Shown: one piece after another, positions 1 to 64,000 of the stretch
How the letters are laid out: the number at the start of each line of letters is the position of its first letter
Numbering within the stretch: position 1 is the stretch's first letter
NCBI GenBank assembly: GCA_018398815.1
Contig: CM031602.1
Location: 97,853,981-97,917,980 of the forward strand
Source of the DNA: Conus ventricosus
Lineage: Eukaryota > Mollusca > Gastropoda > Neogastropoda > Conidae
Direction: 5' to 3'
DNA length: 64,000 nucleotides
The notes under the pieces: model-generated
The model's database searches: none
What the model saw: the letters and a program-made list of their open reading frames with translations, nothing else
What the model was told of the DNA's origin: nothing
Position numbers and translations under genes: made by a program

Positions 1-944
1 ATATAATCTGGATTTCATTTCATTCATGTGTCCTGTATGTATGTTCCAGTATGGTAGGGGTCACTGAAAGCAAATGTATTCTTGAGTTTGTGTTTTTTTT
101 TTCCAGTTTTAACCGATGGAGTAGAACATAAAAACTGTGGGATTGGACCTGTGTGTTTGGTGTGATTAGTTGTGGATGTATGGCTTTGCGATCTGTGAAC
201 AGCAGTTTTCATTTTTCGTATAATGGATACCCGTATGAGTTGCATAACCAGAAAGAAAAAGTCTTCAAATTCTTGTTCCTGAGAACTCTTCTTGAAGTTC
301 AAAGGTTTGTCAACCAGAGGTGCTTGTTATGTATGTAGGTGATTTTCAGCAGTTCAGGCTGGGGAAATAGGTCACGAGCCATCTACTTCAACCACACCAT
401 TTTGATGTTGATCTGATTGAGTTAAGATGAAAGGAAAGGTTGCACTGTTCTTGTGTTTTGAGACTGTATTTGTTTGGATTTGTTTTTGCTGTTTTGGGCC
501 TGTTGTGATGACTCCACCCCTTTTGGCTGATGACTGCCATTGACTGATCACAGAGTTGGTGTGATCCTTTATACAATGCATCGTTACTATTGTGCACATG
601 TTTTGCTATCTTTTGTACACATACAAGCCTGATGCTAGAGAGGCAACAATGCAGAACTATGAGGAGTCCACTGGCCCGAAAAAAGGTGATGTTGTGTGTG
701 TCAGTGGTGATGGTGGCTGCTTCATTGGTCTCTGGCTTAAGGAATTGGTTAGATGTGGAACGTCTGAATGTGCAATGACTACTTCAACAACAGGATTTTG
801 ACTGGAATAATGAATGATAGTCCAGTTAAACTCTGTCACCACATCTGTGATTTTATTTCTGTGATTTAATGCTGGTCGAATTGGTAAGCCTTAAATCAAT
901 ATTGAAAAAAATGCATTTAGTTATTCTTCACTCTTCTGCTTCTC
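1..944. other. Non-coding host sequence
   Basis: No supported gene. Short open frames around 590-800 show no recognisable domain, no coding bias I can see and no splice context. AT-rich intergenic or intronic DNA is the simplest reading. Confidence 0.5.
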
Positions 945-1457
945 ACCCCCTCCCTTCCACTCCCACCTCCCCAACTTCTTCACCAACTGTAATACCATTC
1001 AGTTTGTTCCACTCCCACCTCCCCAACTTCTTCACCAACTGTAATACCATTCAGTTTGTTCCACTCCCACCTCCCCAACTTCTTCACCAACTGTAATACC
1101 ATTCAGTTTGTTCCACTCCCACCTCCCCAACTTCTTCACCAACTGTAATACCATTCAGTTTGTTCCACTCCCACCTCCCCAACTTCTTCACCAACTGTAA
1201 TACCATTCAGTTTGTTCCACTCCCACCTCCCCAACTTCTTCACCAACTGTAATACCATTCAGTTTGTCATGCCATTGATCTTTAAAACACTTCTTCACCA
1301 ACTGTAATACCATTCAGTTTGTCATGCCATTGATCTTTAAAACACTTCTTCACCAACTGTAATACCATTCAGTTTGTCATGCCATTGATCTTTAAAACAC
1401 TTCTTCACCAACTGTAATACCATTCAGTTTGTCATGCCATTGATCTTTAAAACACTT
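945..1457. repeat. Composite minisatellite (52-bp then 55-bp units)
   Basis: About six units of 52 bp (CCACTCCCACCTCCCCAACT plus a CACCAACTGTAATACCATTC core) run to about 1265. They switch into 55-bp units that keep the same core but replace the C-rich half with a block reading CATGCCATTGATCTTTAAAA. The shared core shows that the second array arose from the first by replacement of half a unit. Confidence 0.9.
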
Positions 1458-3340
1458 ATTGATTAAAAAAAATTAAAGAAAGAGAACAAAGCAGACCCTT
1501 AACTTATGGTAAAGATACATTGATAATATTTGATGGGTCTACTTATGTTTCTGACAATGATGCATGTCATTACCTCCAGCATATGGCAAAGATATATTGA
1601 TAGCGTTTCATGGTTCTACAGAATGTTCTTGAAGACAGTGCGTGCATAATCACCTCATTATATGATCAGAATATATTGATAGTATTTCATGGATCTGTTG
1701 ACATATCTGTTAACATTGTAAATATCACCAGAATACAACTTTGCTTTTTTTTGTTTGTTTTTTGTTTGTTTTGAAAATGATGAAAAATAATTCTGAAGCG
1801 GAAAATTAAATTCAGCAATGTTTGTTCATCACGTATGGCTTGAATATAACTGCACAGGACCTGTAATTTATCTAGGCAGTAAAATTGACACAACTCACAA
1901 GACACTGTGTAGACATGTACAGTCATGTATGCCTCTGTTGGCATATTCCTGTTACTCGTCTTTATGCAGTGTTGAACTGTGACATGAATGCAACTTGTCT
2001 CTGATTACTGCATTGTGGTAAAACATGTTCATTAGATTTTTGTGGTCAAACCTTTTGTTCCTATTACCGAAGATACCAGTAGCGAAACATTTGCAGGTGA
2101 AATGTCCGTTTTTTACAGCTCCTCTTTAGGGTGACCTGGGCACCTGTTCTTAATTTCTGAACTGTTCTGCTGTGACCTGTGTGTTGATGAGATGGGTCTT
2201 TTTTTTTTCTTTTTTTCTTTTTTTTTCTTTTTTATCCAACGCCAGTCACACGGAACAAAGTTCGTCTGTCTGTCAGACTCTCCAATTCTCTAACTAAATT
2301 CAAGACAGGCTTAAAATACATCTCTCCCATAGCAAATAGTGTACAGAATCCTTGCATAATTGTTTGTAGAGTATGTGTATGTAGAGTTAGGACTTTGTGC
2401 ATTGTATGTGTATGTCACTGTATATGTAAAGTACGAGCCATGGAATGATTGGACGTAAGTTGTAAATTTTGTAAAACACTGTGAGTAGGTGTTAGAACTT
2501 GCCGTGTAAATGTCTGATGTTAGCACTGAACAGTGGGACTGATTAAGAGACAAAAAAGTGAAAGGTCATAATATGTCAATGAATATGTAGCTGTTAAAGA
2601 TTTTCCAAAGCACTGGTAACACAAAATCATGAATCTGGTAACTCTCTCTGATACCTGTTTGTAAAAACAAAACACAATTAGTTGCTGTTGAAAAAAAATC
2701 CAGAGAATAACTTGAGTTGATCTGTGATTGATGGAGTGATATTTACTTAGAAAGATGAAAAGATTTAAACTGATGCTCGTTTTGTTAGAAAAAAAAAGAA
2801 AAAGAAAAAAAGAGGAGACGGACATTTGCTTATAAAATCTCCAATGAATTTGATGAATTTGACCCAGACAAGATATTTACTTAACTCAGAAGTGTTATGT
2901 GTACGATTGTTTTGAAACACATGCACACTAACTGGAGGCAAAGTCAGCAGAGTAGTTGCACAAATCAAAACTCAGTTCCCTTACAGTTCAAAAATGCATG
3001 ATTGTAGTGCTATTAACACTTGCAAAAAATCTGTACAGAAATACAAATGAAGTACAGGATTGTTTTTAGTGTGAAGAGTAAACATTATAATATCGCATAT
3101 CACCTGGCACATGCAGAATACTCACAACAAAGAACCACGAAAACTAAACTGGACCAGTTGATGTATGGATGGGTTGTTGTAAAGACCAGGAGGCTTAGGC
3201 AGATTATTGCCAGTCCCTGTCACAGTTTCTCATACTACAATTTTGCTCCATGATTCCTCCTCTTTTTTTTCTTCTTTTATTGTTTTCCATTTTGTTGTTG
3301 TTGTTGTAAACTCCTCTCTGCATTCAAAAACCTTCTACAT

Positions 3341-3342
<2 letters not shown>
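1458..3342. other. Non-coding host sequence
   Basis: AT-rich with no supported gene. Three degenerate ~80-90-bp repeats (1502-1700) share an AGATATATTGATAGTATTTC-like core. There are T-rich tracts at 2200-2235 and an A-rich tract near 2785-2810. Confidence 0.45.
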
Positions 3343-3388
<46 letters not shown>

Positions 3389-3411
3389 GTGTGTGTGAGT
3401 GCGTGTGTGTG
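3343..3411. repeat. (TG)n microsatellite
   Basis: About 30 TG dinucleotides with a few interruptions. Confidence 0.95.
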
Positions 3412-3992
3412 TTTTCAAAAAACTCTTCAGCTTTCATTTTTACTTCCGTTTTATTTTGTCACTGCCTAGAGCCTGTAAAAAGCAATTGTATTTAGTTACA
3501 TGAGTTTTGTACTTGATCACAGGAATCTATAGTGGGTGTTTTTATTCAGTTATGTGTATTTGTACTTTGCTGATAGGAGTTTATAGTGCACATTTTGTTT
3601 GGTTTTGTTTTCATCCAGCCAGTGTGATTTTCATCTGGAGCATTTCCATTTGGCCAGCACTCAGGAGTTGATAGCGTGATTTGTTAGCTGGCTCTTGTTC
3701 TTTGCTCTGGTGTATGATTTGTTCACAATACTTTCATGTGCCTGTAATATTTTTTAGCATTTTGTGTGATAGAGAATGTGTAGAATTGTACTGAGCCAGA
3801 AACTCTTCACTATGTTCATGGTTCCTTTTTCTAGGTTGGATTGTCATCTACTTACATTCTGTTTGACATGAAAATGGAAAAGGTTGGGGGTTTATGGGAG
3901 GGATGGGGGCCTAGAAGGAAAATGTAGAGTTTTGTGTTGGTTGAGTATGAGCAGTAAGATATGACTTTTCTTGTGTGGCTCCCTTGTATTTT
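3412..3992. other. Non-coding host sequence
   Basis: T-rich unique sequence. No open frame of note and no recognisable element. Confidence 0.4.
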
Positions 3993-5064
3993 AGACACCA
4001 AGGAATTCTGTCAGATGAATGACTTGTTCACTGTAGTTCAGACACCAAGGAATTCTGCCAGATGAATGACTTGTTCACTGTAGTTCAGACACCAAGGAAT
4101 TCTGTCAGATGAATGACTTGTTCACTGTAGTTCAGATACCAAGGAATTCTGTCAGATGAATGACTTGTTCACTGTAGTTCAGACACCAAGGAATTCTGCC
4201 AGATGAATGACTTGTTCACTGTAGTTCAGATACCAAGGAATTCTGTCAGATGAATGACTTGTTCACTGTAGTTCAGATACCAAGGAATTCTGCCAGATGA
4301 ATGACTTGTTCACTGTAGTTCAGATACCAAGGAATTCTGCCAGATGAATGACTTGTTCACTGTAGTTCAGACACCAAGGAATTCTGCCAGATGAATGACT
4401 TGTTCACTGTAGTTCAGACACCAAGGAATTCTGCCAGATGAATGACTTGTTCACTGTAGTTCAAACACCAAGGAATTCTGTCAGATGAATGACTTGTTCA
4501 CTGTAGTTCAGACACCAAGGAATTCTCCCAGATGAATGACTTGTTCACTGTAGTTCAGACACCAAGGAATTCTGTCAGATGAATGACTTGTTCACTGTAG
4601 TTCAGACACCAAGGAATTCTGTCAGATGAATGACTTGTTCACTGTAGTTCAGACACCAAGGAATTCTGCCAGATGAATGACTTGTTCACTGTAGTTCAGA
4701 CACCAATGAATTCTGCCAGATGAATGACTTGTTCACTGTAGTTCAGACACCAAGGAATTCTGCCAGATGAATGACTTGTTCACTGTAGTTCAGACACCAA
4801 GGAATTCTGCCAGATGAATGACTTGTTCACTGTAGTTCAGACACCAAGGAATTCTGCCAGATGGATGACTTCTTCACTGTAGTTCAGACACCAAGGAATT
4901 CTGCCAGATGAATGACTTGTTCACTGTAGTTCAGACACCAAGGAATTCTGCCAGATGAATGACTTGTTCACTGTAGTTCAGACACCAAGGAATTCTGCCA
5001 GATGGATGACTTGTTCACTGTAGTTCAGACACCAAAAAATTCTGCCAGATGAATGACTTGTTCA
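3993..5064. repeat. 47-bp minisatellite, about 23 copies
   Basis: Near-identical 47-bp units contain ACACCAAGGAATTCTGYCAG followed by ATGAATGACTTGTTCACTGT. Variation is mostly single-base, at the T/C in CTGYCAG and at AGAYACC. The period is not a multiple of three and no long frame spans it, so it is non-coding. Each unit carries an EcoRI-type GAATTC. Confidence 0.97.
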
Positions 5065-5980
5065 TTTTTGCACTAATTATTTGTGTCTCAGATTTAGCAT
5101 GTATTATTTCATCATTGAAACATCTAAATTACAGGTGCAATATATTGTCTTGAAATAGCTTCGCCATCTTTGTTTACCCCATTCGTCCAATTCATAGCCA
5201 AGATTCAATTGCTCAAAGTAAATGATACACACAATGTTGACAGTTCTCCTTTCCCTGTTTGGTCTGACACGTCAACAGTGCAAGTGATGCCACTTTTTTG
5301 GTCTGTAACTGAAGCCCAAATCAGGTAGTATTCAGAAATTTTTTAAAATGTCAACAACACAAATTCTCAAACACAAAAACAGTGACATGAATACCAGCAA
5401 GTGGGGAAATGAGCTGAAACATAATTAATTGTAAGTTGTATTATGACATTTGCCAATTATTTGTAATTCTTTTAAAATGCAAACACTGTTATAAACAGCA
5501 TACAGCCAGCCAACAGTGGACATCAAAATGTGTTGTAAGACTCTTGAAGTTGATATAAACTGGCACTGTTCACGTTGAGTTGTGTGTGTGATTTTTTTTC
5601 CCACAAGAAATGAAAGTATGCTGGGGATGTTAGGGTGGCAAAGAACATCACCAGATAGGAAACAATGACGGGTATGATGTGACAAGGAGTTCTCTCATGC
5701 AGATCAGGGTTTTCTAGAGCCACTGTTTGTTGTTGTTGTTTCATACAGTTTCTGCTGGCTTAGTGTTGTTAGGAGAGTTCTGTCCTCAAGCAGTTACACC
5801 GATGTTCAGCCATGCTGGTGTCCAGTAAACTCACTCCAAAAGGGTCTCTGTGTTGGACTGGTCATTTGGGATGCTTGTCCGGAAGAATGTACATTTGTGC
5901 TTGTTCCAGGGTGATCCTGATTTTGTCAATGTATGGCTTTGATTGTTTTGTTGGTGTACGGTTTTAATTGCTCTAATGTT
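5065..5980. other. Non-coding host sequence
   Basis: Unique AT-rich DNA. Short minus-strand frames at 5425-5744 have no recognisable family. Confidence 0.4.
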
Positions 5981-6285
5981 GTATGATTCAGACCTGTCTT
6001 TCACTGCTCCAATAGTGTGTGATTCAGACCTGTCTTTAACTGCTCCAATAGTGTGTGATTCAGACCTGTCTTTAACTGCTCCAATAGTGTATGATTCAGA
6101 CCTGTCTTCAACTGCTACAATACTGTATGATTCAGACCTGTCTTCAACTGCTCCAATAGTGTATGATTCAGACCTGTCTTCAACTGCTCCAATAGTGTAT
6201 GATTCACCCCTGTCTTTAACTGCTCCAATAGTGTATGATTCACCCCTGTCTTTAACTGCTCCAGTAGTGTATGATTCAGACCTGT
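5981..6285. repeat. 36-bp minisatellite, about 8 copies
   Basis: Units of 36 bp (GATTCAGACCTGTCTTTAAC plus TGCTCCAATAGTGTAT). Because 36 is divisible by three, both strands stay open (5943-6323 plus, 5831-6319 minus) and encode 12-residue repeats. Openness on both strands is a by-product of the period and is not evidence for a gene. Confidence 0.93.
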
Positions 6286-7903
6286 CTACCCTTACAATTT
6301 TTGCGTATTTTGTACACATTTGACAAAACTGCGGCGAGAAACATGAAGTTAAAAAAAATAAAAAATAAAAAAAGTTTTTATTAAAAATCTTAAGACAAAG
6401 TTCGCAAGCAGCAATTGCACTTGCCGACTCGAACCATGGAGATGATTAGGTGTGCTCTAACAAAGAAAGCGACAACTCTTGTGTGGGAAATTCCATTTGG
6501 CTAAGTGTGCTTCGTCAACAACATGCAGGGGATGTCTCCTTGTTTCTCCTGTGTGCTCCAGGTTGTCATGTCTGCTTGTCGATTCAGTGTCATAAGCAAC
6601 ATTTGTTTGGAGTAATGGGCGTGGTTTTACTTCGTCATGGGAGCCAGAGCACCCCTACTTGTTTGTTATTTACTGTTCACTGTTCCCTGCCTCATTTAAG
6701 ATTTTCATTTATTGTGCCAGCATGGAGAAGAAGAAAAGATACACACCCGAAGGTGCCAGTGAGACCCTGGGAAGTATTGTCCTCAAGTGCCAAACCAATC
6801 AACAGGGTGCAGTCCAGCACCTGTCCTTAGAACCGTGCGTTGTGTTCACATAGGGTGCAGGTATGCACATGGCATTCCATAAAGAAGTCAAGGGACGTAG
6901 CTGCTCCCTGGCAGATGCCATTGTGTGACCGCCAGACGCGACACACTTACAGAACCAAGCTCTCCTATGGTACATCAGCCCATGAGCTCACCAGCGAAAG
7001 ATGCCACCACTAAACGAACAGCTGCGCGCATCCCATGGTGCCACTCGTTGCCGTTTCGTTGACGTGTGAAAACAGTACTACTCCAGACACGTGCAAGCTT
7101 TCGCCACATGCTCTGATGTGCCCTCTGGAGGGGATACAGAGTTATAGTCTTTTTCGCTGTTGCAACTTTCTGACAGGTTTAGAAAAAAAATTTAAATCCA
7201 GCAAGAGGTCGTGTGTTGGTGCCATAGTATAATGACTAGTCTGGTATGAAAGTAATGTACGTCAGGAGAGCCTTTTTTTTTTTATCTGCGGCAGATTAAT
7301 GATGGCAGATGAAAACGAATCCACACCCAAACAGCACACACACACACACACACACGCATGCACCCCACGCACACACGCCCGCACACCGCACTTTCGCTTT
7401 GACAAAAATGTGGAAAATTTAAACGTTCTTCGAAAAAATGCGCAAAATTTTGTTGAAAAGACACCCAAGAGTAAATGTAGGCCCCACCGTATCCCATACA
7501 TTTCAAAACAGCCGAGTGAGAAATGGTCCCCCCCCCCCCCCCCCCCCCCACCCCGCCTTCTCCCTTAACCAACCCCCACCGCTCACAAGCACACATCACA
7601 CAAGCCCCACGCACACAGTAAGACAGAGAGATTCTCTAAAGGTGTGTGGGGGTACGTGATTCTCTGTGTGTGTGTGAGACTGTTTTCTTTCTTCTTCCTA
7701 AAATACTGGTTCACTCAAAAACGAGTAGGTCACCAGCGCGCATGTAAAAAGTAAAATAAAATAACATAAAACAGGCGACTCAGACTGTTGGCCCCGGGAG
7801 CAAATTTGTTGTGTGTGTTCGTACTCTGTGTGTGGTGGTGTGTGTGTGTGTGTGAAGATTTGTTTTCCCATGTGTACGTATGTTCATTAAAACCTCTGCT
7901 GGG
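6286..7903. other. Non-coding flank with microsatellites
   Basis: No supported gene. Contains a (CA)n run near 7327-7356, a C tract near 7530-7549 and a (TG)n run near 7836-7854, just outside Polinton copy A. Frames across the C tract (7282-7659) are low-complexity artefacts. Confidence 0.5.
7899..7903. repeat. Left target-site duplication of copy A
   Basis: Left flank ends CTGGG and right flank begins TGGGG (24753-24757). A single missing G in the left homopolymer would give a 5-bp TGGGG duplication, the same length as the clean GCAAG duplication of copy B. Confidence 0.5.
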
Positions 7904-7986
7904 AGAGAACTAATAAACACGGGTCTAGCCCAACCACCCCAACCAGTTCGGGGGGTTGACTCTAACCCCGTGTTTATTAGTTCTCT
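7904..7986. repeat. Terminal hairpin-forming palindrome, copy A left
   Basis: The outer arm AGAGAACTAATAAACACGGG is the reverse complement of the inner arm ending at 7986. The centre (AACCACCCC ... GGGGGGTT) also pairs around a loop with CAACCAGTTCGGG. The right end (24665-24752) has the same layout. Confidence 0.9.
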
Positions 7987-8039
7987 GACAAGTAAGACTT
8001 CAATAACCAAAAAATAACGATTATCTACAAACAAACATA

Positions 8040-8222
8040 CTGTGTAGGATTATCCGTTTTCAATACTAATTTACTAAACTTTTCAGATTTTGTTTTTGCT
8101 TAATCCTGCGTTTTTCCTAATCTTTTTAAATAACATCATTTTCACGCATACTTTTAAAATCGAATCCCGCCCTCTGTCTTTTAATTGTTCTCTAAAGTCT
8201 TTTAAAATCCACACACTTACCT
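8040..8222 (-). pseudogene. Duplicated 3' fragment of the packaging ATPase
   Basis: Reverse complement of the end of the ATPase gene at 24382-24625. It covers the region encoding VWILCQK through the C-terminal NPTQY motif, with internal deletions. It lies inside the left terminal inverted repeat, so the ATPase tail is carried at both ends. It lacks Walker A and B and cannot encode a working ATPase. Confidence 0.85.
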
Positions 8223-8975
8223 AACATGATAAATCTTATAAAACGAAGTAGATAGACAGACAGACAAACACTAGCAATCGGCCTGCTTAAGGAAATTTCC
8301 CACACTACCAGAACACTTTACAGACATGGAAATCCCAGAGGCCCTTCATTAGGCTAAAACCTGATCACTTAATTTGTGGTGTTGGGTCTTATGACTTGCA
8401 AGTGCAATACCCGTGACCGGCCCATGCCGATCTAGACCCAGCGCCCTCCATTTTAGTTGCGGCTTTCAATGTAGACGGCCCGTGTTTTGTTTACAGAGGA
8501 ACAGCCTTCTTGCTATAGATGATCATGTTTTTATTACAACTGTAGGGCGGAGTATTTAAACAAAAGAAAAATCAGGCGAGCCCAGTTCTTTACTTCCAAG
8601 CTAAAGAGAAGTATTGCTTTTTTGGAAGGTGAGGAGAAAAAAAAACGAGAACCACTACTGAAAAACCCTACACAAGCACCTTGAAAGCTTGTTGATTCAA
8701 GACAAGATTTTGCTGATATATTTGAAAGAAAATGTTATAACTTTGATAAGCTTTTTGCCTTTTGAAGAAAATGATTCTAATTTCTAAAAAAATGGCGCTG
8801 TTTTAATTCAAAAAGCTCCAAATGTTTAGTGACGGGTTTAACTACCTGGCAATCAAGAGCCGCCAAAAAACACTAACTCCGCCAATGCCGGTCCTACCCG
8901 GGATGAAAAAGAGGAGATTTTAACTTTTTGTGAAACCCTTTGTAAAAATAGGCGAGAGGCATGTGCTGACTGTTA
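8223..8975. other. Left arm of copy A, possible gene remnant
   Basis: No intact frame. A short plus-strand stretch near 8786-8815 reads KNGAVL, as does the 204-aa gene at 61213-61827 of copy B, which would occupy this place. The match is too short to be sure, so treat it as a decayed or replaced gene. Confidence 0.3.
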
Positions 8976-9210
8976 CTATAAATGGCTGTTCGCGCGTAGT
9001 TTTCCAAGCCAGTGTTTTTTACTAATAAATGGCTGTTCGCGCGTATTTTTTCCCAAAGCCAGTGTTGTTACTATAAATGGCTGTTCGCGCGCAGTTTCCA
9101 AGCCAGCTGCAAAGCGCAGCGGCAAACTAGGCCAAACGACCCCGCTGTGACCCACTTGACCTGAAATGCTCAGCGGCAAACTAGCCAACGACCCCAGTGT
9201 ATCATTTGGC
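8976..9210 (+). repeat. Subterminal TATA-bearing tandem repeats, copy A
   Basis: Three degenerate units built on CTATAAATGGCTGTTCGCGC (near 8976, 9022 and 9070). They are followed by two copies of a block containing AGCGGCAAACTAGCCAACGA. They correspond to the TATAAATAG repeats at 61881-62225 of copy B and lie on the same strand, although the bodies of the two elements are oppositely oriented. Confidence 0.8.
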
Positions 9211-9289
9211 CTAGTTGATTGGGGTGCACGCGGGACACATCCTGTTCAGTCACAAGCAAGTGGCTCCCCAGTTCCACTTTGGACACTTA

Positions 9290-9530
9290 AACACCTTCAC
9301 CCCAAGTCAACCCCAAGTCCTTAAATTTAAAGTTCTTAATTAATCACCCCAAGTCCTTAATTAAGTTTTTTAATCAAGTCCCCCCCAAGTTCTTAATTAA
9401 GTTCTTAATTAAGTTCTTAATTAAGTCACCCAAGTTTTTAATAAGTTCTTGATCAAGTCACCTCAAGTCTTACTTAAGCCCACCTCAAGATTGTAATTAA
9501 GTCATCCTCTAAGTACAACCAAGTTCTATT
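9290..9530 (+). repeat. Degenerate CAAGT/TTAATTAAG array, copy A
   Basis: Many short CAAGTYM and TTAATTAAGT motifs in loose tandem. The tract ends with CCTCAAGATTGTAATTAAGT, which is also present in copy B (about 62508-62527) on the same strand. Confidence 0.75.
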
Positions 9531-9584
9531 CAATTTAAACTTATAATTATCAGAAAAAAAAACAATACAATCTATGTTTTTGTC

Positions 9585-9817
9585 TTAAATATAATGTCTA
9601 ATATAGTACACATACGCCTCAAAAAACGCGTCATCGTTGAGGATGTCTTGCTCAGCGTCCTTGGCGCGAGATCGGTCAGCATAGATCTTAATGAAGTTCT
9701 TACATCGAAAAGAAACCCACATTGATTACAATTCTGGTCTATGGAAATGTTTTTTAAATAGACTCCATGTCTTTATTTATTGACTCCATCATTTTAAACA
9801 AATAATAACCCCGCCAT
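9585..9817 (-). pseudogene. Small CxxC protein, copy A version (decayed)
   Basis: Homologue of the 88-aa protein at 60565-60831. The repeated MESINKDMES start, the NQC segment and the DAFFEA motif can be read but in different frames, so the gene is broken. The function is not known. It is the last gene before the variable arm, and its 3' end abuts the inversion breakpoint described in the findings. Confidence 0.6.
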
Positions 9818-9851
9818 GATCTATTTTTATCAAAGAAACAAAATTTTTATT

Positions 9852-10318
9852 GCATTTGAAATGGATCAAAATGTTCTTTTTTTGTTGGCGGTTCTGGCAT
9901 CTTTTTTGTTTGGTTTCTGTATTTAGTGGTTCAGATTTTTTTGACTGCTTTCGTTTTTGCTGTCGCTGTTTAAAAATTTTTTAAATAACAGTAAAAAACC
10001 ACCCCCAGCAGCAATGGCGCTCAAAGCGCCCAACTTTTTTTAAGTTTAATATTCCATGAAGACTTTGGCGTTTATAGGTCTTGAATCAATTTGTTCTGAC
10101 GTTTTTAATAGCTGGCATTGAATCAACTTGTTCTGGCTTTGGGCGGCGTTATGTTTTCATTATGAGTTATTTTCTGTGATTGAAAGCTTTGATTTTTTTG
10201 TTTGTTCCACTCTGCTAATCTTTTTCCTGCTGCACACGCCCCGAGAGGAAAGGGTTTTACTGGTCACTTTCTCCACCTGATTCAGTGTTTTCTGATTCTG
10301 CAGATTTTTTGGGTCGGC
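9852..10318 (-). pseudogene. Basic single-membrane-segment protein, copy A version
   Basis: Counterpart of 60055-60516. The end encoding HFDPFE and the tract encoding GRxEAGKKLAEWN can be followed, but the start codon is lost (AAAGGG where copy B has AAAATG) and several frameshifts interrupt it. It overlaps the 3' end of the next gene in the same way as in copy B. Confidence 0.55.
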
Positions 10319-10793
10319 CCTTTTGAAGGGGAAAAAATCTATATGATTTAAAAATAATTAATCCCGCGATCACTGGCGACAATAATGTTCCAAATCTGTA
10401 ATACAGATCACACCCTAGAGACCTAAATGACTTAGTTAAAACTGGATCCTGCGTTAAATCATACATAAAATCTTGTTCAGAATCAATGGGGGCAAATCTA
10501 CTAACTAGTTTTAAGTGTACAAACTAAGAACCGTTTGTCCTACACTTTTTACCATTCTTGATCCCAGTTGCGCTTCATACCTGTTGTGATACTTTACAAT
10601 GTCTTGTGGCGACATTTTTTGAATCTGTTCTATGCTGAATTCATTTCCGAGGTACTGTTTTGTTTTTTCCACATGCTGCCAAAGAATACAGTCCTTCCTT
10701 TTTGCGCATAATAGCTTGGTCATCAAAATTGGGCATTCATAAATTCAGGAAGGTTTAGGCTGCCCTGTAGCTGTAGTAGATCATCGCTGTCAT
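10257..10793 (-). pseudogene. ~177-aa protein with C-terminal membrane segment, copy A
   Basis: Frames at 10257-10466 (from MYDLTQDPVL) and 10511-10726 (ending QTVLSLYT) are two pieces of the protein encoded at 59601-60134. Both copies share CILWQH, YLGNEFSIEQIQ, MVKSVGQTVL and a hydrophobic stretch RFGTLLSPVIAGLIIF followed by a basic tail. That pattern suggests a small tail-anchored or structural protein. No named family is recognised. The start at 10793 is preceded by AATAAAAAAC. Confidence 0.65.
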
Positions 10794-10830
10794 GTTTTTT
10801 ATTAATTATAATTATTTTATTTTTAAAAAA

Positions 10831-11053
10831 GAGCACCGAAAAAACTGTTACCAACCTTTTATACCATTCTGGGGTTATTGGGGGGGTAAGTGTAGATACA
10901 CAAGCTTGGTAAAAGCCTGTTAAAAATAAAAACGGCAGATCTTGGCAAACTAACTTTGAAGACTCAGCAAAGCTATTGCTAATTATTACAGCTTCATTTG
11001 CTACGAAAGATTTTTTAGTTAAGCAAGGAATAATTCCAGACAGTAAACAATAG
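10831..11053 (+). pseudogene. 76-aa two-hydrophobic-segment protein, copy A
   Basis: Counterpart of 59335-59565. The start codon has decayed to GAGC. The C-terminal half, including ATKDFLVKQ and a phase-shifted IIPDS(K)Q end, is clear. It diverges from the gene at 10793 across a ~37-bp AT-only spacer. Confidence 0.6.
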
Positions 11054-11080
11054 TAAAATTTAAAAAATACATTTATAAAA

Positions 11081-11484
11081 ATGGCTTCACCGTAATGATG
11101 ATTGTGGCCTGTGGTTAATGCGCTTGCTTTTTGCGGAAGTAATTTCGCGTTTAGTAAACCTGCGGGATGACGGCGAGAGAAAAAGACATAACAAAGCTAT
11201 GGACAACTAGCCGCAGCACAAGATCACTATGAAAAGCAGAGAATTGAGCAGTTAGATTTTATCAATGACACACTAAAAAAAAGGGGCATGCAGCTTACAC
11301 ATTTAAAGATGTTGATCAAGCGATAAAAGAATATTATCTTTAACAGGCAAGCCAATCGAGACATTGCCCCCACCAAAATTCAGCGACTTTTATCATCCAT
11401 CAGAAAAACAAAAGATGCAAGAAATCGTGTTTATTGTCTTTGGTATGACCGTTGTGTATTTTTTTTGCGCATAATATTGGGTGA
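11081..11484 (+). pseudogene. ~136-aa membrane protein, copy A
   Basis: Counterpart of 58901-59310. It begins MAS after ATTTATAAAA, then loses frame within the first ten codons (ACCGTAATG where copy B has ACTCGTAATG). The middle (KRHNK, QRIEQLDFINDTL) and the C-terminal SEKQKMQEI plus hydrophobic FVFGMTVVYF can be followed across frames. Function unknown. Confidence 0.65.
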
Positions 11485-11491
11485 ATAAAAA

Positions 11492-12438
11492 ATGAACAAA
11501 ATTTATTATTCGCCAAAAGGATATTGGAAGGGAATAACAGCAATCAAAAAGCTAAGCCAAGCAGCTGGGGTCAGTGAACAAACAGCAAAGGAATGGTTAT
11601 CTAAACAAGCGATTTGGCAAATTTATTTACCAGCGCCTAAACGAATACAGAGACCACACTTTATGAACACAATGCCGAACGACACCCATCAAATGGATCT
11701 TCTATATTACCCCATGAAACGATTAACGAAAAAGATTTAAGTACCACTACATCATTGACGTAGCTTCAAGATACAAAGATGCGGAACCATTAACACAAAA
11801 GAGTGCTTCTGCTGTTGCTGTTGCTATACAACTAATATATCAACGAGGCCCTTAACTTATCCCCGCATGATTCAAGTCGATGATGGAAAAGAATTTAAAG
11901 GGCCCAGTGAATCAATTATTGTTAAAAAATAGAGTTACAATTAAAAGAGGCATTCCGGGAGTTCACAGATCACAGGCTTGGTTGAAAACTTTAACAAACA
12001 TTATCTGAAAGGCTTTCTCCTACCATTTTCACAGAGAGCTGATTGACAATTTTCCGCAACACAGAATGGGGTTTAAAAAGACTGCCCTCAGTTCTACGTG
12101 CAATGAATAATGAAGAATTTAAATTAACAGGTCTAAAACCAGTACAAGCAATCAAAAAACAAACAATAAATGCTGTTGAAGGAGAGTCTTCATCCAGCAA
12201 ACTATTACCATTTGGTTTGAAAGTAAGGTACCTTTATTTGCCGAGAAGCAGAAGGGACACTCGCTTCAGGCAACAGATCCAGTTTGGAGTGTTGACCCGT
12301 ATGAAAAAAAGAATTGTAAAGATGAATCCGCCCATGATTATTTACGAGAAACTGACACAACAAAACAACCAGCCCCCCCAAAGATCTTTTGTGAAGGAAG
12401 AACTGCAGATAATCCCGCCCGACACAGTTCCACTTTAA
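11492..12438 (+). pseudogene. INT: Polinton integrase, copy A (frameshifted)
   Basis: This family inserts the linear element by retroviral-type DDE strand transfer. The frame opens with MNKIYYSPKGYWKGITAIKK, an N-terminal helical region, to 11740. The rest continues in shifted frames, the last from 12043 to 12438. Catalytic positions can be placed by context: D in HQMDLLY (~11690), D in VDDGKEF (~11877) and E in LVENFNK (~11978), which is a DDE arrangement. The C-terminus ends KEELQIIPPDTVPL. The start follows AATAAAAAATG. Several indels between 11740 and 12043 make it non-functional as given. Copy B carries the same gene at 57949-58893. Confidence 0.88.
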
Positions 12439-12466
12439 CTGATTTTCGTAAATATATTGACTTAAA

Positions 12467-12803
12467 ATGGAAGCCCAAAAAGCGCAGAATGATACAAGAA
12501 TAATAAATGAAAAGACCTTGGAATTAATGCGGAATCATATTGATATGAATTTTGCTATTAAGGCAATGGTTGCGGGATTCATCGGGACATGGCAATGCAT
12601 CCAATCACCTACAGCCCAAAATCCCAAATTTTGATTTTTAGGTATGGGGTAAAGAATATCTTGAAATGAAATAAAAAAAATTCCAAGCACATCAACAAAC
12701 ATGAGAAAAATTTTGTCTGAATTGGATATTGATATGATTGAGCTCTAGATAAAGTTGAGGAAAACCATGATATGATTGAGGAAAAATATGAAGAAGATAT
12801 TAA
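12467..12803 (+). pseudogene. ~110-aa protein next to integrase, copy A
   Basis: Starts MEAQKAQNDTR, with ATW/TWQCIQ further on, as in 57584-57919, and is broken by indels. It meets the PolB gene tail to tail. Function unknown. Confidence 0.55.
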
Positions 12804-14652
12804 TTATGCTGTTCTCCAATGCCCGATTGCATATGAAAACTCTGGATTAACAAATACCGTTTTGTGTTTGTTCTATCTAATGACTCTTTGTTACAAAAAA
12901 GTTGTGTTGATCTCATGTAGATTAGATCGTAGTTTTACGTTGTCATGATGAAAAGTCTTATTGACAAGCAATGCTTCTTTTTAGTTGTCATGTGATATGC
13001 TCGACTGCACAACACTGCGAGATATTCCCTTTGCTTTTTTGATAGTTTTCCTCCTGGCTCGAAAAACTGTACATTTTTTACCTTAACCCAACAAACTCCT
13101 TGATCACCCCTCCAGATAATTCATCCTTCATCTTTCCTAAAACCTTCTTGTTAACAGTTGAATGCAAAGGCGAATCTTAGGATAATCAGATTGTCGTACC
13201 ATCCCGCATGCCCTTTAGCTACTTCTAATTCCATGTCTTTATAGATATCTTCAGTAGGGATATCTATAACAAAACTGTCTGTATCTGTGTAAAGCACTCT
13301 GGACTCAGGATGCAAGGGCTTAAAGTAGTCATAAAGAAATTCTAACATCAAAAGCTTTGATAATTCTAAACAGTAAACCCAATAAAAACGGCTTATCCAA
13401 TTTGACTTTCTTTTTTTTCATCATTATACCAAAAAGCTGATCATGAAATCTTCTGAAGTCCTGATAATTAGTTTAGAAGTCAGCTTAATTGCATCGTTCT
13501 CTTTGGTGACCAATCTGACATCTTTACGCTTGTGCGGATTCTCCATAGTCTTTCCGAAACAGCTGTTGTTCATCAGCTTGAAAAGTCTTTTCTGAAGCAT
13601 CTGTGGATTTAGTTCTGAGATCAGTATTCTCATGATGTATGGTTTCATGAACTGTTCTTGATCAAAAGCAATTAACGATGAACACTGTCAACTTCAAACC
13701 ATGTCTTAAATAAAATTGCAGAAGTCTGTAATGACAGACATAATTTTTTTTTGCCTCGAAGATTAGGCACAAGTTTAGGAGGTTCTGTTTTTGCCATCTT
13801 TAGACTTTCTGCTGCTAACGGATAGTCATTATGCAAGTCATGGAGTTCATGAGGATATTCTAAGTCAACTTCTAGAATGTATCCACGCTGTTGACCCGGC
13901 GTTAAACTGCTCAACCACTTTAATGCTCTTTGAATATTTTTTGGATCTTTGGCTGTGAGCATTTTAAAGTTACGTAATGGAAGCGATTGCGCCATTGCCC
14001 ATCCATACAGATTGTTTGCATCTAAATACATGAGATAGTTAGAACCTTTTACTTGGATCATAGTCGTCAAGTATTTGTTGTTTGCTTTACAGTAATGGTG
14101 CGACGCCATACTAATTCCTCCACGCAATCCGTTTTCAATCATCTGAATCATTGGTAGGTCAGACAATAAATCAATCTGTACTTTAGTAAACTTTAAGAAA
14201 GCGTCCCAACTCATCCCGGCGCAGAAATATAATGCGCAGGATCAAAACTGTAATGTTTCATGCAGGTCTTTCTGTAATTTTCAAAGACGTCCGCCAACAA
14301 ACATACATCAGCCATCAAGTACAGACATCACATAAAGTTAAGGACCAGTCAAGATAATAGGTGCATTTTCAAAAAATCATAAAAAACCAACGAATAAGAT
14401 TTATCATGTAAAACTCGGTGGCAAGGCTGAGGGTCAATAGTAAATACGTCAACTGCTGTGTGGGCTGCACGTGTGCGTCACGCAGCATGCTGGGCGCGTT
14501 TGAAAATCGACAATTTCAGCAAAACTGGAGCGTGTTTCAGTGGTCAGTGCGTGATACCTGTGGCTTTGTGAAGGGCCAAATTGAGATGCACGTGGATTAA
14601 TGGATATCTGGCTATGATTTATACTCCTTGGTTTGCCTACATAAGCAGCAGC

Positions 14653-14752
14653 ATGCCACCACGACAAAAGTTAAATGATTTCGACCGAACCCAAGCAGCA
14701 GCATGCCACCACGACAAAAGTTAAATGATTTCGACCGAACCCGAGCGATTGC
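14653..14752 (+). repeat. 50-bp tandem duplication over the transposase start
   Basis: The segment GCATGCCACCACGACAAAAG and its continuation to CGACCGAACCC occurs twice, 50 bp apart (ATG at 14653 and 14703). Fifty is not a multiple of three, so the first ATG reads out of frame and the second is the productive start. Confidence 0.95.
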
Positions 14753-15731
14753 CTGGCTGCAGGATGGAATTGGCGTGCGCGAAGTGTCACGCAGGCTTCA
14801 AGTGTCGCACTCAGTCATCATTCGGTTGAGACAGCGGTTCCAGGTGACAGGAAGAGTCCAGGGGCGGCGTCGCAGGGGTCGTCCCAAGAAAACGACAGCA
14901 AGAGAAGACCGCTACATCCACCGCCAAGCCATAGTGCAACGAACGAACTCTGCCAACATCATCAGACGACGTCTGCGAGCTGCCACTAACACCACAGTCA
15001 GTTCGCAGACAACACGTAATCGCCTCCATGACGTCAACCTTCGTGCGCGTCGTCCATTACGAAAACCAAGGCTGACCCAGATCCAGCGAGCCAACCGTCA
15101 TGCCTGGTGCACTGCGCACCAGAGGTGGCCACGTGCCCAGTGGACAGAGGTTCTGTTCACTGATGAATCACGGTTCTGTCTGACACCCAGTGATGGCCGA
15201 ACCCGTGTCTGGAGGCGTCCACGGGAGCAGCTTGCTGCCAATGCAATTCAAGAAGTGGTCCCCTTTGGAGGCGGCTCCGTTATGGTTTGGGGAGGAATCA
15301 GCAGGCATCACAGAACCCCCCTTTACCATGTCGACGGTATACTGACAGGGCAGCGGTATCTGCAGGAGATCCTTCGACCTCTGGTCGTCCCGGCGCTGCA
15401 GCAGATTGGGCCTGCTGCTGTCCTTCAGGACGACAACGCCACGCCACACAGGTCCAGGGCCATCAACGCCTTCGTGCAGCAGGCGGGGATTACCCGCATG
15501 GTATGGCCAGCCAACAGTCCCGACCTTAATCCCATCGAACAGTTGTGGGCCGAGCTCGGTCGGAGAGTTCGAGAGAACCACCCTTTGCCCGCCAACCGAC
15601 ATCAGCTGCTTGGATGGCTGCAAGAAGAATGGAACACTATTCCTCAGGCCTTTCTGGCACGCCTGATCAACTCCATGCGCCAGCGTTGCCTTGACTGCCT
15701 TGCCATGAATGGTGGACACACGCGCTTCTGA
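14703..15731 (+). CDS. Tc1-family transposase, DD34E, full length
   Basis: A 342-aa cut-and-paste transposase that would bind the inverted repeats and insert at TA. The N-terminus carries two helix-turn-helix (paired-like) domains (DFDRTRAIAWLQDG, EVSRRLQVSHSVIIRLRQRF) separated by a GRPKK AT-hook-like motif at residues ~60-64. The catalytic core shows the first D in FTDESRF (~155), the second in LQDDNATPH, and E in NSPDLNPIEQLW after 34 intervening residues. A glycine-rich GGSVMVWGGI box lies between them. Length matches active Tc1 transposases (~340 aa). No frameshift or stop is seen, so this copy may still be active or very young. It is one of the few intact frames in the region. The start at 14703 is chosen because the upstream duplicated ATG is out of frame. 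Confidence 0.96.
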   Translation: MPPRQKLNDFDRTRAIAWLQDGIGVREVSRRLQVSHSVIIRLRQRFQVTGRVQGRRRRGRPKKTTAREDRYIHRQAIVQRTNSANIIRRRLRAATNTTVSSQTTRNRLHDVNLRARRPLRKPRLTQIQRANRHAWCTAHQRWPRAQWTEVLFTDESRFCLTPSDGRTRVWRRPREQLAANAIQEVVPFGGGSVMVWGGISRHHRTPLYHVDGILTGQRYLQEILRPLVVPALQQIGPAAVLQDDNATPHRSRAINAFVQQAGITRMVWPANSPDLNPIEQLWAELGRRVRENHPLPANRHQLLGWLQEEWNTIPQAFLARLINSMRQRCLDCLAMNGGHTRF

Positions 15732-18018
15732 CAATCCATTGACATTCATGAAGTTTAACCTCTCTTTTTCTGTGATTTTGTTCAAATGTTTTTCGACTCA
15801 CATTTGTGTGATTTTCGATTTAGAGGGTGGGCCGATTTCGAGCGCTGCGAATTGTGCATTTCTGTATCGATTGTGCTAAATTTCATTTTAGGCACATATG
15901 GATTGTTGAAATAAATGTATGTCAAAGATGGATGGAATCGATTTTCTAGTTTCTATTTGGCGTGCAATTTTGCAAGTGGTCCTTAACTTTATGTGAAGTC
16001 TGTATGAATCTGATAGTCCCCCATTGTTTTACCACTCTAACTTCTGCCACGCATCTTGAGCATGCTGGTAATGGGAATCACTGATTTCCTTTCCTTTAAG
16101 CCCTATAACAGAACGCAACTTTGGGAGGAAGTGTATCTTCGTCAACCTTTCCCAACTGTTCATGTATTCATAAGGGTAAACGCCCTTTCTAACAAGAGTT
16201 GGGTCAAAATATTCTTCCGTTATTGGCAGGTTTTTAAGGACATAGCTAGTGACTCTAATGATCCCATCATGTGCTGCATGGGAGTCATAAAAAGACATGT
16301 TTTTAAAAAGTGAAACACATGTACTTTTCTGATGACTGTGAAATGCATGACACCCTAAAGGGCTCGGTTACTGCTTGCATTATAAGGTGAGAGTCGTAAC
16401 CTCGCAGTTGTGAAAGAATACAGGCAGCTTCCATGTCTTTGGTTCAAACTTTAGTTGAAGATTGCATTTACTGTGTGCTGTCCTCTGAACTTTCCCACAA
16501 TGTGATCATGGTCTCTTACTGTCGGATTCGCGTCTTCACTGTTAGACATTAGTTTCTAAACCACAAATCCAACAATGTGTGGCTGATTTATACTGTTGTT
16601 GGTCTTCGGGCGTCATTATGATTTCAGATAATTTTAGATTATTAGAACAGTCATTACGCACTTTCTGCATGCGTTCTAAAAAGTTTTTCTGCAGCATCTG
16701 GCCCTCTATACAATTCTGGTGCTGAATGGGCGCCATCCGACCTGAAAACAATGAAGGCAAATGAAAAAATTGATGATTACTCATTAAGACCGTTTTTTCG
16801 AAGTTTTTGTGGTGCTGGTCCCTCATAAGGAACAATGAGTGATTAAAGTCTGCGTAAACAACATATGGAGAATTTTGCACCCGTTTCCAGTTCTTAAAAC
16901 TAACTTTGATCCAGGTGGGGGCGTAATTATTTCTGTATTACAGTCAACTGGGCCGATACAATGTTTCTTATGTTCGCTCCCGTGCTTTAACGGATGGAAT
17001 TCTTGTTAAACATTTTCTACAGAATTCTTGTTTATTTTTTGCTTTAAAGTATGCGCCAATAATCACTCTTTGTGCGTATCAATGTGTAATGTGGTAGCCC
17101 TGCGGGTAAAAAACATCAGTAGTAAGTCAACATGATTTTTGTCTGCTCGCCCAATCTTTTGGGCTGTTCTTAGACCTTTAATGGGTGTAGATTTTTTTTC
17201 CTCATCCCATGTGTAGATATTAAAGTTATTGGTTTGTTTGTTCTTCAAACAGATCAATTTGATCTACGCAACGGGAAAGGATTTTCCCATTGAAGTTAAG
17301 ATCATTGATGTAATCCCAATAGTTAGTCACCTCTTTTGCGTGTTTGGGGACGTGATGCAGCCTTGCAAGAACACACCACATGAAACATTTGTTGTCTGTA
17401 TTTTGTATGTTTAGAATGCTCTTTTCGCTACCAATGCTGGGGCAGCGGAATGAGCCTTGCCTACAAATCGGTGCATACTTAGCCTGGTTTTAATCTGATC
17501 TCTAGGACTTCGCCCTCTGACCAACCAGAGCCTCCATTTTGGCTTCTTCAGCGGCTTCATCAAACGTGTAAGCAGTTTGTCTGCCCAACCGGGTGGTTAA
17601 GTCATTATAGAAGAATAGTCTGCTGTTTAGTTAAAGACCCAGACTTCAGATTTTCTTCATTTATTGTTAATAGTCGTTTAAAACAGCTAACATTACTTTA
17701 ACTGGCGGGTCTATTGTTAGTTTACTTGGAACTGAGAAATTGCATGTAAAAACGCTTGCCCGCACGTTTTCTGGATTAATAACTTCTAAATCAATATCAT
17801 TCAATACTCTTGACAAACTTTCTTCCTCGAGCTTTCCCTTCAAACAATTCATCTGGGCCTTCATATATCTTAGCCTTTGCTGTCTTTCTTTTCTAAGCCA
17901 ACATATTTATTTAAATCAAAAAAATACAACGACACCAGGGTCGTCTTAATCAAAATCATATCGACGGTCTTTTTGTGTTTGGACTCATAAACGAAAGTAA
18001 AAACGCCCTTTGGGGTTG

Positions 18019-18645
18019 TTAATGCGAGCTGTTTAAAAACAGAGTTTAATGTCTCGTTTACTTTTTTTAAACATTCCTTTTTTATCTGATCGGTGTCTGG
18101 CTGTTGAGAAAAAGTTGTTCTTGCCTTTCTTTGAAGATCAAACTTTTGTCTTTTATAGTCCTCAAAATCAGCCTGTAAACGACTAAATTCTTCATCCGTG
18201 ATGTTTGGTCAGCTAGTGCTTTATTTTTGTCAGTTTGAAGGAACTAAGTTTAGCTGTTATTAGTTGAACCATAGCTGTGTGCTTTTGGATTTTAGTTTTT
18301 ATTTTTTTGCTGGCAGTACTTACAGCTAATGAGCACAGGCCAAGAGCAAAAGACAAACGCCTAGGGTAAAGCCGCGGGTGCGCCTACGCCTGTTGCTAAG
18401 AGCCCCAACATCGTTCCTGCGTTTAGAGCACTTATAGTTGATGTTCCAGTATTTAACATATGAAACAGATTAAAGGCAGCAGAATACCTTCTTTTGGGTT
18501 TTGCTGTATTTTGAAAGGTCCTGCTTAGTACTTGCCGCATTTGTGGTAATGTTGGTTAATCTGAAAGTTTTTATGTTGGGGCTTTCTATAGCAGCAGAGT
18601 TGCCTATCTCTTCTTTAGGTCCCTTCGGATAATGCTGAACAACAT
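18019..18645 (-). pseudogene. ~215-aa membrane protein, copy A
   Basis: Counterpart of 49917-50567. The hydrophobic centre (LATGVGAPAAL-like, ~18360-18420) and a ...ITDEEFSRLQADFEDYK... segment are readable over shifted frames. In this copy an open phase continues past the expected stop (18019) towards the PolB start, encoding KQLALTTPKGVFTF and YESKHKKTVD. That raises the possibility of a longer protein or a PolB fusion. Confidence 0.6.
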
Positions 18646-18670
18646 GTTTTTTAAAAAATAAAAAAATAAT

Positions 18671-19921
18671 TTAGTATTGTATATTTTCTAATCTGTTATC
18701 TTGAATATTCAGCTGCGCATCTTATTAAAACAATACACATTAAGTGGTTTATCGACATCTTTTTCTTTATCAATTTGAATGTTTATTATGTCTCTAACAC
18801 TGTTCTCCCACTTCCATGTAACTGTTTATCCTCTGTTGACCTTAGGCCAATCCATAAACCGTATTTCGTGTTAAATAATGATCAAGTCTAACACTGTGAA
18901 GATGTAGATCTTTAGACACAAGGTCACTGTTGGATTTCTACCCCTCCCGCCTCCAAACAGTTTTCTTATTTCATCAAAATGCTGAAAAGGGTTTAAGCCC
19001 GCTACGTAGATTTGGTTAGGCTACCCTCAATTGTACATGCACTTTCGTTATTTTGGATTAACAAAATTTCAGTTTGTTTTTTGAATGGTTCTTCATTTTC
19101 ACAAAAGCAATAAAATACCTTTAAGCGATCTTGCTGCGGCACTAAACTAAAATTCCATATATGTCTGCCTGCTTTTGAATATTTAGAATGAAAAATCACT
19201 CTTTCGTAATATATTGCAAAATTTTGACTGATATTGTTGCTCAATCAGCCTTGCTAAGTTAGGGTTGCTAACGATGTCAAACTCTAACGAATGTCAGAAA
19301 TGCTGTACTTTGCTTCGGTGTCTGTAGATATAATAACATATTTGTAGTCATTAAAAGTTAGTTCATAGGGACAATCTGTCTTTTAATGCTCCTTGAAAGT
19401 ATGGGGCATGCGCTTTTAACAACTCAAAATCTAGGGGTATGAAAAAGCGATTTCCATACGCATAACTTACGGCTACAAACCTTTTGCCGTCTTTAGCATC
19501 TTCAGCGCCTATTCTATGTTTTAGTGCTTCTTCATTTTCAATTTCTTGAAAGCAAGATCAGCCCTTTCATTCGCGGTTAGCCATAGATCAAGATAGGTTA
19601 AAAATATGTCTGCATTTTGTAAAGAAATATTTCTTGCCCCTCAAGTTTTATAAAATTTTCTTAACGATTGCCCCCCAGATTCTGTAAACTGTCCTGTTTG
19701 GGTCTGTTGTTGAAGCGAGTTCTATTTTGAAAGTAAGACGCGCAGAGCCTGGCACAATCACTTCATTGCTCCTAGTTTTGGAAATTTGACAGTAAGAATT
19801 TGATCTGCATCAATAGTAATGGATTATTTGGAACCCGTAATATTCCGCTTATTTCCCTTCACGCCAAAGGGCTCTTTCAGTCTTCTATGCGGTCAAGAAT
19901 TGAGCCATATGCTTGTGACAT
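18671..19921 (-). pseudogene. MCP: Major capsid protein, copy A (decayed)
   Basis: Homologue of 48624-49892. The start at 19921 (ATGTCACAAGCATATGGCTC) and a continuous piece at 19002-19244 (FAIYYERV, IWNFSL, NEEPFKKQTE) are recognisable, with many indels elsewhere. Assigned by family recall to the Polinton double-jelly-roll capsid protein. The unnatural stops make it inactive as given. Confidence 0.75.
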
Positions 19922-19962
19922 TTTTTTATAAAACAAAATAAAAAAGTTAATTATTTAAAAAC

Positions 19963-21165
19963 ATGGCGGGCATTGAAGGTGAAGAAGATTATGATGTTCC
20001 TGATCCCGGAGACGACATGATGAAATGACTCCTTTGATACAGCATCGCTCAGCGCTCTCAATCGGAGTGAATTAACAGAAATTACGGCCAGAGAATTTTA
20101 CAAAAGTTTAGGCCTAGAACTCCTGAAGTTTTAGACCCTAATGATTTTGTAAAAGATGATGATGGCCATTTGTATTTTAAAACGATCAAGGTGAACGTGT
20201 TCCGCTTACAACTAACGAGAACCCTTAAATTTTTAGCTGTGGGTAAAAATTAGACAAAGACTCAGTGTGAGCGAACAAAATCGCCTTGGCATTCCTAAAA
20301 CCAAACCCAAAAATTTGATAGGGGGCGCGGTTGCTAAACTTCAAAACACACTACAAGAACTCCCAAAAGATAACCAAATACAAAACATGGAACTTCAAGT
20401 TTTAAATCAATCAGCAGATGAAATAATAATGCAATAGAAGCCAGAAACCAGTTTTTCAGAAGAAAACAGCATTAAAAACTATCCACGATCCGCAGTTACC
20501 CATGCGAGAATTAGAGGCTCTATCGTACTTTAAGAACCATTAGAGGTAATTAAAAACAATTCGCAAAACGATGAACTAAATGAGGATATAAAAAGAGAAA
20601 AGAAAAACTGCTGAGGCTGAGGACGCCAACTTAGTACCTGATGTTAAAGAAAGAATAACCCAAAGACTAAAAGAGCTTAAAGAACTGAGGATTAATAAGA
20701 ATAAAGTGGGTCTACTAACCGAGAACAATTACGAACTCAAGTGAGCAGAATTTAAAAGAAACTATCCAAAGAATTTTATATGAAGACACAACGCTAGCAG
20801 AACGAATACGAACACTGTTTAGAGAGCAAGGATTCAATTAGCGAGCGTTATAACAGCCTTAGGATTTGCAAAAAAGTACACTGGTGTTGGCTATTACAGG
20901 GGGCGGTGGAGGTCAAAGCCTAGTGCCTCCATCGCCCTCACCTCCACCTGATAAATTTATGGGTAAAAAAACAGCTTGATCATCTTGCGGGTTTATTAAA
21001 AAAAATTAGCCAGTAAAAGCCTAGACTCTTTACCTGGTATATTTTGGGGTATTGTTAGCTGGCTTTGTCTTCTGCAAGCAAATAGTTGGCTTTATAGCTG
21101 AGCACTTATGGGCATTAGTTCTCTTAATAGTTGGGTTAATTTTTAGTAAGATAAAGACCAAGTAA
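19963..21165 (+). pseudogene. ~395-aa coiled-coil/membrane protein, copy A
   Basis: Counterpart of 47390-48585. Starts MAGIEGEEDYD after ATTATTTAAAAAC. The acidic N-terminus, the charged coiled-coil (20560-20760, Lys/Glu-rich) and the C-terminal hydrophobic segments with a Pro-rich linker (VPPSPSPPPDK, ~20920-20950) can be followed. Ends IFSKIKTK. Several frameshifts. Its last ~30 bp overlap the convergent gene at 21136. Confidence 0.65.
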
Positions 21166-22375
21166 TCCTAGGCCAGTTAATCCAAAAACAAGCGCTGTCT
21201 TTCATATTCATGGCCATTATTTTTTTTGACTTCGTGGACTTCGCGTTCTTCAACAGCCTTTGGGCTTTGGGGCCCTTGGGGGGTTTGGATGACTTATTCT
21301 TGGGGGGGGGGGGGGGGGGGGGGCGGCTTGTTTGTTTAAATGTTTGTAATATTACTGGCTCAGAATTTATGTCGTTTTGTCCAACCTTTGTTCATTTGCT
21401 GCCCAAGGATTTCATTGTTGTAGTTTATTATTGTTCCTACCTGGAGTCTGAGTCAGAAGGGAGCATGTATAAACCAGTGCCAACAGCAAAGTCTACTTTC
21501 GATCTTGCGAATTGTAAAACATTTTGGTAACCCTTTTTAAAACTTGAAGGTAAATCAACTGTTTGAATTAATGGCGTCCTCTAAATTTGCCAAGTACTGT
21601 TTTTGTGCATCAAAGCCAGTAGAAGGATCAGTTATGCTCGATCTTGCCTGTGCTTGTGAACCTAGCAAACACCAAACGTAAGTACGAATAGAGTCGTTTA
21701 TTCGTTCTATTCCGCTCTAGTTAGGCCCTTAGAAGTGTCTATGATAAATGTTGTCCTGCTGTTTTATGCTCTTGCTCTATGGACAAAAGGGGAACAGTTG
21801 TGTCTGAAGAGAAAGATGTATAAGGAGGATTCCAGGCATAGTTATACTTTCTTGCACGCCCAAAAATAAAGGGTGCCTAAGCCATGATTGCGGTCCAACT
21901 TTTGTCTAAAGTCTGTCTTAACATTAATATTAATTCGTTACAGTCCTTTCAAAGCCTTCAGTCTATTCTTTTGCTAAATGGATTTTTAAAAGGGTTTTTC
22001 ATTTGGTAATGGTGTTTCAGTTCAGTCAAAATACGTCTGAAGGTGTAATAAAAATGAAATCTATACACTGACCTCACCAAAGGATCAGGATGATTTTAAG
22101 TGATCAGCATACGATAGTCCACACCCAGTTGATGCACAAAACACAGCAAAGTTTAACGGTTCTGATAAAACTGATCGGATGACTGAACCACACTTTCGCG
22201 ATGTAGTCTTTTTTAATAGGGGGGTTAAGATATCTGTTTAATGGCGTACTCACCTTTAAATTGAAAGGTGGGCAGTCTGGGTCACAGAAATGACAAGAGA
22301 TCAGTTGTTATATTTTTTAAGATTGTTGTGCGGCCCAACAGAATATTTTGCATTAGTATATTTGAATGCACTCAT
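21136..22375 (-). pseudogene. ~400-aa membrane-anchored protein, copy A
   Basis: Counterpart of 46218-47416 and 39734-40939. The start at 22375 (MSAFKYTNAKYSVGP) and internal blocks are clear, but it has frameshifts. It also has a G tract at 21301-21323 where copy B has CAAGATGACC. The tract is a local expansion or a sequencing artefact. Ends LTKN with a hydrophobic C-terminal segment. Confidence 0.7.
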
Positions 22376-22393
22376 TTTTAATTTGTTTTAAAA

Positions 22394-23099
22394 ATGTTTG
22401 TAACAATAACAACTCAAGACAGTCCTTTGTTTTTAGAGTATGCTATTGATAACGAAAGCGGAGCCCGAAGGGTTGCACTCCAGAAAATTTCTACAAGTCG
22501 TTTGGTTTTTAATATTACTGAATCCAAGAAGAATAATAAGATTAAAAAATTGACAATAGAAGAAACTTAGGGTTTGGGCCCGTTAACCCTACCTGATGGT
22601 TATTACGGGTTTTGCTCACTAAAAGAAGCAATGAGTAACTTCAAATTTACTCTCAACTTAAAAATGCAAATCTCAAACAATGTTAACATTCAAGCCGGGA
22701 AAAAGAAGAAGTAGGTTATATTTTGATAAAGAGCTAGCTAAATGTTAGGCTTTGCAACTGACAGCCCGGGGCTTTTAAGTTTTAGTGTTACAAACCCGAC
22801 AAAACTACTTATGAGGGGGGAAAATCCGCTCAATCTTTTCATTACATTCATTACTCTATGTTCATTTCGATGAGCTGAGCACTGATGAAAACTTATGTGA
22901 TGGAAGGCCCTCAACTGTTTTAAGAGCTCTTGCATCAGGGAAAGCTGCATATTGCGATTATGAAATTATACAATTCCCTAATTTACAGTTTAAAAGATTA
23001 GCTTGCGGAAAGGTCGGATCATTTAATGTAAAAATCACAGACAAAACAGGGAAAGTCGTAAAATGTGATAATCTGCACATTGTTTTGGAAATAAAATAA
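22394..23099 (+). pseudogene. Candidate minor capsid (penton-like) protein, copy A
   Basis: Counterpart of 45503-46200. It begins MFVTITTQDSP after TTGTTTTAAAA and ends HIVLEIK. The central region has several indels (for example around 22570-22760). The start lies only 18 bp from the divergent start at 22375. Confidence 0.65.
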
Positions 23100-23116
23100 T
23101 ATAGTACTAAAAAATA

Positions 23117-23972
23117 ATGTCGCGCGGGCCAGAAGAATCGGGAGTTACATTAGCGCCTGTGAGGTGTATAACTTTAGAATTAAAAGACCTTGCGGACGTT
23201 GCAGACTTTGAACAGAACGGTGAGACAGGCGCTTTGTATGGTTTTGAGTACACTAAAGATGGTGATTATAAACGCAAAGAGGTTGGCGACAGCAAAAAGT
23301 TTCCTAAACTAGAACAACTACGCAATCTAGAAGCAAATAATGTTGGTCAGTATGAATATAAAATAGTTCGAAAACCTGACCTCAATGGCACTTGGAACCA
23401 TATTTAGAATGGGACATAAAATTTGAATTCATAAGCCTATTTACATTTTTTAGCCGTCAAAAAAGTTTCAGAAAGCATTCAACTCTGGCCCTTTACATGT
23501 AAGTCTTATGCCAGAGGACAATAGTCGGAAAGAGATTGAAATAACGCCGTATGGGAATAAACAGTACATCCTCCACAGAAGAGAAACGGTTTTAAAGGAC
23601 GCTTCTACAAATTTACAGTTCATTCCACAAATGAAATTAGGAGACACGTTCACAATGATATTTGAAATTTCTGTCTTAAAAGATGTGGCGAGGAATGGAG
23701 CTGTGGGTGTCAGTGACGTCCTTTTAAAAGGAATTCTAATTAGCTGGCAAAACTTAGACGTTGACCGTCTTAAAGTTACCATCATCGTTCTTCACAATGG
23801 TGAGGATATTAAGACCATAACAACAAGCAACAAAATCAATATTAGTCTAAATAGAAACAATCTTACAGAACTGAATTGGATTAATATTACACATTTAGGC
23901 CTCATAGGGTTTTATTATACTGAACAAGTTTTGACGGAGAGTATGATAAAAATAATAACTGGATTAGATTAA
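23117..23972 (+). pseudogene. ~285-aa conserved protein, copy A
   Basis: N-terminal frame 23117-23407 (from MSRGPEESGVTLAPVRCITL) and C-terminal frame 23508-23972 (to KIITGLD) are two phases of one gene. Copy B's false duplicate at 38177-38878 reads through the junction. It starts 17 bp after the previous stop and ends 16 bp before the ATPase. No known domain is recognised. Its place next to the ATPase and capsid-like genes suggests a virion role. Confidence 0.75.
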
Positions 23973-23988
23973 ATTATGTTATAAAACT

Positions 23989-24625
23989 ATGGAGCAGACA
24001 ACTTTGGTGTCAATGCCGATGTTAAACTTTATGATAAAATCCCCTCATTGTTCAATGATTTGTGGGCAGACTGGCTGTGGAAAAACAATATTTGTCCTCG
24101 ACCTATTACAAACAGTTTATCGTTTATAATTTTAATCATATAGTAATTTTCTGCCCAACACTTAAATGGAACAAAGCATATAATGATAGAAGGTTTATAT
24201 GGGCGGATGATAACATATATTTAATTGATCCCAGCAATAAGCTGAGTGAGTGTTTAGAACACTTTTATAAATTGTTTGAGGGAACGCAGACGCTATTTAT
24301 TATAGATGACTGTTCGTCAGAAAGAGACATAGTTAAAAAGAGAAACACTTTGTCAAAACTGGCTTTCAGTGGAAGACATGCTGGGATAAGTGTGTGGATT
24401 TTATGTCAAAAATATAACTCCGTTTTAAAAGACTTTAGAGAACAATTAAAGACTATAGTTTTATTTCACATGAAAGACAGAGACGCATTTGATGAATGTA
24501 TGCGCGAAAATGATGTTATTGAAAATGATCAGGAAAAACACAGGATTAAGCAAAAACTAAAATCTGAAAAATTTAGTAAATTAGTATTGAAAACGGATAA
24601 TCCTACACAGTATGTTTGTTTGTAG
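23989..24625 (+). pseudogene. ATP: A32/FtsK-type packaging ATPase, copy A
   Basis: Viral genome-packaging P-loop ATPase. Walker A GQTGCGKT is encoded at ~24063-24086, in a different phase from the long frame 24062-24625. One extra T at about 24122 separates the phases. The long frame carries HIVIFCPTL, Walker B LFIIDDC (~24295-24315), a sensor-like VWILCQKYNS and the C-terminal NPTQYVCL. Unlike copy B, the segment SGRHAGIS is intact. About 245 bp of the 3' end lies inside the right terminal inverted repeat. Confidence 0.88.
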
Positions 24626-24752
24626 ATAATCGTTATTTTTTTGGTTATTGAAATCTTACTTGTCAGAGAACTAATAAACACAGGGTCTAGAGTCAACCGT
24701 CCCGAAACTAGTTGAGGGCGGTTGGGCTAGACCCCGTGTTTATTAGTTCTCT
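24382..24752. repeat. Right terminal inverted repeat of copy A
   Basis: Inverted partner of 7904-8222. The outermost 88 bp (24665-24752) form an imperfect palindrome with arms AGAGAACTAATAAACAC and its complement, plus inner pairing CAACCG/CGGTTG around a CCGAAACTAGTTGAGGG loop. The next ~40 bp are the conserved linker, and the rest is ATPase coding sequence. Confidence 0.9.
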
Positions 24753-25069
24753 TGGGGACTTCCTTCATGTTGGCGACGTAAGCCAAGGGGGAGATAAGAC
24801 ATGACAGATCCGGGTTGATCCGCTGGTCTGATCCACGGTGATCTCCCCTGCCCACCATCCCTGTCCTGTCGCTGATCCCTGACCACCGCATTCCGCGTGC
24901 TGGTCATTCGTTGAACAGGGACTGATCACACGGGGCCGAGGAGATGGTGGACGTGGGCTGTGCTCAGCTAGAGACGCCAGCACTTGGCGACCTTCGGTAC
25001 ACGCTGTCCCCAGCACCAGGAACAAGTCATGTGGCTTGTACACAAACAAGTGAAAGAGATTCAATCAAC

Positions 25070-25072
<3 letters not shown>
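24753..25072. other. Host flank right of copy A
   Basis: Unique, balanced-composition DNA. The minus-strand frame 24765-25064 has no recognisable family. It begins with the putative TGGGG target duplication. Confidence 0.4.

Positions 25073-25162
<90 letters not shown>
25073..25162. repeat. (CT)n microsatellite
   Basis: About 45 CT units. It produces Leu-Ser and Arg-Glu repeat frames on the two strands, which are not genes. Confidence 0.97.
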
Positions 25163-25166
<4 letters not shown>

Positions 25167-27170
25167 GTACATAGTCTGACTCCGCACCTAGCAGTAGAAG
25201 GGGCAAGGATAGTTCCAGGAATAGAATGATAACAAATAAAGAAAAAAAAAATAAAGAAATCCCAAAACCCCGCCTGTTTCTTCCCCTTTATTTCCTTTTC
25301 AAATGTTCGGTTTTTCGCCTTATCGGGAATCTGCAATCGAAAAAAAAAGCTATGATTAGTAAAATGGTTTGGGGCCCCAAGGGTGTGATATTATTAAAAT
25401 TTTTATAATAATTTATTAAATTTATATATATATTTATATTTTTATAATAAACAACAAACTAAAAAATTTCCCAAAGGATAAGTACCGGCACCGTTTCCGA
25501 AATTTTACGGCATTGGTGTTGAATGCGCAAGAAATTGAATTATAAAAAACTGCTTTTAGTCTTAGTTTGAAGAAATTGGGAGATCGCATTCATCCCTGCA
25601 GTGGCGATGATTTGCCTACAACGTATGTGCTTGGTGGTGGAGGGGGAAAAAAAAAAATAAATCTTCTCAAAAATGAGCCTTCAGCAAGCTTTTATTCCCA
25701 AAGGGGGGACATCCCCCAATAGGGGGGGAAACTCACAACATAAACCTGGTATATCCCGATTTTTCGAAACTTGGTGGTTTTCCTCGTGGCAAAAAGTGGT
25801 AATTTGATCCTCTCCCTTTTCTTTTTTAAGAAGAAGCAACCCCAGAAAAGGAATATTATATAAAATATAATATATTTTTTATAAAATTTATATAAATTTA
25901 TTTATATTTTATTTATATTATTTTAAAAATTTTTTAAAATGAAGTGTAAAATCACTAAAGCTTGTTTCAGGATAGTCTCTTCCCAGGATGACTTTTTTGG
26001 GCAGCCCAAGGGTTTTTTATGGCGTGGGGGCCCCTGATTTTAGCACTTTTTTTAAAATTTTTTTAACAAATGTTGCTCCCCAAGGGGTTAGCTTTTTAGT
26101 TTTTTTAAGGACGTTTTTTACTGTTTTTTTAAATATATATATATATATATATATAATATATTTTTAAAAATTATAATATATATATATTTAATATATAAAG
26201 AAAAGTGACCGAAGTTTTAGTCGTGTTATGCTTAGTAGCGTTCATGCTTATTTTAGTCCCTTGGGGGCAAGGGCCGGATAAAAAAAAAGGGCTGTTTTTT
26301 GCTTATCTTTTCCCTTGGAAAAAAAGTTTAACATCATCATCATATCTTCAATCCTCCCCTCTCTCTCCTTCTCTCTCTTTTCCCCTCTCTCCTTCTCTCT
26401 CTCTCTTCTCTCTGTCTGTCTCCTGTCCTCTCTCTCTTCCCTTACTTGTTTTTTTCTCAAATCGTCAACTCTCTCCCCCCTACCCCATCTCTCCAACACA
26501 TGTGTGTGTGTGTTGTGTGTGTGTGGTGGTGTGTGTGGTGTTGGGGTTTGTGTGTGTGTGTTGTGGTGTGATGAGACGACATCCCGGGGGTTGACCCAGG
26601 CTTATTCAACCCAACCTCTGTAATCCACTGGGTTCCCCCCACGTTTATCTCTCTCTCCCCCCCCAGGTGTGTTCCCCACCCCCGCGACTTGGAAACCCGG
26701 GGAAAAACCGGCAGCCAGTAGTTTGCCGGGAACCCCAGAATGGGGGCGGCAGGAAAACACGCCCCCCCTTTTTAAAGACCCCGGTTTATAAAGACCAAAT
26801 CCTTCCCCTGTCAATTGACGTTTGCCCGTTGTTTTCATCCAAACAGTAAAACCTTGGCATTCACCCTGTACAACAACACTTGTTCCTTCCTCCCGCCTCG
26901 GCATGGGGTCCTCCTCGCTTCATCGCAGGGCATCAGGGGCTGCCACCACCACGACCACGGAACGGGAAACCAAAACATGTGCAGGAGCAGGCCCCCCAAA
27001 GACCCATTTTTGGAGGCGCGGTTGAGGGCGGGGGAAAACTCGGGAGGCAGTGCAGGGAGGGTCTCCTCTCGGTTCTTCCGTCCCGCCCTGTGGCCCAAAG
27101 TGACGTAAATAAACCCAGCAGGTCCGTGACGTCACGTGCACCCCCGCCAACAGGGTAAGGCGGTTATGAT
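25163..27170. other. Low-complexity, error-like host sequence
   Basis: No supported gene. Contains AT runs (25420-25440, 25850-25930, 26130-26190), a TC-rich tract (26340-26440) and GT-rich runs (26505-26570). Frequent homopolymer runs of 4-8 bases suggest under-corrected long-read sequence. Confidence 0.5.
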
Positions 27171-27177
27171 GGGACAG

Positions 27178-27395
27178 GGCATGTGAGAAAAGACAGAAAC
27201 AGTTCACCCCCCGGGTGTAACATCAGAACGGGGCGAGAGACAAACAGAAACAAACTATTTACCCCCCGGAGTGTAACATCAGAAAGGCATGAGGAGACAA
27301 GAAAAAAACAATTTACCCCCCGGGTGTAAACAGAAAAAGGGATGAGGAGACAAAAAAAAACAAACCATTTACCGCCCCAGTGTAACATCAGTTTG
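27178..27395. repeat. ~60-bp tandem repeat, about 4 copies
   Basis: Units share TTTACCCCCCGGGTGTAACA followed by an A/G-rich half (GAGACAAACAGAAACAAAC). Directly adjoins the G-rich satellite. Confidence 0.8.
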
Positions 27396-27397
27396 GT

Positions 27398-30300
27398 GGG
27401 GAGGGGGGTTTCCTCCTCCCGGGCCCCGGGAGGGGGAGAAAGAAAGTAGGGGTGGGGAAAGGGGTGTGGGGGTTAAGGGTGGGGAAAGGGGGAAGGGGGG
27501 TGGTAACGGGGGGGGAAAAGGGAATGTGGGGGGTAACGGGTGGGGAAAGGGAAGGGTGGTGGTAAGGGGGGGGAAAGGAAGGGTGGGGTAAGGGGGGGGA
27601 AAGGGAATTTGGGGTGGAAAGGGTGGGGAAAAGGGGAAATTTTTGGTGGAAAAGGGGGGGGAAAGGGAAGTGTGGTGGTAACGGGGGGGGAAGGGAAGTG
27701 TGGGGGAAACGGGGGGGGAAAAGGGGAAAGGGGTGGTGGTAACGGGGGGGGAAAGGGGAAGGGGGTGGTAAGGGTGGGAAAGGGGAAGGGTGGGGGTAAG
27801 GGTGGGAAAGGAAGGGTGGTGGTAACGGGTGGGGAAAGGGGGAAGGGTGGGGGTAACGGGGGGGGAAAGATAAGGGGGGTGGTAAGGGGGGGGAAAGGGA
27901 AGGGTGGTGGTAAGGGGGGGAAGGGGGGAAGGGGGGGGGGAAACGGGGGGGGAAAAGGGGGAGGGTGGTGGTAAGGGGGGGGAAAGGGGGGGGTGGGGGT
28001 AACGGTGGGGAAAGGGGGGTGGTGGTAATGGGGGGGGGAAAGGGGGGGGGGTGGTAATAGGGGGGGAAGGGGGGGTGGTTAATAGGGGGGAAAAGGGGGG
28101 TGGTGGTAAGGGTGGGAAAGGGAGGGGTATTAAATAGTGGGGAAAGGGATTTTGGTGTAATGTAAAAAATTTTTTAATAGGGGGGGAAGGGAGGGGTGGT
28201 CGTAATGGGGGGGAAAGGGGGGGGTGGTGGAAAACGTGGGGGGAAGGGAGGGTGGTGGTAACGTGGGGGGAAAGGGGAAGGGGTGATGGTAACGTGGGGG
28301 AAAGGAAGGGTGGGGGTAAGGGGGGGGAAAGGGAGGGTGGTGGAAACGTGTGGGAAGGGGGGGAGGGGTGGTGTAAGTGGGGGGAAAAGGGAGGGTGGTG
28401 GTAACGGGTGGGGAAAGGGGGGGGGTGGATGTAATAGGGGGGGAAAGGGGGGGGTGGTGGTAATGGGGGGGAAGGGGGGGGTGGTGGTAACGGGGGGGAA
28501 AAAGGGAGGGGGGTGGCAACGGTGGGGAAAAAGGGGGGGGGGTGGTAAAAGGGGGGGGAAAGGGATGGTGGTAACGGGGGGGGAAAAGGGGGGGGTGGGG
28601 GTTTTAAGGGTGGGGAAAGGGGGGGGTGGGGGGTAATAGGGGGGGAAAGGGGAGGGGGGGTGGTAATAGGGGGGAAAAAGGGAGGGTGGTGGAAGGGGGG
28701 GGAAAAAAGGGAGGGGTGGTGCAAGGGTGGGGAAAAGGGGAGGGGGGGTGGTTAGGGGGGGAAAAGGGGGGGGGGGGGGAATAGGGGGGGGAAAGGGAGG
28801 GGGTGGTAATAGGGGGGAAAGGGGGGGTGGGGGGTAAGGGGGAAAAAGGGGAGGGTGGGGGTTGGTGGGGAAAGGGGGGGGGTGGTAATAGGGGGGGGAA
28901 AGGGGGGGGTGGTTAATAGGTGGGGAAAGGGAGGGGTGGGTTAAGGGGGGGGAAAGGGGAGGGGGGGTTTAATAGGTGGGGAAAGGGGGGGGGGGTAATG
29001 GGGGAAAGGGGGGGGTGGGGTAATGGGTGGGAAAGGGGGGGGTGGGGGTAACGGGGGGGAAAAAGGGAGGGTGTGGTAATGGGGGGGGGGAAAAGGGAGG
29101 GGGGGTGGAAATAGGGGGGGAAAAGGAGGGGGGGTAATGGGTGGGGAAAAAGGGGGGGGTGGGGGTAAGGGGGGGGAAAGGGGGGGGTGTGGAAAGGGGG
29201 GGAAAAGGGGAGGGGTGGGGGAAAACGGGGGGAAAGGGGAGGGTTGGAACGGGGGGGGGAAAAGGGGGGGGTGGGGGTAATAGGGGGGAAAAGGGGGGGT
29301 GGGTAATAGGTGGGGAAAGGGGGGGTGGTGAATAGGGGGGAAAAAGGGAGGGGTGGTGGAAATAGGTGGGGAAAGGGGGGTGGTGGTAACGGGGGGAAAG
29401 GGGGGGGTGGGGGTAATAGGGGGGGAAAGGGAGGGGGGGTGGTAACGGGGGGGAAAGGGGGGGGTGGTGGAACGGGGGGGGGAAAGGGAGGGGGGGTGGT
29501 AACGGGGGGGGGAAAGGGGAAGGGGGGGTGGTAATGGGTGGGGAAAGGGGGGTGGGTGGTAATGGGTGGGGAAAAGGGGGGGGGGTGGAAGGGTGGGGAA
29601 AGGGAGGGGTGGGGGAAAAGGGGGGGGAAAGGGGGGGGTGGGGGAAACGGGGGGGGGAAAGGGGAGGGGGGGGTGGAAATAGGGGGGGAAAGGGGAAGGG
29701 GGTGGTAAATAGGTGGGGAAAGGGAGGGGTGGGGGTAAGGGTGGGGAAAGGGGGGGGGTGGGGGTAATGGGTGGGGAAGGGGGGGGTGGTGTAACGGGTG
29801 GGGGAAAAGGGGTGGGGGTAATGGGTGGGGAAAGGGAGGGGGGGGGTAATAGGGGGGGAAAGGGAGGGGGTTTAAACGGGGGGGGGAAAGGGGAGGGTGG
29901 TGGTTAGGGGGGAAAGGGGGGGGTGGGGGTAAGGGTGGGGAAAGGGAAGGGGGGTGGAAAAGGGGTTTGGGGAAAAGGGGGGGTGGTGGAAAAAGGGGGG
30001 GGAAAAGGGGAGGGTGGGGAATAGGGGGGGAAAAGGGGGGGTGGGGTAAGGGGTGGGAAAGGAGGGTGGGGGTTAACGGGTTGGGGAAAAGGGGGGGGGT
30101 GGTGGTAAGGTGGGGAAAGGGGGGGGGGTGGTAATAGGTGGGGAAAGGGGAGGGGTGGTGGTAACGTGGGGGAAAAGGGAGGGGTGGTGGAAATAGGGGG
30201 GGGAAGGGAGGGTGGTGGTTAAGGGGTGGGGAAAGGGGGGGGGTGGTAAAGGTGGGGAAGGGGGGGTGGTGGTTAGGGTGGGAAAGGGAGGGGTGGGGGT

Positions 30301-30525
30301 AATAGGTGGGAAAGGGAGGGTGGTGGTAATAGGTGGGGGAAAGGGGAGGGTGGTGGGTAATGGGTGGGAAAGGGGGGGTGGGGTAATGGGTGGGAAGGAG
30401 GGGGTGGTAAGGGGGGGGAAAGGGGGGGGGTGGTGGAAAAAGGGTTGGGGAAAAAAGGGGGGTGGGGGTAATGGGGGGAAAGGGAGGGTGGTGGTAACTG
30501 GGGGGGAAAGGGAGGGGTGGGGGGT
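27398..30525. repeat. 3.1-kb G-rich satellite (~22-25-bp unit)
   Basis: More than 120 degenerate units of roughly GGTGGTAAYGGGGGGGAAAG. The plus strand is almost entirely purine with runs of 4-9 G, so it is a dense potential G-quadruplex region. The long minus-strand Pro/Ser/Thr frame (27369-28724) and the Gly/Lys frames are products of the repeat and not proteins. G-run lengths are unreliable if the reads were noisy. Confidence 0.95.
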
Positions 30526-33500
30526 TTAAAATGCCCGATGAGTGCCGAAGTAGGGGGAGAAATGTGAAATCGTGGAAGCATTTCTGCTTACCCTGTTCTT
30601 AAATCTGAAACGAATATCTACGCACCCAGATTTTTCAAAAAAGAAAGAAAAAAATAAGCTTAAAAGTGAACAAAAAACTTATGAAAAAGGACGGGTGAAG
30701 ATGCAGAGGGGAGAGGGAGGTGAAAAAGCGGGACGGACGGCGACGGACAGTTTTGTAGACAGGAAGACGGTAAGTGGACAGACAGACTGAAAAAAAAAAA
30801 ATCAAACGTTTTCACACCCCACACACACCACACCCCACACACACACCACAACCCCACACCACAAGAGAACGGGCACAGGTCGTGGGACTCAAGGTCTGAC
30901 CGTGGGTCTAAAAAACAGATGTGACACTCTGTGTTTTGTCCAAATCTTTCCTTTTTCCCTTTCTTTTTACTTTTTTTGCCCCTTTTTCCCCTTCTTTGTT
31001 TTTCTTTGTCCTTCTTTGTTTACTTTCTTTGTCCCCCTTTTGTTTTCTTTTTTTGCCCTTTCCTTTTGTTTATCTTTTTTGTTTTCTTCCCTTTTTTTTC
31101 CCTCTACCCCTGCCATTTTCCCCTCATTTCGAGCAGACGTGGTGTACTTTTAAGGCCTAAACCGTACCTAAAAAATGTCTTCTAAATAAAATCGATACGA
31201 TGATGACATAAAATGACGATGATGCACTGTCGCTTTTCTTCTTCTTCTTCTTTTTTTCTTCTTTTTCTTTTTTCTTTTTTTTTTTCTTTTTTTTCTTTCT
31301 TTTTTTTTCTTTTTTTTTCTTTTCTTTCTTTACTTTTTTTTTTTTTTTTTGGTTGCCCTATGCCCCTTTTCATATTCCCGAACCGAGGATACGGGTTGCT
31401 CTACGGTTGATCAGAAAACTGAGGTGATCCCCGAAACGCTTTTTGTGGTAGGGGGATTTTGCCCCCTGTGGCCCCCGTCTCATTTCTGGAGCCGCTAAAC
31501 TCGCCTACCTATGAGTTTATAGAAGACGGCAAGGGCCAAAAAAATCACAGAGATATGTTTTGATGGGACGAACCATTTCCACCCAGCAATTTCCCCGTAA
31601 ATCTTTTGAAAGGGAGCAAAGCGCCCCTAATAGAATAGTCTCGATCGTTAGCATGAAACTGATCGAACTGGGCAACGCTAAAACCACTGACCTTACGAGT
31701 CGGTACTAATACCCGGTCTGTCGGGGGCATGGGTTTTTTGTCCATTTCCTTCACGTGCAGGGCCTTCAAACCCCCAATGTTCCGACCATTTTCCGTGGGG
31801 ACACTTCTCCCCCCTTTGTGTTCGAGGCTGACCACCAGCCTTGGTGACGGGTCACAACCCCCCGGGGTCTTACGGCGCCCTACGCCGGGCCCTCTAGTCT
31901 TCCACTTCGCATCGTCAACGCAACAAGCTGCCTTCACCGCGCGGTTGGTGCACGGCTCGCGCCGCTGGGGGTGGGGGGCGGTGGGCGGCGGGCCGGAGAA
32001 CTCCTACGATGACGGGCCCTCACCGCCCCGGGCCCCCCGGGAAAGAACCAGGTTTTTCGTCCGAGGGGGCGGGGCCAAATCTGCCCATGGGAGTCTCTGC
32101 AGTTCTCTGGCTTCATGGCTGGGGATCTGAACTGGGGGGGCGTGAGGGGGAGGGCCTGTGGGTGCAGCACAAATGGATGTCCAAGGCTTTCTTAAGGAGT
32201 CGGTATTTTTTACCTGGGCAATTAGATTTTTTTATTGTGTCTGAAAATTGTTCCCCGTTTCTTTTGTCGGCCTCAAGGTTCAAGCCCGGTGGTTCCAAAC
32301 AGAAGATTTAAAAACAAAGGAATGGGACATTTTTTGGCGGAAGCTGGCGCAAAGTAGGGTCACGGTTGAGTGCAAAGGGCCCGAAAAGTGACGTCAACTG
32401 AGGGGAAGGTCATGTATTTTAGATTATGATTTCATCGGGGAAATCCCCCAAAAAAGGGAAATGATTTTACAGGGTTTTTTTTTTTTGATCAATTATTAGT
32501 TTAGCATTAAACCTGGGTAAATTTATGGTGGCCTAAACGCTTACAGGATTATACAGTGTTTTATAGGCAACTCCTAATTTGGCGTGGGCTTTGGGGAGTG
32601 GCTTAAGTCCTGGTAGCTTTGGCACGTGGTGGCGTGGTCATGGGGTTGTAGTGTTGAAGCGAATGGCGCTGGGTGGAGGGATGGGCGGCCCTTATGTTTG
32701 GGATGATGATGATGTGATGTGAGGGTGAGTGACTTTTGATGTATGCTGGGGGGGTCTCTGTGTTGGGGGGTAGGGTCAGGGGCTGGTTTTAGGGAGTAAA
32801 AAATAACGCCCTTTTGGGATGATGGGGATGTCGTGAGGGGGGGCAGGGGTCAGGGCTGGGGTTTGCGGGCGGGGAAGGAAGACGTTAGGTGACGTGAGCA
32901 CGTGGGCGTCATTTCAATGTTGGGTTCGTTTAGTTCCAGTTAATGACCAATTGTATTCCCAATAGGGTCCCCTGGGGGGTTGGTATTTTTTGGGTGACAA
33001 AGTTTATCGCGTTTTGGAATATTTCCGTGACATCCTTTGGGGCGAGGTCAAAGAGTCAGTCTGTTACTCCACCTTTTGAAAATGCGAGGCAGCAGAATTC
33101 TTTATCCCTTAGCTTTAAATCATGCGCAGTGTTATCTCAAAAAAGTAGGGATGGGTTTAGCGTATATGGACCCGTCCGCACGCAGTGAAACCCCTTCCAT
33201 GAAACGAAACTGAAAAACTGAAATTTTAACATGCACTCAAGGGGAAAATCTCACACCTGCAATTTTTGGGTTTCCCCCTTGGTTTTTTGTTTTTAAAGGG
33301 TTTCTGGGATATTTTCGGTAGGGACTGTGACCTGTTATTTTCTTATTTTTAAGTAAAAAGGCGAGGGGGGGACATGCCCCCGGGTTTTGGGCCCCTTTTT
33401 TCCGATATTGTCCAAAATGTTTCTCTTCTTTCAGTCGGGGGGTTTTTACACACAGCTAGGTGAAAGTCGCCCCAAAGATTGCGCGGTTTTTTTGTTACTT

Positions 33501-33655
33501 GTAATAGGTGTGTTGATTTAAGCCTTTGGGGTTATGGCATAGATTGTCAGTTGGGGTTGATGTCGTCACAAAATTTTCAGTTCTGGGGGTTACCTTTTTT
33601 CTTAAAAACTATTTTAAAGTATAAGAACATGGGGCAATGATTTTCCAATATTTGG
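30526..33655. other. Host sequence with polypyrimidine tracts and a GC-rich block
   Basis: No supported gene. It holds a T-rich tract (30945-31110), TTC/T-rich runs (31225-31352) and a GC-rich block (31780-32160) whose frames show no family. The minus frame 31545-31937 is open for 130 codons in GC-rich DNA but I recognise nothing in it. Confidence 0.4.
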
Positions 33656-34620
33656 AATGGGGTGCGTGTGTCGTGTGTGTGGTTTGGGGCGCGCCGCGTG
33701 CGTGCGTGCGAGGTGCGTCCCTCCTTGCGTGTGTTGTAGTGTGTGTGTGTGTGTGGCGCGCTCGCGTTGTGTGTGGTTTGTGGTGTTGTGTGTGTGGGTG
33801 TGTGTGTTTGTGTGTGGTGTGGTGGTTTTGTTGTATATATTTTTGTTTGTATAGCTTTATCTTATCGTTTATTTAGTTTTTTAAAACAAATTTTTTTGCC
33901 GTTATCACATGAGGCATTAAGCGTTAACCCCTTAAAACAAAAATGTAAAGTTCATATCAAACGTCTGTATTAAAAGGGAAGGAGTTGGTTTTAACAACGG
34001 AATGTTCATATCAAAACGTTTGTTTTAAGAGCAAAGGGAGCTATGTGTTTAAGAAAAGATTACGCTTGACGTTTGCGAAAAAATTTTTTTGGTAATTTTT
34101 TGGTTATGAAATTTTGTCGATCAAAATTTTTCTTTAGGGGGTCCGTCACGGAGTTTTTTTAGAAGAATGAAAAGGGCTGCACAGAGAGTCCATCTGTGGC
34201 AACAGTTTGTTCACAAAGGGGTGAATTACATGCTGCGGAACATAAATTACCGTCACTGTTTTGCCCATCGCACATAATACCGCAAAACGCCGCATCAGCA
34301 TGCGCGCGCGCGCCACACCACACACACACGCACGCTCGCCGTTGCACGCTCGCAGCACGCGCGTGTACGCACCACGCCAAAAAACACACACACACCACGG
34401 CCAACGTCACCGCACGCACGCAAGCACGCACGCAGTCATGGGACGCAGCAACACACCACACACGCACCGCACACGCACTCACAAATACACAACCAAACCC
34501 CTTTTGGGCACGCTACGCCGCCGCACGCGCACGCACCACGCAGCCGCACGCACTACACCACACAACACACACACACCAAAACACACCAAAAAGTAGTATC
34601 GAAGTGCGAGCGATATGACT
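33656..34620. repeat. GT-rich and CA/CG-rich microsatellite tracts
   Basis: 33656-33835 is GT-rich with GTGCG interruptions. 34300-34600 is the CA/CGCA-rich equivalent on the same strand. The AT-rich DNA between them contains two near-repeats of GTTCATATCAAAACGT. Cys/Val and His/Thr-rich frames across them are artefacts. Confidence 0.8.
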
Positions 34621-34654
34621 GCATAAAAAAAGGCAAAAGGTTAAACAGACTAAA

Positions 34655-34785
34655 ATTCCACAACCCGACTGTAACATTTTTTTACAACCCCGACTGTAAC
34701 ATTCCACAACCCAGATGTAACATTACTACAACCCAACTGTAACTTACCCCAACCCACTGTAACATTCCCCAACCCCGACAAAAAC
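34655..34785. repeat. ~23-bp tandem repeat
   Basis: About five units of CCACAACCCGACTGTAACAT with small variations. Confidence 0.75.
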
Positions 34786-35654
34786 CACACACTGTTCCCG
34801 AAAAAAGTGCAGGGGTGTGCTCATGTTGTAAGCCTCAGTTTCGATTCATTAAAAATTTGTTTGTGCTGTATAATTCCGACCGTTTCGTTTGTTCTTGTGT
34901 TGTGTGTGTGTGGGGGTGTGTGGTTGTGCGTGTGGGTGTGTGTTGTGTGGTGTTGTATTAAAATGGAACTGTTTTGAAAGAGAAAATCAATCGTTTAAAA
35001 AATTTAATTTTTTTCATGAAGGATGTCAAATATGTTGTTGCTTAGCTCGTGCACAAAATGACTCGTTTCAACCCCGGGAACTTTATGGATGTATGCGTTG
35101 TCTGCCAAAAGATGCTGAAAGACTTTCGGACTGTGTCACAGTAAACAACGTCGCAGGTTTACCATTGCCGGAATGATCATTCATGAATTTTTTTTTCGAA
35201 ATGTTACGGACGGTGGGTGCGTTGTTTACTGTCTGACTCCACTTCAAAAATTTGGATGCGTTTTTAAAATTTTTTTCCACACACACCCAAACCCCCCGAA
35301 CATGGGAAACCCGGCAACACACAAGTTAATTTCTTTCTTTTATATGTGCAGAACACCCCAGACACATATTTCCCTTATATAAAATTTAAAAGGCACAAAA
35401 CCAATACACGCCACCCCAAAAAAAGGGCATACGACAACACAGGAAGCTTTAACCGTCGCCCCCCCCAAATGAAAATAAAATTTTTTTCTTTTTGGGGCAG
35501 ACCTCACGGGGACCGTCAGTAGTGTCCAAAAGCACAGTCCCCACAGCTGGGTGCAAAAGCCCAAGTCACAGTTCACACGGCAAGCAAGCCCTTCATAATA
35601 CAGTTCGTGGAGTCCCACAGGGTAATCCCACACAGCAGACAAACCAATACCCAC

Positions 35655-36085
35655 CTGGCGGTAACCTTTCCCCGCGTCTTGATGGAAAAAACCCGAGGCC
35701 TTTCCCAAATCCCTTCTGACCCGGGGCACCTCCCAGCGTTTTGGGGGAATCCTGAGGCCCCCTTTTTGAATAATTCCACATGACCTGGGGGGTCAGCCTC
35801 TCCCCTTTCTTTAGGAGAATCCTGAGGCCCTTTTCGGGCATTTCCCCTATCCCCCGGCGGTCAGCCTCTCCCCCATCGCTTGACGGGAAAACCCGAGGCC
35901 CTTTATTAATAATTCCATATGCCTGGCGGGCAGCCTCTCCACGTCGTTTGCGGAGAAACCTGAGGCCCTTTATTACTAATTCCCTAGCCTGGGGGTCAGC
36001 CTTCCACGTCGTCTTGAGGAGAATCCTGAGGCCTTTTCGCATAATCCCTACTGCCTGGCGGCAGTTCTCCACGTGCTTGACGGAG
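35655..36085. repeat. ~73-bp satellite (first, noisy copy)
   Basis: Same array as 42066-42540, with many homopolymer-type differences. Units contain CCTGGCGGTCAGCCTCTCC-like and GAATCCTGAGGCCCTTT blocks. Confidence 0.85.
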
Positions 36086-37129
36086 ACAGCGGCTGGGGCA
36101 GGGGGTGTCCCCTCAAACCCCCGGGGGTCACCCTTCAGGCCGGACTCAGGGCCTCACCCACACCCGGGGAACTGTATAACTCCTTGATTACTAGCCTACT
36201 TCCTAAATTGATCGCCTTTTTTTTTCACTGCAGCCACTCTTCCATAATAGTTTACTGGAATTTTGGGAAAATTACCCAAACAAAATTTTCAAGTTTTAAA
36301 AACAATGGGTGATTTTCAATGAAAAATTTTTCGATTTGCACCCTGATGATTAAAAGAAGAAAAAAGATTTTCCCCCGTAAAATTTTCCAAAGTACCAAGA
36401 ATACAATTATACACAAAAAGGAAAGATTTCAAATTGGTCCCCTTTTTTTCAAAAAAAAGAAATGTTTTTTTCTTTCCTCTCTCATCCTTGACGTGTCCAC
36501 AACAGGGATCAAATACATTTACAAAAATTTTTACACAAAAAATTTCATTTCTCTCCCGAGGTCACCAACACTACATGTTTAAACTTCAGGGAAAAAAAAA
36601 AAACAAAGTTCTTTTTTTCAGTAAAAATGATTTAATTTGACCCCTTTCCCCCCCTCACATGCAAAACATATATTCTCTCTGCCTCCACTACTCCATTCTT
36701 CATCCCCTCTCGACTCACAATTCCTAACCACAACTTTCCCACAGTGCCCCTTTTCCGTCAAGTCTTGTCAATCCAAGATAATCAAGGGAACAATTTTAAT
36801 ATTTTGGGGCTTCACAAGAAAATGGAAACCACCTGTATAGGAAAAATAAAACCCTTAATACTAACCCTAACTACCCAAAAACAATTGCCACCCCAAAAAC
36901 TAAGTTTTCAGTCTCTCTTGGGTCCGTAGGGTGTTTCCAGGGCCCGGGAAATTAGAGACCGAAAGGAAATCCCGTACGTACTGACAAAAAAAACGCGGGG
37001 GGAGTACTGCGGGCAAAGTTTAGAGGTGAAAGGCAAACTTTTGCTACCTCGAAAAATGTCCCCCCAAATTTGGGACCGGGCAAAAATGGCCCGTCAAGGA
37101 AGGCGAGATGGCTTTGTGAGCTGATTTGG
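36086..37129. other. Host flank, duplicated at 42541-43600
   Basis: AT-rich sequence without a supported gene. It matches the second flank throughout. Confidence 0.5.
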
Positions 37130-37392
37130 ATCTCTCTGAAGTGCTCTCCACAGTCGTGCAAACGACAGCAGCGCTAGCCAGACTCTAAGATCCATCTGGA
37201 ATGACAGAAACATCACAATCGGCCCCAAGGTCAGACTGATGCGCCCCTGGTCATTCCCATATTTTTCTATGCGTCTGACAGCTGAACTTGAGAGGATTCA
37301 GGCATTAGAGATGAGATGCTTCTGCAAGATCCCTGGCATCTCATACAAAGACCACATTACCGACTTGGAGGTCCAGACCAGAGTAAGGCAAG
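37130..37392 (+). mobile_element. LINE fragment left of copy B (false-duplicate version)
   Basis: Same content as 43600-43880. It encodes broken pieces of a LINE reverse transcriptase C-terminus (TAELERIQALEMRCF, GISYKDHITD, RVRQ). It ends at GCAAG, immediately before the Polinton start. Confidence 0.8.
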
Positions 37393-37521
37393 AGAGAACT
37401 ATATAATACCAATCCTAACTCACTTCGCCCTCAAACCAGTTTTCGGGCGAAGTGACCTAGGATTGGTATTATATAGTTCTCTGACAAGTAAGACTTCAAT
37501 AACCAAAAATATAACGATTAT

Positions 37522-38122
37522 TTACAAACATGCATACTGTGTAGGGTTATCCGTTTTCAATACTAATTTACTAAACTTTTCAGATTTTAGTTTTTGTTTA
37601 ATCCTGCGCTTTTCCCTGATCATTTTCAATAACATCATTTTCGCGCAAACATTCATCAAATGAGTCTCTGTCTTTCATGTGAAATAAAACTACAGTCTTT
37701 AACTGTTCTCTAAAGTCTTTTAAAACGGAGTTATATTTTTGACATAAAATCCACACACTTATCCCATCCTGAAAGCCAGTTTTGACAAAGTGTTTCTCTT
37801 TTTAACTATATCTTTTTCTGCTGAACAGTCATCTATAATAAAGAGTGTTTGCGTTCCCTCAAACACTTTATAAAAGTATTCTAAACACTCACTCAGTTTA
37901 GTGCTAGGATTAACTAAATATACGTCATCGTCTGTCCATATAAACCTTCTATCATGATATGCTTTGTTCCTTTTAAGTGTTGGACAGAAAATCACAATAT
38001 AATCAAAATTATAACGATAAACTGTTTGTAATAGGTTGAGGACAAATATGTTTTCCCACAACCAGTTTGTCCACAAATTAATGAACAATGAGGGTTTTTG
38101 TCATAAAGTTTAACTGCTCCAT
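37522..38122 (-). pseudogene. ATP: Packaging ATPase (duplicate of 44009-44610)
   Basis: Same gene as 44009-44610. It shares the 10-bp deletion that breaks the frame after KLAF. It additionally lacks one T next to Walker A (AATATGTTTTCCC versus AATATTGTTTTCCC), so the P-loop is out of phase here but not in the other version. That difference is likely a sequencing error. Confidence 0.85.
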
Positions 38123-38138
38123 AGTTTTATAACAGAAT

Positions 38139-38996
38139 TTAATCTAATCCAGTTATTATTTTTATCATGCTCTCCGTCAAAACCTGTTCAGTAAATAAAA
38201 TCCTATGAGGCCTAAATGTGTAACATTAATCCAATTCAGTTCTGTAAGATTGTTTCTATTTAAGTCAACATCGATTTTGTTGCTTGTTGTTATGACCTTA
38301 ATATCCTCACCATTGTGAAGAACGACGATGGTAACTTTAAGATGTTTAACGTCTAAGTTTTGCCAGCTAATATTAATTCCTTTTATAAGTATGTCACTAA
38401 CGCCCACAACCCCATCCCTCTCCTCATCTTTTAAGACAGAAATTTCAAATATTATTGTGAACGTGTCTCCTAATTTTCTGCTTGGAAAGAACTGTAATTT
38501 TGTAGAAGCTTTCTTTAAAACCGTTTCTTTTCTGTGGAGGATGTACTGTTTTTTCCCATACGGCGTTATTTCAATCTCTTTCCGACTATTGTCGTCCGGC
38601 ATAAGACTTACATGTAAAGGGCCAGAGTTGAATGCTTTTCTGAAACTTTTTTGACGGCTAAAAAATGTAAATGGGCTTATGAATTCAAATTTTATTTCCC
38701 ATTCTAAATATGGTTCTAAATGCCATTTGCTGTCAGGTTTTCGAACTATTTTATATTCATACTGGCCAGCATATTTTGCTTCTACATTTCGCAGTTGTTC
38801 TAGTTTAGGAAACTTTTTGTTGTCGCTAACCTCTTTGCGTTTATAATCACCATCTTTAGTGTACTCAAAACCATACAAAGCGCCTATCTCACCGTTCTGT
38901 TCAAAGTCCGCAACGTCTGCAAGGTCTTTTTAATTCTAAGGTTATACACCTCACAGGCGCTAATGTAACTCCCGGTTCTTCTGGCCCCCGCGACAT
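38139..38996 (-). CDS. ~285-aa conserved protein (duplicate of 44627-45483)
   Basis: This version is open from codon ~39 to near the end (38177-38878). It proves that the two frames seen in the other version belong to one protein. It is interrupted near the N-terminus (extra T at ~38930) and near the C-terminus (TAAATAAAAT versus TATAATAAAAT). No domain recognised. It contains a W-rich middle and ends in a stretch like NWINVTHLGLIGFY. Confidence 0.75.
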
Positions 38997-39011
38997 TATT
39001 TTTTAGTACAA

Positions 39012-39715
39012 CTAATTATTTATTTCCAAAACAATGTGCAGGTTATCACATTTTACGACTTTCCCTGTTTTGTCTGTGATCTTTATATTAAATGATCCGA
39101 CCCTCCCACAAACTAATCTTTTAAACTGTAAATTAGGGAATTGTATAATTTCATAATCGCAATATGCAGCTTTCCCTGACGGAAGAGCTCTTAAAACAGT
39201 TGAGGGCCTTCCATCATATAAGTTTTCATCAGTGCTTAGCTCGTCCAAATGAACATAGAGTAATGAATGTAATGCAAGATCGAGCGGATTTTCTCCCTCA
39301 TAAGTAGTTTCGTCTGGTGTAACTCTAAAACTATGAAAGTCCTGATTGTCAGTTGCAAAGCCTAACATTTTAGCTAGCTCTCCATCAAAGTAGTAACCTA
39401 CTGCTTCTTTTTCAGGTTTGAAGGTCAACATTGTTTTCAGATTCGCATTGTTAAGTTTGAGAGTAATGTCAAAGTTACTCATTGCTTCTTTTAGTGAGCA
39501 AAACCATAATAACCATCAGGTATGGTTAACTGGCTAACTAATTGTCCTCTATTATTAACTTTTTTAATCTTATTATTATTCTTGGATTCACTTATATTAA
39601 ACCATACAACTTTGTAAAATATTTCATGAAGCGCAACCATTCTGCTTCCGCAATTGTTATCAATAGCATGTTCTAAAAACGAAGGACGGTCTTGAGTTGT
39701 TATTGTTACAAACAT
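39012..39715 (-). CDS. Candidate minor capsid protein (duplicate of 45503-46200)
   Basis: Two phases, 39491-39715 (MFVTITTQDR ... TIPDGYYGFAH) and 39012-39482 (MSNFDITLKL ... HIVLEINN), joined by one missing base near 39505. The layout is a variable N-terminus, an IPDGYYGF turn, a YYFDGELAKMLGF block, a LYVHLDELST block and a C-terminal NIKITDKTGK. This recalls the single-jelly-roll minor capsid candidates of invertebrate Polintons. That identification is from memory of the family and is not proved here. Confidence 0.6.
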
Positions 39716-39733
39716 TTTTTAAACGAAATAAAA

Positions 39734-40939
39734 ATGAGTGCGTTTAAATATACTGATGCAAAATATTCTGTTGGGCCGCACGACAATCTTAAAAATATAA
39801 CAACTGATACTCTTGACATTTCTGTGACTCAGTCTGACACCTTTCAAGTAAAGGTGAGTACGCCATTAAACAGATATCTTAACCCCCCTATTAAAAAAGA
39901 CCACATCGCGAAAGTGTGGTTCAGTCATCCGATGCAGTTTTATCAGAACCAGTTAAATTTTGCTGTGTTTTGTGCATCAACTGGGTGTGGAGTATCGTAT
40001 GCTGATCATTTAAATCATCCTGATCCTTTGGTGAGGTCAGTGTATAGATTTCATTTTTATTACACCTTCAGACGTATTTTGACTGAACTGCAAGCACCAT
40101 TACCAAATGACAAACCGTTTAATCCATTCAGCAACAGAATAGACATGAAGGCTTTTGAAAGGATTTGTAACGAATTTAATATTAATGTTAAGACAGACTT
40201 TAGACAAAAGTTGGACCTTAATTATGGCTTAGGCACCCCTTATTTTTGGGGCGTGCACAGAAAGTATAACTATGACTGGGATCCTCCTTACACATCTTTC
40301 TCTTCAGGCACAGGCGTTCACCTCGGGTCCATAGAGCAAGAACATAAAACAGCATGGACAACATTTATCTTAGACACTTCCAAGGGCTTAACTAGAGCGG
40401 GAATAGAACGAATAAACGACTCTATTCGTAATTACGTTTGGTGTTTGCTAGGTTCACAAGCACAGACAAGATCGAGCATAACTAATCCTTCTACTGGCTT
40501 TGATGCACAAAAACAATACTTAGCAAATTTAGAGGACGCCATTAATTCTACAGTTGATTTGCCTTCAAGTATTAAAAGGTACCAACATGTTTTACAATAC
40601 GCAAGATCGAAAGTAGACTTTGCTGTTGGCACTGGTTTATACATGCTACCTTCTGACCTCAGACTCCAGGTAGGAACAATAATAAACTACAACAATGAAA
40701 TCCTTGTGGCAGGCAATGAACAGAAGGTCGGAAAAAACGACATAAATTCTGAGCCAGTAATATTACAAACAATAAAAAAACAAGATGACCCCCCAAGATT
40801 AAGTCATCCAATCCCCGAGGTCCAAAGCCCGAAGACTGTTGAAGACCGCAAAAAAAGTAATGACCATGAATATGAAAAGACAGCACTTGTTATTGGATTA
40901 ACTGCCCTAGGATTACTTAGTCTTTATTTTACTAAATAG
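39734..40939 (+). CDS. ~401-aa conserved protein with C-terminal membrane anchor (duplicate)
   Basis: The only uninterrupted version of this gene, with MSAFKYTDAKYSVGP as the likely start, preceded by CGAAATAAAA. Blocks VWFSHPMQFYQNQLNFAV, RSVYRFHFYYTFRRIL, AWTTFILD and RINDSIRNYVWCLLGSQAQT are what I recall as strongly conserved in cnidarian and mollusc Polintons. A hydrophobic segment TALVIGLTALGLLSLYF at the very end predicts a tail anchor. The function is unknown. Size and position among capsid genes suggest a virion or membrane component. Its 3' end overlaps the convergent gene. Confidence 0.8.
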   Translation: MSAFKYTDAKYSVGPHDNLKNITTDTLDISVTQSDTFQVKVSTPLNRYLNPPIKKDHIAKVWFSHPMQFYQNQLNFAVFCASTGCGVSYADHLNHPDPLVRSVYRFHFYYTFRRILTELQAPLPNDKPFNPFSNRIDMKAFERICNEFNINVKTDFRQKLDLNYGLGTPYFWGVHRKYNYDWDPPYTSFSSGTGVHLGSIEQEHKTAWTTFILDTSKGLTRAGIERINDSIRNYVWCLLGSQAQTRSSITNPSTGFDAQKQYLANLEDAINSTVDLPSSIKRYQHVLQYARSKVDFAVGTGLYMLPSDLRLQVGTIINYNNEILVAGNEQKVGKNDINSEPVILQTIKKQDDPPRLSHPIPEVQSPKTVEDRKKSNDHEYEKTALVIGLTALGLLSLYFTK

Positions 40940-41400
40940 TAACCCAACTATTAAGAGAACTAATGTCCATAAGTGCTCGGCCATAAAGCCAACTACTTTG
41001 CTCGCAGTAGACAAAAGCCAGCTAACGATACTCCCTAATATACCTGGCAAAGAGTCTATAGCTTTACCGGCTAATTTTTTTAATAAACTCGCAAGATGAT
41101 CAAGCTGTTTTTTACCCATGATTTATCAGGTGGAGGAGATGGCGGGGAGGCACCGAACTTTGACCACCGCCGCCCGTAATAGCCATCACCAATGTACTTA
41201 TTGCAAATCCTAAGGCCGTTATAACGCTTGCTAATGTGACTCCTTGCACTCTAAACAGGGTTCTTATTCTTTCTGCTAGCGTTGTGTTTTTCATATAAAA
41301 TTCTCTGGGTAGTTTCTCTTACTTCGCTTACTTGAGTTTGTAATTGTTTCTCGGTTAGTATTCAACACTTCTAGTCTAACTAATCTTTCTGTATTAAGGT
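40913..41400 (-). CDS. Coiled-coil/membrane protein, C-terminal part (truncated by gap)
   Basis: C-terminal ~160 codons of the gene complete at 47390-48585, in several phases because of indels. Contains LFRVQGVTLASVITALGF and ends LFSKIKTK. The rest lies in the N gap. Confidence 0.75.
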
Positions 41401-41500
41401 NNNNNNNNNNNNNNNNNNNNNNNNNNNNNNNNNNNNNNNNNNNNNNNNNNNNNNNNNNNNNNNNNNNNNNNNNNNNNNNNNNNNNNNNNNNNNNNNNNNN
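41401..41500. other. Assembly gap (100 N)
   Basis: Exactly 100 N, the conventional scaffold gap of unknown size. It lies at the junction of the two near-identical blocks. Confidence 0.99.
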
Positions 41501-42065
41501 AATTATTTCCTGTGACAGAACAACGCGCACGGCAACACACAATCAGCAGTGTGACCAATGCTCAGGAATGATCAATGTCATGAATTATCATTTATTCGAA
41601 GATGTTACGACGGTGTGGTGCTGTGTGTATGACGTCTGACTCTCACTTCAAAGTTTGGATGCGTGTAACAATTATTTCCTACACACACCCACACCCCACG
41701 AACATGGACAGCCAGGCAACACACAATTAAGTTTCTTTCTTTTATATGCTGCAAACACCACAGACACATATTACCATTATTAAATTAACAGCACAACAAC
41801 CAATACACGCCACCCCAAAAAGGGCATACGACAACACAGGAAGCTTCAACCGTCGCTCTCAAAACTGAACATAAGATATTTTTCTTCTTTTCGGGTGCAG
41901 ACCTCACGGGCACCGTCAGTAGTGTCCCAACAGACACAGTCCACACAGCTGGCTGCAACGAGCCCAAGTCACAGGCTTCACACGGCAAGCAGAGCCGTTC
42001 ATGAATACAGTTCGTGGAGTCCCACAGGGTACATCCCACACAGCAGACAAACACGAACTACCGAC

Positions 42066-42540
42066 CTGGCGGTCAACCTCTCCACGTCGTCTTGATGGAA
42101 AATCCTGAGGCCCTTTCACACAAGTCCACTTCTGACCTGGCGGTCAACCTCTCCACGTCGTCTTGACGGAGAATCCTGAGGCCCTTTTCGACATAATTCC
42201 ACTACTGACCTGGCGTCAGCCTCTCCACATTGTCTTGACGGAGAATCCTGAGGCCCTTTTCGACATAATTCCACTACTGACCTGGCGGTCAGCCTCTCCA
42301 CATCGTCTTGACGGAGAATCCTGAGGCCCTTTATTACATAATTCCACTACTGACCTGGCGGTCAGCCTCTCCACGTCGTCTTGACGGAGAATCCTGAGGC
42401 CCTTTATTACATAATTCCACTACTGACCTGGCGGTCAGCCTCTCCACGTCGTCTTGACGGAGAATCCTGAGGCCCTTTTCGACATAACTCCACTACTGAC
42501 CTGGCGGTCATCTCTCCACGTCGTCTTGACGGAGACAGCG
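42066..42540. repeat. ~73-bp satellite, about 6-7 copies
   Basis: Units of CCTGGCGGTCAGCCTCTCCA, then CGTCGTCTTGACGGAGAATC, then CTGAGGCCCTTT plus AT-rich spacer. Cleaner version of 35655-36085. Confidence 0.92.
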
Positions 42541-43599
42541 GCTGGGACACGGGCTGTACCCTCACACCCGGTGTCACCAGTTCCAGGCCGGACTCAGGGC
42601 CTCACCGACACCTGGGGAACTGTATAACTACCTTGATTACCTAGCCTACTTCCTACATATTGATCGTCCTTGTTTTATCACTAGCAGCCACTCTTCACAT
42701 AATACGTTTCACTGAATTTTGGGAAAATTACCCATAACATAAGTCTACTAAGTTTCAATACAATGGTGCATTGCAATAGAAAAATTCCTCGATTAGCACC
42801 ATGAGTGATTACATTGAAGAAAAAGATTTCCTCACGTAACCCTTTCCAAAGTACCAAGAATACAATTACTACACATAAAGGAACGATTTCCATTTGTCCC
42901 TTTTTATCAAGAAAAGAATGTTTTTACTTTCCTCATCATCATCACTTGACGTGTCCACAACAGGGATCAGAATACATTTACCAATAATTTGTACACAAAA
43001 TTTTCATTTCCCAGTCCAGAGGTCACCAACACTCACATGATTATAATACTTCAGGAAAAGATAAACAACGTTCTTTTTTCAGTAATACATTGATTTAATT
43101 TGACCACTTTCCCCCGATCACATGCAAATACATATATTCTCTCTGCCATCCACTCACTCCATTCTTCTCATCCACCTCTCGACTCACACATTCACTAACC
43201 ACAACTTCCTACAGTCGCCCTATGTCTCGTCAAGTCTTGTCAATCACAAGATCAATCAAGGGAACAATTTAATACTTTTGGTCTTCACTAAGAACTGGAA
43301 ACCACCTGTATAGGAAAAATAAATTCCATTAATACTAACCCTAACTACCAATTAACAAGTTGCACACACCACAAAAAACTAAGTTGTCAGTCTCTCTTGG
43401 GTACCGTAGGGATGTTTCCAGGCCGGCAAATCTGCAGAGACCGAAAGGAAATCCTCGCTCACGTGACTGACAACAAACGCGGTGAGTAGCTGTCAGGTCA
43501 ACAGGTTTAGAGGTGAAAAGGCAAACTTTCGCTACCTCAGAACTGTCCCCACAATTTGGGACCGGACAAAACTGGCCCGTCAAGGAAGGCGAGATGGCT
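42541..43599. other. Host flank left of the LINE
   Basis: AT-rich unique DNA with no supported gene, matching 36086-37129. The minus-strand frame 43341-43742 is antisense to the LINE at its 5' part and is not a gene. Confidence 0.45.
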
Positions 43600-43880
43600 T
43601 TGTGAGCTGATTTGGGATCTCTCTGAAGTGCTCTCCACAGTCGTGCAAACGACAGCAGCGCTAGCCAGACTCTAAGATCCATCTGGAATGACAGAAACAT
43701 CACAATCGGCCCCAAGGTCAGACTGATGCGCTCCCTGGTCATTGCCTATATTTTCTATGCGTCTGACAGCTGAACTTGAGAGGATTCAGGCATTAGAGAT
43801 GAGATGCTTCTGCAAGATCCCTGGCATCTCATACAAAGACCACATTACCGACTTGGAGGTCCAGACCAGAGTAAGGCAAG
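43600..43880 (+). mobile_element. LINE 3'-region fragment, left half
   Basis: Frame-broken reverse transcriptase C-terminus: AQTTAALARL-like, LTAELERIQALEMRCF, KIPGISYKDHITDLEVQTRVRQ. The reading resumes as AIGPYEDLLSTVK at 62738, directly beyond the Polinton, so the LINE was present first and was split. The class looks RTE-like, by recalled motifs. Confidence 0.85.
43876..43880. repeat. Left target-site duplication of copy B (GCAAG)
   Basis: GCAAG at 43876-43880 and again at 62733-62737. Joining the flanks through one copy restores the LINE codons RVRQ-AIGPYED, which confirms a clean 5-bp duplication. Confidence 0.93.
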
Positions 43881-44037
43881 AGAGAACTATATAATACCAA
43901 TCCTAACTCACTTCGCCCTCAAACCAGTTTTCGGGCGAAGTGACCTAGGATTGGTATTTATAGTTCTCTGACAAGTAAGACTTCAATAACCAAAAATATA
44001 ACGATTATTTACAAACATGCATACTGTGTAGGGTTAT
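43881..44037. repeat. Left terminal inverted repeat of copy B
   Basis: Matches 62576-62732 inverted. It has an 89-bp imperfect palindrome (43881-43969; arms AGAGAACTATATAATACCAA and complement, inner stem CACTTCGCCC/GGGCGAAGTG, loop TCAAACCAGTTTT) and then the linker shared with copy A. The inner edge contains the last codons of the ATPase gene. Confidence 0.93.
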
Positions 44038-44610
44038 CCGTTTTCAATACTAATTTACTAAACTTTTCAGATTTTAGTTTTTGTTTAATCCTGCGCTTTT
44101 CCTGATCATTTTCAATAACATCATTTTCGCGCAAACATTCATCAAATGAGTCTCTGTCTTTCATGTGAAATAAAACTACAGTCTTTAACTGTTCTCTAAA
44201 GTCTTTTAAAACGGAGTTATATTTTTGACATAAAATCCACACACTTATCCCATCCTGAAAGCCAGTTTTGACAAAGTGTTTCTCTTTTTAACTATATCTT
44301 TTTCTGCTGAACAGTCATCTATAATAAAGAGTGTTTGCGTTCCCTCAAACACTTTATAAAAGTATTCTAAACACTCACTCAGTTTAGTGCTAGGATTAAC
44401 TAAATATACGTCATCGTCTGTCCATATAAACCTTCTATCATGATATGCTTTGTTCCTTTTAAGTGTTGGACAGAAAATCACAATATAATCAAAATTATAA
44501 CGATAAACTGTTTGTAATAGGTTGAGGACAAATATTGTTTTCCCACAACCAGTTTGTCCACAAATTAATGAACAATGAGGGGTTTTTGTCATAAAGTTTA
44601 ACTGCTCCAT
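44009..44610 (-). pseudogene. ATP: A32/FtsK-type packaging ATPase, copy B
   Basis: P-loop ATPase of the adenovirus IVa2/poxvirus A32/Polinton type, expected to pump DNA into capsids. The first frame (44245-44610, 121 aa) has Walker A GQTGCGKT at residues ~18-25, a YIVIFCPTL strand and Walker B LFIIDDC at ~97-103. The second frame (44009-44242) carries VWILCQKYNS, LFHMKDRDSFDEC and NPTQYACL. A 10-bp deletion after KLAF (copy A still has SGRHAGIS) shifts the frame. Both assembled versions share it, so it is real. The start is 16 bp after the preceding stop, in a three-gene leftward cluster. Confidence 0.92.
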
Positions 44611-44626
44611 AGTTTTATAACAGAAT

Positions 44627-45483
44627 TTAATCTAATCCAGTTATTATTTTTATCATGCTCTCCGTCAAAACCTGTTCAGTATAATAAAATCCTATGAGGC
44701 CTAAATGTGTAACATTAATCCAATTCAGTTCTGTAAGATTGTTTCTATTTAAGTCAACATCGATTTTGTTGCTTGTTGTTATGACCTTAATATCCTCACC
44801 ATTGTGAAGAACGACGATGGTAACTTTAAGATGTTTAACGTCTAAGTTTTGCCAGCTAATATTAATTCCTTTTATAAGTATGTCACTAACGCCCACAACC
44901 CCATCCCTCTCCTCATCTTTTAAGACAGAAATTTCAAATATTATTGTGAACGTGTCTCCTAATTTTCTGCTTGGAAAGAACTGTAATTTTGTAGAAGCTT
45001 TCTTTAAAACCGTTTCTTTTCTGTGGAGGATGTACTGTTTTTTCCCATACGGCGTTATTTCAATCTCTTTCCGACTATTGTCGTCCGGCATAAGACTTAC
45101 ATGTAAAGGGCCAGAGTTGAATGCTTTTCTGAAACTTTTTTGACGGCTAAAAAATGTAAATGGGCTTATGAATTCAAATTTTATTTCCCATTCTAAATAT
45201 GGTTCTAAATGCCATTTGCTGTCAGGTTTTCGAACTATTTTATATTCATACTGGCCAGCATTATTTGCTTCTACATTGCGCAGTTGTTCTAGTTTAGGAA
45301 ACTTTTTGTTGTCGCTAACCTCTTTGCGTTTATAATCACCATCTTAGTGTACTCAAAACCATACAAAGCGCCTATCTCACCGTTCTGTTCAAAGTCCGCA
45401 ACGTCTGCAAGGTCTTTTAATTCTAAGGTTATACACCTCACAGGCGCTAATGTAACTCCCGGTTCTTCTGGCCCCCGCGACAT
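44627..45483 (-). CDS. ~285-aa conserved protein of unknown function
   Basis: Frames 45289-45483 (from MSRGPEEPGVTLAPVRCITL) and 44627-45091 (from MPDDNSRKEIEITPYGKKQY) belong to one protein. A missing T near 45345 breaks this version, while the duplicate reads through. It has an acidic N-terminal third, a central FTFFSRQKSFRKAFNSGPLH block and a beta-rich-looking C-terminus (ISVLKDEERDG, INISWQNLDV, LGLIGFYYTEQVL). No catalytic motif. It lies between the candidate minor capsid gene (19 bp away) and the ATPase (16 bp away), so a virion component is a reasonable guess. Confidence 0.8.
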
Positions 45484-45502
45484 TATTTTTTAGTACAACT
45501 AA

Positions 45503-46200
45503 TTATTTTATTTCCAAAACAATGTGCAGGTTATCACATTTTACGACTTTCCCTGTTTTGTCTGTGATCTTTATATTAAATGATCCGACCCTCCCACAAA
45601 CTAATCTTTTAAACTGTAAATTAGGGAATTGTATAATTTCATAATCGCAATATGCAGCTTTCCCTGACGGAAGAGCTCTAAAACAGTTGAGGGCCTTCCA
45701 TCATATAAGTTTTCATCAGTGCTTAGCTCGTCCAAATGAACATAGAGTAATGAATGTAATGCAAGATCGAGCGGATTTCTCCCTCATAAGTAGTTTCGTC
45801 TGGTGTAACTCTAAAACTATGAAAGTCCTGATTGTCAGTTGCAAAGCCTAACATTTTAGCTAGCTCTCCATCAAAGTAGTAACCTACTGCTTCTTTTTCA
45901 GGTTTGAAGGTCAACATTGTTTTCAGATTCGCATTGTTAAGTTTGAGAGTAATGTCAAAGTTACTCATTGCTTCTTTTAGTGAGCAAAACCCATAATAAC
46001 CATCAGGTATGGTTACTGGCTAACTAATTGTCCTCTATTATTAACTTTTTTAATCTTATTATTATTCTTGGATTCACTTATATTAAACCATACAACTTTG
46101 TAAAATATTTCATGAAGCGCAACCATTCTGCTTCCGCAATTGTTATCAATAGCATGTTCTAAAACGAAGGACGGTCTTGAGTTGTTATTGTTACAAACAT
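45503..46200 (-). CDS. ~232-aa candidate minor capsid (penton-like) protein
   Basis: Starts MFVTITTQDRPSF-like at 46200 after TTTAAAAATG on the minus strand. This version has small indels (about 46015, 45775 and 45680) that the duplicate partly repairs. Visible blocks are IPDGYYGF, YYFDGELAKMLGF, LLYVHLDELSTDENLYDG and a C-terminal SFNIKITDKTGK / HIVLEI strand pair. The spacing of a GYY turn, an LGF block and a TDxTGK turn resembles Polinton single-jelly-roll minor capsid proteins as I recall them. Its start codon is only 17 bp from the divergent gene's start. Confidence 0.6.
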
Positions 46201-46217
46201 TTTTAAACGAAATAAAA

Positions 46218-47416
46218 ATGAGTGCGTTTAAATATACTGATGCAAAATATTCTGTTGGGCCGCACGACAATCTTAAAAATATAACAACTGATACTCTTGA
46301 CATTTCTGTGACTCAGTCTGACACCTTTCAAGTAAAGGTGAGTACGCCATTAAACAGATATCTTAACCCCCTATTAAAAAGACCACATCGCGAAAGTGTG
46401 GTTCAGTCATCCGATGCAGTTTTATCAGAACCAGTTAAATTTTGCTGTGTTTGTGCATCAACTGGGTGTGGAGTATCGTATGCTGATCATTTAAATCATC
46501 CTGATCCTTTGGTGAGGTCAGTGTATAGATTTCATTTTTATTACACCTTCAGACGTATTTTGACTGAACTGCAAGCACCATTACCAAATGACAAACCGTT
46601 TAATCCATTCAGCAACAGAATAGACATGAAGGCTTTTGAAAGGATTTGTAACGAATTTAATATTAATGTTAAGACAGACTTTAGACAAAAGTTGGACCTT
46701 AATTATGGCTTAGGCACCCCTTATTTTTGGGGCGTGCACAGAAAGTATAACTATGACTGGGATCCTCCTTACACATCTTTCTCTTCAGGCACAGGCGTTC
46801 ACCTCGGGTCCATAGAGCAAGAACATAAAACAGCATGGACAACATTTATCTTAGACACTTCCAAGGGCTTAACTAGAGCGGGAATAGAACGAATAAACGA
46901 CTCTATTCGTAATTACGTTTGGTGTTTGCTAGGTTCACAAGCACAGACAGATCGAGCATAACTAATCCTTCTACTGGCTTTGATGCACAAAAAACAATAC
47001 TTAGCAAATTTAGAGACGCCATTAATTCTACAGTGATTTGCCTTCAAGTATTAAAAGGTACCAACATGTTTTACAATACGCAAGATCGAAAGTAGACTTT
47101 GCTGTTGGCACTGGTTTATACATGCTACCTTCTGACCTCAGACTCCAGGTAGGAACATAATAAACTACAACAATGAAATCCTTGTGGCAGGCAATGAACA
47201 GAAGGTCGGAAAAAACGACATAAATTCTGAGCCAGTAAAAATTACAAACAATAAAAAAACAAGATGACCCCCCAAGATTAAGTCATCCAATCCCCGAGGT
47301 CCAAAGCCCGAAGACTGTTGAAGACCGCAAAAAAGTAATGACCATGATATGAAAAGACAGCACTTGTTATTGGATTAACTGCCCTAGGATTACTTAGTCT
47401 TTATTTTACTAAATAG
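46218..47416 (+). CDS. ~400-aa conserved protein with C-terminal membrane anchor
   Basis: Same gene as 39734-40939, here with several single-base indels (for example AACCCCCTATT and TTTGCTGTGTTTGTGC) that break the frame near codon 50 and after AQT. The unbroken duplicate shows that these are likely errors. Conserved blocks include HPMQFYQNQLNFA, NPFSNRIDMKAFERICNEF and KVDFAVGTGLYMLPSDLRLQ. The C-terminus is hydrophobic and ends FTK. The role is unknown. The last ~27 bp overlap the convergent gene at 47390. Confidence 0.8.
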
Positions 47417-48585
47417 TACCCAACTATTAAGAGAACTAATGTCCATAAGTGCTCGGCCATAAAGCCAACTACTTTGCTCGCAGTAGACAAAAGCCAGCTA
47501 ACGATACTCCCTAATATACCTGGCAAAGAGTCTATAGCTTTACCGGCTAATTTTTTTAATAAACTCGCAAGATGATCAAGCTGTTTTTTTACCCATGATT
47601 TATCAGGTGGAGGAGATGGCGGGGGAGGCACCGAACTTTGACCACCGCCGCCCGTAATAGCCATCACCAATGTACTTATTGCAAATCCTAAGGCCGTTAT
47701 AACGCTTGCTAATGTGACTCCTTGCACTCTAAACAGGGTTCTTATTCTTTCTGCTAGCGTTGTGTTTTCATATAAAATTCTCTGGGTAGTTTCTCTTACT
47801 TCGCTTACTTGAGTTTGTAATTGTTCTCGGTTAGTATTCAACACTTCTAGTCTAACTAATCTTTCTGTATTAAGGTCATCTAGTCTTTGTTCTATTCTTT
47901 CTTTAACATCACGCCCTAAGTTGGCGTCGTCAGCCTCAGCAAGTTTTTTTTTTTCTTTTTCTATACGCTCCTCTAGTTCAGTCAGTTTTGCTAATTGTTT
48001 AATAATTCCCCTTTGATGGTTCTTAAAGCACGATCAAGGGCTACTAATTTCTCTCTCAGGTAGCCGTGGTTCGCTTATTGTTTTATATGCTGTTTCTTCT
48101 TCTTCAGTGAGTTCTGCTATTGCATTTATTATTTCGTCTGTTGCTTGACCTAAATCTTCATGGGGCATGTTTTTGTATTTGGTTAGCTGTGGGAGTTCTT
48201 GCAGTGCGTTTTGAAGTTCAGCAACTTTATCCGGATCTAATTTTGGTTTTGCAAGGCCAAGGCGATTTTGTACGCTCACAGGGAGTTTTTGTCTAATTGT
48301 ACCTATGGCTAAAAACTTTAATGGGTCTCGTTTAGTTGTAAGCTGAACAAGTTGTCCTTGGTCGTTTCTTACAAACAAATGGCCATCCTCATCTTGTTCA
48401 AAATCATTAGGGTCTATAAAGTCGGGAGGTTTTAGGTCTAAACTTTTGTAAAATGCTCCAACCCTTTCTTCTGTTAATTCACGCCACAAAGAGAGCCCCG
48501 AGTGATGTTGTACCCAAGGAGTCATTTCACTCATGTTGTCTTCAAGATCTGAAATATCATAATCTTCACCTTCAATGCCTGCCAT
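47390..48585 (-). CDS. ~395-aa coiled-coil protein with C-terminal membrane segments
   Basis: The N-terminal frame (48034-48585, MAGIEGEDYDISDLEDN...) is acidic and includes LKFLAIGTIRQKLPVSVQNR. After a frameshift near 48040, a Lys/Glu-rich coiled-coil (LTELEERIEKEKKKLAEA, ~47870-48000) leads to frame 47401-47844, with RIRTLFRVQGVTLASVITAL, a GGGGQSS linker, PPPPSPPP, an amphipathic SLLKKLAGKAIDSLPGI and a final hydrophobic AEHLWTLVLLIVG. The pattern suggests a membrane-interacting virion protein, for example one that perturbs membranes. I recall it only as an uncharacterised Polinton gene. Starts 38 bp from the divergent capsid gene. Confidence 0.8.
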
Positions 48586-48623
48586 ATTTTTAAATAATTA
48601 ACTTTTTATTTTGTTTTATAAAA

Positions 48624-49892
48624 ATGTCACAAGTATATGGCTCGATTCTCAACCCGCATAGAAGACTGAAAGAACCCCAAGGCGTGAAGGGAAATAAACG
48701 GAATATTACTGTTCCAAATAATCCATCTACTATTGATGCGGATCAAATTCTTACTGTTAAATTTCCAGACCTAGGAGACGGATGATGTGATTGTGCCAGG
48801 CTCTGCACGACTTACTTTCAAAATAGAACTTGCTTCAACAACAGACCCAAACAGAACAGTTGTCCAGAATCTGGGACGGGCAATCGTTAAGAAAATTTCT
48901 ATAAAACTTGAGGGAAAGAAATATTTTCTTTACACAATGCAGACATATTTTTTAACCTATTCTGATTTATGGCTAACCGCGGATGAAAGGGCTGATCTTG
49001 CGTTTCAAGGAATCGAAAATGAAGATGCACTAAAACATAGAATAGGCGCTGAAAATGCTAAAGACGGCAAAAGGTATGTAGCTGTAAGTTATGCGTATGG
49101 TAATCGCTTTTCCATACCCTTAGATTTTGAGTTGTTAAAATCGCATGCCCCATACTTTCTAGGAGCGTTAAAAGACAGATTGTCATATGAACTAACTTTT
49201 AATGACTACAAACATGTTATTCTATCTACAGACACCGAAGCAAAGTACAGCATTTCTGACATCTTGTTAGAGTTTGACGTTGTTAGCAACTCTAATTTAG
49301 CGAGGTTGATCCGGCAACAATATCAGTCAAGATTGGCAATATATTACGAAAGAGTGCATCATCATTCAACATATCCTAAAAGCAGGGCAGACACTATATG
49401 GAATTTTAGTTTTAGCACCACAGCATATTCACTTAAAGGTATTTTATTGCTGTGCGAAGATGAAGAACCATTCAAAAGACAAACTGAAAATTTTGTTAAT
49501 CCTAAAATAACGAAAGTGCAATGTACAATTGAGGGCAGTCCTAACCAAATCTACGCTAGCGGGCTTAAACCTTATCATCATTTTGATGAAATAAGAAAAC
49601 TTTTTGGAGGCGGGAGGTGTAGAAATCCAAAAGTTGACCTTGTGTCTAAAGATCTACATCTTCACAGCGTTAGACTTGATCATTATTTAACAACGAAATA
49701 CGGTTTATGGATTGACCTAAGGTCAACAGAGGATAATGAGTTGTATGGAAGTGGGAGAAAGGTTAGAGACATAATAAACGTTCAAATTGATAAAGAAAAG
49801 AGGCCGATAAACCACTTAACGTGTATTTGTTTTTATTATATGATGCGCAGCTGAATATTGAAAATAACGAATTAAAAGATATAGTATACTAA
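48624..49892 (+). CDS. MCP: Major capsid protein (double-jelly-roll type), frameshifted ends
   Basis: About 421 aa. The start ATGTCACAAGTATATGGCTC follows TTTTATAAAA. An extra base near 48783 shifts into the long frame 48787-49854, and another indel near 49825 displaces the last ~15 codons, which end LNIENNELKDIVY. Diagnostic blocks recalled from Polinton capsid genes of cnidarians are VPGSARLTFKI, NLGRAIVKKISIKL, YGNRFSIPLDFELL, LSYELTFNDY, YYERV, NPKITKVQCTIEGSPNQ, LTTKYGLWIDLRST and YGSGR. No transmembrane segment. Expected to form the icosahedral shell. It sits directly downstream of a 38-bp AT spacer shared with a divergent gene. Confidence 0.85.
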
Positions 49893-49916
49893 ATTATTTT
49901 TTATTTTTAAAAAAGC

Positions 49917-50567
49917 ATGTCTATTAAGAATTATCCAAATGTGCCTACAGCGCCAGAGCCGCCAAAAGAAGGGATAGTAGGCAGCTCTGCTGCTATAGAA
50001 ACCCCCGACATAAAAACCTTCAGATTAACCAACATTACACAAATGCTGCAAAAACTAGAGCAGGACCTTTCAAAATACAGCAAAACCAAACGAAGGTATT
50101 CTGCTGTCTTTAATGCTGTTACATATGTTAATACTGGAGCATCAACTATAAGCGCTGTATCGGCAGGGACGAGTGTTGGTCTCTTAGCAACAGGTGTTGG
50201 CGCACCTGCAGCTTTACCTCTAGGCGGTTTGTCTTTAGCTCTTGGCCTGTGCTCATTAGCTGTAAGTACTGCCAGCAAAAAAATAAAAACTAAACTCCAA
50301 AAGCACACAGCCATGGTTCAACTAATAACAGCTAAACTTAGTTCCTTTAAGCTGACAATAAATAAAGCACTAGTTGACTCAAACATCACGGATGAAAGAA
50401 TTTAGTCGTTTACAGGCCGATTTTGATGGCTACAAAAGACAAAAGTTTGATCTTCAAAGAAAGGCGAGGACAACTTTTCTCAACAGCCAGACACCGATCA
50501 GATAAGAAAGGAATGTTTAAAAAAAGTAGACGAGACATTAAACTCTGTTCTAAACAGCTCACATTAA
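49917..50567 (+). CDS. ~215-aa protein with central hydrophobic hairpin
   Basis: First frame 49917-50405: an N-terminal Pro-rich segment, a coiled-coil-like QMLQKLEQDLSKYSKTKRRY, then two hydrophobic stretches (ASTISAVSAGTSVGLLATGV and LPLGGLSLALGLCSLAV) and a basic region SKKIKTKLQKH. A frameshift at ~50405 separates the continuing EEFSRLQADFDGYKRQKFDLQ helix. The family is one I recall only as an uncharacterised Polinton membrane protein. In copy A the reading phase continues towards PolB, so the true stop is uncertain. Starts 24 bp after the capsid gene. Confidence 0.7.
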
Positions 50568-50708
50568 CAACGCCAAAGGGTGTTTATACTTTAGTTTATG
50601 AGTCCAAGCACAAAAAGACCGTTGATATTGATTTGATTAAGACGACTTTGGAGTCGATGTATTTTTTTTAATTTAAATAAATATTTTGAGTTAGAAAAGA
50701 AACTCAGC

Positions 50709-53700
50709 ATGGATAAGATATATGAAGGACCGGACGAATTGTTTGAAGGAATGCTTAAGGAAGAGCGTTTGTCAAAAGCTTTAAATGATATTAATCTAGA
50801 AGTCATTGATCCAACAAACGTACAGGCAAGTGTTACTCATGCTATTTCTCAAGTTCCAGGTAAACTAACAATAGACCCACCAGTTAAAGTAATGTTAGCT
50901 GTTTTAATTGACTATGTAACAATAAATGAAGAAAATCTAGAAGTCTGGGTCTCAACTAAACAGCAGACTATTCTTTCCTCTAATGACTTAACACCCGGTT
51001 GGGCAGACGAACTGCTTACACAGTTTGATGTGGCCGCTGAAGAAGCTAAAATGAGAGGCTCTGGTTGGTCAGAGGCGAAGTCTTAGAGATCAGATTAAAA
51101 CAGGCTAAGTATGCACCGATTGTAGGCAAGGCTTACATTCCGCTGCCCCAGCATTGGTAGCGAAAAGAGCAGTTTTAAACATAAAGAATTCAGACGACAA
51201 ATGTTTTATGTGGTGTGTTCTCGCAAGGCTGCATTATATCCGCAAAAACGCAGAGAGAGTATCTAACTATCAGCCTTACATCAATGATCTTAACTTCAAT
51301 GGAATATCCTTTCCCGTTAGCGTGGACAAAATTGATCAGTTTGAAGAACAAAACAAACCAATAACTGTCAATATCTACACATGGGATGAGGAAACAAATC
51401 TACAGCCTATTAAAGTGTCCAAGAACAGTCCAACAATAGGCGAACCAGACAAAAATCATGTTGACTTACTACTGATGCTTTCACCAGCAGGGCTACCGCA
51501 TTACACATTGATACGAACAATGAGTAAACTAATGCAGCATACTTCAAAAGATGGGCACAAACAAGAATTCTGTAGAAAATGTTTAACAAGAATTCCATCT
51601 GTTAAAGCGGCAAGTGAACATAAGAAACACTGTATTGGGCCAGTTGACTGTAATACAGAACTAATTACGCCCCCACCAGGATCTAAAGTTAGTTTTAAGA
51701 ACTGGAAACGAATGCAAATTCTCCATACATTGTTTACGCAGACTTCGAGTCGCTTATTGTTCCTTATGAAGGGCCAACCCCACAGAGACTTCCTAAAACA
51801 GCCTTAGTGAGTAATCATCAGATTTGTTCATTTGCCTTCATTATTGTCAGGTCGGATGGCGCCCATTCAACACCAGAATTGTATAGAGGACCTGATGCTG
51901 CAGAATACTTCTAGAACGCATGCAGAAAGTGCGTAATGACTGTTCTAATAATCTAAACTTATCTGAAATCATAATGACGCCCCGAAGACCAACAACAGTA
52001 TGACTCAGCCACACATTGTTGGATTTGTGGTTTAGAACTAATGTCTAACAGTGAAGACGCGAATCCGACAGTAAGAGACCATGATCACATTAGTGGAAAG
52101 TTCAGAGGAGCAGCACACAGTAAATGCAATCTTCAACTAAAGTTTGAACCAAAGACATGGAAGCTGCCTATATTCTTTCACAACTTGCGAGGTTACGACT
52201 CTCCACCTTATAATGCAAGCATAACCGACGCCTTCAGGGTAGCATGCATTGCACAGTCATCAGAAAAGTACATGTGTTTTCACTTTAAATAACATGTCTT
52301 TTTTTGACTCTATGCAGCACATGATGGATCTTTAAAGAGTAACTAGCTATGTCCTTAAAATCCTGCCCAAAAAACGGAAGAATATTTTGACCCAACTCTT
52401 GTTAAAAAGGGGTGTTTACCCTTAGAAACTTGAACAGTTGGGAAAAGGGTTTTGATGAAGACACACTTCCTCCTAAAGTTGCGTTCTGTTCTAGTCTCAG
52501 AGGAAAGGAAATCATTGACTCCGATTCCCAGCATGCTCAAGATGCGTGGCAGAAGTTAGAGTGTAAAACAATGGGGGACTATCTGATTCATACTTGATGG
52601 CAGATGTATGTTTGTTGGCGGACGTCTTTGAAAATTACAGAAAGACCTGCATAAAACATTACAGCCTGGATCCTGCGCATTATATTTCTGCGCCTGGGAT
52701 GAGCTGGGACGCTTTCTTAAAATTTACTGGATGTCACGGTCGCTAAGCCGGACGGCCCTACCACCCCTACCCACACCTATTCACACTAGAGCAGACAACA
52801 CAGCACACTAACACAACTTTACAATCACGCGCACCTCTTTATTTCACACACCCAAACATACCATGGCGCCACCACTCACGTCCATCTACAACCACACACC
52901 GGTATCCCACTTCTTCACTGACCCACCCTACCCTACTACGACCCTGAAACTCTAACCTATACTAAAACACCATGTGCGGTATATCACTGCGACCTGGGGA
53001 CGCAGAGATAGCCCGCACACGTGGTGGCTAACTAATAGGGACAAGAATAAACCCAAGGGACTCTAAACTTAAACTGCTACCACCCACACCTCTCCCCAGG
53101 ACCCACCCTTCTCTTTTGACCCGGGACCACTATCGCACTGGTCACTGCGTCCCTAAGGGAGGCAGCGACAAGTACCCTACACTGTGCTGGCCACTACGTC
53201 CCAAAAGGAGGCAGTAGCTAACACCCCTATCCTACTGCCTAACGCTACACCCCTTCTACAACACCCAGGGGACAACCTATGCCGGCCCGGAAAGCTCTAG
53301 TCCTTGGCACTATCCGTGGACCCTCGCAGGCTGACTCCTCCACGGATGACTCCGCTCCCCAGCGCTGTCCGTGGCCTCACGCAGACTGACACCCTGAAGA
53401 CTCTACACCCCGGCACCGACCGTGACTCCCCACGGTCTGACTCCTGCACGGATGACTCCGCTCCTCAGCGCTGTCCGTGGCCTCACGCAGGCTGACACCC
53501 CGAAGACTCTACCCCCCGGGCGCCGACCGTGACTCCTCACGGTCTGACTCCTCCCCTGCGCTGGGCACGACACCCGGCGCACCCACACGCCAGACGCCCT
53601 CTCGACGAGTCCGGGGCTCGAAGGACACCTCCTCCTCTGAAGGCCCCGCCGGACCCTGAGGGTGGGGGAAGGTCTGGTGCAGCGCCCTCTCACAGGACGC

Positions 53701-56700
53701 CGACCCGGTAAGCAACAGGTGGCTGAGAAACCCCAGGAGAACCCCGGTAGCCGAAAGACGGGGGCCGACGGCCTGGAGGTTTCCCTCTCCTGGGAAAGCA
53801 GCAGGCAACGGGACACCGCCGCTCACCTGCCGGCACGCGGCAGTACCCTGCGGTGGTCTGACCCCAGCCTCAGGACGAACAGGATACCTGCTAACAACAA
53901 CTGTAGCCACTACTGTAATTTTGCTACTACCCGAGTCATCAGGCCCATAACTACCTAGTAAAACTTTAACTCTCCATCTCCCTTGCCTACTTCCCCCACT
54001 CGGAATGAGTGCCCACTGAATTTCGAATACACCCCCCCCCCCCCCCCCCATAACCCGTTACTTTGGGTTATCAGATCCATCCCCTGCAACCTTTACAACA
54101 GCAGTAACACAATATTCTCTCTGAGCCAATCTACACTATTACATATGAAACTATGACTCGCACACAATTCTCAGAGAAATAATCCCAATCCAAGCAATCC
54201 AACACGGACTCCATGGCCCCCCTTAGAAAATACAAAATAAACTAACAATTTCACAAGGAAATGTTTCCACATAGTAATCAGTATTAATACACATCTCAGA
54301 AACAACAAAACAAAAAGAATTTATCAATTTCTAACGGTTCACAGTTCTAGCATATTCATACAAAAGAATCGGCTCGCCGCCACAATCCTTCACATTCTCA
54401 TCCCTCTTTGCACTGTCGATTATAATCATATATCAAAACATGATTTGTTCATCAAAATTTCCATCCAGCCCCCCCACTCTCATGTCATCTATTGTCAGAC
54501 AATCCAGTGGGTTAATCTTTGTTATGCCAACACAACCACCCTTCATACAATATTACATGCTGCACAACTTCTGTCTTATCCTATCAACTGCTGAGCTACC
54601 CGCCTTAAACTTTACCATACCCTTCTTTCCGACTACTAAAATTCATAATGGGACTTCTCCCTGCAACCTAAAATATCTTCCTCCAACCCTATTCTGTCAC
54701 AAACACATACATCCCTGCATGTGTGACGACTGTCATTTACTTAACAAACTTCTAACCATATGGACTCACTGTCCTGTACCACATGCATACATCATCAATA
54801 CAGTCTGCACGCGCACGACACACGCGTCAAGAACCATGACTCGTAACGAAAGTGAAAAGACACCAATATGAATTGAATAGTCACGACCGTACTCCAGTAT
54901 AAACCATTCGACTACCAATTAGCCTTGGCCCCACTGCACAGTTAACCAATTCCAATGCTGTGCAGGTCAACTCCGAATTCGTCACTCAATTTCAACGAAC
55001 TACTACTATTTACAACTGAAATTGAGCACAATCCCTTAACGATTCACGCAGACACATCTGCACCTGACTCATACTATGATCCTCAACAAAAATGCAACCT
55101 CGTATTACTTCCTTACTGACCCCCTGAAATTAACATGAACTAATCACAACCAATATCTACATCACCGTCCATCAACGGGTTTTTATATCTAACCCACATT
55201 GTCTAGCAAACTGTCACATGACAATCGAACTCAGGAACATAATAATAATAACGAACCCTTAATAATAGGAACCACTATGTACATTATTTACAGAATATAC
55301 AGAAAAGAGGTACCAACACAAACCGGCTGACAAAAAGCTTCAATCACAGAACCAAGACGGCATCATACCAGACAACCAGTATACACAACAAACATAATAC
55401 AACTGAACACAGCATGAGACAACTACAGTACAACTCGCCATAATACAAAACAACATAACGAATGACACCACCATGAACCTAACAATCACCAACCTGGACA
55501 GACAGACGTTCAAAACCCCACCAGTTCTGCAACTGGCTGAAGTGGCTGCCAACCCGAGACAACACGGACTCGGCACAGGCCAAGGGCACACCAGACCCAA
55601 CGAGGACCTGGCACTAACTATGACTCGAAGTCACTCAGCTCGACTAACGGCGCTGCCGCCGCAACTACAAGGCGCGTCCACTCCGACGAACACCAGGGAC
55701 CGAAGTGAAGCTACCCCAACGCATTCCGCACTGGTCGGAATCAAGCGAACTCTACTCACAAACACAAAACAACGATTTGGGCAGAGCAGCGTATCCCCCC
55801 GCAGAGCTGACACGCCGGACCAACGGACTAGTTGTTGCTCGTGCAATAACACGACAATTTACCACAACAACTCACAGACTTGACAACACCAACAACAGCC
55901 GATATCCTGCCCCGCCTTCTCTGGTGTAGAACCAAAGTAACAAAGGGTAACAATCGGGAATGGAACCAACCTCTCGCTTCCACTCCTTCCATAATGAAGA
56001 CTGGAATTCAGGAATATTGTATGTCTTATTTCCCCAGCACCCTACCTACCTAACCTCCACCTTAACCAAAACCCCAAAAACTTACACACGCACGCTCGCA
56101 CCACACACATATACACATATGCACACGCGCACACGCTCTCTATTTCGGAATTACCCATTACTCCCAAACCTATGGACGGCTGATTTAGTACCGCCGATCG
56201 GTGACACTGGAGTACAGATTGATTTATTGTCTGACCTACCAATGATTCAGATGATTGAAAACGGATTGCGTGGAGGAATTAGTATGGCGTCGCATCATTA
56301 CTGTAAAGCAAACAACAAATACTTGGACGACTATGATCCGAGTAAAAGGTCTAACTATCTTATGTATTTAGATGCAAACAATCTGTATGGATGGGCAATG
56401 GCGCAATCGCTTCCATTACGCAACTTTAAAAGTACACAGATAATACGAATAATATTCAAAAAGCATTAAAGTGGTTGGGGAGTTTGACGCCGGGTCAACA
56501 GCGTGGATACATTCTAGAAGTTGACTTAGAATATCCTCAGGAACCCATGACCTTCATAATGACTATCCATTAGCAGCAGAAAGTCTAAAGATGGCAAAAA
56601 CAGAACCGCCTAAACTTGTGCCTAATCTTCGAGGCAAAAAAATTATGTCTGTCATTACAGACTTCTACAATTTTATTTAAGACATGGTTTAAGTTGACAG

Positions 56701-57583
56701 CTGTTCATCGTATAATTGCTTTTGATCAAGAACAGTTCATGAAACCATACATAATGAAGAACACTGATCTTAGAACTAAATCCACAGATGCTTCAGAAAA
56801 GACTTTTTTAAGCTGATGAACAACAGCTGTTTTGGAAAGACTATGGAGAATCCGCACAAGCGTAAAGATGTCAGATTGGTCACCAGAGAAAACGAAGCAA
56901 TTAAGCTGACTTCTAAACCTAATTATCAGGACTTCAGAAGATTTCATGATCAGCTTTTTGGTATAATGATGGAAAAAAGAAAGTCAAATTGGACAAACCG
57001 TTTTTATTGGGTTTACTGTTTTAGAATTATCAAAGCTTTTGATGTTAGATTTCTTTACGACTACTTTAAGCCTCGTATCCTGAGTCCAGAGTGCTTTACA
57101 CAGATACAGTAGTTTTGTTATAGATATCCCTACTGACGACATCTATAAAGACATGGAAATAGAAGTAGCTAAAGGGCAAGCAGGATGGTATGACACATCT
57201 GATTACACTAAAGATTCGCCTTTGCATTCAATTACTAACAAGAAGGTTTTAGGAAAGATGAAGGATGAATTATCTGGAAAGGTGATCAAGGAGTTTGTTG
57301 GTTTAAGGTCAAAATGTACAGTATTTCAAGCCAGGAGAAAAACTATCAAAAAAGCAAAGGGAATATCTCGCAGTGTTGTGCAGTCAAACATATCGCATGA
57401 CAACTATAAAGAAGCATTGTTCAATAACATACTTTTCATCATGACAACGTAAAACTGCGATCTAATCTACATGAGATCAACACAACTGTTGTAACAAAGA
57501 AGACATTAGATAGAACAAACACAAAACGTGTGTTTGTTAATCCAGAGTTTTCATATGCAATCGGGCATTGGAGAACGGCATAA
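50709..57583 (+). pseudogene. PolB: Protein-primed-type DNA polymerase B, interrupted by an LTR-like element
   Basis: Replicates the linear element. Order: N-terminal domain from 50709 (LTIDPPVKVMLAVL, WADELLTQF); 51154-51807 with NIYTWDEE, HVDLLLMLSPAG, CRKCL and HKKHC; exonuclease motif YADFES (~51735); zinc-finger/HNH-like insert CWIC..VRDHDHISGKFRGAAH (~52020-52130); KGVYP and DPAHYISAPGMSWDAF (to 52726); the insertion; GLRGGISMASHH and motif A LDANNLYGWAMAQ (~56365-56405); motif B NNSCFGKTMEN (~56818-56850); motif C, where an indel near 57112 destroys the second half of the expected YTDTDS; then a C-terminal domain ending AIGHWRTA. Several other frameshifts. Stop abuts the opposing gene's stop. 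Confidence 0.93.
52732..56206. mobile_element. 3.48-kb solo-LTR-like insertion in PolB
   Basis: Begins TGTCACGGTC and ends GATCGGTGACA, flanked by a perfect 5-bp duplication CTGGA (52727-52731 and 56207-56211). Copy A gives the empty site. TG...CA ends with a short TGTCAC/GTGACA inversion plus a 5-bp duplication are LTR-retrotransposon hallmarks. No gag-pol frame is visible, so a solo LTR or a non-autonomous derivative is likely. It includes a ~107-bp GC-rich tandem repeat (53330-53570) and a C tract (54030-54049). Confidence 0.85.
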
Positions 57584-57919
57584 TTATATATCTTCTTCGG
57601 GTATATATTCGGGTCCATATTTTTCATCAACTTTATCAAAAAATCAATCATATCAACCTCCAGTTCATTCAAATTTTTCTCATGTTTGCTTGATGCGCTC
57701 GAATTTTTTTTATTTTTCAAGATATTCTTTATCCCATTTTTGATAGTCAAAAATTTGGGATTTGGGGTTGTAGGTGATCTGGATGCATTGCCATGTGCGA
57801 TGAGTCCTCGCAAATGTTGCACTATTAGCAGACTTTAAATCAAATGGTTCTTTTATTAATTCGAAGGTCTTTTCCTTTGTCATTCTTGTTTCATTCTGCG
57901 CTTCCTTCTGAGCTTCCAT
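57584..57919 (-). CDS. ~111-aa protein between PolB and integrase
   Basis: Starts MEAQKEAQNETR at 57919. Visible: KTFELIKEPFDLKS, TWQCIQITYNP, FDYQKWDKEYLEK, then a frameshift (T run at 57705-57715) and a charged helical tail ending KYGPEYIPEEDI. Shares its 3' boundary with PolB with no gap (stops at 57581-57583 and 57584-57586). Ends 29 bp after the integrase stop on the same strand. Function unknown; hydrophilic and probably helical. Confidence 0.65.
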
Positions 57920-57948
57920 TTTAACTCAAATATATTTACGTAAATTAA

Positions 57949-58893
57949 TTAAAGCGGAACTGTGTTTAGTGGAATTATCTGCAGTTCCTCCTTCACAAAG
58001 ATCTTTGAGGGGCTGGTTTTTTTTGTTGTGTCAGTTTCTCGTAAATAATACACAGGCGGGGTTCATCTTTACAATTCTTTTTATTTCATATGGATCAACA
58101 CTCCAAACTGGATCGGTTGCCCTGATGCGAGTGTCCCCTTCTGCTTCCCCCCGTAAAAAAGGTACCTTACTTTTCAAACCAAAACCAATAGTTTGCTGGT
58201 TTAAGACCTCCCTTCAACACATTTTGTTTTTTTTGTTGACCCTTGTACTGGTTTTAGACCCGTTAATTTAAATTCTTCATTAATCATTGCACGTAGAACT
58301 GAGGCCAGCCTCTAAACCCATTCTTTTGCAGGAATTGTCAAAAAGACTCTCCGTGTCTGTAGGAGAAAAGTCTTTTAGCTAACTGTTTGTTGAAGTTTTT
58401 CAACTAAAGCCTGTATCGTGAACTCCTGGAATCCTCTTTTTAATGGTAACCTCTAGTTTCAACAATAATTTTATTCCACTGCCCCTTATTCTTTCCATCA
58501 TCAACTTGAATCATGCGAGGGTAAGTTAAGGGGCCTCGTTGATATATAGTTGTTATAGCAACAGCAACAGCAAAGCACTCTTTGTGTTAATGGTTCTGCA
58601 TCTTTGTATCTTGAAGCTATGTCATGACTGTAAGTGCGTACTTAAATCTTTTTCGTCTAATCGTATCATGGGGTAAATATAGAAGATCCATTTGATGGGT
58701 GTCGTTTGGCGTTGTGTTGACAAGTGCGGTCTTTGTAGTCGTTTAGGCGCAGGTAAATAAATTTGCCAAATCGCTTGTTTAGATAACCATTCCTTTGCTG
58801 TTTGTTTTCACTGACTCCCGCTGCTTGGCTTAGCTTTTTAATTGCCGTAATTCCCTTCCAATATCCTTTTGGCGAATAATAGATTTTGTTCAT
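57949..58893 (-). pseudogene. INT: Polinton integrase, copy B (frameshifted)
   Basis: Retroviral-type DDE integrase expected to insert the element and create the 5-bp duplications. The start codon at 58893 follows GAATAAAAA. The first frame (58666-58893) opens MNKIYYSPKGYWKGITAIKK, loses phase at AGVSEN (copy A AGVSEQTAKEWL), and later frames carry the core (VIDVASRYKDAEPL, VDDGKEW-like, VEN/FN) and the C-terminus. About 315 codons in total, a normal length for this family. Several indels, mostly in homopolymers, so some may be sequencing errors. Confidence 0.87.
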
Positions 58894-58900
58894 TTTTTAT

Positions 58901-59310
58901 TCAGCCAATATTATGCGCAACAAAATACACAACGGTCATGCCAAATACAATAAACGCGATTTCTTGCATCTTTTGTTTTTCTGATGGTTGATAAAAATCG
59001 CTGAATTTTGGCGGGGGCAATGTTTCGATTGGTTTGCCTGTTACTAGATAATACTCTTTTATCGCTTGATCAACATCTTTAAATGTGTAAGCTGCATGTC
59101 CCTGTTTTTTTCAGTGTGTCGTTAATAAAATCTAACTGCTCAATTCTCTGCTTTTCATAGCGATCTTGTGCTGCGGCTAGTTGCTCCACAGCTTTGTTAT
59201 GTCTTTTTCTCTCGCCGTCATCCCGCAGTTTTACTAAACGCGTAATTACTTCCGCTAAAAGCAAGCGCATTCACTACTGCGCCGCCTATCATCATTACGA
59301 GTGAAGCCAT
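58901..59310 (-). CDS. ~136-aa membrane protein
   Basis: Starts MASLVMMIGGAVVNALAF (59310) after ATTTATAAAA: an N-terminal hydrophobic segment followed by a charged helix (ERKRHNKAVEQLAAAQDRYE), a YYLVTGKPIETLPPPKFSDFY segment and a C-terminal hydrophobic FIVFGMTVVYFVAH. An indel near 59249 and another near 59106 split it into frames. I recall this gene as conserved in cnidarian Polintons without assigned function. It lies 7 bp upstream of the integrase start on the same strand. Confidence 0.75.
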
Positions 59311-59334
59311 TTTTATAAATGTATTTTTTCAATT

Positions 59335-59565
59335 TCACATATTTATATTCTCTGGAATTATTTCTTGCTTAACTAGAAAATCTTTCGTAGCGAACGAAGC
59401 TGTAATAATAGCAATCAGTTTTGCCGAATCCTCAAAGTCTAGTTTGCCAAGATCTGCCGGTTTTATTTTTAACAGGCTTTTACCAAGCATTGTGTATCCT
59501 ACACTTAGACCTCCAATAACAGCAGAATGGTATACAAGGTTGGCGACAGTTTTTTCAGTGCTCAT
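59335..59565 (-). CDS. 76-aa small membrane protein
   Basis: Intact frame starting MSTEKTVANLVYHSAVIGGL. Two hydrophobic stretches (AVIGGLSVGYTMLG and AKLIAIITASFATKDF) separated by a Lys/Asp-rich turn resemble a small holin-like or scaffolding membrane protein by shape only. Follows TTTTTAAAAAATG. Diverges from the gene at 59601 across a 35-bp AT-only spacer and ends 24 bp before the next start. Conserved in copy A. Confidence 0.8.
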   Translation of the reverse strand: MSTEKTVANLVYHSAVIGGLSVGYTMLGKSLLKIKPADLGKLDFEDSAKLIAIITASFATKDFLVKQEIIPENINM

Positions 59566-59600
59566 TTTTTAAAAATAAAATAATTATAATTAATAAAAAC

Positions 59601-60134
59601 ATGAACAGCGATGATCTATTAAACCTTCCTGAACTTATGACTACAAATGATCAAGTTGATGACCAGCTATTATGCCCAAAACGGAAAGGCTGTATTCTTT
59701 GGCAGCATGCGGAAAAAACAAAACAGTACCTTGGAAATGAATTCAGCATAGAACAGATTCAACAAATGTCACCACAAGACATTGAAAAGTATCATAGCAG
59801 GTATGAAGCGCAACTAGGATCAAGAATGGTAAAAAGTGTAGGACAAACGGTTCTTGTTTGTACACTAAACAGTCAGTAGATTTGCTCCCATTGATTCTGA
59901 AACAAGACTTATGTATGATTTAACGCAAGATCCGGTTTTAACAAAGTCATAGAGTCTCTAGGGTGTGATCTGTATTACAGATTTGGAACATTATTGTCGC
60001 CAGTGATCATGGGATTAATTACATTTAATCATATAGATTTTATTTCCCTTCAAAATGAACGAGCCAGAAAATCAGCAGAATCAGGAAACATTGAATCAGA
60101 AAACATTGAATCAAGTAGAGAATGTAACCAGTAA
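59601..60134 (+). CDS. ~177-aa protein with a hydrophobic segment near the C-terminus
   Basis: Starts MNSDDLLNLPELMTTNDQVD. The first frame ends at 59879 in this version, while copy A and downstream homology (TRLMYDLTQDPVLTKS, SLGCDLYYRFGTLLSPVIMG) show that the gene continues to about 60134. It includes a CILWQHAEKTKQYLGNEF block. Its 3' end overlaps the next gene by ~80 bp in a different phase. Function unknown. Confidence 0.7.
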
Positions 60135-60516
60135 AAATGCTGGGCGTGTTGAAGCAGGAAAAAAATTAGCAGAGTGGAACAGACAAAAAAAATTAATGTT
60201 ACAATCACAGAATATAAACTCATAATGAAAACATAACACCGCCAACGCCAGAACAAGTTGATTCAATGCCAGCTATAAAAACTCCATGTGATTCAAGGCC
60301 TACAGCGTCAAAGTCTTCATGGAATATTGACTTAAAACTGTTGTCATTTTTGGCGCCCTTGCTGCTGTTGGGGGCGGTTATTACGGTTATAAAATATATA
60401 AACAACGCTGGCAAAAACAAAAGCAGTCAGAAAAATCTGAACCACTAAATACAGAAGACAAAAGCATGCCAGAACCACCAACAACAAAAGATCATTTTGA
60501 TCCATTTGAAATGTAA
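60055..60516 (+). CDS. ~153-aa basic protein with one membrane segment
   Basis: Starts MNEPENQQNQETLNQKTLNQ. A GRVEAGKKLAEWNRQKK basic motif precedes a Pro-rich linker (ITPPTPEQVD) and a hydrophobic segment (LKLLSFLAPL-AAVGGGYYGY), followed by a basic stretch and an acidic tail ending HFDPFEM. Indels near 60225 and 60360 break the frame. The GRxxAGKKLAEWN motif is one I remember from other Polintons. Function unknown; possibly DNA- or membrane-associated. Confidence 0.65.
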
Positions 60517-60564
60517 TAATATTTTAAGAACTTAATTTTAAAATTTTTTTGATAAAAATAGATC

Positions 60565-60831
60565 ATGGCGTATTATAAAATGATGGAGTCAATAAATAAA
60601 GACATGGAGTCTATAAAAGACATTTCCATAGACCAGAATTGTAATCAATGCGGTTGCTTAGGATGTAAGAACTTCATTAAGATCTATGCTGACCAATCTC
60701 GCGCAAAGAACGCCGAGCAAAATATTCTCAGCGATGACGCGTTTTTTGAGGCGTGTGTGTACTATATTAGACATCGCTGTTTAAGGCAAAAACATAAATT
60801 GTATTTTTTTTCATGTGAAACTGTTCTCTAA
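60565..60831 (+). CDS. 88-aa protein with CxxCxCxxC motif
   Basis: MAYYKMMESINKDMESIKDI start, then NQCGCLGC, a possible metal-binding cluster, followed by KNFIKIYADQSRAKNAEQNI and DAFFEACVYYIRHRC. The last ~10 residues (FFSCETVL) are encoded by sequence that is antisense ATPase, brought in by the arm inversion, so the C-terminus is probably not native. Copy A ends soon after YYIRH. Function unknown. Confidence 0.7.
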   Translation: MAYYKMMESINKDMESIKDISIDQNCNQCGCLGCKNFIKIYADQSRAKNAEQNILSDDAFFEACVYYIRHRCLRQKHKLYFFSCETVL

Positions 60832-60900
60832 AGCCTTTTAAAACCGAGTTATATTTCTAACATAAAATCCACACACTTATTCCAGCGTGTTTCCACTACG
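60813..60900 (-). pseudogene. ATPase fragment at the inner inversion breakpoint
   Basis: The minus strand encodes GISVW/ILC, YNSVLK and LRE(N)-type remnants matching the ATPase between GISVWILCQK and LFHMK. It keeps the sequence deleted from this element's own ATPase, so it derives from an older terminal-repeat copy. Confidence 0.85.
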
Positions 60901-61212
60901 TTACTTACCGAATGTGGGCCTCCTGTCACTGGTAATATGAGAAGGGTAAATGACGGGGCCCACAACCCTAATTGCTAGTGCTGCTAGTAAAACATGTAAA
61001 GGGAGAGATAATTAGCAGGCTTGCTGGCGTGTACGTGGCTAGGAATGCTCACGTAATCGGCTGTTTATAGTAACAGTCAGCAAGGCTATTTTTGCTGCAA
61101 CAAAACGCCCCTGCTTATCTCACCATTCTTCCACTGACTGCTAAACAAGAAGGCTGTTTTTTTTACTGTGCTCTGTTGACTACTGTGTTTTGGTTGTGTT
61201 ATTATTTTAACA
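60901..61212. other. Arm spacer without a gene
   Basis: No frame of note. Contains CTGTTTATAGTAACAGTCAG, a divergent inverted relative of the TATA repeats further right. Confidence 0.5.
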
Positions 61213-61827
61213 ATGGCTAACAGTTTACTAAAGAACAGACTCGTGCTATTCAAGATCACAAGTTTTACTTCACCAGCATGTTAGAGTATTTGTCGAAAAA
61301 AGAACTAGGTGAAGCATGTTCTCTGTCAGTGAAACCAAAAAAGGTGGAGAAAAAGAAAAAAGTGAACCGACTGCTTTGGAAATGCACAACTATCTTAAAG
61401 GTTTGTTGGTTCAAGAAAATGAAAACGCTAAAAGAAATATTGCTGAACAAGATGTAGCCAGTTTCAATATGTGTTTGACTATTGATAAGATGGTTCCTTA
61501 TCTAAAAATGGCGCTGTGTTGTTGAAAGTTGGCCGAAGCAAAACAATCCATCATGCGTTGATTGTTGAGCGCTGGCTTAAGACAGCTCAAGACATGTTTA
61601 AAAGAACAAAACCGCGTCAAACATGGCGTTCATTTCTTAAGACGCAGGTAAACATAGCTGATTCGTATGCTAGGAAACTCATTCAACTTTCTGTGTGTTT
61701 TTATAACTATCCTAAATTTCACAAGCTAGGAATCAGTATAAATGAACTGTGTAGCAAACGTCAAAGTATTATTAGGATTATGCAACTAAATAGCGATTTC
61801 CGGAGTTTTGGCAAACAAACTAGATAG
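61213..61827 (+). CDS. ~204-aa protein with C-terminal SYARKL domain
   Basis: Broken into phases: 61213 start (MANSLL), then TSMLEYLSKKELGEA, then frame 61316-61525 and frame 61516-61827. The C-terminal part WRSFLKTQVNIADSYARKLI...YPKFHKLGISINELCSKRQS matches a helical, possibly DNA-binding domain that I recall from invertebrate Polinton-encoded proteins. The N-terminus is Lys-rich. Starts after TATTTTAACA. It is the outermost gene of this arm and lies beside the TATA-bearing repeats. Copy A has at most a remnant. Confidence 0.65.
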
Positions 61828-61880
61828 GGTTAGGCAGACCTTAGTACATCTGCCAGTATGGTTAGCCTTGCTGACTGCTA

Positions 61881-62225
61881 CTATAAATAGCCGTTCACGG
61901 CATGAACGCCTTATTTTAGTAGCAAGAGGGCTGCGGTAAAATCCACCTTGCTATAAATAGCCGTTCATGCTGTGAACGCCTTATTTTAGTAGCAAGAGGG
62001 CTGCGGTAAAATCCACCTTGCTATAAATAGCCGTTCATGCTGTGAACGCCTTATTTAGTAGCAAGAGGACTGCGGTAAAATCCACCTTGCTGACTGCTAC
62101 TATAAATAGGCGTTCATGCTGTGAACGCCTTATTTTAGTAGCAAGAGGGCCGCAGTAAAATTAGCCTTGCTATAAATAGGCGTTCACGGCATGAACGCCT
62201 TATTTAGTTAGCAAGAGGGCTGCTG
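61881..62225 (+). repeat. Subterminal TATA-plus-palindrome tandem repeats, 5 copies
   Basis: About 70-79-bp units, each with CTATAAATAG directly followed by an inverted repeat (GCGTTCA-N5-TGAACGC form, or CCGTTCACGGCATGAACG), then TTATTTTAGTAGCAAGAGGG. A TATA box plus operator-like palindrome in tandem could be promoters, replication iterons or protein-binding sites. Confidence 0.9.
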
Positions 62226-62329
62226 GGCTATAAGCAACATTATCTTATCTTATCTTACTGCCTGTACTTGCTATGTGCGGACACTAAGGGAGGTAACTCC
62301 TGCACACCCCCACCCCACGCATGCACCAC

Positions 62330-62527
62330 ACTCAAGTCACTTCTAAGTTCTTACTCAAGTTCACACTCAAGTTGTCCTCAAGTCATCCTCAAGTTCTTAC
62401 TCAAGTCACTTCTAAGTTCTTACTCAAGTCACCTCAAGTCACCCCAAGTCACTTCTAAGTTCTTACTCAAGTCGTCCTCAAGTCATCCTCAAGTTCTTAC
62501 TCAAGTCACCTCAAGATTGTAATTAAG
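62330..62527 (+). repeat. CAAGTC/CAAGTTCTTACT array
   Basis: Loose tandem array of CTCAAGTCA, CTAAGTTCTTACT and TCAAGTTGTC motifs (about 20 CAAGT/TAAGT cores). Same motif family and same terminal CCTCAAGATTGTAATTAAGT as in copy A. Confidence 0.85.
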
Positions 62528-62544
62528 TCACACTAACAGGGTGT

Positions 62545-62612
62545 GCGCATTTGATGAATGTATGTGTAAAAACACATAATCCTACACAGTATGCATGTTT
62601 GTAAATAATCGT
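62545..62612 (+). pseudogene. ATPase 3'-end remnant in the right terminal repeat
   Basis: GCATTTGATGAATGTATG (AFDECM) followed, after a ~100-bp internal deletion and a phase change, by codons for K-T-H-N-P-T-Q-Y-A-C-L and a stop. It mirrors the true ATPase end at 44009-44050. Confidence 0.88.
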
Positions 62613-62732
62613 TATTTTTTTGGTTATTGAAGTCTTACTTGTCAGAGAACTATATAATACCAATCCTAGGTCACTTCGCCCGAAACTGGTTTGAGGGCGA
62701 AGTGAGTTAGGATTGGTATTATATAGTTCTCT
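62576..62732. repeat. Right terminal inverted repeat of copy B
   Basis: Inverted match to 43881-44037. The outer 89 bp (62644-62732) are the terminal palindrome. Confidence 0.93.
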
Positions 62733-63015
62733 GCAAGCCATTGGACCTTACGAAGACCTGTTGTCCACAGTGAAAATGAGATGGTATGGTCAGGTATCAA
62801 GATCAACAGGACTTGCCAAAACCATTCTTCAAGGAACAGTGCGAGAAAGGGAAGGAGAGGAAGACAGAGAAAGAGATGGGAGGACAACATCAGTGCATGA
62901 CTGGCCTCACTCTCAGCAACTGCCTAAGAGCGTCTGAGAACCAGGAGGAATGGAGGAGGCTGGCTGCGAACTCTTCTGTGGCGCCCCAACGGTCTTCAAG
63001 ACTCCGGTATAGGTG
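62733..63015 (+). mobile_element. LINE 3' end, right half
   Basis: Begins with the second GCAAG and continues the reverse transcriptase C-terminus: AIGPYEDLLSTVK, RWYGQVSRSTGLAKTILQGT, then in shifted frames WEDNIS, SENQEEWRRLAANSSVAPQR and SRLR near the end. The recalled family signature (RWYGHVxRSxGLAKTILQGT) supports an RTE-like clade. Confidence 0.88.
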
Positions 63016-63188
63016 ATAGGTGATAGGTGACAAGTGATAGGTGATAGGTGACAGGTGATAGGTGACAGGTGACAGGTGATAGGTGATAGGTGACAAGTGA
63101 TAGGTGACAGGTGATAGGTGATAGGTGACAAGTGATAGGTGACAGGTGATAGGTGACATGTGATAGGTGATAGGTGACAGGTGATAGG
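63009..63188. repeat. TGATAGG/TGACAGG repeat tail
   Basis: About 24 heptamer-like units (GTGATAG, GTGACAG, GTGACAA) begin exactly where the LINE coding region ends, consistent with a LINE 3' repeat tail that expanded. The His/Leu/Ser frames on the minus strand (62890-63460) are due to it. Confidence 0.85.
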
Positions 63189-63425
63189 TGGCGTTCTCTC
63201 GTCTCACCCCTCTCACAAAGCACAACAATATTTGTGCAGGTGTTGTTAATTTGGTTAACGAGAAGAACACCGTTTCCACCCTGCTCCTCATGTAGAACGC
63301 TAAAAAGAAACTGGACCTCCCTGTCACATCCTGGAGGAGAGTTGTCTGCCCCAACAGATTGACACTCAGGAATGGGAACAGTTGTCACTTGCCAAGGGCC
63401 ACAACTCACACAGACCGTAGAGTTA
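63189..63425 (-). other. Possible cysteine-containing exon, unproved
   Basis: The minus strand stays open for ~75 codons of non-repetitive sequence: an initial hydrophobic FMFILAFF, then VSCGPWQVTTVPIPECQ, PPGCDREVQFLF and NNTCTNIVVLCERG. Mixed composition with spaced cysteines resembles a secreted-protein exon. No splice sites or partner exons can be shown. Confidence 0.25.
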
Positions 63426-63699
63426 CCGGGGGAAAAAAAGGCCAAAATAAACATAAACACACAAAAACAGGATGGAAAATAACGTTCATGTCATTCACAA
63501 ACATACCATTGTACCATTGACTTGTTGACAAATATGTCTTCTTGAGGCATTACAAACAACCAACATGACAATTGAGGCGCTTTGCCTGCATGTGATTTAC
63601 TATGAGGAGCACAGGGAACGGACGAAAGGCATATGGCAGCGGAGAAGGATAGAGGTAATTAACACGTATATAACGCCGTCACCTGAGTACCAAAAAAAT
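63426..63699. other. Host sequence, no gene seen
   Basis: AT-rich unique DNA. Confidence 0.4.
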
Positions 63700-64000
63700 G
63701 AAGCCACAGTTAGTTGAAAATACGGAGAAAGAGTAAGTCACAGTTAGTTGAATTCAGAAAAAAGCTTGAATCACAGTCAGTTAAATACAGAGAAAGGTTA
63801 AGTCACGGTCAGATGATACAGAGAAAGGTTAAGTCACGTCAGATGAATACAGAGAAAGGTTAAGTCACAGTCAGATGAATACAGAGAAAGGTTAAGTCAC
63901 AGTCAGATGAATAACAGAGAAAGGTTAAGTCACGGTCAGATCAATACAGAGAAAGGTTAAGTCACAGTTGAATACAGAGAAAGGTTAAGTCACAGTTGTA
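63700..64000. repeat. ~32-bp minisatellite running off the window
   Basis: About nine units of AAGTCACAGTCAGATGAATA plus CAGAGAAAGGTT. Early units are more divergent, and the array continues past the window edge. Confidence 0.93.

What the first reader, a model, noticed from the sequence alone, without database searches (positions are those of the whole stretch)
7904..62732. Polinton termini are hairpin-forming palindromes with covarying stems and a conserved loop
All four distinct termini (7904-7986, 24665-24752, 43881-43969, 62644-62732) are 83-89-bp imperfect palindromes. Copies A and B share only the outer AGAGAACTA. Their stems then differ (A: ATAAACACGGGTCTAG; B: TATAATACCAATCCTA), yet the opposing arm changes in step so pairing is kept. 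The loop (about CCCTCAAMCYAGTTTCGGG) is conserved. Compensatory change argues for a DNA hairpin used in replication, end protection or integrase recognition, as in poxvirus or parvovirus ends. Classical Polinton termini are described as simple inverted repeats with protein priming.
Basis: partly seen in the sequence, partly recalled or inferred. Interest (0 to 1): 0.85.

Follow-up and report, generated by a model that had tools for sequence, protein, structure and literature searches.

The report
Polinton ends with covarying DNA hairpins
Thousands of ends of a virus-like transposon in this genome carry the foot of a DNA hairpin whose stem, in most of the copies read, changes sequence from copy to copy yet stays paired, which suggests ends kept by shape rather than by sequence, although some copies lack the pairing.

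Summary
The four termini (and a fifth, 37393-37482) are imperfect palindromes at the ends of Polinton copies. The genome holds 1,681 exact TAGTTCTCTGACAAG and 7,400 exact CTGTTCTCTGACAAG terminus words (reversed controls 4 and 10). AGAGAACTA stands 50-80 nt before the first word in 1,316 matches; control 0. Of 135 termini read, 124 could be anchored: 107 fold strongly, 17 weakly, none between. Stems covary: 93.6% of cells paired against 78.9% shuffled. Swapping arms between copies destroys pairing (0 of 20,000 permutations). Exact 5-bp target duplications flank 23 of 30 end pairs.

The loop is almost never inverted (662 exact matches against 1), so parvovirus/poxvirus-type hairpin transfer is unlikely. 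An abundant class (599 exact cores) has outer arms that do not pair with its inner arm, yet seven such end pairs carry exact duplications, so full pairing is not indispensable.

Best reading: a single-stranded DNA fold-back at the ends of a protein-primed element, kept matched by selection, copying or both. New variant of a known kind.

The parts
7904..7986 (+). Element A, left terminal palindrome (83 bp), class ACACGGGGTCTAG; shorter than its partner
24665..24752 (-). Element A, right terminal palindrome (88 bp), same class as the left end (0.87 identity over the variable part)
37393..37482 (+). Fifth terminal palindrome (90 bp), left end of a partial copy that is a 99.15% segmental duplicate of B's left end with its flank
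43881..43969 (+). Element B, left terminal palindrome (89 bp), class TACCAATCCTAA; target duplication GCAAG outside
62644..62732 (-). Element B, right terminal palindrome (89 bp); target duplication GCAAG outside
7987..8154 (+). Conserved subterminal repeat next to the hairpin (GACAAGTAAGACTTCAATAACC...), part of the inverted repeat; the aligned stretch 7970-8154 is 91.4% identical between A and B
24059..24625 (+). A32-like packaging ATPase fragment of element A (PF04665, 3.3e-9)
44247..44631 (-). A32-like packaging ATPase fragment of element B (PF04665, 5.8e-8)
48775..49854 (+). Major capsid protein ORF of element B (359 aa), 696 homologues at E<=1e-3
13672..14241 (-). Protein-primed PolB fragment of element A (motif YLDANNLYG; motif recalled, no Pfam hit)
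55951..56469 (+). Protein-primed PolB fragment of element B (same motif; no Pfam hit)
11489..11737 (+). Integrase-like fragment of element A (recognised by eye from memory; no Pfam hit)
58669..58896 (-). Integrase-like fragment of element B (recognised by eye from memory; no Pfam hit)

Best explanation
These are the true ends of a Polinton/Maverick family. Each typical end is a fold-back: an outermost AGAGAAC followed mostly by TA or AG, an outer stem of about 25 bp that contains an 8-10 bp hypervariable stretch, a small internal loop most often 26-28 nt from the tip, an inner stem of about 8-12 bp, and a conserved loop (CTCAACCAGTTTCG and variants). I propose that the hairpin forms when the end becomes single-stranded during protein-primed strand-displacement replication. 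There the inner arm can act as template for the outer arm, and the loop and internal loop are what proteins recognise. That frees stem letters to drift while pairing persists. The integrase then joins the outermost AGAGAAC to target DNA with a 5-bp duplication. Replication does not pass through a hairpin-transfer step. Shown here: the structure, covariation, position at the ends, 5-bp duplications, one-way loop, matching hairpins at both ends of most elements compared, and unlike hairpins beside nearly identical DNA. Inferred: the single-stranded stage, templated repair, protein recognition.
For: Covariation and arm-swap controls. Only 15 of 3,292 folded pairs are G.T, few intermediates, as expected if one arm is copied from the other. 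A disruption falls at 25-30 nt in 54 of 64 distinct paired hairpins of the first sample. Loop orientation 662 to 1. Exact target duplications 23 of 30. Left and right hairpins match at 0.87 identity or more in 12 of 13 pairs, mean 0.928 against 0.675 permuted, 0 of 20,000. L064/L065: one element by its duplication CGGCA, with two different hairpins, each self-paired. Capsid protein and A32 ATPase mark the element as a Polinton.
Against: 17 of 124 anchored termini do not pair along the stem, and end pairs of this class carry exact duplications (L029/30, L091/92, L095/96, L097/98, L099/100, L115/116, L127/128); the class has 599 exact cores. So stem pairing is not needed for integration, and may not be needed for replication. 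In the two-sample swap test the own inner arm is the best partner for only 21 of 30 clusters (16 of 19). The counts of pairs with two-sided change (20, shuffled 16.2, 1 of 500 as high) and of pair types (47, shuffled 41.3, 6 of 500) are weaker signals than the score. No free-end, protein or replication data exist. All evidence comes from one genome; no relative was found in IMG/VR.
Confidence: 0.45

Rival explanations
1. Copying without function: quasi-palindromes are made symmetrical by template switching or gene conversion at replication forks, and the covariation records that mutational process rather than a use for the hairpin.
For: Near-perfect Watson-Crick pairing with 0.46% G.T; unlike stems beside nearly identical neighbouring DNA; unpaired copies carry target duplications.
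Against: A disruption persists at 25-30 nt in 54 of 64 distinct paired hairpins, where correction should remove it; the loop is conserved; folding energy is bimodal (107 at or below -20, 17 above -15, none between).
Confidence: 0.27
2. Extruded double-stranded hairpin (cruciform) as the recognition site of the integrase or of a packaging protein, acting at integration rather than replication.
For: The palindrome lies at the joined ends (23 of 30 exact target duplications); the outermost AGAGAAC is the most constant stretch.
Against: Unpaired copies integrate with the same 5-bp duplication (seven pairs), so the integrase does not need the stem.
Confidence: 0.13
3. Parvovirus- or poxvirus-type hairpin telomere: closed or self-primed hairpin ends, nicked and transferred at each round.
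Against: Loop orientation 662 to 1 and 0 of 124 sampled found reversed. A looser anchor gave 19 reversed matches: of the four on the stretch that the list covers, three are listed there as forward termini on the other strand, i.e. the same hairpins read from outside where the flank happens to begin GAC; the other 16 were not traced.
Confidence: 0.08
4. RNA-level hairpin: the structure acts in a transcript, for example as a processing or packaging signal.
For: Covariation alone does not tell DNA from RNA.
Against: G.T pairs are 15 of 3,292 folded pairs while single (1x1) A.C mismatches are 36 (the two were counted in different ways); an RNA stem would tolerate G.U. No Rfam match at B's left end, 43700-44150.
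Confidence: 0.04

Closest known systems
Vertebrate Mavericks/Polintons (PMC8097293, passages seen)
   Same: Capsid protein, A32 ATPase, PolB motif, inverted repeats, ends that begin AG and end CT
   Different: There the end motifs are (AG)3 or (AGT)2 with 6-bp target duplications, and the words hairpin and palindrom do not occur in the text; here AGAGAACTA or AGAGAACAG, 5-bp duplications and a terminal palindrome
Streptomyces telomeres (PMC4513846, abstract and passages seen)
   Same: Linear DNA ended by protein priming, with palindromes that fold in the single-stranded 3' end and are bound by a protein at their loops; closest in the way I think it works
   Different: Several packed palindromes in an overhang of about 300 nt, an internal origin, bacterial Tpg/Tap; these were not sought here
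Bidnaviridae (PMC4061559, abstract and passages seen)
   Same: Protein-primed PolB related to Polintons, inverted terminal repeats
   Different: The paper states that bidnavirus inverted terminal repeats do not form the hairpins characteristic of parvoviruses
Giant viruses of a freshwater cryptomonad (PMC12747079, one passage seen)
   Different: Nucleocytoplasmic giant viruses with repeats of about 100 kb; not Polintons
Parvovirus and poxvirus hairpin ends (recalled)
   Same: Imperfect terminal hairpins with unpaired bases
   Different: Loops invert between rounds there; here orientation is fixed
Integron attC sites (recalled)
   Same: Structure conserved while stem letters vary, with unpaired bases kept in place
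   Different: attC is a recombination site of a tyrosine recombinase inside cassettes, not an element end

Membership tests
Polinton/Maverick | Double jelly-roll major capsid protein | tested here: met
   By homology: ORF 48775-49854 has 696 homologues; among the 120 listed the named one is called Major capsid protein (Elysia marginata, 50% identity). The fold was not tested and no PDB sequence matched.
Polinton/Maverick | A32-type packaging ATPase | tested here: met
   PF04665 above its cut-off in both elements; 403 homologues
[quoted passage not shown]
   Motif YLDANNLYG in both elements and TDTDS in A (motifs recalled); fragments gave no Pfam polymerase hit
Polinton/Maverick | Retroviral-type integrase | tested here: inconclusive
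   Fragments 11489-11737 and 58669-58896 look like it by eye; no Pfam hit. 5-bp target duplications fit such an enzyme
Polinton/Maverick | Inverted terminal repeats and target duplication of 5-6 bp | tested here: met
   Inverted repeats in both elements; exact 5-bp duplication in 23 of 30 end pairs. The 6 bp reported for vertebrate Mavericks is not met.
Parvovirus/poxvirus-type hairpin telomere | Loop present in both orientations (flip/flop) | tested here: not met
   662 against 1
Parvovirus/poxvirus-type hairpin telomere | Covalently closed or self-primed ends | not testable with these tools
   Only integrated copies are available
Streptomyces-type palindromic, protein-capped telomere | Protein linked to the 5' end and palindromes in a single-stranded 3' end | not testable with these tools
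   No free ends available

The most novel reading that the evidence does not exclude
A third kind of linear genome end: shape-only, hypervariable termini. The element's ends are recognised by hairpin geometry, so stem letters are free to diversify, and terminal cassettes (about 45 nt, from tip to loop, or the whole hairpin) are traded between elements and then copied to the other end. This gives an element family whose ends act as changeable tags that could escape sequence-specific host silencing.
Probability: 0.25. Interest if true: 0.88.

Novelty: new variant of a known kind. Interest (0 to 1): 0.77.

Why it matters
How Polintons, the proposed link between transposons and several DNA virus groups, begin and end their replication is largely inferred. 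A family with thousands of ends, covarying stems, a fixed loop and clean target duplications lets that be tested by counting: one-way loops argue against hairpin transfer, and end-to-end matching fits a replicating linear form in which one end templates the other. The same data set holds its own control, a class whose stems do not pair.

Tried and rejected
Relatives outside this genome: IMG/VR was scanned by terminal word, capsid protein and A32 alignment; none found, so conservation across species is untested. PHROGs gave only a weak terminase match for the A32 fragment (0.0057) and matches for the inserted transposase.

Papers: eight searches of the held open-access library. I looked at passages of PMC12220804, PMC8097293, PMC10120064, PMC4061559, PMC10301787, PMC6431247, PMC12747079, PMC6723459 and PMC11172284; none of those passages describes hairpins at Polinton ends. 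The other listed papers I know from the listing only. Subscription papers, among them the first Polinton description, are not held, so this is no proof of absence in print.

Mutual pairing between the two ends as the sole reason for covariation was rejected because L064/L065 keep self-pairing with different ends. Tree of the 380 bp inside the hairpin: 19 hairpin classes need 50 changes against 68.2 shuffled (0 of 200 as low), least possible 18, so classes are partly clustered; rows mix left and right ends, which differ beyond the repeat and inflate the count, so I rely more on the pairwise table. L061/L062 was left out of the hairpin comparison (flanks are reverse complements, an inverted duplication). 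L072 was left out of alignment A1 for its run of C (72 of 73 distinct rows used). Termini without a start anchor at the expected distance were left out of the folding counts: 6 of 95 (L017, L027, L031, L043, L044, L057) and 5 of 40 (L121, L131, L133, L146, L147). L147 was cut by my own choice of stretch, L031 has nested hairpins, L057 and L121 keep part of an outer arm. For L134 and L140 I accepted a start with one change.
Full report
What is there. The window lies in an unnamed 3.52-Gb genome. It holds two long Polinton copies, A (7904-24752) and B (43881-62732), and a partial third at 37393-41400 that duplicates the left end of B at 99.15% identity and shares its flank. Both full copies carry A32 ATPase fragments (PF04665) and a PolB motif (motif recalled). 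B carries a major capsid protein ORF with 696 homologues; among the 120 listed the one with an organism name is from the sea slug Elysia marginata, 50% identity. Integrase-like fragments were seen by eye only; Pfam did not confirm them.

The ends. All five termini in the window are imperfect palindromes of 83-90 bp. Four were folded as DNA against shuffles and are far more stable. A and B are about 87% identical over their two long interior matches, yet their stems differ.

How general it is. The word TAGTTCTCTGACAAG, the inner foot of the hairpin plus neighbouring DNA, occurs 1,681 times exactly (reversed control 4). The pattern with AGAGAACTA 50-80 nt upstream matches 1,316 times, with 0 in the reversed control. 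The sister word CTGTTCTCTGACAAG occurs 7,400 times (control 10). The tool warns that such counts are lower bounds. I read 95 termini of the first kind (90 of the 100 places listed, fetched, plus 5 of the window) and 40 of the 100 places listed for the second. Anchored: 89 and 35. Folding at or below -20 kcal/mol: 79 and 28. Above -15: 10 and 7. Between: none. The places are the first in contig order, not random, and include duplicates such as L022/L023, L050/L051 and L061/L062. The genome-wide paired fraction of the larger class was asked for but did not complete.

Covariation. On 72 of 73 distinct termini of the first sample, unpaired class included, 29 pairs give 93.6% standard cells (shuffled 78.9%) and a covariation score of 0.421 (shuffled 0.161; partners slid by 1-3 columns 0.048-0.112). 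Twenty pairs change on both sides (shuffled mean 16.2, 1 of 500 as high), and there are 47 further pair types (shuffled 41.3, 6 of 500 as high). Three pairs show all four Watson-Crick types. Relatedness of copies can inflate shuffles, so I used a second control. With one copy per cluster, own arms pair at -22.4 kcal/mol and swapped arms at -8.5 (19 clusters); with both samples -20.5 and -8.4 (30 clusters); 0 of 20,000 permutations reach the observed value in either. The own inner arm is the best partner for 16 of 19 and 21 of 30 clusters; the exceptions include the unpaired class.

Architecture. Outermost AGAGAAC is followed mostly by TA or AG, which usually change in step with TA or CT on the other arm. 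The outer stem holds an 8-10 bp hypervariable stretch. A disruption falls at 25-30 nt in 54 of 64 distinct paired hairpins of the first sample; its rate there is 25.5% per position against 5.6% at positions 10-23. In 6 of the 64 no loop or bulge was found between 22 and 34 nt. The inner stem varies in sequence and length, and the loop CTCAACCAGTTTCG is conserved with exceptions (L012 and L111/L112 carry longer loops). In 91 distinct paired hairpins G.T pairs are 15 of 3,292 folded pairs, and single A.C mismatches 36, which points to DNA and to few half-changed intermediates.

Integration. Of 30 left/right candidates, 23 have identical 5-bp duplications next to the ends, and 2 more (L011/L012, L024/L025) when shifted by one or two bases. 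B has GCAAG. A does not match exactly (CTGGG and TGGGG). L061/L062, L093/L094 and L129/L130 do not match, and L121/L122 could not be anchored. The palindromes are therefore the real ends. The 6-bp duplication and (AG)3 or (AGT)2 motifs of vertebrate Mavericks (PMC8097293, passages) differ.

Loop orientation. With the same anchors, the loop reads TCAACCAGTTT 662 times and the reverse once; both patterns cover the AGAGAACTA class and that loop word only. A looser anchor gave 19 reversed matches. Four of these fall on the stretch that the list covers, and three of the four are listed there as forward termini on the other strand: the same hairpins read from outside, where the flank happens to begin GAC. 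The other 16 I did not trace. Among the 124 anchored termini a simple pattern found the forward loop in 107, the reversed loop in 0, and neither in 17. Hairpin transfer or resolution as in parvoviruses and poxviruses should mix orientations (recalled), so I set that model aside.

Both ends alike, neighbours not. In 13 element pairs of the first sample and the window the variable part matches at a mean of 0.928 against 0.675 when right ends are permuted (0 of 20,000). L064/L065 is the exception: one element by its duplication CGGCA, two different hairpins, each self-paired. L117/L118 (duplication GATGA) shares its outer arm at both ends better (0.87) than its inner arm (0.68). Conversely, termini whose next 300 bp are nearly the same often carry other stems: hairpin identity is below 0.7 in 27% of 15 pairs at 97% or more and in 57% of 224 pairs at 94-97%. 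I read this as stem cassettes that move between elements and then appear at both ends.

The class that does not pair. A 34-nt core (CTTGCTCCTCCACCAAG...) occurs 599 times exactly. In 30 members (20 fetched by that core, 10 from the first sample) I count 18 distinct outer arms over inner arms of mainly two kinds; calculated arm pairing is only -1.9 to -9.3 kcal/mol. The outer arms resemble those of paired hairpins (best identity 0.79-1.0 over 14 nt). Seven end pairs without stem pairing have exact 5-bp duplications. Stem pairing is therefore not needed for integration. Either these copies replicate with a poorer end, are helped in trans, or the hairpin is partly a by-product of copying.

Mechanism and rivals. 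I favour a fold-back that forms when the end is single-stranded in protein-primed strand displacement. Polintons have been suggested to replicate by protein priming through a single-stranded intermediate (PMC4061559, passage). The nearest working parallel is the Streptomyces telomere, where palindromes in the single-stranded end are bound at their loops and carry protein-primed synthesis (PMC4513846, abstract and passages). Copying alone explains pairing and cassette traffic, but not the disruption that stays near one place. Selection alone explains that, but not the near absence of intermediates. Both probably act. What binds the ends is unknown.

Limits. One genome, integrated copies only, samples in contig order, no relatives found in IMG/VR, and no free-end data. 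Eight searches of an open-access library and passages of nine listed papers gave no description of such Polinton ends, which does not cover subscription papers or the listed papers that I did not open.

Noticed in passing
window 28001-30000: Extreme strand asymmetry: GC skew +0.97 at 65% GC over 2 kb, a very G-rich stretch.
   Followed up: no
window 14679-15731: Tc1/mariner-type transposase reading frame (350 aa, PF13358 1.6e-15) without a stop, lying inside element A next to its PolB fragment.
   Followed up: partly
window 37393-41400 and 43881-47876: 4-kb segmental duplication of B's left end with flank; the two hairpins differ by one base in length, 90 and 89 bp.
   Followed up: partly
window 51978-52292: Endonuclease VII-like match (PF02945, 9.5e-5, just under its cut-off) in element B.
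   Followed up: no
L017, L027, L044 around the terminus: Outer arm replaced, with the junction near the loop, by another repeat (GTAAGAACGTTTGACC-like) in three places.
   Followed up: no
L095 and L096: Hairpin ends of the decoupled class on a pair of termini about 20 kb apart (duplication ACTGT) whose DNA inside the hairpin is unlike the usual GACAAGTAAG repeat: the terminal cassette may have moved to another kind of element.
   Followed up: no
L009 and L010: Termini about 88 kb apart with the same hairpin class and the same flank word CCTTT: a very long or nested element, or coincidence.
   Followed up: no
L031 upstream of 209: Two hairpins in tandem at one end, a complete one outside a truncated one.
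   Followed up: no
L131, L133 upstream of the terminus: Outer arm replaced by GACAGACA-like simple repeats, with the inner arm still present.
   Followed up: no
G000:C4757:1802-1895: The single exact reversed-loop terminus, on a small contig.
   Followed up: no
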